This document shows positions 1-33,962 of a DNA stretch of 33,962 bases, in pieces. Source of the stretch: an uncultured Bacteroidia bacterium. Lineage in GTDB: Bacteria > Bacteroidota > Bacteroidia > Bacteroidales > Prolixibacteraceae. The position numbers and the translations under genes are program-made. Position 1 is the stretch's first letter; each line of letters opens with the position of its first letter. The notes under the pieces were generated by a model, which made no database searches, was not told the DNA's origin, and saw nothing but the letters and a program-made list of their open reading frames with translations. The stretch covers positions 1 through 33,962 of the forward strand of contig CAIUUO010000253.1 in assembly GCA_903902325.1 (NCBI GenBank). Reading direction: 5' to 3'.

Positions 1-35
1 ATTTTTAATTTTTAATTTTTAATTTTTAATTTTAT
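1..35. repeat. Tandem array of 7-nt unit ATTTTTA (5 copies)
   Basis: Four exact copies and a fifth near-exact copy of ATTTTTA run from the window edge to within a few bases of the stop codon of the minus-strand lipoprotein gene (stop at 38-40). The array may continue outside the window. It is the first of many short-period arrays located at gene 3' ends here. Confidence 0.85.
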
Positions 36-37
36 TA

Positions 38-856
38 TTACTCCGCTTCGAAAACTGCCAGTGGCGCCATCCTTGCCTTATTCAGCGTCATCCTTGAACC
101 GCTTAGCGAGTAATTGTCCACGGTAGTGAGCACTTCTGCCAGTGCCTGTTCCGTTTTCATATCCGGACAGGCCATCATGGTAGATGCCACACCATTGAAA
201 CGAATCCGCCATCCCTCTTTCAGCTCATAACTTCCAAACATCCTGTTGCATCCGGCATAAGCAGAGAACTTGAATTCTTTGGTCAGCTGGATGAAGGGAT
301 CTTCGGTTTTTTCGGATCCTTTCATCACTTTTTGTCCATGTATTTCGACAAGCCACCATTTCGTTCCAACCAGCGGAATCTCCACCTTTCCGCCAATGGA
401 AGCACTCGCGGTAGCCGGTACTGTTTTTTTCAGCACATACCTGGAAGCCAGATCTCCCTTGATAATGTTCCCAGCCAAATCCAGCTGTATCAACCGGTTC
501 ACACCTACCTGATAGCGGGTTGGCATAGTTCCCGCAGGAATACCTATCAATTCGACCATGCTGCCAGTCTTGTCCCAGACAAACGTCCCGCGCTTGTCAA
601 ATACTTCAATGCTTTTCCCAATATATTTGGTCTGAACCCGGAAAGTTAGATCCTTGTGAATGATCACAACTGTCTCAATCCCGTCGCAGTCTGCACAGGG
701 TACAATCCCAGTATAAACTCCTGCCCAGTCAAGAGAATTCTGACTGTTATGCATATTGGCCGCCTGTTTGGACGCAGTCTTGCAACCACCCACCAGGAAT
801 ACCAACCCTACCGCAGCCGCAAAAATAAAACTTCTAATCAATGCTGATATTCTCAT
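38..856 (-). CDS. NlpE-N / META domain lipoprotein
   Basis: A 272-residue envelope lipoprotein. The start at 856 is preferred over an in-frame ATG 33 nt upstream because it gives a clean signal peptide: basic N-terminus, hydrophobic core and lipobox LVGGC with the lipidated Cys at residue 25. Residues 43-145 resemble the NlpE N-terminal domain, including the CxxC pair at 54-57 (CADC) in the context YTGIVPCADCDGIE. Residues 160-270 are a META/HslJ-type domain with the motif YAGCNRMFGSYEL and a second Cys in MMACPDM. In other bacteria NlpE senses surface and envelope stress and META domains occur in heat-shock or motility-related lipoproteins; the exact role of the fusion is not known. The protein should sit in the outer membrane or periplasm. 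The spacer upstream holds short repeats and no consensus promoter was found. Confidence 0.85.
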   Translation of the reverse strand: MRISALIRSFIFAAAVGLVFLVGGCKTASKQAANMHNSQNSLDWAGVYTGIVPCADCDGIETVVIIHKDLTFRVQTKYIGKSIEVFDKRGTFVWDKTGSMVELIGIPAGTMPTRYQVGVNRLIQLDLAGNIIKGDLASRYVLKKTVPATASASIGGKVEIPLVGTKWWLVEIHGQKVMKGSEKTEDPFIQLTKEFKFSAYAGCNRMFGSYELKEGWRIRFNGVASTMMACPDMKTEQALAEVLTTVDNYSLSGSRMTLNKARMAPLAVFEAE

Positions 857-861
857 GACAT

Positions 862-984
862 TAACTACAAATGACACAAATGGACACAAATAAAACCACT
901 AATTACACAAATGTACACGAAGAATAAGGCTAAAGAATCCTTCGTCCCTTCGACAGGTGAAGGGAAGTCCATGCTCAGGGCAAG
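862..984. repeat. Intergenic repeat patch (ACACAAATGG-type and CTTCGAC...CTCAGGG-type)
   Basis: Positions 862-920 are a degenerate array of ACACAAAT-like units. Positions 947-980 contain CCTTCGAC and, after a short insert, CTCAGGG, a broken version of a repeat found intact at 10528, 31532, 33871 and 33942. No coding potential is seen in this spacer. Confidence 0.6.
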
Positions 985-1062
985 TAAAGTAAGAGGCATC
1001 CATCCGGTATCCCGCAACGTGTAACCTGTAACACGGATCTTGTACTCCGCAAATTTCCATCC

Positions 1063-1386
1063 TCAACCCTTCTTCTTCCCCTTCAGCGAATCGATCATAT
1101 CATCGACCTCGTTGCCAACCCTGGCGCCAAAAGCCTTCACCTTTTCGATGACGCTTTCGGATCGCGCTTCGGCCTGGTCGCGAAATTTTTCCGCCTTGCC
1201 AGGAATATCCTTCTGCTTCAACTCCTCTATTTTTTTCTCCACAGCCTCTCCTGCCTGCTCCATCGCATCCGAGATCTTCGCATAGGCGTCACTCTTTTTT
1301 GCCTTATCGAAAGCCTCCCTGATCCGTTCTTCGGCCTGGTCGGCCAGTTTGCTGGTTTTGTCAAAAAAATCGTCGGCGTTTTTCAT
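1063..1386 (-). CDS. Small charged alpha-helical (coiled-coil) protein
   Basis: A 107-residue hydrophilic protein rich in Ala, Glu, Lys and Asp, without signal peptide or membrane segment. Its heptad-like pattern (e.g. ADQAEERIREAFDKA, AMEQAGEAVEKKIEEL) suggests one long amphipathic helix or helical bundle, similar in composition to YtxH-like or LEA/apolipoprotein-like stress proteins; homology was not established. It ends in a basic tail, GKKKG. The start at 1386 is supported by a good promoter at 1428-1458, which lies inside the longer reading frame that begins at 1467 and so excludes that start. Function unknown. It is the only gene between the lipoprotein and the toxin-antitoxin locus. 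Confidence 0.75.
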   Translation of the reverse strand: MKNADDFFDKTSKLADQAEERIREAFDKAKKSDAYAKISDAMEQAGEAVEKKIEELKQKDIPGKAEKFRDQAEARSESVIEKVKAFGARVGNEVDDMIDSLKGKKKG

Positions 1387-1427
1387 GGTAAATATTTTAA
1401 TTGACTTCTGCAAATTGATGAAAAAAT

Positions 1428-1458
1428 CAAAATTAGTATGTTGCACATATGTTTCAAA
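1428..1458 (-). promoter_or_regulatory. Bacteroidota -33/-7 promoter for the coiled-coil gene
   Basis: On the minus strand TTTG (1458-1455) is followed after 19 nt by TAATTTTG (1435-1428), a full match to the Bacteroidota pattern TTTG-N19-TAnnTTTG. The start codon is about 40 nt further on. Confidence 0.7.
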
Positions 1459-1467
1459 TATAAGCAA

Positions 1468-1821
1468 TAAAAGACTATTGTTGAATGAATTATCTAAAGT
1501 AATTTTGCTCCTGGTTCATGTTTGAACGTGGACAAATGCTCATCTTAACTACAAAGAAACGCATTGACATAAAAAGGATGATACGGACTCAAATACTCGA
1601 AAATAGGTAACGTTTACAGCCAGGCAACTGAAGAGAGCTTTCGAAAAATAAGATCACCTTTCGGCGATTTGGAGAAGAAAATCAATACCTCTATTGAACT
1701 ATATCTGTCCCAGGCCAGGCCTATCCACCCAAAATCCAATGCAAAGTCCTGTTAAAGTATGTAATTCATGCTTGTTAGGGTGCATATTGAGAAACAGTGA
1801 AGCATGTTTAACTCAAATTAT
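1468..1821. other. Gene-less AT-rich spacer with a possible decayed reading frame
   Basis: No intact gene is visible. On the plus strand about 1579-1755 stays open and codes for something protein-like (it includes RSPFGDLEKKIN) but has no convincing start and no recognised family. It may be the remnant of a gene lost next to the decayed toxin. Confidence 0.35.
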
Positions 1822-1851
1822 TTTGCATCTTAAAAAACATTGTTATCTTTG
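1822..1851 (+). promoter_or_regulatory. Promoter of the higBA locus
   Basis: TTTG at 1822-1825 and TATCTTTG at 1844-1851 (TAnnTTTG) are separated by 18 nt, close to the usual Bacteroidota spacing. The toxin start codon follows at 1863, so the leader is short. Confidence 0.65.
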
Positions 1852-1860
1852 AAGATAACA
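1841..1860. promoter_or_regulatory. Probable HigA operator: perfect 20-nt palindrome over the -7 element
   Basis: TGTTATCTT and AAGATAACA are exact reverse complements (9-nt arms) separated by TG. The palindrome covers the -7 box TATCTTTG and ends 2 nt before the toxin start codon. This is where autorepressing HTH antitoxins of the HigA type bind. The sequence is seen; binding is inferred. Confidence 0.7.
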
Positions 1861-1862
1861 TT

Positions 1863-2204
1863 ATGCTTTTGAAAAGACAATTAATATTTCATGGAGACTA
1901 CTTCATTGACTTTTATAAAATACTGGATATAAAGGTTAAACAGAAAATTTAGTGTGAACTTGAATTGATAAAGTTGGTTGACTGAGTACATGATAAGATT
2001 TTATCTTCTATGACAAGATGAGGATGGACTTTATGAAATATGAACTGGATGCCAATCAAATATTTAAAGCGCATTCTGTTGTTTTGATGAAGGAATGCTG
2101 ATTGTTCTATGTAATGGCTTTCAAAAAAGACACAAAAAACACGAATCATTGAGATTGCGAAGGTAATGAGGATACAGAAAGAGTATTTAGAAACTATAAA
2201 ATAG
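1863..2204 (+). pseudogene. higB: Decayed HigB/RelE-type (Gp49-like) toxin gene
   Basis: The first 29 codons are open and start with MLLKRQLIFHGDYFIDFY, typical of Gp49-like HigB toxins, then stop at 1950. Further family segments appear in shifted frames: DGLYEI (2023-2040), AFCCFDEGMLIVLCNGFQK (2071 on), then KKTQKTRIIEIAK and a terminal KEYLETIK with stop at 2202-2204. I count in-frame stops at 1950, 1983, 2041 and 2065, and two frameshifts, one near 2015-2022 and one in the A-run at 2132-2137, where one A is missing. With that many lesions it cannot be active and is not a single sequencing error. It lies 4 nt before higA, the usual toxin-first order of higBA. The family assignment is from remembered motifs, not a search. 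Confidence 0.8.
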
Positions 2205-2208
2205 AAAC

Positions 2209-2508
2209 ATGACTGAATATAAGGGAATAAATACATTTGATGAGATCATAGAAAAGGAACATGGTGAAATTGGAACTAAAAGCCGATGTGAATATGAAGA
2301 AGGTGCTCAAATGTTCATTGTAAGCGAGATGCTTAAAGAAGCACGAAAAATCGCGAATATGACACAGGAACAACTTGCGATCAAAGCAGGAACTAAGAAA
2401 AGTTATATTTCAAAAATTGAAAACGCCAAAGGCAATATTCAATTATCTACTCTAATCCGAATTTTCGAAAAGGGTCTAAATAAGAAAGTGGGAATAACAT
2501 TTCTTTAG
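2209..2508 (+). CDS. higA: HigA-type XRE-family antitoxin
   Basis: A 99-residue intact protein. Residues 1-38 form an acidic N-terminal segment of the type that contacts the toxin. Residues 40-92 are an XRE/Cro-type helix-turn-helix: EARKIANMTQEQLAIKAGT gives helices 1-2, and KKSYISKIENAKGNIQLSTL contains the recognition helix. It begins 4 nt after the last codon of the decayed toxin reading frame, so the two were cotranscribed. In a normal pair it would neutralise HigB and repress the shared promoter; the palindrome at 1841-1860 is the likely operator. Because the toxin is dead, only DNA binding can remain, unless it works against a related toxin elsewhere in the genome. No frameshift or stop is seen in this gene. 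Confidence 0.85.
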   Translation: MTEYKGINTFDEIIEKEHGEIGTKSRCEYEEGAQMFIVSEMLKEARKIANMTQEQLAIKAGTKKSYISKIENAKGNIQLSTLIRIFEKGLNKKVGITFL

Positions 2509-2696
2509 TCAATTACACTCCATTACGAACACTAAATGGTAGGAGGGGCCAAGAAGACATCTGCTTCCGCGCACCTGTAAGACAAAACAAACTGAAACAG
2601 ATCTAAATCAAATACCCACCCGGCTCCTGACCTCAAAACGTTTTAGCCAATGCAATAAAAGTATTTGAAAAGCCTATCTTTAAAAACAACTTTGCT

Positions 2697-5078
2697 GTGG
2701 ACCTTCAAGACAAAACAAAAGAACAACTTATAAAAGAATTGCTGGAATTGAAGCAAAAGTACAATTCCTTAAAGAATTCTGTAGAAACTGAACTTCTGGA
2801 ACGGAAGCACTCGGAAAATATACTCCAGGAAAGCCAGAACAGTCTTCGTAAAGCGCAAAAACTGGCACAAATTGGGGTATGGGATTGGGACACTAAAACG
2901 GAAAAGATAATCTGGTCCGATGAGCTATTTAAGATTGCCGGTCTCGACCCCAAACTTCCTGCACTAAGCTATGCTGAACATGCCAACATTTTTACTCCGG
3001 AAAGTTGGCATCTCTTGAAAAACGCTGTTGAAAAAGTAATGAAAACAGCTGACGAATTCCAACTTGAACTTGAACTCATCCGCCCCGATGGTAGAATAAG
3101 GAATGTAAATGCATTTGGGGGCGTTAAGCTTGATTCAATGGGGCACATTGCGGGTCTTTTTGGCGCCCTTCAGGATGTTACTGAACACAAATTATCCGAA
3201 TCAATATTCAGGGATATCATTGAAAAAAATCCGATATCAATTCAAATCCTGAATATGGAAGGTTATGCTATTCAAATTAATCCGGCTCATACAAAACTTT
3301 TTGGCGTTCGCCCCCCCGCTGACTATTCCATCTTTAAAGATACTCAGTTATTACAACAAGGCTTTGGCGAATTGTTTGAAAAGATTAAGAAAGGTGAAAT
3401 TGTGTACTTTCCTGATTCTCACTTCAACGTAAAAGATGTTGATCCTTCCTTCCCTGATTCTCCGGTGTGGATCAAAGCTATTGGGTTTTCATTAAATAAT
3501 AACAATGGAATACCCGACAGGATAGTTATCATGCATGAGAATATTACTGATCGAAGACAAGCGGAAGCCTTGTTGAATGATATTATAGATAAAAATCCCA
3601 TGTCAATTCAAATTGTTGATAAAGACGGATTTACGATTCGTGGAAATCCGGCCTATATCCAATTATTTGGAACACTCCCGCCTACTGACTTTTCAATTTT
3701 CGATGACCTAACGCGTAAAAGTCCGGAAATGGAGAAACTTATTTTGCATGCCAAAAATGGGGAAATTGTGCATCTGCCTGATATCTATTTTAATGCACAT
3801 GAGGTAGTTCCCGAAGCTCCTGACATTCCCCTCTGGATTCGTGCGCTTCTATTCCCTCTAAAACAGAGAGGTGATAAGCCAGAACGATTTGTTTTTATGC
3901 ATGAAAATATAACTGAACGCAAGAGGGCAGAACAGGAACTTATCAAAGCCAAGGAACATGCAGAAGAAAGCGATCGCTTAAAGACTGCTTTTATGAATAA
4001 TATTTCGCATGAAATCAGAACCCCGCTCAATGGGATCCTGGGGTTTGCCCCGTTTATAATTCAACCCGGTATTACGACTGAAGAAAAGGAGGAATATTTG
4101 GAAATTTTAAATTTCAGCAGCATCCGTTTGATGAATACCATTACCGATATTATGGATATATCCCTGATTATTTCAGGAAATATGGAAGTACATCCTCAAC
4201 TTGTTGAAATTTCTTCTTTGTTGACCAATGTGCTTGAGCATTTTCAAAAACCAGCTAAGAAAAAGAATCTGGGGCTTAAAATGCAATTCCCAGATTGTGC
4301 TGATCAGTTTTTCCTAATTACGGATGGAGAAATGCTGCGAAAGGCTGTTTCTAAACTTGTGGATAATTCAATAAAATTTACGAAAGAAGGAAATGTTACT
4401 CTTGGATTTGAACAAAAAAATAATGAAATCGAAATTTTCGTAAAAGACACAGGCAAAGGCATTGAAAAGGATGCGCAAGAGTTTATATACAAGTACTATG
4501 TGCAGGAAGATGTTTCAAATACACGCGGTCATGAGGGAAATGGGTTAGGGTTATCTATTGCTAAAGGCATGATACAATTGCTTGGCGGAGAAATACGTTT
4601 AGATTCGACAAAAAATGTGGGGACAACAGTGTTCTTAACTCTTCCAAATAGTATACCAACAACTTCTTCAAACCCGAAGAACTTGACAAATGCAATCAAT
4701 GTAGAAGGGATACCTGTTCTATTAATCGCTGAAGACGATGATTTTAGTTTTATTTATATTGAAAAATTGTTGAGAAACGACAGCAAAATTTTACGAGCCT
4801 GCAATGGACAAGAAGCAGTTGATTTATGCAAGAAACATCCAGATATCAACCTCGTTTTGATGGATATTAAAATGCCGGTCATGAATGGCATTGAAGCAAC
4901 TCTTTTGATCAAATCTTTCCGAACTGACTTGCCAATCATCGCAATCAGCGCTTATGCACAAAGTGGCAATGAGTTTAAAATAAAAGAGGCCGGATGTGAT
5001 GACTATCTTTCAAAACCAATTAACAAAGCGGAATTATTTTCTTTAATCAAAAAGTATTTCAAAAATAGTTGTGAATAA
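2697..5078 (+). CDS. Hybrid sensor histidine kinase/response regulator, three PAS domains
   Basis: 793 residues, GTG start. Order: coiled coil (1-50), PAS (55-165), PAS (170-290), PAS (295-410), HisKA with phosphoacceptor His438 in ISHEIRTPLNG, HATPase_c with N-box KLVDNSIKFT (Asn556), DTGKGI (584-589) and GNGLGLSIAKG, then a receiver domain from 670 with acidic pocket EDDD (679-682), phosphoacceptor Asp723 in MDIKMP, Ser751 and Lys773. No membrane segment is visible, so it should be cytoplasmic and read an internal signal through the PAS domains. All catalytic residues of both kinase and receiver are present. There is no DNA-binding output domain and no partner regulator next to it. PAS 2 and 3 are clear duplicates of each other. 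The upstream TATCTTTA (2675-2682) is one base off the -7 consensus. Confidence 0.93.
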   Translation: MDLQDKTKEQLIKELLELKQKYNSLKNSVETELLERKHSENILQESQNSLRKAQKLAQIGVWDWDTKTEKIIWSDELFKIAGLDPKLPALSYAEHANIFTPESWHLLKNAVEKVMKTADEFQLELELIRPDGRIRNVNAFGGVKLDSMGHIAGLFGALQDVTEHKLSESIFRDIIEKNPISIQILNMEGYAIQINPAHTKLFGVRPPADYSIFKDTQLLQQGFGELFEKIKKGEIVYFPDSHFNVKDVDPSFPDSPVWIKAIGFSLNNNNGIPDRIVIMHENITDRRQAEALLNDIIDKNPMSIQIVDKDGFTIRGNPAYIQLFGTLPPTDFSIFDDLTRKSPEMEKLILHAKNGEIVHLPDIYFNAHEVVPEAPDIPLWIRALLFPLKQRGDKPERFVFMHENITERKRAEQELIKAKEHAEESDRLKTAFMNNISHEIRTPLNGILGFAPFIIQPGITTEEKEEYLEILNFSSIRLMNTITDIMDISLIISGNMEVHPQLVEISSLLTNVLEHFQKPAKKKNLGLKMQFPDCADQFFLITDGEMLRKAVSKLVDNSIKFTKEGNVTLGFEQKNNEIEIFVKDTGKGIEKDAQEFIYKYYVQEDVSNTRGHEGNGLGLSIAKGMIQLLGGEIRLDSTKNVGTTVFLTLPNSIPTTSSNPKNLTNAINVEGIPVLLIAEDDDFSFIYIEKLLRNDSKILRACNGQEAVDLCKKHPDINLVLMDIKMPVMNGIEATLLIKSFRTDLPIIAISAYAQSGNEFKIKEAGCDDYLSKPINKAELFSLIKKYFKNSCE

Positions 5079-5456
5079 TTGATAATTAAATGGCTGAAAT
5101 TAAAATACATGGCAATAAATAATTGTGGGGTTTGGAGTGTTTTTGAAGCATCGTCGCATGCAAAAGTATTGGTGTTTATTTACATCTAAATGCCTAAAAA
5201 TCTACCACTTGTTCTGACCTCAGCCGTTATGCAGAATAACAGCATATAGAATTAACTGTAAAAAAGTGTTCAACGAAAATATCACTGATTTTTTAAAATC
5301 TGCAACAAAAACTTTAAATTTGAATTACAAAAAACCGATTAAAGTTGAATGAACCAGACCGTTAAAAAAACAACGGTACAATACTTCTCCAATGGTTGCC
5401 ATTTTCTGAGATTAACAAATTGTTTTTAAATATTATTCATCATCAAAACAGAAAAA
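5079..5456. other. AT-rich spacer without recognisable gene
   Basis: A spacer of about 380 nt between the hybrid kinase and the DUF3795 gene. I see no open reading frame of note, no tRNA-like fold and no strong promoter match; the start of the next gene is preceded by a run of A and T only. Confidence 0.5.
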
Positions 5457-5792
5457 ATGGGAAAAGTTATTGCGTGTTGTGGCTTAGACTGTGCCAGTTG
5501 TGATGCAAGAATTGCAACATTGGCAGATGACAATGAATTGCGATTCCAAACCGCCGAAAAATGGAAAGTTCAATATCATGCCGGTATTTCACCTGAAAGG
5601 ATTAATTGCACGGGTTGCAGGGAAGCCGGCATAAAATTTTCACATTGTGCAGAATGTGAAATCAGAAATTGCGCCAATTCAAAAAACTTCCTGACTTGTG
5701 CGGAATGTGAAAAGCTGGAAAATTGCCCGACTATTAAAAGTATACATCAATATGTTCCGGAGGCATTGGAAAATCTTAAATCACTGAATTAA
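5457..5792 (+). CDS. DUF3795 cysteine-rich protein
   Basis: 111 residues with twelve cysteines: Cys7, 8, 12, 15, 51, 54, 64, 67, 72, 81, 84 and 90. The N-terminus ACCGLDCASCDARIAT and the following CxxC pairs (CTGC, CAEC, CAEC) are the hallmark of DUF3795, a small family probably binding zinc or an iron-sulfur cluster. No signal peptide or membrane segment, so it is cytoplasmic. No molecular function is known for the family and the neighbours give no clue. The length is normal for the family and the gene looks intact. It is closed by a strong bidirectional terminator. Confidence 0.88.
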   Translation: MGKVIACCGLDCASCDARIATLADDNELRFQTAEKWKVQYHAGISPERINCTGCREAGIKFSHCAECEIRNCANSKNFLTCAECEKLENCPTIKSIHQYVPEALENLKSLN

Positions 5793-5811
5793 CTGAGCAC
5801 ACTCCTCCGAA

Positions 5812-5853
5812 ACAAAACGCCCCGCAAAAAAATTAAATTGCAGGGCGTTTTTT
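5812..5853. terminator. Bidirectional intrinsic terminator
   Basis: AAAACGCCC (5814-5822) pairs with GGGCGTTTT (5843-5851), with an inner GC/GC step and an AT-rich loop. The stem is followed by T-runs on both strands. It lies between two convergent genes (DUF3795 and the tryptophanase-like gene) and can serve both. Confidence 0.85.
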
Positions 5854-5873
5854 ATGATATGGAATTCAGTGTA

Positions 5874-7340
5874 CTAAAGGCTGTCTCCGAAGTCCTTGCG
5901 GAACTTGGCAACGAGTTTGTCCACCCAGTCACCAATGGGCTGGAGCTTGCCCACAAAGAAGCGGAGTACAGGAGGTTCCTCTGTCCACACCAGTCCACCG
6001 ATGAGATGACGATTGTCGTAGAGCCATTTGATACGGTCTTCGGCATACTTGACTTGCGAAAGGGTGAATACCCTTCTCGGGAAGGCCAGGCGTAATAGTT
6101 CCACATCTGCCAGGATATCGTTTCCGTCAGCATCACGCACACTGGATATAGTTCCGCGCTCCATGCCACGAATCCCGGAGGCAACATAAAGCGCTGCGGC
6201 CAAAGCTCCTGCCGGATACTGGGTCTGGGGTACATGGCTGATAAATTGTCCGGCATCGAGGTGGCAACCCAAGCCTCCTGCCGGAGTGATTACGGGAATA
6301 CCACTCTTATCGAGCGCATCGACCAGGTATTTGATGAAAGAGGGAGAGTGGCTGATCACGTCGAAATCGAGCGATTCATACAATCCAACTGCCATGGCTT
6401 CAATCTCGCGTACACTCATACCGCCGTAGGTAAGGAAACCTTCGAACAGTGGAACCCAGTCGCGCATCATCATATAGATGGCACGGTCGTTGGTGCAGAT
6501 ACCTCCACCACGGGTGCAACTGACCTTGCGGCCTGAGAAGTAGGAAAAATCGGTATAGCTCAGCATCTCATGCATGATATCCTTCAACGGAACCTCCTGG
6601 TAACCGGCTTCCCTGACTTTGATGAAATAGAGGTTTTCGTTAATGAGACTTGTATCCATCAAAAGTTTGATGTTGTGTTTCTTTGCGATTGCGGATACTT
6701 CGCGCAGGTTTGCCATGGAGAAAGGCTGACCGCCTATCAGGTTGGTGCCTGCTTCGAAACGGATGAAGGCGACATTTTCGGCTCCCCATTTCTCAATCAC
6801 CTTGTTGAGTTTGTTGACATCCATGTTTCCCTTGAAAGGAAAATCGCTCTTGGTCTTCAGCGCTTCGTCTGTGTAGATCTCCTCCACTGTTCCGCCACAC
6901 ATTTCGATGTGTGCCTTGGTGGTGGTGAAGTGGTAGTTCATCGGAATGACGGTCCCGGGTTTGACAAATGTTTTGGAAATGATATGTTCAGCTGCTCGTC
7001 CCTGGTGGACGGGGAGATAATAGTTCTGATTGAAAACATCTTTGATGGCCTTCTCGAGTTTAGTGTAGCTTGCTGATCCTGCGTAGGAATCATCCGCCTG
7101 ACTCATGGCGGCTACCTGGTTGTCGCTCATGGCATTGGTCCCTGAATCTGTAAGCATGTCGAGGTAGACATCCTTGTTCATGAGCAGGAAAGTATTGAAT
7201 CCTGCTCCGAAGATACACTCCTTGCGTTCCTCTACTGGTAAAAGGTTAAGTTTCTGAACAACACGTACCTTGTGCATTTCGAGGGGGGTCACATCACCGT
7301 TGTAAAATTTTACGGTCTTAAGTTTTTCTGAATTTCCCAT
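5874..7340 (-). CDS. Tryptophanase / tyrosine phenol-lyase family beta-eliminating lyase
   Basis: 488 residues, slightly longer than most members. A PLP enzyme of the family that cleaves tryptophan to indole, or tyrosine to phenol, plus pyruvate and ammonia. Family marks: LTDSGTNAMSDNQ (63-75), DSYAGSASY, PVHQGRAAEH (110-119), FEAGTNLIGGQP, LMDTSL, and GIRGMERGTIS (389-399). The PLP lysine is probably Lys272 in FSGRKVS; the usual motif is SxKKD, so the first Lys is replaced by Arg and the Asp by Val. FTTT at 138-141 matches tyrosine phenol-lyase, where tryptophanase of E. coli has an Asp, as far as I recall. The N-terminus differs from the classical Bacteroides tryptophanase. Substrate is therefore open. 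It stands alone, with no transporter beside it, and reads away from the M16 genes. Cytoplasmic. Confidence 0.85.
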   Translation of the reverse strand: MGNSEKLKTVKFYNGDVTPLEMHKVRVVQKLNLLPVEERKECIFGAGFNTFLLMNKDVYLDMLTDSGTNAMSDNQVAAMSQADDSYAGSASYTKLEKAIKDVFNQNYYLPVHQGRAAEHIISKTFVKPGTVIPMNYHFTTTKAHIEMCGGTVEEIYTDEALKTKSDFPFKGNMDVNKLNKVIEKWGAENVAFIRFEAGTNLIGGQPFSMANLREVSAIAKKHNIKLLMDTSLINENLYFIKVREAGYQEVPLKDIMHEMLSYTDFSYFSGRKVSCTRGGGICTNDRAIYMMMRDWVPLFEGFLTYGGMSVREIEAMAVGLYESLDFDVISHSPSFIKYLVDALDKSGIPVITPAGGLGCHLDAGQFISHVPQTQYPAGALAAALYVASGIRGMERGTISSVRDADGNDILADVELLRLAFPRRVFTLSQVKYAEDRIKWLYDNRHLIGGLVWTEEPPVLRFFVGKLQPIGDWVDKLVAKFRKDFGDSL

Positions 7341-7388
7341 TGTAATTTAAATTGGATAATTATTTGATGATTATAAGTAAAATGGCCC

Positions 7389-7430
7389 GAAAAAACCGAT
7401 AATGTAACCAAAAAAGCCATCATTCGGTTA
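7389..7430 (-). promoter_or_regulatory. Hairpin with T-run in the leader of the lyase gene
   Basis: On the minus strand an imperfect stem (ACCGA/TCGGT plus further pairs, 7428-7395) is followed by TTTTTT (7395-7390), 50 nt before the start codon of the lyase gene. It looks like a weak terminator in the 5' leader. Attenuation is only a guess, based on the fact that tna genes elsewhere have regulated leaders. Confidence 0.3.
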
Positions 7431-7560
7431 GTTTTTTATTTGTTGCGAGTTTACAAATTAAATTTTCGCCCGTCAACTATTTTAGGGACGAATGATCGGA
7501 CTGACAGTTATTTAGACTGTATAAAAACAATCCCCGGCAACATTCAGGATATTAAAAGGG

Positions 7561-7736
7561 CAACACAGAGGAACTGCAGGAGAAGCACAGAGTTACACAG
7601 AGGAATACCCAAATGCTTTAATGGGTTTAAAGGGTCTTAAATTTTTGAAGGGCTTTGCTATTGAACATTTCAAGTTTTTCAAACTTATATTATTTCTCTG
7701 TGTGACTCTGTGCTCCTCTGTGCAACTCTGTGTAAC
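7561..7736. repeat. Inverted pair of CACAGAG-type arrays
   Basis: Positions 7561-7605 contain four CACAGAG-like copies (one degenerate) separated by a few bases; 7694-7736 contain the reverse-complement units CTCTGTG. The two arms flank about 90 nt without coding signs. The arms could pair into one long hairpin. The whole spacer 7341-7851 between two divergent genes has no gene. Confidence 0.75.
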
Positions 7737-7783
7737 TTTTTACAACGAACAAATCTTGCAAATCCGGCATCGAAAGGAATGAC

Positions 7784-7791
7784 TATCTTTG
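7784..7791 (+). promoter_or_regulatory. -7 promoter element of the M16 operon
   Basis: TATCTTTG matches TAnnTTTG exactly, 60 nt before ATG 7852. No TTTG lies at the usual -33 spacing. The box rules out a translation start at TTG 7789. Confidence 0.55.
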
Positions 7792-7851
7792 ACAAAAATC
7801 ACAGCCGGAAAACTGTACGACGAAGAGGCAATCCGGTCAATTTTTGATTGT

Positions 7852-9102
7852 ATGATTCAATTCGATAAAATAAAACTGGCAAACGGACTAACTGTCATTG
7901 TCCACACCGACCAGAGCACCCCTTTTGTGGCTGTCAATGTCTGCTACAACGTAGGATCGAAGCATGAAGATCCCGACAAGACCGGTTTTGCGCATCTCTT
8001 TGAGCACCTGACTTTCGGAGGATCCCTTCACGTGACCGATTTTGACATGGCCGTCCAGCGGGCAGGCGGCGCGAATAACGCTTTTACTTCCAACGACCTG
8101 ACCAATTATTACATCACGCTGCCTGCCAACAACATAGAAACTGCGATGTGGCTCGAATCAGACAGGATGCTTGGTCCGAAATTTTCGAAGAAAGGGCTGG
8201 ATGTTCAGAAAAAAGTGGTCATCGAAGAATTCAGACAACGCAACCTGAACAAACCCTATGGGGATGTGTGGCATATCCTTCGCGATCTGGCCTACAAGGT
8301 ACACCCTTATCGCTGGCCCACCATCGGTCTGGTTCCCGAACACATCGAGTCAGCCACACTGAAGGATGTTAAGGACTTTTTCTTCCATCATTACGCGCCG
8401 AATAATGCAGTGCTTGTTATCAGCGGCAACATTACAACGTCCGAAGCATTCAAACTGGCCGAAAAATGGTTCGCCGACATCCCTTATCGGGAGATCGATC
8501 CCTATACCGGAAAGCCGGAACCACGACAGGAATCAGACCGTGAAATCACCGTGAACAGGGATGTTCCGATCGATACATTCTACGTGGCCTGGCACATGGG
8601 TGCGAGGAATGAAAAGGAATTCTACATCCTTGATCTGTTATCTGATATCCTCTCCAACGGCAGTTCATCCAGGTTTGAAGTCAGGCTGGTAAAGGAGCAG
8701 AAGCTTTTCACGGAGGCAGATGCATACCTCTCGGGGGAGAATGAACCCGGACTCTTTATCGCAACAGGCAAGGCTTCTCATGGTGTGGACATTCACCTGG
8801 CGAGGGAAAAAATGCTTGAAGAGATCATGATGACCGTCGAAACACCCATAACGGCCTACGAGCTTGAGAAAGTAAAAAACAGGGTCGAAGCGGACCTGTT
8901 GCTCAACGAGATCGGGTACCTCGAAAAAGCGATTCAACTGGCTTCCTTCGAAATCATGGGGGATGCCTCGGAGATTAATCGTCAGGGTGAGAAATACAGG
9001 GATATCACCGCTGCTGATCTCCTGGCTACTGCGGGAAAGCTTTTCCGGAAAGGAAATCGCAACACCCTCAACTACTTATCCCTACAAAACCCAGGCAAAT
9101 GA
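7852..9102 (+). CDS. M16-family zinc metallopeptidase, catalytic subunit
   Basis: 416 residues. The start is placed at ATG 7852 because the promoter element at 7784-7791 overlaps the longer frame (TTG 7789) and because MIQFDKIKLANGL is the usual beginning of the family. The inverted zinc motif HxxEH is His48-Leu-Phe-Glu51-His52 (FAHLFEHLTF), and a distal Glu in KKVVIEEFRQRN (about residue 129) can be the third ligand. Both M16 halves (peptidase-like N- and C-terminal domains) are present. No signal peptide is visible in the annotated protein, so it is likely cytoplasmic. Its stop overlaps the start of the next gene by 4 nt (ATGA), which indicates tight coupling with the inactive partner. In such pairs the catalytic and non-catalytic subunits form a heterodimer that degrades peptides; substrate unknown. 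Confidence 0.92.
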   Translation: MIQFDKIKLANGLTVIVHTDQSTPFVAVNVCYNVGSKHEDPDKTGFAHLFEHLTFGGSLHVTDFDMAVQRAGGANNAFTSNDLTNYYITLPANNIETAMWLESDRMLGPKFSKKGLDVQKKVVIEEFRQRNLNKPYGDVWHILRDLAYKVHPYRWPTIGLVPEHIESATLKDVKDFFFHHYAPNNAVLVISGNITTSEAFKLAEKWFADIPYREIDPYTGKPEPRQESDREITVNRDVPIDTFYVAWHMGARNEKEFYILDLLSDILSNGSSSRFEVRLVKEQKLFTEADAYLSGENEPGLFIATGKASHGVDIHLAREKMLEEIMMTVETPITAYELEKVKNRVEADLLLNEIGYLEKAIQLASFEIMGDASEINRQGEKYRDITAADLLATAGKLFRKGNRNTLNYLSLQNPGK

Positions 9103-10379
9103 GTTCATTCAGAAAAATAGCCCCACCGGTTCATTCCGTGGAAAAGATTGATTTTATAGAACCTATACACCAGTTGCTGCCGGGTGGTACCTCATTTTTC
9201 ACCCTTTACGGCGGAACACAGGAGGTGGTCAAACTTGATTTCAGTTTCAAGGCCGGGAACTGGTATGAGCAATCAAAACTGGAAAGCATCATGGCTGCCT
9301 CGATGATCGCGGAAGGCACTTCGGGAAAATCGGCGCGGGAGATTGCCGACCGCATTGATTTCTATGGCGCCCAGTTGAGCACCGTACCCTATTACGACAA
9401 CAACTATGTATCATTACTGGCTTTGAAGAAACACCTGCCCCATCTGCTTCCCCTGCTGGCCGAAATTATGCAGGACGCTTCTTTCCCAGAAAATGAATTT
9501 GAGATAGCCAGACAAAAACGTAAGCAACGTGCCCTTGTGGACGCGGAGAAAGTCGGGCTTGTCGCCCAGCGAAATTTCATGCGGAACCTGATGGGAGAAG
9601 GTCATCCCTATGCCCCGGTTGCTTCACCCGACGCCTACGACGAGGTGACCCTTGAAGGGGCTAAAAGTCACTATATCAGACACTATTGCTCAGCCAATGC
9701 CACCCTTTTCGCTTCCGGAGACGTGGATGGTGATGTCCAAAAATTAATCGTGCAGAATTTCGGAACGAATTGGGGAACTCCTTATCCCTTTAAAAAAGAC
9801 CAGATTCAAGTTGCGAGCTCCGCTGAAAAAAATATCTTCATTGAGCGGGACAATGCCAACCAGAATGCGGTGACGATTGGGAAAAGGGTTCCTACGCAGC
9901 ACCACCCCGACTCGGCCGGACTGAAACTGCTTACCACAATCTTCGGGGGCTACTTCGGCTCACGGCTGATGAGTAACCTGCGGGAAGAGAAAGGACTCAC
10001 CTATGGTATACATGCATCGGTGGTTTCTTTTGTGCGAGATGCTATTTTCATGATCCATGCGGAGGTGACAGCGGAAAAAACGGAAGAGGCAATCCGTGAG
10101 ATTTTCTTTGAAATGAAGCGCCTGCAGGAGGAACTCGTTCCCGAATCAGAACTCGAACCCTTGCGCAGTTTCCTGCTGGGAAGAATGCTGGAAGATTTCG
10201 ACGGACCATTTGCGCGTTCCCAGAGTTTCTCTTCCCTTTACGAAGCAGACTTGGAGGTTGGTTATTTCGACAAAATCATCCATACCATCAAAACCACCAC
10301 CCCCGAGCAAATCCGCGAACTAGCGCGCACCTATTTTGATCCGGAGAGCATGTATATGGTAGCTGCCGGAAAGAAATAA
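9099..10379 (+). CDS. M16-family protein, non-catalytic subunit
   Basis: 426 residues, same fold as its upstream neighbour but without HxxEH: the matching region reads SIMAASMIAEGTSGKSA. It keeps the C-terminal signature of M16 partner subunits, GSRLMSNLREEKGLTYGIHAS, whose Arg/Tyr pair helps to bind substrate in two-subunit M16 proteases. It starts inside the stop codon of the catalytic gene (ATGA overlap at 9099-9102), so a fixed 1:1 ratio is likely. No signal peptide. Intact. The gene ends in TAA directly joined to the repeat element that separates it from the convergent radical SAM gene. Confidence 0.92.
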   Translation: MSSFRKIAPPVHSVEKIDFIEPIHQLLPGGTSFFTLYGGTQEVVKLDFSFKAGNWYEQSKLESIMAASMIAEGTSGKSAREIADRIDFYGAQLSTVPYYDNNYVSLLALKKHLPHLLPLLAEIMQDASFPENEFEIARQKRKQRALVDAEKVGLVAQRNFMRNLMGEGHPYAPVASPDAYDEVTLEGAKSHYIRHYCSANATLFASGDVDGDVQKLIVQNFGTNWGTPYPFKKDQIQVASSAEKNIFIERDNANQNAVTIGKRVPTQHHPDSAGLKLLTTIFGGYFGSRLMSNLREEKGLTYGIHASVVSFVRDAIFMIHAEVTAEKTEEAIREIFFEMKRLQEELVPESELEPLRSFLLGRMLEDFDGPFARSQSFSSLYEADLEVGYFDKIIHTIKTTTPEQIRELARTYFDPESMYMVAAGKK

Positions 10380-10677
10380 TGTGACGATTCGACAATTCGA
10401 TAATTCGACAATTCGACAATTGGGAGTTGTCCGGAAAGTGAATTTTGAGTTTTGACATTGCTCAATACTATAATATTTGTCGTCTCAAACTGACCGTAAT
10501 TATCGAATTGTCGATTAATACGAATCTCCCCTTCGACTTCGCTCAGGGACCAATGATATATTTCATCAAACTCAGGAAGTCACTTCGACTCCGCTCAGTG
10601 ACCCGGTAAATTTTCTCACTTTCTCTTCTTAACAGTTCCCCATTGTCGAATTGCCGAATCGTCGAATTATCACATTA
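10378..10677. repeat. Inverted AATTCGAC arrays filling a convergent junction
   Basis: The left arm (10378-10424) has copies of CGACAATT/CGATAATT at period 8; the right arm (10643-10677) has the same units inverted. Both outer edges read AATGTGA(C/T)(A/G)ATTCGAC and fall on the stop codons of the two convergent genes. A further copy of the unit is at 10503-10515. Inside lie two CTTCGACTYCGCTCAG repeats (10528-10548 and 10581-10602). No gene is inside. Confidence 0.85.
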
Positions 10678-11611
10678 ACCTCCCTTGCCAGCTATCCTCC
10701 TCTTTCAGAAGTTTATCAACTTTGGCGACAAATTCGTAGTTTTTCATGCCCCAGTTGGGGGCGATGACCATGCTGGCGGGAGCAGAACTGACAAAACGCT
10801 GGACAATGATATCCGGCGAAAGATGCTCCAGAAACCTTACGACCAGGCTGGCATACTGGTCCACTTCAAAAAGGTTGAAATTTTCAGGATGATCCCGGTA
10901 TTCCAATGCCATCCTTGTTCCCTTGTGAATCTGCAACTGATGGAGTTTGACACTATGAACGGGCAACCCGGAGAGTGTTTCGGCAAACGAAATAAAATCC
11001 GCATCACTTTCTCCAGGCAGTCCCAGGATCAAATGTGTACAATTGTCGATCTTCCTTTCCGCAATTTTCCGAATGGCAGCCATTGATTCCGCGACTGAAT
11101 GCCCCCTGTTGATTTTTTGCAGTGTTTCATCCCTGAAGCTTTCGATCCCGAGTTCAATGGCAACATAGCACCTTTCTGAAAATTCCTCCAGCAATTCGAG
11201 TATTTCATCACTCAGACAGTCGGGGCGGGTAGCTATCACCAGTCCGATGACCTCCGGGTGTCGAAGCGCTTCTTCATACGACTGGCGCAGTATTTCGACA
11301 GGAGCAAAGGTATTGCTGAAAGCCTGGAAATAGGCCAGGTAGCGCATAGTAGCATATTTGGATGAAAAGAACCTTATCCCTGTGAGTATCTGGCCTGTAA
11401 TGTTCTCCTCAATGCGGCAATAATCGGGATTGAAACTCCTGTTGTTGCAGTAGGTGCAACCACCCACTCCTTTTGACCCATCCCTGTTAGGACAAGAAAA
11501 TCCGGCATCAATGGAAATTTTCTGGACTTTGCCTTCAAACTTACTCCTGAACCAGGCCGAATAGTCGTTGTATCTTTTGTCGCTTCCCCAGGGGAACTCC
11601 CTTATTTCCAT
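10670..11611 (-). CDS. TIGR01212-family (YhcC-like) radical SAM protein
   Basis: 313 residues. The cluster cysteines are Cys40, Cys52 and Cys55 in FSCPNRDGSKGVGGCTYC, the spacing typical of TIGR01212/YhcC proteins rather than the classical CxxxCxxC. Further radical SAM marks are the GLVIATRPDCLSDEI segment, the glutamate in VAIELGIESF and the HLILGLPGES segment. It should bind a [4Fe-4S] cluster and SAM in the cytoplasm; substrate is unknown, although the family is related to Elp3-like enzymes and is sometimes linked to RNA modification. Length is usual for the family. The last codons, ATG TGA, belong to the edge of the downstream repeat element. Transcription probably starts from the element at 11629-11636. 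Confidence 0.92.
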   Translation of the reverse strand: MEIREFPWGSDKRYNDYSAWFRSKFEGKVQKISIDAGFSCPNRDGSKGVGGCTYCNNRSFNPDYCRIEENITGQILTGIRFFSSKYATMRYLAYFQAFSNTFAPVEILRQSYEEALRHPEVIGLVIATRPDCLSDEILELLEEFSERCYVAIELGIESFRDETLQKINRGHSVAESMAAIRKIAERKIDNCTHLILGLPGESDADFISFAETLSGLPVHSVKLHQLQIHKGTRMALEYRDHPENFNLFEVDQYASLVVRFLEHLSPDIIVQRFVSSAPASMVIAPNWGMKNYEFVAKVDKLLKEEDSWQGRLM

Positions 11612-11628
11612 GATCTTTAATTTGAGTA

Positions 11629-11636
11629 CAAAAGTA
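11629..11636 (-). promoter_or_regulatory. -7 promoter element of the radical SAM gene
   Basis: Minus-strand TACTTTTG matches TAnnTTTG and ends 17 nt before the start codon at 11611, giving a very short leader. Confidence 0.5.
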
Positions 11637-11649
11637 ACAGAAGCAAGGA

Positions 11650-11795
11650 TGAAAATTACAAATTAAAAATTACAGATTAATTTAACCACAAAGGCCTCGG
11701 AAAACACGAAGGAACACAAAGGTCTAAATCCAAGAAATAAACATCTTTTTTACTTAGAGTCCTTCGTGCATTACTTAGTGTCCTTTGTGGTAAAT
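11650..11795. repeat. Inverted pair of CACAAAGG-type repeats plus AAATTAC array
   Basis: Positions 11650-11681 are an AAATTAC-like array. Positions 11684-11725 (ACCACAAAGG, CACGAAGG, ACACAAAGG) are inverted at 11754-11793 (CCTTCGTG, CCTTTGTGGT). The arms flank about 30 nt and can form one long stem. This divergent spacer (11612-11920) has no gene besides the promoters. Confidence 0.75.
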
Positions 11796-11865
11796 TCATG
11801 CATGAAACAGCAAATTTTAATGAACAACCGAATGTGTATAAATATTACCGGGATTGAACCCAAAA

Positions 11866-11873
11866 TATTTTTG
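11866..11873 (+). promoter_or_regulatory. -7 promoter element of the DUF4301 gene
   Basis: TATTTTTG matches TAnnTTTG and lies about 50 nt before ATG 11921. No clear -33 element. Confidence 0.45.
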
Positions 11874-11920
11874 TAATGATATTCATTTCCCTATATTCAG
11901 CCTGAAGAAAACCGCATACT

Positions 11921-13465
11921 ATGTTTACAGCCAAGGACCAGCAACAGATCACTGAAAGAGGCGGGAACCTGCCGGAAATCCTCTGCCAGATCTCCCACTT
12001 CAAAAAGGGATTTCCCTACCTGAACATCGTTTCTGCGGCAGGTATCGGCCATGGGATTACCCGTTTGACTGAAAAAGAATCGGCCGGAATGGTATCCTAT
12101 TATGAAAGCTGTCTCGGAAAAGGAGTCACTCCTGTCAAGTTTATCCCGGCATCGGGAGCCGCAAGCAGGATGTTCCAGTCGTTGTTTTCCTTCCAGGAGC
12201 AGGCACTGACCGACGATGAAGCTGAACTTTTGCTTGCCCAGGAACAACAACACAGCGTCAGGAAATTTTTCGATCAATTGTTCAAATTCGCTTTCTATCC
12301 GGAGATATGCGATAAACTTGGCTCATTGAATGATACCGCAGGGAAAATGAGATATGTTGAAATCTTGCGTGCTCTGCTTTCCCAGGAAGGGTTGAATTAC
12401 GGTTTCCTCCCCAAGGGCTTACTCGATTTCCACATGTATGCAGGAGTCAGCAGAACCCCCGCGGAAGAACACTTGGTAGAAGGGGCATTGTATGGAACGG
12501 ATTCTGCCGGGCTTGTACGTATCCATTTTACCGTATCACCCGAACATCTTTCGCTGTTCAGGAGAAGATGTGAATCGGCGGCAGCAGAACTGGAGAAAAG
12601 GTATGAAGTGAAATATGAAATAACCTTCTCAGAACAAAAACCTTCCACCGATACTATCGCGGTAGATGAAAAGAATGAACCTTTCCGGACCACGGAAGGA
12701 AAATTGTTTTTTAGACCGGGCGGCCACGGGGCGCTTCTTGAAAATCTCAATGATCTTCATGCAGATCTGATATTCGTAAAAAACATCGACAATGTGGTTC
12801 CTGACCGTCTCAAGGATGAGACCATTTTGTACAAAAAAGCAATCGCCGGATGGCTACTTGAAAACCAGAAAAAGGTTTTTGAATATTTGCAACAACTAGA
12901 CCATCCGGATAGCCTGAGTGATGTTAGTATAGAAGAAATGCTTCAATACCTTGAAAAAGAATTGTGTACACTGCCTTCCCGGAATTCATATCCTGCAGAT
13001 AAATCATCAAGGATCAAATATCTCCAATCAAAATTGAACAGGCCGATCAGGGTATGCGGAATGGTGAAGAATGAAGGTGAACCGGGAGGAGGTCCATTTT
13101 GGGCTTTACAACCAGATGGCACCACTACGCTACAGGTGGTTGAGAGCAGCCAGATTGACATGAAGAATCCTGCGCAAGTTGCCATTGCAGCCAGGGCATC
13201 GCACTTCAATCCGGTCGATCTTGTTTGCGGTGTCAGAAATTACAAGGGAGAAAAATTCAACCTTCCGGATTTCAGGGATCCTGAGACAGGCTTTATCTCG
13301 TCGAAATCGAAGGATGGAAAACCACTGAAAGCACAAGAGCTACCGGGTCTCTGGAATGGCGCCATGTCTGACTGGATCACTTTCTTTGTGGAGGTTCCTG
13401 TTATCACGTTTAATCCTGTTAAGACAGTAAATGACCTGCTGAGGGCGGAACATCAGCCGCTTTAA
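11921..13465 (+). CDS. DUF4301 family protein, nucleotidyltransferase-like
   Basis: 514 residues, cytoplasmic (no signal peptide or membrane segment). Recognised as DUF4301, a family frequent in Bacteroidota. Three stretches resemble sites of UDP-sugar pyrophosphorylases: VKFIPASGAASRMFQ at 72-86 (a glycine-rich, Arg-containing loop), FRPGGHGALLENLND at 264-278 and FVKNIDNVVPD at 285-295 (compare PPGHG and VxNxDN in the UDPGP family). LPKGLLDFH at 163-171 could supply a further Lys. From this I infer a nucleotidyltransferase fold, possibly sugar-nucleotide linked; the reaction is unknown. The C-terminal third (375-500) carries conserved-looking GGGPFW and ASHFNPVDLVC. It probably has its own promoter (11866). 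The next gene begins 42 nt downstream, also with its own -7 box. Confidence 0.85.
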   Translation: MFTAKDQQQITERGGNLPEILCQISHFKKGFPYLNIVSAAGIGHGITRLTEKESAGMVSYYESCLGKGVTPVKFIPASGAASRMFQSLFSFQEQALTDDEAELLLAQEQQHSVRKFFDQLFKFAFYPEICDKLGSLNDTAGKMRYVEILRALLSQEGLNYGFLPKGLLDFHMYAGVSRTPAEEHLVEGALYGTDSAGLVRIHFTVSPEHLSLFRRRCESAAAELEKRYEVKYEITFSEQKPSTDTIAVDEKNEPFRTTEGKLFFRPGGHGALLENLNDLHADLIFVKNIDNVVPDRLKDETILYKKAIAGWLLENQKKVFEYLQQLDHPDSLSDVSIEEMLQYLEKELCTLPSRNSYPADKSSRIKYLQSKLNRPIRVCGMVKNEGEPGGGPFWALQPDGTTTLQVVESSQIDMKNPAQVAIAARASHFNPVDLVCGVRNYKGEKFNLPDFRDPETGFISSKSKDGKPLKAQELPGLWNGAMSDWITFFVEVPVITFNPVKTVNDLLRAEHQPL

Positions 13466-13477
13466 GCCAATTTTGAT

Positions 13478-13485
13478 TACCTTTG
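13478..13485 (+). promoter_or_regulatory. -7 promoter element of the TPR gene
   Basis: TACCTTTG matches TAnnTTTG, 22 nt before ATG 13508 and just after the DUF4301 stop. Confidence 0.5.
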
Positions 13486-13507
13486 TACCGATTTTAAGTC
13501 ACTTGAT

Positions 13508-14935
13508 ATGATGTGGGAAGAGTCCAGGGATAATTTTGAAAGCAAGGAATTTGCCGGTGTACTGAAGCGTTACAAACAGATGCTGACGGAACAGCGTACG
13601 GAGTTCTTCGACGTGGCAGACTTCGAATTCATTGCGGATCAATATATCGACAAGAGTCAGTTTTCCAATGCGTTACAGGCATGCGAGATCGCCCTGAGGC
13701 AGCATCCCAATTCCATTATCGTCAAAATTAAAAAGGCGCAGATATACCTTTCTCAGCTAAAACTTCAGAAGGCGATCCACCTGCTGAAACAGCTTGAAGA
13801 GATCGAAAATACCAACCCGGATGTGATGATGATGCTGGGCACCTGCCATAACATGAAAGGCGAATACCACCGGGCCAATGAGTATTTCAAGAAAGCTGAA
13901 TTGTATGCTTTCGAAGACCGGGATGAACTTCTCTACAATATTGGCATATCTTTCATTCAGACAGGCGCTTACGAGGAAGCTCTGATCTACCTTCAAAAAG
14001 CGCTGGCGGAAAATCCGGATCATGAACCCGTCTTATACGACATAGCCTTTTGCTATGAAAAAGTAGGGGATGATCCGCATGCCATCGAATATTACAACAA
14101 ATACCTCGATATTGATGCTTTCTCCGAATCAGCCTGGTACAATCTGGGAATTATTTACAACCGGCAGGAAGATTATGCAAGGGCCATTGATGCCTACGAC
14201 TTTGCCCTGGCTATAGATGCAAACTATTCAGCAGCAATCTTCAACAAGGCCAATGCCCTTTCTGCCATCGAACGTTTCCCCGAATCAGTAGCCGCTTATC
14301 ATGATTACCTGAGAATTGATCCCGATTCGGTAGATGCCCATCTTTACCTGGCGGATTGCTTCTTCCAGATGGATGATTACGGAAATGCCGAACTTTTCTA
14401 TGACAAAACCATCCGAATGGAGCCAAACTGTTCAGATGGATGGTTTGGCGCAGGACTTGTGATGCTGATCAACGATCGGGCGATTGACGCTTTGCCACTT
14501 CTGGTTAAATCTCTGGATATCAATCCGGATTGTGCGGAATGCTTGAACGCACTGGGGAAGGCTCATGCTGCACTTGGAAGTTTCAGGGAGGCTAAGACTG
14601 CCTACCAGAAAGCGCTCGAACTGGACAATGAAATTGCAGAATATTGGCTCTCCTATGCGGATTTGATGTTCAATCAAGATCTTTTTGAGGAGGCAATAAA
14701 AATACTGGAAGAGGCTGAAAATTCTGAAGCCTACTGCGCTGCCATTTTATACAGGCAAGCCGGATTCTACATCTTTATGGACAACTTTGATGCAGCGAGG
14801 GAAAAACTCGAATGTGCCTTGACTGAAGATTTTGGCGCCCATATTGATTTTCTGGAAAATTTCCCCACTTTCCTGCTGATGGACTGGGTGACAGAGCTGA
14901 TTCAGAAGTACAATATCCCCGGAGAGGAGAGTTAA
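13508..14935 (+). CDS. Tetratricopeptide-repeat protein
   Basis: 475 residues made almost wholly of TPR units; about eleven can be counted, for example AWYNLGIIYNRQEDYARAID and CLNALGKAHAALGSFREAKT, with the typical W/L/G/Y/A/F/A/P spacing and DP or NP at unit ends. No signal peptide, membrane segment or catalytic domain, so it is a cytoplasmic scaffold; partners unknown. The N-terminal 40 residues are acidic and lack a repeat. It lies 5 nt before aroE and is probably cotranscribed with it, but a functional link to shikimate synthesis is not evident; this arrangement is common in Bacteroidota. Its own -7 box sits at 13478. Confidence 0.9.
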   Translation: MMWEESRDNFESKEFAGVLKRYKQMLTEQRTEFFDVADFEFIADQYIDKSQFSNALQACEIALRQHPNSIIVKIKKAQIYLSQLKLQKAIHLLKQLEEIENTNPDVMMMLGTCHNMKGEYHRANEYFKKAELYAFEDRDELLYNIGISFIQTGAYEEALIYLQKALAENPDHEPVLYDIAFCYEKVGDDPHAIEYYNKYLDIDAFSESAWYNLGIIYNRQEDYARAIDAYDFALAIDANYSAAIFNKANALSAIERFPESVAAYHDYLRIDPDSVDAHLYLADCFFQMDDYGNAELFYDKTIRMEPNCSDGWFGAGLVMLINDRAIDALPLLVKSLDINPDCAECLNALGKAHAALGSFREAKTAYQKALELDNEIAEYWLSYADLMFNQDLFEEAIKILEEAENSEAYCAAILYRQAGFYIFMDNFDAAREKLECALTEDFGAHIDFLENFPTFLLMDWVTELIQKYNIPGEES

Positions 14936-14940
14936 ATCTC

Positions 14941-15684
14941 ATGCAAACCTACGGTCTGATCGGTTACCCCTTGTCCCACTCCTTTTCGAAGCGGTTTTTC
15001 ACTGCTTATTTTGAGCAGGAATCGATAGATGCGGAATACCTTAATTTTGAAATCAGCAATATTTCATTGCTTCCTGGCGTAATCAGGGAACATCCCGGAC
15101 TCATTGGCTTCAATGTTACCATACCCTACAAGGAGGCGATCATTCCCTTTCTGGATAGTTGCGATCCAAACGCCGCTGCCATCAGGGCTGTCAATACCGT
15201 TAAAATCGAAAGGACGAGAGGTGAGACAAAGCTAAAGGGATTCAATACCGACCTCATCGGATTCAGAAACTCCATTACTCCGCTATTGAAACCGCATCAC
15301 AAGAAAGCCTTGGTTCTTGGAACTGGAGGCGCTTCCAAGGCCGTCATGACCACATTGGCAGGCCTTTCCATTCAGGCACAATTGGTTTCAAGGGAAATCC
15401 GGAAAGACGGTACTATCACTTATGCACAGCTTACCGAACAAATGCTGGAGGAATATACGGTGATTGTGAATACCACTCCCCTCGGTACTTTCCCTAAAAC
15501 AGAAGAATTTCCGGAAATCCTCTATGAATATCTAAGTGAAAGGCATATATTGTACGACTTGGTTTACAATCCTGCCGTTTCGCAGTTTCTTCAGAAAGGT
15601 GCTGATCATGGTACGACCATCAAAAACGGTTTGGAAATGCTGGAGTTGCAGGCCCTTGCCGCCTGGGAAATCTGGAAAGGATAA
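14941..15684 (+). CDS. aroE: Shikimate dehydrogenase
   Basis: 247 residues, slightly short for AroE but with all key parts. It reduces 3-dehydroshikimate to shikimate with NADPH in chorismate and aromatic amino acid synthesis. The substrate loop is YPLSHSFSKRFF (9-20), the catalytic Lys64 sits in NVTIPYKEAI, and Asp104 in GFNTDLIGF completes the catalytic pair. The nucleotide-binding loop is VLGTGGASKAV (115-125) and the NTTPLGTFP motif follows at 167-175. The C-terminus, GLEMLELQALAAWEIW, holds the usual substrate-binding Gln. It directly follows the TPR gene. The stop codon lies in GGATAAA, just before the inverted AATTCGAC arrays. Confidence 0.97.
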   Translation: MQTYGLIGYPLSHSFSKRFFTAYFEQESIDAEYLNFEISNISLLPGVIREHPGLIGFNVTIPYKEAIIPFLDSCDPNAAAIRAVNTVKIERTRGETKLKGFNTDLIGFRNSITPLLKPHHKKALVLGTGGASKAVMTTLAGLSIQAQLVSREIRKDGTITYAQLTEQMLEEYTVIVNTTPLGTFPKTEEFPEILYEYLSERHILYDLVYNPAVSQFLQKGADHGTTIKNGLEMLELQALAAWEIWKG

Positions 15685-15689
15685 ATTTG

Positions 15690-15884
15690 CTAATTCGGCA
15701 ATTCGACAATTCGACGATTGGAAGTTTTTTGATCCCTGAATTAAATGGATGTATACTGACGGCATTGAGAGGAAATTGAACGAACAATATTTTTACTCTG
15801 AGGAGGTTACCGAATTCTATTCATATTACCCGGCTCAAGCCTACCGTTATTGTCGAATTGCCGAATAGTCGAATTGTCACATTT
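15690..15884. repeat. Second pair of inverted AATTCGAC arrays at a convergent junction
   Basis: Left arm 15690-15720 (AATTCGGC, AATTCGAC, AATTCGAC, GATT) and right arm 15849-15884, inverted. The right edge reads AATGTGACAATTCGAC and contains the truA stop codon. The roughly 130 nt between the arms show no similarity to those of the element at 10378-10677, so the interior is not a conserved mobile sequence. Confidence 0.85.
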
Positions 15885-16641
15885 CCACATTTTCCAATTT
15901 TCCAATTGTATCCGGGTAGCCTATATCCACAAGAAACAAGCCCTTGGCGGCGACGCTGGCGCCGGCGCTGCTGCGGTCCTTTTGATCGATCACCTTCCTG
16001 AAATCCTCAATGGTTTTCTTTCCCAATCCAACTTCCAGCAGGGTTCCAACAATGGCCCTAACCATGTTGCGCAGGAAACGGTCGGCCCGGATGGTAAAGA
16101 TGAGGTGATCGCCCATGTCTTCCCAAACTGCCTTGAATATCCTGCAATTGTTGGTCTTAACGTCACTGCCCAATTTGCTGAAACTGGTGAAATCCGTGTA
16201 TTCAAAAAGGGTTTGCGCTGCATCGTTCATCATGGCCAAGTCCAGATCACGGTTTTCCTTGTCGGCATATCTGAACGTAAAAGGATCCTTGTTGCGTGAA
16301 ATGTAATATTTGTATTCCCGGTAGGTGGCGTCAAACCTGGCATGGGCATCCGGCCTGACTTTAAAAATCTTCTGTACCGCGATGTCATTGGGAAGAAGAC
16401 AGTTCAATTTGAAAACTGTTTTTTCATCATCCAGGGAATCCAGGTTACTGTCAAAATGGGCGATGTAAAAAACGGCATGGACGCCAGTATCTGTTCGGCC
16501 GGCCCCTACCACCTCTACAGGTTCACGGCAAATGACGGAAAGAGTCTTTTCAACCTCCTCCTGGACCGAACGGGCATTCTGCTGAACCTGCCAGCCATGA
16601 TAGTTGGTTCCATCGTAAGAAAGCTGAACAAAATACCTCAT
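15877..16641 (-). CDS. truA: tRNA pseudouridine(38-40) synthase
   Basis: 254 residues, normal for TruA. It isomerises uridines 38, 39 and 40 in the anticodon arm of many tRNAs, without cofactor. Start RYFVQLSYDGTNYHGWQVQ is classical. The catalytic Asp51 is in GAGRTDTGVHA, and the second-domain motif RFLRNMVRAIVGTLLEVG is present near the C-terminus. Cytoplasmic. The last codons GAA ATG TGA run into the repeat element, so the terminal Met and stop are supplied by the repeat edge, and the end NVEM may vary between relatives. Promoter proposed at 16661-16688. Confidence 0.97.
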   Translation of the reverse strand: MRYFVQLSYDGTNYHGWQVQQNARSVQEEVEKTLSVICREPVEVVGAGRTDTGVHAVFYIAHFDSNLDSLDDEKTVFKLNCLLPNDIAVQKIFKVRPDAHARFDATYREYKYYISRNKDPFTFRYADKENRDLDLAMMNDAAQTLFEYTDFTSFSKLGSDVKTNNCRIFKAVWEDMGDHLIFTIRADRFLRNMVRAIVGTLLEVGLGKKTIEDFRKVIDQKDRSSAGASVAAKGLFLVDIGYPDTIGKLENVEM

Positions 16642-16660
16642 GATTACACTGATTTTTTAG

Positions 16661-16688
16661 CAAAATTACGCAAATAACCCTTCTACAA
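16661..16688 (-). promoter_or_regulatory. Promoter of truA
   Basis: Minus-strand TAATTTTG (16668-16661) matches TAnnTTTG; TTG (16688-16686) lies 17 nt upstream, at the edge of the repeat that flanks the GxxExxY gene. The start codon is 19 nt downstream. Confidence 0.5.
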
Positions 16689-16717
16689 CCACGAATTACA
16701 CCAATTACACGAATTTA
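16687..16717. repeat. Left flank repeat of the GxxExxY gene
   Basis: ACCACGAATTACACC followed by AATTACACGAATTT. It is the reverse complement of the repeat on the other side of the GxxExxY gene (17196-17226); the exact shared core is AATTCGTGTAATTGGTG in that orientation. It lies 19 nt beyond the gene's stop codon. Confidence 0.75.
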
Positions 16718-16735
16718 AGAAGAAATTATTTTGTG

Positions 16736-17122
16736 TCAGAGAATGAATCGTTTGAATTGTAGTGAGGTTTCACCGAAATTGAAAAGGAGACCCATTCGAA
16801 ATTTGGAAGCTTTCAAATAATTGAAAAGTTGAGCTTGGTGTATTTCTGTCAATTCACGGGCGGCTTTCAACTCTAGAACAATCTTACCACAACACACAAA
16901 ATCAGGGGTATGTTCTTTCTTCAGATATTTACCTATATATTGAATCTTCAGTCTCTTCTCCCTTTCAAAACTCAAGGCATTATCGACAAATTCCCTTTCC
17001 AATGCTTCCTGATAGATTGCCTCCTTAAATCCACACCCTAGTTGTTTATGTACATCCATGCAACAGCCAACAATCTGATAGCATTCGTCCCTGTAAATTA
17101 AATCGTCCTCTATTGTTCTCAT
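16736..17122 (-). CDS. GxxExxY family protein (PD-(D/E)XK nuclease fold)
   Basis: 128 residues. The family signature is GFKEAIYQEAL, residues 31-41. A PD-(D/E)XK-type active site is readable: Glu34, Asp74 in TPDFVCCGK and Glu84-Leu-Lys86 in VLELKAAREL, followed by HQAQLFNYLKAS, which matches the usual QLLNYLKA segment. All acidic residues are kept, so a metal-dependent nuclease is plausible, but no activity is established for the family as far as I know. No signal peptide. It stands alone and is bracketed by inverted copies of the ACACGAATT repeat within 20-75 nt on both sides, which suggests a link between gene and repeat (see findings). Intact. Confidence 0.9.
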   Translation of the reverse strand: MRTIEDDLIYRDECYQIVGCCMDVHKQLGCGFKEAIYQEALEREFVDNALSFEREKRLKIQYIGKYLKKEHTPDFVCCGKIVLELKAARELTEIHQAQLFNYLKASKFRMGLLFNFGETSLQFKRFIL

Positions 17123-17195
17123 TGGCAGTCAATTTATTGGTACCTACAAGTTACAGCAAACAAATCAGTTAAACGAAAAAATTCAATTTTTCTTA

Positions 17196-17345
17196 TAATT
17201 TGTGTAATTCGTGTAATTGGTGGTTAGGCCGGGGTTTGTTGTGCCAATTTGTGCTATTTGTGGTTAAGAAAGATTAATTTGGGTTCTTAATTCGTGTAAT
17301 TAGAGTAATTGGTGGTTAGGTCGGGTAATATTTGTGTTTATTTGT
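17196..17345. repeat. Right flank repeat cluster of the GxxExxY gene
   Basis: Three successive degenerate copies: 17196-17226 (TTTGTGTAATTCGTG, TAATTGGTGGTTA), 17229-17267 (TTGTGCCAATTTGTGC, ATTTGTGGTTA) and 17286-17320 (AATTCGTGTAATTAG, AATTGGTGGTTA), followed by a TTTGTGTTTATTTGT remnant. All are in the same orientation, inverted relative to 16687-16717. The 332-nt spacer has no other gene. Confidence 0.75.
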
Positions 17346-17406
17346 ATAATCTATATTGGTTAACATTTTTTAATAGATTCTTAATTTCATTAATGGATCA
17401 AAATAC

Positions 17407-17414
17407 TATTTTTG
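17407..17414 (+). promoter_or_regulatory. -7 promoter element of the moxR-bat operon
   Basis: TATTTTTG matches TAnnTTTG, 40 nt before ATG 17455. There is no TTTG at the -33 spacing. It is the best candidate upstream of the whole eight-gene cluster. Confidence 0.45.
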
Positions 17415-17454
17415 GTTCCGTTTTAACATTTTAAATAAAATCATCCTTAAGATT

Positions 17455-18450
17455 ATGGATCAAAAAGTAGATATTCGGGAATTGAACGAAAAAATCCAAC
17501 GCGAAAGTTCGTTTGTAGATCTTATCTCCATGGAGATGAACAAGGTCATCGTCGGTCAGAAACATTTGGTTGAAAGTTTACTTATCGGTTTATTGTCGGA
17601 TGGGCACATATTGCTTGAAGGGGTTCCGGGACTGGCGAAGACGCTGGCCATCAATACCCTTGCGCAAACCATCGATGCCAAATTCGCACGTATCCAGTTT
17701 ACCCCCGATCTTCTTCCCGCCGACTTGCTCGGAACGATGATTTACAGTCAGAAGAAAGAAGAGTTTATGGTCAGGAAAGGTCCCATCTTCACCAATTTTG
17801 TATTGGCTGATGAGATCAACCGTGCACCTGCCAAGGTTCAATCGGCGCTGCTCGAAGCGATGCAGGAGCGTCAGATCACGATTGGTGACCATACCTACAA
17901 ACTCGACAGCCTCTTCCTGGTCATGGCTACACAAAACCCTATCGAACAGGAAGGCACCTACCGTTTGCCGGAAGCACAAGTCGACCGTTTCATGCTGAAA
18001 GTAGTACTAAACTACCCAAAAAAGGAGGAAGAAAAACTGATCATACAGCTGAACCTGCTGAAGCAATTCCCAAAAGCGTCAGCTGTGGTTACGCCCGCCG
18101 ATATCATTCGCGCCAGGGATGTCGTTAAGGAAGTTTACATGGATGAAAAGATCCAGAAGTACATCATCGACATCGTATTCGCTACCCGCGAACCTGCCGA
18201 GCATGGTCTGGCCAAGTACAAGGAGATGATCACTTATGGCGCATCTCCGCGTGCTTCCATCAGCCTGGCACAGGCCTCAAAAGCCTATGCGTTCATCAAA
18301 CGCCGCGGTTACGTGATCCCTGAAGACATTCGTGCCGTCTGCCACGACGTATTGCGTCACCGTATCGGTCTGAGTTACGAAGCCGAAGCCAACAATCTCA
18401 CTGCAGAAGAGATCATCAGCGAGATCCTCAACACGGTAGAAGTACCTTAG
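17455..18450 (+). CDS. MoxR-family AAA+ ATPase
   Basis: 331 residues. Walker A is GVPGLAKT (56-63), Walker B is FVLADE (115-120) followed by the MoxR mark INRAPAKVQSALLEAMQERQ read in sequence order, then sensor 1 ATQNP and the GTYRLPEAQVDRF segment. MoxR proteins are cytoplasmic hexameric chaperones that mature or activate von Willebrand A proteins, often inserting metal cofactors; here the likely clients are the DUF58 protein, BatA and BatB encoded downstream. It is the first gene of the Bat operon. The 137-nt spacer to the next gene contains two short-period arrays, which may lower read-through or shape mRNA stability. Confidence 0.95.
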   Translation: MDQKVDIRELNEKIQRESSFVDLISMEMNKVIVGQKHLVESLLIGLLSDGHILLEGVPGLAKTLAINTLAQTIDAKFARIQFTPDLLPADLLGTMIYSQKKEEFMVRKGPIFTNFVLADEINRAPAKVQSALLEAMQERQITIGDHTYKLDSLFLVMATQNPIEQEGTYRLPEAQVDRFMLKVVLNYPKKEEEKLIIQLNLLKQFPKASAVVTPADIIRARDVVKEVYMDEKIQKYIIDIVFATREPAEHGLAKYKEMITYGASPRASISLAQASKAYAFIKRRGYVIPEDIRAVCHDVLRHRIGLSYEAEANNLTAEEIISEILNTVEVP

Positions 18451-18570
18451 TAGAGAGATGAGCTATAAGAGATGAGATATGAGATTTAAAAACACAAATC
18501 TTGTCTTCCATAACTTTAGGCAATTTAGGCACTCTAGTCACTTTAGGCACTTCTCGTTAGTGCTTTGATT
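18451..18570. repeat. Two short-period arrays between moxR and the DUF58 gene
   Basis: 18451-18487 is a GAGATGAG-like array joined directly to the moxR stop codon. 18513-18552 is an array of period 9 with unit TTTAGGCAC (TTTAGGCAA, TTTAGGCAC, TAGTCAC, TTTAGGCAC), the same unit as in the batC-batD spacer (23396-23445). Confidence 0.75.
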
Positions 18571-18587
18571 TAACCAATATATCACTT

Positions 18588-19469
18588 GTGGAAGCAACTG
18601 AATTATTAAAGAAAGTCCGTAAAATCGAGATAAAAACGCGTGGCCTTTCCCGGAACATCTTTGCGGGAGAGTACCACAGCGCATTCAAGGGTCGTGGTAT
18701 GGCATTCAGCGAGGTTCGCGAGTACCAGTTCGGGGATGACATCCGCAACATCGACTGGAATGTGACGGCCCGTTATAGTCACCCGTTCGTCAAGATTTTC
18801 GAAGAGGAACGTGAGTTAACGGTGATGTTGCTCATTGATGTGAGCGGATCGAACGATTTTGGTACCGTAGGCCGGATGAAGCAGCAATTGATTACAGAAA
18901 TTGCCGCGATACTTTCCTTTTCAGCTATTTCGAACAACGATAAAATCGGCGTCATCTTCTTTTCCGATCGGATTGAAAAATTCATCCCTCCAAAAAAGGG
19001 ACGCACGCATACACTACGTATCATCCGCGAATTGATCGAGTTCCAGGGAGAATCCCGCAAGACCAACCTGCCACTGGCATTACAGTATCTCACTAATGCT
19101 ATGAAGAGGCACGTTACTGCCTTCCTGATCTCAGACTTCATGGATCAGAACGCCGGCATGGAACAGGCTCTCTCAATCGCCAACAACAAGCATGACTTGG
19201 TTGCCCTTCATATTTACGATGAGAGGGAAACAGAACTTCCCTCCGTGGGGATGATCAAGCTCAAGGATGCCGAAACAGGTGAATATATCTGGGTTGATAC
19301 TTCGAGCAGTTCGGTTCGCAAAAGTTACCTTTTCCATTGGCTTAATTCGAGAAAAGAGATGGAAACCCTTTTAAAGAAGACCGGAATCGATTTTGTCAGT
19401 ATCAATACGAGAGAAGATTATGTCAAATCGCTGGTTGCGCTTTTCAAGAAAAGAGAACACAAACTTTGA
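18588..19469 (+). CDS. DUF58 domain protein (vWA-like), Bat operon
   Basis: 293 residues, GTG start chosen because the family begins E(T/A)xELLKKVRKIEIKTRGL and no ATG fits. DUF58 mark: FAGEYHSAFKGRGMAFSEVR and QFGDDIRNIDWNVTARY. A von Willebrand A-like fold follows with the metal-site start LLIDVSGSNDFG (82-93). No signal peptide or membrane segment, so this member is cytoplasmic, unlike the membrane-bound BatA and BatB. It is a usual partner of MoxR. The next gene starts 8 nt after its stop, so cotranscription is very likely. Role in the Bat system: contributes to envelope stress or oxygen tolerance in Bacteroides and spirochetes by an unclear mechanism. Confidence 0.93.
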   Translation: MEATELLKKVRKIEIKTRGLSRNIFAGEYHSAFKGRGMAFSEVREYQFGDDIRNIDWNVTARYSHPFVKIFEEERELTVMLLIDVSGSNDFGTVGRMKQQLITEIAAILSFSAISNNDKIGVIFFSDRIEKFIPPKKGRTHTLRIIRELIEFQGESRKTNLPLALQYLTNAMKRHVTAFLISDFMDQNAGMEQALSIANNKHDLVALHIYDERETELPSVGMIKLKDAETGEYIWVDTSSSSVRKSYLFHWLNSRKEMETLLKKTGIDFVSINTREDYVKSLVALFKKREHKL

Positions 19470-19477
19470 TTTAAATT

Positions 19478-20503
19478 ATGTTTAAACTGAAATATATCCT
19501 GATCTTATTGATTCTTCTGCCGTCCATCAAGCCGGTCATGGCTCAGCAGGTCAAGGTGAGCAGTTCCCTGGAAAGGGATTCCATCTGGCTGGGTGACCAG
19601 ATCAAGATGATCCTTGTCGCCGAATATCCTGTTGGGACCAAACTGACATTTCCTGAGTTGAAAGATAGTCTGGGCTATGGGGTTGAAGTGGTTTCCAGGT
19701 CTGCGAGGGACTCTTCCAAACTGGACGGCAGCACCTTGCAGATGCGTCAGAGTTACATCATCACCGCCTTCGACAGCGGACCTCATCCAATCAAACCTTT
19801 TTTATTCGTTGGTCAAACCAGGATTACTCCCGACACCCTTCGCAGCAATACACTTTCGCTGTTCGTGAAAGTACCCAATGTGGATCTGAAAAAAGGTTTT
19901 GCCGATATCAAGAAACCTTATGGGGCACCTGTCACTTTCAAGGAAATTGCACCCTGGATCATTGGATTTATTCTTCTGGCAACTATTCTCTTCCTGATTA
20001 TCTATGCCATCAACAGAAGAAAAAAGAACATTCCATTGTTCAGTCTGCCTGCCAAGCCCAAACTACCGCCTCATGTGGTAGCATTGAGCGAACTTGACAG
20101 GCTGAAGGAAGAACAACTCTGGCAACACGACAAGGTAAAGGATTATTATACCCGACTGACAGACATCCTCAGGGTTTACCTGGAGGAAAGGTATTCGGTA
20201 CCAGCCATGGAACAGACTACCTATGAGATCCTCTCGGAGTTCAAGGGAGAAAATTCCCAGATCAAGGGAAAACTCTTCACCGGATTACAGAAAACACTGG
20301 ATACTGCAGATCTTGTAAAATTTGCAAAATATACTCCGCTGGCCGACGAAAACCATTTCGTTCTGGTGCAGGCTTATAACCTTGTGGAGGAGACCAAGCC
20401 CGAAATGCCTGTTGAAGCTGCTAAAAAAACAGTTTCTCAGCCACAGGAGGTTTCGGAGGAGAAAGTTATTTCAGGTTCCAACGAAATAAATGAGCAGCCA
20501 TGA
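19478..20503 (+). CDS. Bat-operon membrane protein (BatD/DUF4381-like)
   Basis: 341 residues. Signal peptide 1-22 ending VMAQQ, a periplasmic beta-rich region (23-155, with the pattern TFPELKDSLGYGVEVVS typical of BatD-like N-domains), one membrane segment at about 158-178 (WIIGFILLATILFLIIYAI), then a basic cytoplasmic region of 160 residues. The helical part around 195-300 (LKEEQLWQHDKVKDYYTRL, LRVYLEERYSVPAMEQTT) resembles the tail of BatD and of DUF4381 proteins. It always sits between DUF58 and BatA in Bacteroidota Bat operons, as far as I know, and may anchor the vWA proteins. The stop overlaps the BatA start by 4 nt (ATGA at 20500-20503). No enzymatic motif. Confidence 0.85.
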   Translation: MFKLKYILILLILLPSIKPVMAQQVKVSSSLERDSIWLGDQIKMILVAEYPVGTKLTFPELKDSLGYGVEVVSRSARDSSKLDGSTLQMRQSYIITAFDSGPHPIKPFLFVGQTRITPDTLRSNTLSLFVKVPNVDLKKGFADIKKPYGAPVTFKEIAPWIIGFILLATILFLIIYAINRRKKNIPLFSLPAKPKLPPHVVALSELDRLKEEQLWQHDKVKDYYTRLTDILRVYLEERYSVPAMEQTTYEILSEFKGENSQIKGKLFTGLQKTLDTADLVKFAKYTPLADENHFVLVQAYNLVEETKPEMPVEAAKKTVSQPQEVSEEKVISGSNEINEQP

Positions 20504-21492
20504 ACAGTATCACATTTGCACGACCCGATTATTTTTATCTGCTGCTGATACTGATTCCGATTATCGGATGGTACATTTGGAAGCAAAGGAAATCGAGCGC
20601 CAGCATGAGAATTTCGTCTGTTGCTCCTTTTGTGGGTTCCCCAAAAACCTGGAAGCACTATCTGCGCCATACACTATTTGCGTTACAACTTGTTGTGCTG
20701 TCGTTGCTGATTGCAGCAATGGCCAAGCCACAATCTTCCAGCAGCTGGCGCAATCAAACCATCGAGGGGATTGACATCGTTATTGCGCTGGATATTTCCG
20801 GATCGATGCTGGCGCGTGATTTCCAGCCAAACCGACTGGAAGCAGCCAAAAACGTCGCCAGCGAATTTATCGCCGGCCGGGAATTCGACAGAATGGGACT
20901 CGTGATTTTCTCCGCCGAGAGTTTTACGCAATGCCCGCTGACGACCGACCGCGCCGTCCTGCTCAACCTCTTTCACAACATCGAAAGTGGTATGATTGAA
21001 GACGGTACCGCAATCGGACTCGGACTGGCAAATGCCGTTTCGAGGCTAAAGGACAGCGAGGCCAAAAGCAGGGTCATCATCCTACTTACCGACGGTGAAA
21101 ACAACAGGGGCGAAATAGCCCCGATTACCGCGGCAGAAATAGCCAAGACTTTCGGTATCCGTGTTTACACTATTGGCATTGGAACCATCGGCACTGCTCC
21201 CTTCCCGGTGCAGACGCCCTTTGGCATCCAGATGAGGGATATTGAAGTCAAGATTGATGAAAAGACCCTGCAATCCATCGCCACGCTGACGGACGGAAAA
21301 TATTTCAGGGCCACAAACAACCTGAAACTGGCCGAAATCTACAAGGAAATCGACAGACTAGAGAAGTCTAAGATTGACAGCAAAGAGCTGAACTCCAAAA
21401 CTGAAGAGTACAAGCGATACGCTGTTCCGGCCCTGCTTCTTGCGCTGGCCATGTTGTTTCTTCAGCTTACCTATTTCAGAAAATTACCCTAA
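20500..21492 (+). CDS. batA: BatA, membrane-bound von Willebrand factor A protein
   Basis: 330 residues. Two N-terminal membrane segments (about 11-27 and 58-74), a vWA domain (90-290) and a third membrane segment near the C-terminus (309-326). The MIDAS metal site is complete: DISGS (98-102), Thr in the DGTAIG segment, and Asp in LLTDGENNRG. N-terminal FARPDYFYLLLIL is the usual BatA/BatB start. The vWA domain is expected to face the periplasm or cytoplasm between TM2 and TM3; the topology was not proven. It should work as a heteromeric vWA platform with BatB and be activated by MoxR. Translationally coupled to the upstream gene by a 4-nt overlap; BatB follows after 20 nt. Confidence 0.95.
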   Translation: MNSITFARPDYFYLLLILIPIIGWYIWKQRKSSASMRISSVAPFVGSPKTWKHYLRHTLFALQLVVLSLLIAAMAKPQSSSSWRNQTIEGIDIVIALDISGSMLARDFQPNRLEAAKNVASEFIAGREFDRMGLVIFSAESFTQCPLTTDRAVLLNLFHNIESGMIEDGTAIGLGLANAVSRLKDSEAKSRVIILLTDGENNRGEIAPITAAEIAKTFGIRVYTIGIGTIGTAPFPVQTPFGIQMRDIEVKIDEKTLQSIATLTDGKYFRATNNLKLAEIYKEIDRLEKSKIDSKELNSKTEEYKRYAVPALLLALAMLFLQLTYFRKLP

Positions 21493-21512
21493 CGCACTGA
21501 CAATAAAAATAT

Positions 21513-22559
21513 ATGGATTCGTTTAGATTCGCTCATCCCGAATATTTCTATATCTTTCTGGTTCTCCCTGCGCTGGTGTTCCTATTTCTTTTCAACAGGA
21601 TCGTCCGGACCAGGAACCTAAAGAGTTTCGGTGATCCGGCACTGCTGGAACAACTGATGCCCAGTATATCTGCCGGAAGGCCCATCATCAAATTTGGGGT
21701 TTGGCTGCTGGCTGTTTCCTGCCTGATCACCGCCCTTGCACAACCGCAGTTCGGTTCAAAGCTGACCCTCACCAAACGGAAGGGCGTTGAACTGATCATT
21801 GCCCTGGATGTATCGAACAGCATGAAAGCCCAGGACATCAAGCCCAACAGGCTGGAGCGTGCCAAGAGGGCCATCGCAAAACTTACCGAAAGACTTAAAA
21901 ACGACAAGATTGGATTGGTTGTATTTGCAGGCCAAGCCTATGTGCAACTGCCTATTACCTCCGATTATTCTTCCGCTAAATTATTCCTGGAATCCATCAC
22001 AACAGATGTGGTGCCGGTTCAGGGTACTGCCATTGGCGCTGCCATTGAGATGGCTACGAAATCATTCTCTCCCAGCTTTCAGGGAAGTAAGGCCATCATC
22101 GTGATTACGGATGGTGAAAACCACGAAGATGACGCTGTCGGTGCAGCCAAGAAGGCTCAGGAAAAGGGAATAACAGTACATACAATAGGCATGGGACTTC
22201 CCCAGGGAGCTCCCATCCCGATTACCGAGGGAAGCAGCGATTTCCTGAAGGACAAATCCGGGAGCATCGTGGTAACCAAACTGGATGAACCGATGCTTAC
22301 ACAGATTGCACAGGCAGGTGGTGGTTCCTACATTCGGGCGAACAATGCGGAAGTTGGACTGAACAATCTCTTCAACGAGATCGAGAAAATGCAGAAAACA
22401 GAAATGGAATCCCGCGAATATTCTGAATACAACGATCAGTTTCCACTATTCCTGACTCTGGCTTTTGTACTGATTCTGCTTGACTTCCTGATTCTCGACA
22501 GGAAAAACAAATGGCTTCGGAACTTCAGGTTATTTGGAACTCAAAAACAACTAGTATGA
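21513..22559 (+). CDS. batB: BatB, membrane-bound von Willebrand factor A protein
   Basis: 348 residues, paralogous to BatA. N-terminal FAHPEYFYIFLVL and a second segment around 60-76 span the membrane; a third lies at 318-334 (FPLFLTLAFVLILLDFLIL). MIDAS residues: DVSNS (99-103), the QGTAIGAAI segment, and ITDGENHED. All metal-binding positions are kept, so both vWA proteins of the operon can bind a divalent ion. The C-terminus is basic. Its stop overlaps the BatC start (ATGA at 22556-22559), which couples the vWA protein with its TPR partner. Distinguished from BatA by order in the operon and by the DVSNS motif. Confidence 0.95.
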   Translation: MDSFRFAHPEYFYIFLVLPALVFLFLFNRIVRTRNLKSFGDPALLEQLMPSISAGRPIIKFGVWLLAVSCLITALAQPQFGSKLTLTKRKGVELIIALDVSNSMKAQDIKPNRLERAKRAIAKLTERLKNDKIGLVVFAGQAYVQLPITSDYSSAKLFLESITTDVVPVQGTAIGAAIEMATKSFSPSFQGSKAIIVITDGENHEDDAVGAAKKAQEKGITVHTIGMGLPQGAPIPITEGSSDFLKDKSGSIVVTKLDEPMLTQIAQAGGGSYIRANNAEVGLNNLFNEIEKMQKTEMESREYSEYNDQFPLFLTLAFVLILLDFLILDRKNKWLRNFRLFGTQKQLV

Positions 22560-23329
22560 AGCAATATATTTTAACCCTATTTATGCTGATTTCCGGATTT
22601 GTGCTCTATGCACAGAAGGAACGTAAGTTTGTCAGGGAAGGAAATCAAATGTATGAGCTTGGCCTGAAAGATACCGCCAAACTCGACACCATCAGTTTTG
22701 GAAAGGCTGAGGTTGCCTACCGCCGGGCGTTGGAGATCAAACCTGAAGATCATCAGTGGCAGTTCAACCTTGCCGACGCGCTGTACAAACAGAAAAAAGC
22801 GGATGAATCGGCCAAAGAGTTCGAGAATATCGCAGAAAAAACTGAACTGCCTATCGACAAGGCCAAGGCTTTTCACAACATGGGAAATTCCTATCTTGTT
22901 CAGAAAAAACTGGATGAGAGTATTGCCACGTACAAAAAGGCACTGCGCATCGCTCCAAACGACAAGGAGACCAAGTACAATCTTGCCTATGCCATGAAGA
23001 TGAAGAAGGAGGACGAGAAGAAAAAGCAGCAAAACAAGGACAAAGACAAGGATAAAAACAAAGATAAAGACAAGGATAAGGACAAAAATAAGGACCAGAA
23101 CAAAGATCAGAACAAGGATCAAAATAAGGACCAGAATAAACAAAATAAGGATCAGAACAAGGATCAGCAAAAAGATCAGCAGCAACAGCAACCTCCGCCG
23201 AAAATATCCAAGCAGAATGCTGAGCAGATGCTTCAGGCCTTAGAAAACGATGAGAAACAGACCCAGGAAAAAGTCAAAAAATTCCAGGCGCTAAAGGCAG
23301 AGAAAAGGAATGTGGACAAGAATTGGTAA
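22556..23329 (+). CDS. batC: BatC, TPR protein with Lys/Asp/Asn/Gln-rich linker
   Basis: 257 residues. The ATG at 22556 is chosen because it gives a signal peptide (MKQYILTLFMLISGFVLYAQ) and the usual 4-nt overlap with batB; a start further upstream would run inside batB. TPR units cover 45-145 (VAYRRALEIKPEDHQWQFNLA, AFHNMGNSYLVQKKLDES). Residues 151-216 are a low-complexity run of KD, KN and QN dipeptides and tripeptides followed by polyGln and Pro-Pro-Pro. The last 40 residues form an amphipathic helix with the BatC mark ISKQNAEQMLQALENDEK. Exported, periplasmic. BatB and BatC of Leptospira and Bacteroides are thought to act together. The linker DNA is repetitive and likely to vary in length. 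Confidence 0.92.
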   Translation: MKQYILTLFMLISGFVLYAQKERKFVREGNQMYELGLKDTAKLDTISFGKAEVAYRRALEIKPEDHQWQFNLADALYKQKKADESAKEFENIAEKTELPIDKAKAFHNMGNSYLVQKKLDESIATYKKALRIAPNDKETKYNLAYAMKMKKEDEKKKQQNKDKDKDKNKDKDKDKDKNKDQNKDQNKDQNKDQNKQNKDQNKDQQKDQQQQQPPPKISKQNAEQMLQALENDEKQTQEKVKKFQALKAEKRNVDKNW

Positions 23330-23330
23330 A

Positions 23331-23446
23331 GAAAGTGCCTAAAGTATTTAAAGTGCCTAGTGTGCCTAAAGTACTTGGCTACAAATTTAAATAGTGCGTA
23401 ACTTTAGGCACTTTAAATACTTTAGGCATTTTAGGCACTCGATGCC
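23331..23446. repeat. Long hairpin of period-9 arrays between batC and batD
   Basis: Left arm 23333-23377 (GTGCCTAAAGTATTTAAA and further units) and right arm 23396-23445 are inverted copies; about 24 nt match without gap (core TAAAGTATTTAAAGTGCC). The loop is about 20 nt. The left arm begins 3 nt after the batC stop. The unit equals the one at 18513-18552. Confidence 0.85.
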
Positions 23447-23473
23447 AAAAGATAAAAAATAGATTATATAGAC

Positions 23474-25279
23474 ATGATCATCAGAAAGATAAGACTCATA
23501 CTCATCGCCCTCCTGTTCGCCCTTCCGGGATGGGCAGCCGAAAAGGTTTCCTTCACCATGGAAGCGCCACAAGTAGTGGAACTTGGGGAACAGTTCAGGC
23601 TTGCTTTTTCAGTCAATGCAAAAGGATCGAACCTCAGGCTTCCTGATCTGAGCGATTTTGATGTACTGATGGGGCCATCCACCTCACAGAGTACATCCTT
23701 CCAGATTATCAACGGGGTCAGTTCCCAGTCGGCTTCATTCTCCTACCTTTACATTTTGCGTGCCAAAAAAGAGGGAAGGTTCAACATCAGTCCGGCAACC
23801 ATCAATGTGGATGGTGTAGATTACAAATCCAATATGCAGTCCATTGAAGTTGTAAAAGGCTCTGCCAAACCTTCCACCGGAGGCGTGGATACGCCCACAT
23901 CAACCCCGGGCACCGTTTCCAGAAATGACCTTTTCGTCAGGATGAACCTCGACAAGCGTTCCTTGTACAAGGGAGAGCATCTGACGGCTACCATCAAGAT
24001 CTATTCAAAAGTCAACCTGAATGGCTTCGAAGACATCTCCATTCCAAATTTCGAAGGTTTCTGGGCGCAGGATATCCAGCTTCCACAGCAAATATCCCTG
24101 CAACGGGAAACCTACAATGGTGAAATTTACAACGTTGGCACCCTGAAGAAAACGTTGCTTTTCCCGCAACAGACCGGCAATATTTCCATCGGATCGGTAA
24201 AAATAGACTGCATCGTTCAGCAGCGGGTCAAAAAATCGCAGAGTATGTTTGACGATTTCTTCGACTCATTCGCCAACGTAAAAGCCACTATCACCAGCGA
24301 CCCTGTTTCCATCAACGTATTGCCTTTGCCCACACCACCCGCTGGTTTTTCGGGTGCGGTAGGCAATTTCAGCATCCACTCCTCCATTACCTCGCGGAAC
24401 GTCAGGGAAAATGATGCCATCACCATCAAATTGGACGTAACAGGAAACGGCAACATCAAGCTGATCAATCCTCCCAAGATATCTTTCCCAGCCGATTTCG
24501 AAGTGTATGATCCAAAGACAAACAGTAATTTCAGCGCTTCCGACCAGGGACTCAACGGCAACATCTCCTTCGAATATCTGTTCCTGCCGCGATTCGCAGG
24601 TACCTATACGATCCCGGCCATCAACTTTGTCTATTTCGACACAGGGACCAAGAAATATGTCTCCAAAACTACCGAGGAGTACCAGATCAAAGTTGAGAAG
24701 GGCGACGGAACGCACAGCAACCAGACCATCAATTCTGTTGCCAAGGAGGATCTCAAGCAGATCGGGACCGATATCCGCTTTATCAAAACGACTCCGGGTA
24801 AACTCTATGCGAAGGGATATACCTTCTTTGGGTCATTTATGTTCTATTTAATCTACCTCGCCGGAGCACTTGTACTGCTTGCCATATATCTGCTCAACCA
24901 ACAACGGATCAAGGAGAATGCCAATGTGGCCAGGATGAAAAATAAAAAAGCGAGTAAGGTAGCCTTGAAAAGACTGAAGGAAGCCAGCGGCCATCTCAAG
25001 ACAGGATCAGACGAGAAATTCTATGAATCCATTGAACGCGCCTTCTGGGGTTACCTGAGCGACAAACTGACCATTGCCGTTTCAGAACTGTCGAGGGAAA
25101 AAGCGACTGACGAGCTGACCAGGCATGCAGTTTCAACGGCCATCATCGAAAGGTTTGTGCAGATTCTCGACACCTGCGAATATGCCAGGTATGCACCGGG
25201 CGGAGGTTCTGCCAAGATGCAGGAACTCTACGATGAAGCAATGGAAGTCATGTCTGTGATGGAAAAAGAGATAAAGTAA
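23474..25279 (+). CDS. batD: BatD, large periplasmic protein with C-terminal membrane anchor
   Basis: 601 residues. Signal peptide 1-21 (LILIALLFALPGWAAEK), beta-rich periplasmic region to about 445 with the BatD motifs FSVNAKGSNLRLPDLSDFDVL, VRMNLDKRSLYKGEHLTATI and GAVGNFSIHSSI, then one membrane segment (about 449-471) and a cytoplasmic helical tail with AFWGYLSDKLTIAVSELSRE. A start at 23474 fits the signal peptide. BatD lacks enzymatic motifs and is thought to be a scaffold of the Bat complex. The spacer to BatC (144 nt) is filled by a long hairpin, so BatD and BatE may be expressed at a different level from the upstream genes. The tail shares features with the membrane protein at 19478. 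Confidence 0.93.
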   Translation: MIIRKIRLILIALLFALPGWAAEKVSFTMEAPQVVELGEQFRLAFSVNAKGSNLRLPDLSDFDVLMGPSTSQSTSFQIINGVSSQSASFSYLYILRAKKEGRFNISPATINVDGVDYKSNMQSIEVVKGSAKPSTGGVDTPTSTPGTVSRNDLFVRMNLDKRSLYKGEHLTATIKIYSKVNLNGFEDISIPNFEGFWAQDIQLPQQISLQRETYNGEIYNVGTLKKTLLFPQQTGNISIGSVKIDCIVQQRVKKSQSMFDDFFDSFANVKATITSDPVSINVLPLPTPPAGFSGAVGNFSIHSSITSRNVRENDAITIKLDVTGNGNIKLINPPKISFPADFEVYDPKTNSNFSASDQGLNGNISFEYLFLPRFAGTYTIPAINFVYFDTGTKKYVSKTTEEYQIKVEKGDGTHSNQTINSVAKEDLKQIGTDIRFIKTTPGKLYAKGYTFFGSFMFYLIYLAGALVLLAIYLLNQQRIKENANVARMKNKKASKVALKRLKEASGHLKTGSDEKFYESIERAFWGYLSDKLTIAVSELSREKATDELTRHAVSTAIIERFVQILDTCEYARYAPGGGSAKMQELYDEAMEVMSVMEKEIK

Positions 25280-25309
25280 TTGACAATGGACAATTGAAAA
25301 TTGACAATT
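25279..25309. repeat. Period-7 array ATTGACA between batD and batE
   Basis: ATTGACA, ATGGACA, ATTGAAA, ATTGACA, ATT: four copies at period 7, starting at the last base of the batD stop codon. The array ends next to the possible ATG at 25310. Confidence 0.85.
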
Positions 25310-25333
25310 ATGAAATATCCAATTGAAGAAAAT

Positions 25334-26107
25334 ATGAAAAGAAATATTCAAAAATACTTACTCGTTTTGCTCCTCTTTTGCGGGGCACAAACGGTCATGG
25401 CACAACCTGCTGCATTACTGGATTCGCTGGCAAAAGGAAACCAGTTGTATACTTCAGGAAAATATGCGGCAGCCGTTCAGACTTACGAAGCCATTGCAGC
25501 CAAGGGATTCGAATCTTTTGAACTGTACTACAACCTGGGAAATGCACTTTACAAGACCAACAACATCACTTTTGCCATCCTCAATTATGAACGGGCTCTG
25601 AGACTCAATCCCACCAGTGAAGATGCCCGTTTCAACCTTGAGATGACCAAAAAGCAGGTAATAGACAACATCGATCTCCTGCCGGAGCCCGGATTCCTGC
25701 GCTGGTGGCATGAGCTAATCAACTCAAGGTCTGCCGACAGTTGGGGGACCCATTCACTGATAAGCTTTTTCCTGTTTTTGTTCCTTTTTGCGTTGTTCCT
25801 TTTTGCTTCCACGATCCGCAACAAACAACTCACTTTCTGGCTTGCCATTATCACGCTAGCTTATAGCCTGTTGACTTTCTCTTTTGGATCCAGTCAGCGC
25901 AGCAAACTTGTCAATCACAACAGCGGTGTCATTACAGAACGGAGTGTGCGCATGAAAGGTTCGCCAAGCGAAACAGGTACCGAACTCTTTATCCTTCATG
26001 AAGGACTCAGCGTTCAGATTACAGACAAACTGGGCGACTGGATCGAAATCAGACTCGCCGATGGCAACAAGGGATGGGTGAAAGAGAGCGCCCTGATCAG
26101 AATTTAA
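25334..26107 (+). CDS. batE: BatE, TPR and SH3-like membrane protein
   Basis: 257 residues from ATG 25334, chosen because it gives a proper signal peptide (KYLLVLLLFCGAQTVMAQ); ATG 25310 in the same frame would put eight polar residues before it and lies at the end of a repeat array. TPR region 24-110 (ELYYNLGNALYKTNNITFAI), two membrane segments at about 142-160 and 167-185, then a bacterial SH3-like domain (195-257, with RMKGSPSETGTELFILHEG and GWVKESALI). BatE is the last gene of the cluster here; no BatF is seen. It should be a periplasmic/inner membrane partner of BatD. A short-period array starts directly after the stop codon. Confidence 0.92.
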   Translation: MKRNIQKYLLVLLLFCGAQTVMAQPAALLDSLAKGNQLYTSGKYAAAVQTYEAIAAKGFESFELYYNLGNALYKTNNITFAILNYERALRLNPTSEDARFNLEMTKKQVIDNIDLLPEPGFLRWWHELINSRSADSWGTHSLISFFLFLFLFALFLFASTIRNKQLTFWLAIITLAYSLLTFSFGSSQRSKLVNHNSGVITERSVRMKGSPSETGTELFILHEGLSVQITDKLGDWIEIRLADGNKGWVKESALIRI

Positions 26108-26282
26108 ACAATTTTCGATTTTCGATTTTCGATTTTGGATTGCATCAAACCATGATGTTGGGTGGAAGTCCAAAAATCAATTGATTGAATTTGGATATCA
26201 TTCCCAAATTTTTAAATCAGGATAATTCACTAATTTTGATGTGAGCGTAATCGAAAATCCAAAATCGAAAATCGAAAATTTA
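26108..26282. repeat. Inverted CGATTTT arrays between batE and the cyclase gene
   Basis: Left arm 26111-26141 (TTTTCGATTTTCGATTTTCG then ATTTTGGATT, period 7) starts just after the batE stop; right arm 26247-26282 is inverted (AATCGAAAATCCAAAATCG and on) and ends at the ATG of the cyclase gene. Between them is about 105 nt with a promoter element. Confidence 0.85.
26231..26238 (+). promoter_or_regulatory. -7 promoter element of the cyclase gene
   Basis: TAATTTTG matches TAnnTTTG, 45 nt before ATG 26283. Transcription would start near 26245, so the right repeat arm would form the 5' leader. Confidence 0.5.
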
Positions 26283-26903
26283 ATGGCACTCTACCTCGAT
26301 CTCACCCAGCCAATCTCTGATGAAATGCCCGTTTACCCCGGGGATGTGCCGGTATCCCTGCAACAGGTCGCCACACTTCAGAAAGATGGCCATTCGAATT
26401 TCGTCCTCTCTACCGGCATGCACGCAGGCACCCACGTGGATGGTCCGATGCATCTGACCTCTTCCCTTACCAGGATCGATGAACTCCCTGTAGGGATGTT
26501 TGCCGGACCCGGATTTTTAGTCAACGCAATAGGGCTTAATGTGATTGATCTTCCCGAAAACACGCTGGATCATCTTTCTCCGGGATCCGTCGTCCTTTTT
26601 TATACGGGTTATGATCAATTCTACGAGCAGGAAACCTATTATCTCACCTATCCAGTCCTAAGCGAAAATACAGCCCTGCTTCTTGTGAAGAAAAAGGCAA
26701 AGATGATCGGGATGGATTTCCCCTCGCCCGATTATGCACCGTTCAAAATCCACGATATCCTGCTCAACAACCATATACTGATTATCGAAAATCTGACTAA
26801 TTTAGCTTCGCTGCTGCCATACAACGAATTTGAACTCCTGGCTTTCCCGCTTAAAATCAAGGCTGATAGTTCGCCGGTACGTGTTGTGGCAAGAATCAGC
26901 TAA
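26283..26903 (+). CDS. Cyclase family hydrolase (kynurenine formamidase-like)
   Basis: 206 residues. ATG 26283 is preferred to an in-frame GTG at 26241, since the first 14 residues of the longer form are encoded by a repeat array and the promoter box ends only 3 nt before that GTG. The signature HAGTHVDGPMH (47-57) is the metal-binding motif HxGTHxDxPxH of the cyclase/KynB superfamily (His47, His51, Asp53, His57), and GMDFPSPD follows in the second half. Members hydrolyse N-formylkynurenine or other amides and lactones with zinc or manganese; the substrate is not determined by sequence alone. There are no kynurenine-pathway neighbours. Cytoplasmic. The stop codon TAA is part of a period-7 array. 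Confidence 0.9.
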   Translation: MALYLDLTQPISDEMPVYPGDVPVSLQQVATLQKDGHSNFVLSTGMHAGTHVDGPMHLTSSLTRIDELPVGMFAGPGFLVNAIGLNVIDLPENTLDHLSPGSVVLFYTGYDQFYEQETYYLTYPVLSENTALLLVKKKAKMIGMDFPSPDYAPFKIHDILLNNHILIIENLTNLASLLPYNEFELLAFPLKIKADSSPVRVVARIS

Positions 26904-26934
26904 ATGCTATTAGCTGTTGGCTTTTAGCTATCAG
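26899..26934. repeat. Period-7 array GCTnnnn overlapping a stop codon
   Basis: GCTAAAT, GCTATTA, GCTGTTG, GCTTTTA, GCTATCA: five units at period 7. The TAA stop of the cyclase gene (26901-26903) lies inside the first unit. Confidence 0.75.
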
Positions 26935-27080
26935 AAAAAAATGTAGCAGAACGATAATTTGAAGTAACTCATAAAGGTACTTTAGTCGCTTCAATATACT
27001 ATGGACTTGAGCTAATATTATTTTCACCTTGCCAAACTTGCCGCTTATTCTTTTATATTTACTAATCTTTTCATTAGACA

Positions 27081-27671
27081 TTGAAAGAATCTCCTTTGAC
27101 TTTTTCGGGCCTTTTACGTGCCATGTTCTTATCTTACATAAGGAGTAATACTTTATTTGGTTTATCTCATGGATTTGGTCCCTTATACGCCATATTCATC
27201 TTGCTTTATAGTTTATCGATTACAACGACCTATTTTAATGCAGCAGAAAATGAACTTTACTGGCAGAAAGTGTATTATTCCAGTTTGACTTTTGAGCAGA
27301 TTCAGCAAAAGGTGAAGGAGGCAGACATTTTTGATACTATGAGTATAAACGACAATAAAATCACTGGAGATCTAAAGCTTTTGGATTTTGATTGCAAGGT
27401 CATAGGATATAATCGCACCCCTTTGTACATGAAAGTATACAAAAATACGGGGTTTGTAATGATCAATTCTCAAAAAGGGAAATATACGGTCACCTGTAGT
27501 AAGATGATATTAGTCAATAAGGACAAAAATATTTTTGCGAATTTTGATGAGCATATAAATCTCGAGAAGTACGCACTAGAAAAAGGGACCAATCATATTA
27601 GAAAGTCTTTCGAAGAGACTTCGGGTAAAGTTCTCAATTATACATTTACGAATATGTTTTCATTTCATTAG
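27081..27671 (+). CDS. Unrecognised protein with N-terminal membrane segment
   Basis: 196 residues from TTG 27081; ATG 27123 (182 residues) is an equally good start. I do not recognise the family. One hydrophobic stretch (LSHGFGPLYAIFILLYSLSI, about residues 29-48) could anchor the protein in the membrane, with a mainly beta, Lys-rich globular part outside (for example YMKVYKNTGFVMINSQKGKY and VTCSKMILVNKDKN). No catalytic motif, lipobox or repeat. Base composition is clearly more AT-rich than that of its neighbours, which hints at a different history. A weak TAATCTTT box is at 27062-27069, one base off the -7 pattern, and would favour the ATG at 27123. It ends 22 nt before the GH2 gene and may be cotranscribed with it. 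Confidence 0.6.
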   Translation: MKESPLTFSGLLRAMFLSYIRSNTLFGLSHGFGPLYAIFILLYSLSITTTYFNAAENELYWQKVYYSSLTFEQIQQKVKEADIFDTMSINDNKITGDLKLLDFDCKVIGYNRTPLYMKVYKNTGFVMINSQKGKYTVTCSKMILVNKDKNIFANFDEHINLEKYALEKGTNHIRKSFEETSGKVLNYTFTNMFSFH

Positions 27672-27693
27672 AAAAAAGTGAGTAAATCAACTT

Positions 27694-29508
27694 ATGAAAA
27701 ATTTAAAATTAATTTTCTTCCTGTCTGCCTTGTTTTATACCGGCACAGTTTACAGCCAGGCTTGGAAACCCGCCGGTGACCTGATCAAAACCAAATGGGC
27801 CGAACAGGTCAATCCCCAAAATCCACTTCCAGAATATCCCCGTCCGATCCTGGTAAGGAGTGAATGGCAAAACCTCAACGGATTATGGGACTATACAATT
27901 CTTTCCAAAGGGGCAGGGCTGCCCTCAAAATTTGCCGGGAAAATCCTTGTGCCCTTTGCCGTCGAGTCGAGTCTTTCAGGTGTCCAGAAGAAAGTAGGCC
28001 AGGCAAATGAACTTTGGTACCAGCGGACTTTCCAGGTACCTGCTGCCTGGAAAAACAGGAAGGTACTGCTCAACTTTGGCGCCGTAGACTGGAAGGCAGA
28101 TGTATGGATCAACGACATAAAGGTAGGAAGCCATCAGGGTGGCTACACTGCCTTCACTTTCGACATAACTCCCTATTTAGCCAAAGATGCCCAGAAACTG
28201 ACAGTCAGGGTCTGGGATCCGGCCGACAAGGGATTTCAACCCCGAGGGAAACAAGTAGAAGATCCAAGGGGAATCTGGTATACCTCAGTAACAGGTATCT
28301 GGCAGACTGTATGGATTGAAGCAGTCAATGAAAACTTCATTTCTTCGGTAAAATCGATTCCCGACATCGACAGTAAAACGCTTGCTGTAACCGCGATGCC
28401 TGCGGAAAAGAAACCCGGCGATATCATCGAGGTGAAAGTACTTGACCAGGGGAAGGTTGTTGGTACAGGAAAATCGGCAGCAGGAGAAGAAGCCCTTGTT
28501 AGCCTCAGTGATATAAAGCTATGGAGTCCCGAAACGCCTTTCCTCTATGATCTTGAGATTTCGCTTACCAGGAATGGCAAACAACTGGACCTGGTGAAAA
28601 GCTATGCAGGCATGCGCAAGATTTCCACAAAGAGGGATGCCGGAGGTATCATCAGGCTGGAACTCAACAATCACGACTACTTCCAGTTTGGACCGCTCGA
28701 CCAGGGTTGGTGGCCGGATGGATTATACACCGCTCCTACAGATGCTGCACTGGCCTTCGACATCAAAAAGACGAAGGACTTTGGATTCAACCTGATCCGC
28801 AAGCATGTGAAGGTCGAGCCTGCAAGATGGTACTATCATTGCGACAAGGAGGGAATCCTGGTCTGGCAGGATATGCCCAGCGGGGATGTGAGTCCGCAGT
28901 GGCAGCAACGCAACTATTTCAACGGCAAGGAACTGGAAAGAAGCCAGGAATCGGAGGAGAATTACCGGGCAGAATGGAAGGCGATCATCGACCAGCACCT
29001 CTCCAATCCGTGCGTGGTAACCTGGGTGCCATTTAATGAGGCATGGGGCCAGTTTAAGACGCCGGAGATCGCTGCCTGGATCAAACAATACGATCCCTCC
29101 AGGCTGGTCAACAGCGCCAGCGGAGGCAATTTCTATCCTGTCGGCGACATGATGGACATCCACAACTACCCTGCACCCGACCTGGCGATGTACGACGGCA
29201 AGAGAGCCTGCGTGCTGGGCGAATACGGAGGAATTGGCCTGCCTGTCGAAAACCACCTCTGGGTGAAGGACAAAAACTGGGGATATGTTCAATACAAAAC
29301 TTCTGAAGATGCCACCAATGCCTATATAGAACTGGCCGAAAAACTGAAATCTTTGATACCGCGCGGATTTTCAGCAGCTATCTATACCCAGACCACCGAT
29401 GTTGAGATGGAAGTAAACGGATTGATGACCTACGACAGGAAGGTAATCAAGATGGATGAATCCCGTATAAGGAAGATCAATTTGGAGGTATGTAATTCCC
29501 TCAAATAA
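27694..29508 (+). CDS. Secreted glycoside hydrolase family 2 enzyme
   Basis: 604 residues, shorter than most GH2 enzymes (usually 700-1000), because there are no extra C-terminal domains. Signal peptide 1-22 (KLIFFLSALFYTGTVYSQA). Then sugar-binding jelly-roll domain (50-210, with GVQKKVGQANELWYQRTF and WINDIKVGSHQGGYTAFTFDI), immunoglobulin-like domain (215-308) and a (beta/alpha)8 barrel from about 320 (FGFNLIRKHVKVEPARWYY). The acid/base is probably Glu449 in WVPFNEAWGQ and the nucleophile Glu510 in VLGEYGGIG. GH2 includes beta-galactosidases, beta-glucuronidases and beta-mannosidases; sequence alone does not settle which. No SusC/SusD genes are near, so it is not part of a visible polysaccharide-utilisation locus. 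Periplasmic or outer-membrane associated. Confidence 0.93.
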   Translation: MKNLKLIFFLSALFYTGTVYSQAWKPAGDLIKTKWAEQVNPQNPLPEYPRPILVRSEWQNLNGLWDYTILSKGAGLPSKFAGKILVPFAVESSLSGVQKKVGQANELWYQRTFQVPAAWKNRKVLLNFGAVDWKADVWINDIKVGSHQGGYTAFTFDITPYLAKDAQKLTVRVWDPADKGFQPRGKQVEDPRGIWYTSVTGIWQTVWIEAVNENFISSVKSIPDIDSKTLAVTAMPAEKKPGDIIEVKVLDQGKVVGTGKSAAGEEALVSLSDIKLWSPETPFLYDLEISLTRNGKQLDLVKSYAGMRKISTKRDAGGIIRLELNNHDYFQFGPLDQGWWPDGLYTAPTDAALAFDIKKTKDFGFNLIRKHVKVEPARWYYHCDKEGILVWQDMPSGDVSPQWQQRNYFNGKELERSQESEENYRAEWKAIIDQHLSNPCVVTWVPFNEAWGQFKTPEIAAWIKQYDPSRLVNSASGGNFYPVGDMMDIHNYPAPDLAMYDGKRACVLGEYGGIGLPVENHLWVKDKNWGYVQYKTSEDATNAYIELAEKLKSLIPRGFSAAIYTQTTDVEMEVNGLMTYDRKVIKMDESRIRKINLEVCNSLK

Positions 29509-29539
29509 AAGGATAAAGGATAAAGGCAAAAGGATAAAG
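29506..29539. repeat. Period-7 array AAGGATA at the GH2 stop codon
   Basis: AAGGATA, AAGGATA, AAGGCAA, AAGGATA, AAG starting right after the stop TAA (29506-29508). The same unit occurs next to both ends of tex (31508-31561 and 33722-33758). Confidence 0.8.
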
Positions 29540-29771
29540 TTAAGAACGCCACAATCATGATTTTCTCATAATAAAGACTAAAGTGGCATTTGTTTGGAAA
29601 TGAATATTTGGACGCACCAACAGTAATTTATGATAATTATAACCTCTTTAACCACGAAGTCATTGGATGTTTTGGACAATTCAAAGGATAATGTTCCAAG
29701 CTCACAGAATTTATTTTATAGGTAAATTAAAAAGATTGACTTTTAAGTAGTTAAAACTTAAAATTAAAATT
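29540..29771. other. AT-rich spacer before the two-component genes
   Basis: About 230 nt between the GH2 array and the lytS-type gene. No gene, no TAnnTTTG box. It contains a lone AACCACGAAGTCATTGG stretch resembling the repeats near 16687. Confidence 0.45.
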
Positions 29772-30809
29772 ATGAAAAAGTCAATGGAAGTCCTTGTTAA
29801 CCTAATTCTCTGGACAAAAATTATTTTTCTCCTCTCTTACTATGTTTTAACCCATCTGGAAATGGGTGTTTATAATGGGCAGCATGGTCCTTGGGGGCTT
29901 CCCTGGTTTCCTATGCTAATAATCGGTTCACTAATTGGGCCTTTTATCAACTTTTATCTCTTCTATTTAATCTTTATTCCCAAGTTGTTTGTAATGCGAA
30001 AATACTCGCTTTTTGCTCTCCTTGCCTTAATTTCTAGTTTCTTAACAGGATATACCTTCAGACTCACATGGGGTGGATACAACGAGAATCATATGTTTGG
30101 GGTTTTATTGTTCTGGACTGTCATGGCGCTCTTTTGTGGTATACTGGGTGGAGCCATGAAAGGCTTTTTCCTGTGGATTGAAGCGGTATACGACAGAAGA
30201 ATTTACGAAAAAAAGCATCTTCAAAGCAGAAATGCCCTTTTGCTGCTGCAAGCCCAGCTTAATCCCCATTTTCTGTTTAATTCGCTTAACAATATTGATG
30301 TACTGATTGAAGAAACCCCCAAAATAGCGTCTGAATATTTAAAGAAACTATCCGATATTCTTCGGTATGTTCTTTATGAGACCAAAGAGGAAGAAACTGA
30401 TTTGTCCAAAGAGATTGCTCAAATAGGCAGTTACATAGATCTTCAAAAAATACGTTCCAGTAATCTTAACTATGTCAGGTTAAATCTGACCGGTGCATTA
30501 AAAAATCAGAAAATTGCACCCATGATTTTCATTCCCTTCATTGAAAATGCATTTAAACATTCCAAGAATAAGACAATTGACCATGCCATTGATATACAAT
30601 TTGATATCAGGGGAAATTCAGTGAAAATGATTTGCAAAAACTACTATGAACCAACTCAATTGGAAGTGGTAAAAAATGAAGGATTAGGCAATGAAACGAT
30701 GAAACAAAGATTAAATTTGCTTTATCCGAAAAAGCATGAATTAATTATCAATCAATCGGAACACTGGTTTACTGTATCACTAACCATTCATTTGAAAGAT
30801 GGAAATTAA
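29772..30809 (+). CDS. LytS/YehU-type sensor histidine kinase
   Basis: 345 residues. Four membrane segments in the first 140 residues (about 10-27, 46-70, 78-96, 108-136), no large periplasmic domain. The kinase core is the His_kinase (PF06580) type: the phosphoacceptor is His166 in LLLLQAQLNPHFLFNSLNN, followed by LRYVLYETKEE and a degenerate GHKL ATPase domain with MIFIPFIENAFKHSK (the N-box) and GLGNETMKQRLNLLY (G-box). It senses an unknown, probably membrane-related, signal and phosphorylates the LytTR regulator encoded next. The genes overlap by 11 nt (30799-30809), so they are cotranslated. Intact. Confidence 0.95.
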   Translation: MKKSMEVLVNLILWTKIIFLLSYYVLTHLEMGVYNGQHGPWGLPWFPMLIIGSLIGPFINFYLFYLIFIPKLFVMRKYSLFALLALISSFLTGYTFRLTWGGYNENHMFGVLLFWTVMALFCGILGGAMKGFFLWIEAVYDRRIYEKKHLQSRNALLLLQAQLNPHFLFNSLNNIDVLIEETPKIASEYLKKLSDILRYVLYETKEEETDLSKEIAQIGSYIDLQKIRSSNLNYVRLNLTGALKNQKIAPMIFIPFIENAFKHSKNKTIDHAIDIQFDIRGNSVKMICKNYYEPTQLEVVKNEGLGNETMKQRLNLLYPKKHELIINQSEHWFTVSLTIHLKDGN

Positions 30810-31482
30810 ATGCATCATTATTGAGGATGAGCCTTTGGCCATGAAACGAACCAAAGAATTTGCCGGTCAGGTTTCCTACCTCAATTTGGTTGCCACTTTT
30901 CAGAATGCTATTGAAGCCATTGGATTTTTGAAAGAGCATTCCATTGATTTAATTTTTCTGGATATCGAAATGGATGGACTTACAGGGATTGAGTTGATAG
31001 AATCACTTTCGTGCATTCCTGAAATAATTATCACAACTGCCTACGACAAATATGCGCTGAAAGGCTTCGAACTGCATGTAACAGACTATCTGTTAAAACC
31101 ATTTCGTTTCGATAGGTTTCTAAATGCGGTGGAGCGGGTCCACAACAATCTGGACAAGGAGAAAAAGGAGGAAAAGAACTTTATCTTCGTGAAAACAGAA
31201 TACCGGTTGGAACGGATTGCGTTGAACGAAATCTGTTTTATAGAAGGAATGGGTGATTACAGGAATGTTCAAACAAGTTCCAAAAAAATCATGACACTTA
31301 AAACATTCTCTGATTTTGAGGTTGAGTTGCCGATTAATAGTTTCTGCAGGGTCCACAAATCCTACATCGTTTCACTTGACAAAATCATTTCCATTGAACA
31401 CAACCGGATCAAAATAAAGGATGCGCTTATCCCCATCAGCGACACCTACAAGGAACAGTTTTTCAAAATGATTGGGTTGTAA
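30799..31482 (+). CDS. LytTR-family response regulator
   Basis: 227 residues. Receiver domain (1-118): acidic pair Glu9-Asp10 in IIIEDEPLA, phosphoacceptor Asp55 in LIFLDIEMDG, Thr in IITTAYD and Lys in DYLLKPF. LytTR DNA-binding domain (130-227) with IFVKTEYRLERI, ICFIEGMGDYRNVQ and FCRVHKSYIVSLDKI, the usual LytTR signature. It overlaps the sensor kinase gene by 11 nt and is its cognate regulator. In Bacteroidota such pairs often control nearby genes; the GH2 gene just upstream on the same strand is a candidate target, but no binding-site repeat was found. Cytoplasmic. Confidence 0.95.
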   Translation: MEIKCIIIEDEPLAMKRTKEFAGQVSYLNLVATFQNAIEAIGFLKEHSIDLIFLDIEMDGLTGIELIESLSCIPEIIITTAYDKYALKGFELHVTDYLLKPFRFDRFLNAVERVHNNLDKEKKEEKNFIFVKTEYRLERIALNEICFIEGMGDYRNVQTSSKKIMTLKTFSDFEVELPINSFCRVHKSYIVSLDKIISIEHNRIKIKDALIPISDTYKEQFFKMIGL

Positions 31483-31507
31483 CCAAACTTGATTTCGCAC
31501 ATATCCC

Positions 31508-31561
31508 CCTTTATCCTTTAGCCTTTACTTGCCCTGAGCTTGTCGAAGGGTCCTTTATCCT
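31508..31561. repeat. AAGGATA arrays around a CCCTGAGC..GTCGAAGGG repeat
   Basis: CTTTATC, CTTTAGC, CTTTACT, then CCCTGAGCTTGTCGAAGGG (31532-31550), then CCTTTATCCTTC. It fills the junction between the convergent lytTR and tex genes and includes the tex stop codon (31555-31557). Termination function is possible but not shown. Confidence 0.75.
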
Positions 31562-33693
31562 TCTGCAAGCCCTTTCATCGAAAATGCGATCCTCTTCCTT
31601 GGGATATCCACTTCAACGACCCGTACCTTCACGTGTTGCTGAAGTTTTACAATTTCTGCCGGATCGCTGACGAAACGATCAGCCATTTCGCTGACATGAA
31701 CCAGTCCGTCCTGCTTGATTCCTACATCTACAAATGCGCCAAACCGGGTGATGTTGGTGACGATGCCGGGAAGCACCATCCCCGAAATCAGATCGGTCAT
31801 GGAGTAGATTCCGTCCGCAAACTCAAAATGCTTGATGCCTGAGCGCGGATCCCTTCCGGGTTTCGCCAATTCGCTCAGGATATCTGTCAGCGTTGGCAAA
31901 CCCACCTCCTTGCTTACATATTTGTTCAGGTCGATTTTGGCAGTCAGCTGTTCCTTTCCGATTAGTTCTGTAAGCGGAGTTCCAAGATCCTTCGCAATTT
32001 TTTCCACCAACTTGTAGCGTTCAGGGTGTACTGCCGAATTATCAAGAGGATTTTGCCCTCCTGATATCCGCAGGAACCCTGCGCACTGCTCGTAGGCTTT
32101 CGGTCCCATGCGCGGAACTTTCCGCAAGGCATCCCGCGAGGGGAATGGGCCATTCACCTTACGATATTCCACGATATTCTGGGCAAGGGTCGTATTGAGG
32201 CCTGAAACATAATTCAGCAGGTGGCTGCTGGCGGTATTCAAATCGACGCCCACCTTGTTGACACAGGATTCCACGGTAGTTTCCAGTGAACCCTGCAGCA
32301 GTTTCTGGTCGACATCGTGCTGGTACTGGCCAACTCCAATCGATTTGGGGTCAATTTTAACGAGTTCTGCAAGCGGGTCCATCAGCCTGCGGCCGATCGA
32401 AATGGCACCCCTTACCGTCACATCGTATTGCGGAAATTCGTCACGTGCGGTTTTGGAGGCAGAATAGACGGAAGCGCCGTCTTCGCTCACTACGAAAACC
32501 TGGATCTCGCGGTCGAACCGCATCCGCTTGAAAAAGCTTTCCGTTTCCCTGCTGGCGGTACCGTCGCCGATGGCAATGGCATCTACCTTGTAACTGCCAA
32601 TCAGCGAGGTGATTTTTTTCATCGCCTGACTCGTTTCAGACTGTGGAGGATGGGGATAGATGGTTTCGTTGTGCAGCAAGTTTCCCTGGGCATCGAGGCA
32701 GACTACCTTGCAACCCGATTTGAATCCCGGGTCGATGCCCATCACCCGTTTCTGTCCCAATGGAGGGGCAAGCAACAACTGTCTGAGATTCTCTGTAAAT
32801 ACCTTGATTGCCTCACTGTCTGCCTTTTCCTTTGATTCTCCGAAGAATTCCGTCTCCATGGAGGGCGCAAGCAGCCGCTTGTATGCATCTTTAACTGCAA
32901 GGGCAACCTGTTCACTGCTCTCGTTACGCGAGGTGACGAAATAGTGCTCGAGCCTTTCGATTGTTTTTTCATCGTCAGGTGAGAGTGCCAGTTTGAGGAA
33001 GCCTTCCTTTTCTCCCCGCCGCATGGCAAGTAATCTATGGGAAGGACAGCGTTTCAAGGGTTCAGACGAATCAAAATAGTCACGGTATTTAATACCCTCC
33101 TCTTCCTTGCCTTTCACCACTTTGGAATATACCACTGCTTCCCTGGCGAATGAATTCCTGCCAATATTTCTGGCTCCCTCGTGCTCATTTACTGCCTCGG
33201 CAACGATGTCCCTTGCCCCGGCCAGAGCTTCATCCACATCGGGAACCTGATCGTTCAGGAATCGTTTGGCCCGCGAACGCGGATCTCTTTCAACCTGTTC
33301 CATGAGAATTTCAGCCAGAGGTGCAAGTCCTTTCTCTCTGGCAATGGTTGCACGTGTCCTTCGTTTGGGTTTGTATGGCAGGTAGATGTCTTCCAGTTCG
33401 TTCAACTGATAGCAATCTTCAATTTTAGTTTTCAAATCCGGAGTCAGCGCATCCTGCTCAAGGATGGACTTCAAAATAGTCTCTTTTCGTTTCTCAAGTT
33501 CGGTCAGTCGCTCATCTTCCTCCTTAATTTGAAGAAGAAATACTTCATCCAGACTGCCCGTCATTTCCTTGCGGTATCGGGCAACAAAAGGAATGGTTGC
33601 TCCCTCGTCAAATAAAGTTAATGTATTGACTATTTGGTGCTTGGATACGCCAGTGCGCCCAGAAAGCAATTCAAGAATCTTATCTGTTCTCAT
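31555..33693 (-). CDS. tex: Tex-family RNA-binding transcription accessory protein
   Basis: 712 residues, close to the usual size. Order: N-terminal helical Tex domain (1-~190), YqgF/RuvC-like domain from 316 (VMGIDPGFKSGCKVV, then AIAIGDGTASRETE), helix-hairpin-helix pair (about 485-550: GVDLNTASSHLLNYVSGL, RKVPRMGPKAYEQCAGFLR) and an S1 RNA-binding domain (about 637-708: GMVLPGIVTNITRFGAFVDVG, DGLVHVSEMADRFV). Tex binds RNA and interacts with transcription, homologous to eukaryotic Spt6; the YqgF part is usually not catalytic. Cytoplasmic. The stop codon lies within the AAGGATA repeat, so the last residues AEG come from its border. Its promoter (33699-33706) is only a few bases from the start codon. 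Confidence 0.97.
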   Translation of the reverse strand: MRTDKILELLSGRTGVSKHQIVNTLTLFDEGATIPFVARYRKEMTGSLDEVFLLQIKEEDERLTELEKRKETILKSILEQDALTPDLKTKIEDCYQLNELEDIYLPYKPKRRTRATIAREKGLAPLAEILMEQVERDPRSRAKRFLNDQVPDVDEALAGARDIVAEAVNEHEGARNIGRNSFAREAVVYSKVVKGKEEEGIKYRDYFDSSEPLKRCPSHRLLAMRRGEKEGFLKLALSPDDEKTIERLEHYFVTSRNESSEQVALAVKDAYKRLLAPSMETEFFGESKEKADSEAIKVFTENLRQLLLAPPLGQKRVMGIDPGFKSGCKVVCLDAQGNLLHNETIYPHPPQSETSQAMKKITSLIGSYKVDAIAIGDGTASRETESFFKRMRFDREIQVFVVSEDGASVYSASKTARDEFPQYDVTVRGAISIGRRLMDPLAELVKIDPKSIGVGQYQHDVDQKLLQGSLETTVESCVNKVGVDLNTASSHLLNYVSGLNTTLAQNIVEYRKVNGPFPSRDALRKVPRMGPKAYEQCAGFLRISGGQNPLDNSAVHPERYKLVEKIAKDLGTPLTELIGKEQLTAKIDLNKYVSKEVGLPTLTDILSELAKPGRDPRSGIKHFEFADGIYSMTDLISGMVLPGIVTNITRFGAFVDVGIKQDGLVHVSEMADRFVSDPAEIVKLQQHVKVRVVEVDIPRKRIAFSMKGLAEG

Positions 33694-33698
33694 GAGTA

Positions 33699-33706
33699 CA
33701 AAGTTA
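33699..33706 (-). promoter_or_regulatory. -7 promoter element of tex
   Basis: Minus-strand TAACTTTG matches TAnnTTTG and ends 5 nt before the start codon (33693), so the mRNA should be leaderless or nearly so. Confidence 0.5.
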
Positions 33707-33721
33707 GAAGAAACACCGGAA

Positions 33722-33758
33722 AAGTAAAGGAAAAAGGATAAAGGCTAAAGGAAAAAGT
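33722..33758. repeat. Period-7 AAGGATA-type array upstream of tex
   Basis: AAAGTAAAGGAAAAAGGATA followed by AAGGCTA, AAGGAAA. Same unit family as at 29506 and 31508; tex therefore has it on both sides. Confidence 0.75.
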
Positions 33759-33870
33759 TAGGAAACAGTTCAATCAGGATTTCACAGCAACATGCAATTT
33801 TCGACACCCACATTCATCCATCAGTCTCTCAATTGTAGGGTTAGTTTGACTCGATTCCATTTCTATCGTT

Positions 33871-33962
33871 CCTTCGGCTTCGCTCAGGGATTTTCAACTA
33901 TCCACATTTTCACATGGTCGATTTACTCTTCGACTCCTTAACCCCTTCGGCTTCGCTCAGGG
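33871..33962. repeat. Two CCTTCGGCTTCGCTCAGGG repeats at the window end
   Basis: Copies at 33871-33889 and 33942-33962 (the second runs to the window edge). Related copies at 947-980, 10528-10548, 10581-10602 and, inverted, 31532-31550. The ends CCCT and AGGG are complementary. No gene is seen in 33760-33962. Confidence 0.8.

Follow-up and report, generated by a model that had tools for sequence, protein, structure and literature searches.

The window analysed here, i.e., the whole stretch of 33,962 nucleotides of a contig from an uncultured Bacteroidia bacterium (Prolixibacteraceae; GCA_903902325.1, CAIUUO010000253.1), raises the question of what the short-period arrays lying in its intergenic spacers are, and why so many of them adjoin stop codons. 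A sequence-only reading had described them as gene-specific arrays placed at gene 3' ends, each with its own unit. Short-period intergenic arrays are real and far above chance: a 745 kb sample of the window's genome contains 201 arrays in 370 spacers of at least 30 nt, and dinucleotide shuffles gave 4, 5 and 2. The units, 7-10 nt long and repeated head to tail beyond chance, conform to what is called a simple sequence repeat or STRR. The arrays previously noticed were recovered by TRF and are visible in the printed spacers, the GCTnnnn run at 26906-26932 being visible by eye with a TRF score that is too low.

The notion that each site has a unit of its own was not borne out. The array units are members of genome-wide families, not gene-specific sequences; several families exist, each of them multi-copy. 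Both AATTCGAC and TTTAGGCAC are repeated inside the window, and one 16-mer of the AATTCGAC unit is multi-copy genome-wide, matching exactly at 69 + 59 places (backward control, 0). The (CACGAATTA)n family shows an identical polarity across many phyla; since the exact CACGAATTA 24-mer was found in 1 of 296 genomes, and is absent from the window's genome, this unit is sporadic and was rejected as a phylum-common one.

The feature overlooked by the earlier reading is pairing: the arrays form inverted pairs of one unit that flank a loop. At a distance of 400 nt or less, an inverted partner was found for 77 of 213 arrays and a direct partner for 11, and the 745 kb sample harbors 55 distinct inverted pairs. 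The usual polarity of the family is maintained in 48 of the 53 family-assignable pairs, so that a strict polarity in all families was discarded; four of the five reversed pairs belong to CACAAAGG and CGCAAAG, two families of the window's genome in which polarity is mixed (2 vs 2 and 4 vs 2, respectively). The similarity between partner arms does not exceed that among other arms of the same family (p = 0.07), and a recent local inverted duplication was rejected. The possibility that the arms are the ends of general gene cassettes, which a LytTR pair in the window had prompted, was also rejected, left-right pairs across genes numbering 3 and right-left pairs 8, with no excess.

In the window, pairs are located at 7563..7737, 10383..10668, 15692..15878, 16690..17222, 23332..23439 and 26111..26279 and, as judged by eye, at 11684..11789 and 29508..31527, none of them being assigned to a strand. 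Four of the looser arrays (7561, 11684, 16687 and 17196) belong to these pairs; for that at 862, no partner was found. Two ORF-less pairs share the unit AATTCGAC and lie between convergent stops: that at 10383..10668 (arms 10383-10421 and 10642-10668; stops 10379 and 10670), whose orthologous spacer measures 2 nt in G007 and contains different units in G001 and G005, and that at 15692..15878 (arms 15692-15719 and 15849-15878; stops 15684 and 15877). The ORF-less element of about 108 bp at 23332..23439, belonging to the AAGTGCCTA/TTTAGGCAC family, has many matches in G001, G003, G004 and G005 and is missing in G007, where the orthologous spacer is 28 nt long. The remaining ORF-less pairs are 26111..26279, with unit ATTTTCG (TRF and pairing analysis), 7563..7737, with unit (T)ACACAGAGG / CTCTGTGCAA, and 11684..11789, with unit ACACAAAGG / CCTTTGTG, which occupies a divergent spacer; this spacer measures 150-152 nt and has no array in G006, G007, G002 and G005. 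At 29508..31527, an AAAGGAT left arm (29508-29539) and a CCTTTAT right arm (31508-31527 and on) enclose two genes; the same arm type encloses, by eye, roughly 60-110 nt in G001, G003 and G006, and the G007 spacer is 5 nt long.

The pair at 16690..17222 (TRF; PF13366; arm score 27.5; locus L300) is an ORF-bearing element. Its left arm, (CACGAATTA)n at 16690-16715, and its right arm, (TAATTCGTG)n at 17196-17222, enclose a gene on the minus strand (16736..17122; 128 aa) encoding a GxxExxY protein (PF13366 PDDEXK_3, 129 bits); among the syntenic stretches compared, an ortholog was found in G004 only. Other arms, all on the plus strand, are a single AAAGGAA arm at 33726..33757 (TRF), a single AATTGAC arm at 25278..25309 that overlaps the stop codon at 25279 (TRF), a ACTTTAGGC arm at 18513..18552 that adjoins a GAGATAT/TTATGAG array at 18453-18485 (G001 and G003 have both families in their orthologous spacers), and a GCTATTA arm at 26906..26932, right after the stop at 26903, whose unit is found 3' of the stop also in G006 and G007. 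An ATTTTTA array (1..33, plus strand; TRF) is located at the contig edge. No Rfam match was found in the window.

The proposed link with gene 3' ends was confirmed in the window's genome, where the preference for stops is sharp and is absent at starts. When the arrays were randomly re-placed within their own spacers in 2000 rounds, 31.3 +/- 4.2 stop boundaries were expected within 10 nt of an array and 86 were observed (0/2000 re-placements), the corresponding values within 5 nt being 19.8 and 74; for starts, whose distances are rough since they come from a home-made codon model, 29 boundaries lay within 10 nt vs 24.7 expected (280/2000). Outside the window's genome, the 3' preference is weaker. 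In other genomes, 119 loci were examined with gene calls that are rough: at 5 nt, stops (29) and starts (28) are equally enriched over the 13 expected for each, and at 30 nt only stops are enriched, with 75 vs 53.5 expected (starts, 55 vs 52.9). A purely 3' placement is thus not supported there. The position at 3' ends might reflect the fact that an insertion beside a stop would be tolerated in compact spacers, preserving the leader of the next gene. A terminator function, which had also been suggested, receives no support from flank composition: the right arm is followed by T5 in 5 of 55 pairs and by A5 in 3 of 55, i.e., without U-tract asymmetry, and the arms were therefore discarded as intrinsic terminators.

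The comparison with relatives gave a mixed outcome for the claim that 3'-end arrays should leave traces in them: none of the comparable spacers is arrayed in G002 (0/8) and G013 (0/6), two array-poor genomes, and 15 of 18 are arrayed in G003. Orthologous spacers in congeners may be empty, ORF-less or ORF-bearing; empty sites include the 27 nt of G007 at IVP site 3, and both G003 and G007 at site 1. The unit found at one orthologous site often differs among species. As for target duplication, one 4-nt overlap was found, in an A-rich context.

A minority of the pairs contain a gene, and the genes belong to two families, IVP (the S23 four-helix-bundle protein) and GxxExxY (a PD-(D/E)XK-like protein). 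With a score of at least 15, and with 55 of 60 loci testable, inverted arms were found at 25 of 27 IVP genes and 22 of 28 GxxExxY genes, as well as at 13 of 30 IVP genes sampled phylum-wide; control genes, which may include unpurged IVP/GxxExxY genes, gave 7/204 in the sample and 0/26 in G013. Neighbours of the phylum-wide IVP genes have inverted arms in 3 of 46 cases, and neighbours of the genus-set genes pass the threshold more often (12/111) than the sample controls. The flanks match their own partner and not flanks from other loci, own arms exceeding swapped partners with p = 4e-15 for GxxExxY, 5e-16 for the IVP genus set and 7e-13 for the IVP phylum set. The four strong IVP/GxxExxY matches of the 745 kb sample are all armed, and in G013, whose 40 kb sample contains 0 arrays, arms were nevertheless found at 5 of 5 testable genes. 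The association extends to five phyla: on cyanobacterial and Gemmatimonadota plasmids, arms were found at 14 of 16 genes (p = 6e-10), with heptamers flanking IVP genes on the cyanobacterial ones, and in planctomycete and acidobacterial genomes at 6 of 6 testable genes. Of 118 genomes sampled from the window's phylum, 90 have a match to PF05635; in a set of 14 control genomes, IVP had no match.

Arms and genes also correspond in kind. IVP arms mostly have a period of 7-8 and GxxExxY arms mostly one of 8-10; at non-orthologous loci (pairs that include one overlapping duplicate, L293/L298), protein identity correlates with arm similarity, with rho 0.31 for IVP and 0.34 for GxxExxY (0/500 permutations). 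The correlation is modest, several pairs of proteins 60-78% identical having unrelated arms. Among the 24 matches in the window's genome, 13 gene-bearing elements were tested, and 12 of these have a unit that also occurs in other arrays of the sample. IVP was found at 1 of the 119 cross-phylum array loci, and GxxExxY at 0 of 80 of these 119 loci, so that it was rejected as the companion of every CACGAATTA array.

On these grounds, we consider it probable that the arrays are the paired inverted ends of small dispersed elements, functioning like RAYT-REPIN systems or 23S rRNA intervening sequences (IVSs) and members of neither. The earlier argument that so many units spoke against a transposable repeat is contradicted by the multi-copy families, the inverted arms and the ORF-bearing members, while the 3'-end preference stands. 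An element would consist of an arm, a loop and an inverted arm, with a 7-10 nt unit repeated about 3-5 times or more in each arm; in most elements the loop would be short and non-coding, and in a minority it would contain a single small gene, IVP/S23 or GxxExxY. The tendency of arms and gene to be inherited together suggests that the complete elements may be the gene-bearing copies, with a protein that may act on its own unit, as RAYT does on REPs; the gene-less pairs would then have been moved or copied in trans. Mobility as a unit, the role of the protein as mobiliser and the step in trans are the conjectural parts of this scheme. The architecture, the dispersal, the gene association in five phyla, the match between the arms of a locus and the presence or absence at orthologous sites are established, and the whole points to array-ended elements as a kind of mobile DNA not previously recognised in bacteria.

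It might be argued that the pairs are landing pads, arising by themselves through slippage and short-homology copying, into which mobile IVP/GxxExxY genes home, as IVSs do in 23S rRNA hairpin loops. Gene-less pairs do greatly outnumber gene-bearing ones (55 pairs vs 4 strong gene matches in 745 kb), and one spacer may contain different units, with or without a gene, across species. In addition, no clear IVP/GxxExxY remnant was found in the gene-less loops, which led us to reject these pairs as decayed gene-bearing copies; since the loops also have no evident common sequence outside the AAGTGCCTA family, an origin by deletion is not established. However, protein type is correlated with arm type at unrelated loci, the G013 genes are armed in a genome whose sample has no other array, and empty sites are also devoid of arms, and we regard landing pads as unlikely. 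Selected 3'-UTR hairpins, in which the arms would pair in RNA and protect or terminate transcripts while the unit drifts freely, would account for the peak at stop codons, for an array presence that outlasts unit identity at orthologous sites, and for the one site where arrays occupy the position of a terminator-like palindrome found in two congeners; the symmetry of T5 and A5, the lack of co-variation between partner arms inside families, the several congeners without an array at the site and the unexplained IVP/GxxExxY association make this quite improbable.

Ordinary slippage, as in heptamer repeats and cyanobacterial STRRs, fits the period of 7-9 and the heptamer arrays that PMC4679880 describes from Cyanobacteria, Beggiatoaceae and Bacteroidetes, and a change in unit number within arms may well be due to it. 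As sole cause, it is opposed by pairing and gene linkage, producing neither inverted partners, nor the recurrence of one complex unit across many loci and phyla, nor a linkage to two gene families, and it is very improbable. Least credible of all, and almost certainly to be set aside, are REPINs of Y1/RAYT transposases: the layout is the same (two arms, a variable loop, an intergenic location) and Y1 matches occur in 9 of 9 genomes searched, but the inverted flanks found at 20 of 30 Y1 loci, which served as positive control for the detection of inverted flanks, are other, non-periodic repeats (periodic, 0/30), and RAYT was rejected as mobiliser.

The reading as array-ended elements may be set beside known systems. 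Like RAYT (TnpA-REP)/REPIN systems, the elements include a small gene within inverted repeats and many gene-less copies, with several families per genome, and are intergenic, two-armed, variable in loop and high in copy number; unlike them, as measured side by side, they have no Y1 transposase, none of the 30 Y1 genes compared lying between periodic arms, and their arms are tandem 7-10 nt arrays instead of GC-rich palindromes. The IVP-bearing subset resembles 23S rRNA IVSs in the ORF within the loop (the window copy carrying GxxExxY) and in termini whose sequences are complementary and could form a stem; the elements differ in their tandem-array arms with differing units, in the dominance of gene-less copies, in the GxxExxY variant, and in the location of the window and C234 sites between protein genes and not inside an rRNA gene. 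IVSs are described as selfish, with extended stem-loops replacing small tetraloops (PMC4990558). MITEs and non-autonomous ISs are likewise short and dispersed, have inverted ends and leave relatives with empty sites; here, the arms are arrays, no transposase among the Y1 genes searched matches, and no target duplication is established. DNA uptake sequences are 9-12 nt motifs forming inverted pairs at gene 3' ends, with one motif per genome and a single copy per arm; here, the units are many and in tandem. Cyanobacterial STRRs are short-period intergenic arrays, and the present ones are like them, and like TAACTGA arrays, in period, location and phyla. The TAACTGA heptamers of Beggiatoaceae, Cyanobacteria and Bacteroidetes are presented, in the parts of their report consulted, as direct repeats to which no gene family is linked, lying mostly upstream of starts in Beggiatoaceae (PMC4679880).

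No published link between the arrays and IVP/GxxExxY was found in the literature searched, a scope outside which most subscription journals lie. More tentatively, and somewhat short of probable, IVP/S23 and GxxExxY could serve as enzymes or accessory factors for a pan-bacterial, array-ended type of mobile DNA. Each protein lineage would recognise a 7-10 nt unit particular to it, insert beside stops or hairpins and spawn gene-less copies, and the heptamers of Cyanobacteria and other phyla and the rRNA IVSs would then form one class. If the proposed elements are confirmed, the short-period intergenic arrays long noted in many phyla would have a cause, and PF05635 and PF13366, two common families of unknown role, would be assigned to one kind of element, with unit recognition by a protein about 120 residues long as a route to the mechanism; there would be consequences as well for assembly breaks and for core proteins with altered ends, Tex among them.

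The arrays (tandem runs of short units, mostly of 7-10 nt) at the places named by the sequence-only reading are reported by Tandem Repeats Finder and are visible in the printed spacers. In a genome sample of 745 kb, composed of the window and 40 stretches of its genome, 201 arrays with a period of 6-14 were detected in 370 spacers 30 nt or longer, versus 4, 5, and 2 in three dinucleotide shuffles; 50 kb of E. coli K-12 contained one array and no pairs. Contigs C1, C237, and C253 (the window) start within arrays, suggesting that these probably break the assembly.

In the same sample, 213 arrays occupy 137 of 516 spacers. The proposed link with gene 3' ends was borne out in the window's genome when each array was re-placed at random inside its own spacer (2000 rounds): 86 boundaries lie within 10 nt of a stop codon, against 31.3 +/- 4.2 expected (0/2000), and 74 within 5 nt (19.8 expected), while 29 lie within 10 nt of a start codon, with 24.7 expected (280/2000 random re-placements). 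The peak persists where space is ample: 32 tandem spacers leave over 100 nt ahead of the following start codon, and in 11 of them the array lies within 5 nt of the stop (0.9 expected). At 119 loci of other genomes, where genes were called roughly, enrichment within 5 nt is equal for stops (29) and starts (28), with 13 expected for either, and within 30 nt stops alone are enriched (75 vs. 53.5; starts 55 vs. 52.9); therefore, the strong stop-end preference is established in the window's genome only. Coding sequences can also be entered by arrays: the end of TruA (window 15877-15907) is array sequence in both the window and its congener G001, and the stop codon of the window's Tex (end at 31555) falls inside an array, and this protein has three residues more than its counterparts in the five congeners examined. 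REP-like palindromes (CCCTTCGACTTCGCTCAGGG / CCCTGAGCTTGTCGAAGGG) are present in the window at 10529-10548, 10581-10600, 31532-31550, 33871-33889, and 33944-33962, the one near 31532 lying within an array.

Each gene had been thought to carry a unit of its own; the units belong instead to families, the AATTCGAC 16-mer being matched exactly 128 times across the genome and its backward control not at all. A query with the 23332-23439 element gave 80, 65, 81, and 22 hits among the matches listed in congeners G001, G003, G004, and G005, respectively, the majority being the element or one arm (the array at one element end), and 6, 7, and 4 in G006, G007, and the array-poor G002, where the matches listed are mainly genes. 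An inverted partner within 400 nt was found for 77 of the 213 arrays of the 745 kb sample and a direct one for 11, with about 8.5 expected for each; 55 distinct pairs have a median loop of 41 nt. The usual left-hand unit orientation of the family is maintained in 48 of the 53 family-assigned pairs and reversed in five (CACAAAGG 2/4, CGCAAAG 2/6, AAAGG 1/6), and the 5' arm is on average purine-rich in 44 of 55 pairs. Partner arms are no more alike than other arms of their family (Wilcoxon p = 0.07). By eye, the loop is partly common to copies of the AAGTGCCTA family; loops are unrelated between families and inside most other families. Composite AAAGGAT-like and TGTAACC-like arrays, 22-31 nt apart, recur in the window's genome (C50:31867/31918, C123:19131/19178, C123:22460/22515, C202:24402/24462, and C204:21123/21216).

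Some pairs enclose genes. The window pair at 16690-17222 surrounds a GxxExxY gene (PF13366, 129 bits), and two IVP (S23, PF05635) genes of the same genome lie between AATTCGAC or TAATGTGC arms; the loci of both families were therefore tested for inverted flanks (score of at least 15). The test was passed by 25 of 27 testable IVP loci (30 fetched, from the genus, the array-poor G013, a planctomycete, and an acidobacterium), by 22 of 28 testable GxxExxY loci (30 fetched), and, across the window's phylum, by 13 of 30 of the best-scoring IVP loci from 118 genomes. Control genes passed in 7 of 204 cases in the genome sample and 0 of 26 in G013, and neighbor genes of the same loci in 12 of 111 (genus set) and 3 of 46 (phylum-wide IVP). 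Own flanks far outscore flanks swapped between loci (p = 4e-15 for GxxExxY, 5e-16 and 7e-13 for the IVP genus and phylum sets), and their inverted orientation outscores the direct one. Among flanks with an array, a period of 7 or 8 fits best in 42/52 of the IVP genus set and in 21/34 of the IVP phylum set, where a further 9/34 are fitted best by 14; for GxxExxY, the best value is 8-10 in 33/36. Protein identity correlates modestly with arm similarity among non-orthologous loci (rho 0.31 for 42 IVP and 0.34 for 25 GxxExxY loci), the observed value being reached in 0 of 500 permutations. Plasmid IVP genes (16 of 29 records: 15 from Cyanobacteriota, one from Gemmatimonadota) passed in 14 of 16 cases (p = 6e-10 vs. 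swapped flanks); on cyanobacterial plasmids, such genes lie inside CRISPR operons (cas6-cas4; cas10-cmr3) or between two ribonucleotide reductase genes (L392 889-1257, L395 901-1260, L398 889-1245, and L387 895-1263). In the 745 kb sample, all four strong IVP/GxxExxY matches have arms (scores 16-28), and three weak ones (E 3e-4 to 5e-3) lack arms or lie at an edge. Of 24 matches in the genome, 13 gene-bearing elements were tested, and 12 have a unit common to 1-26 other sample arrays; that of the window's own gene-bearing element is found in none. Over nine genomes, array density correlates with IVP plus GxxExxY copy number (rho 0.72, p = 0.03).

Synteny between the window and its congeners is good. 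The convergent spacer 10380-10669 measures 2 nt in G007 and 33 nt, with no array, in G002, and holds inverted pairs of other units in G001 and G005. Ahead of Tex, G007 has a 5-nt spacer, and G001, G003, and G006 harbor AAAGGAT pairs whose loops differ; at this place the window has AAAGGAT-type inverted arms that enclose a gene pair, LytS/LytR-like by Pfam (LytS-type histidine kinase and LytTR regulator, 29772-31482), where congeners show a short loop only, or no spacer. Arms as ends of general gene cassettes, as this gene pair suggested, were tested, and the idea failed. A 196-aa ORF (window 27081-27671) has no Pfam match and no tblastn match in the congeners' syntenic stretches. Over 56 spacers of the window's genome, where the own spacer has an array, the ortholog has one in 12/22 (G001), 15/18 (G003), 8/19 (G006), 8/18 (G007), 1/2 (G005), and 2/2 (G004) cases, and in 0/8 (G002) and 0/6 (G013); the expectation that relatives keep arrays in the same spacers thus held in part, and failed in G002 and G013. 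For own array-free spacers of at least 60 nt, which are few, the figures are 1/7 (G001), 1/3 (G003), 1/6 (G006), and 1/3 (G007). At shared sites, mean unit likeness is 0.48 vs. 0.29 for random pairs, with 7 of 46 pairs above the 95% null; since arrays recur though their units mostly stay within the null, the site outlasts the unit.

Three IVP genes of contig C234 were traced through the congeners, whose arms were read by eye. At site 3, arms with IVP are present in the window's genome and G006, gene-less pairs, mostly of other units, in G003, G004, and two G005 loci, and no array in G002; the spacer of G007 is 27 nt long and lacks arms and gene alike. At site 1, G003 and G007 have a terminator-like palindrome alone and G006 a gene-less pair; IVP lies in opposite orientations in the window's genome (C234:720-1300) and G004 (C5:5424-6004), reflecting either inversion or independent insertions. 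At site 2, the window's genome has AATTCGAC arms with IVP; the pairs of G003, G004, G006, and G007 enclose no gene and consist of other units, with G006 and G007 resembling each other.

Exact matches to a 24-mer of the CACGAATTA unit were found across GTDB genomes in at least 119 stretches, some genomes supplying several and many records being metagenome bins; even so, this 24-mer is absent from the window's own genome and sporadic in its phylum (1 of 296 genomes sampled). Titles among the matches listed include Bacteroidetes, Planctomycetota, Acidobacteria, Cloacimonadota, Calditrichota, Chloroflexi (including Herpetosiphon), Ignavibacteria, Deltaproteobacteria, Armatimonadota, Aminicenantes, Lentisphaeria, Verrucomicrobia, and KSB1. 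Among 199 arrays of this family in the listed loci, inverted partners were seen for 110 and direct ones for 65, and inverted arrays carry CACGAATTA on the left in 104 cases and on the right in five (62 loci). For other families in these loci, which were chosen for CACGAATTA and not for them, the partner is inverted in 117/326 and direct in 32/326. In L129 and L161 (Acidobacteria RPQK), the palindrome extends, by eye, about 16-20 nt past the array into locus-variable sequence.

The data establish the architecture, dispersal, and gene linkage of array-armed elements. Inverted flanks are expected at Y1/RAYT genes, from REPs, and were found at 20 of 30 Y1 loci, which shows that the test picks up an established partnership of gene and repeat; none of the 30 has periodic flanks, which rules out the arrays as Y1/RAYT repeats. 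In PMC4990558, IVP elements in 23S rRNA have complementary ends and are termed selfish, and here IVP genes likewise lie between inverted arms; rRNA insertions of CPR bacteria also hold IVP, according to PMC11270868. The main rival explanation is that IVP and GxxExxY genes home into pre-existing arrays. The resemblance to RAYT systems, the sites found empty in congeners, and the correlation between protein and arm similarity point rather to mobile array-armed elements: IVP or GxxExxY would move them, and the gene-less copies may have been moved in trans.
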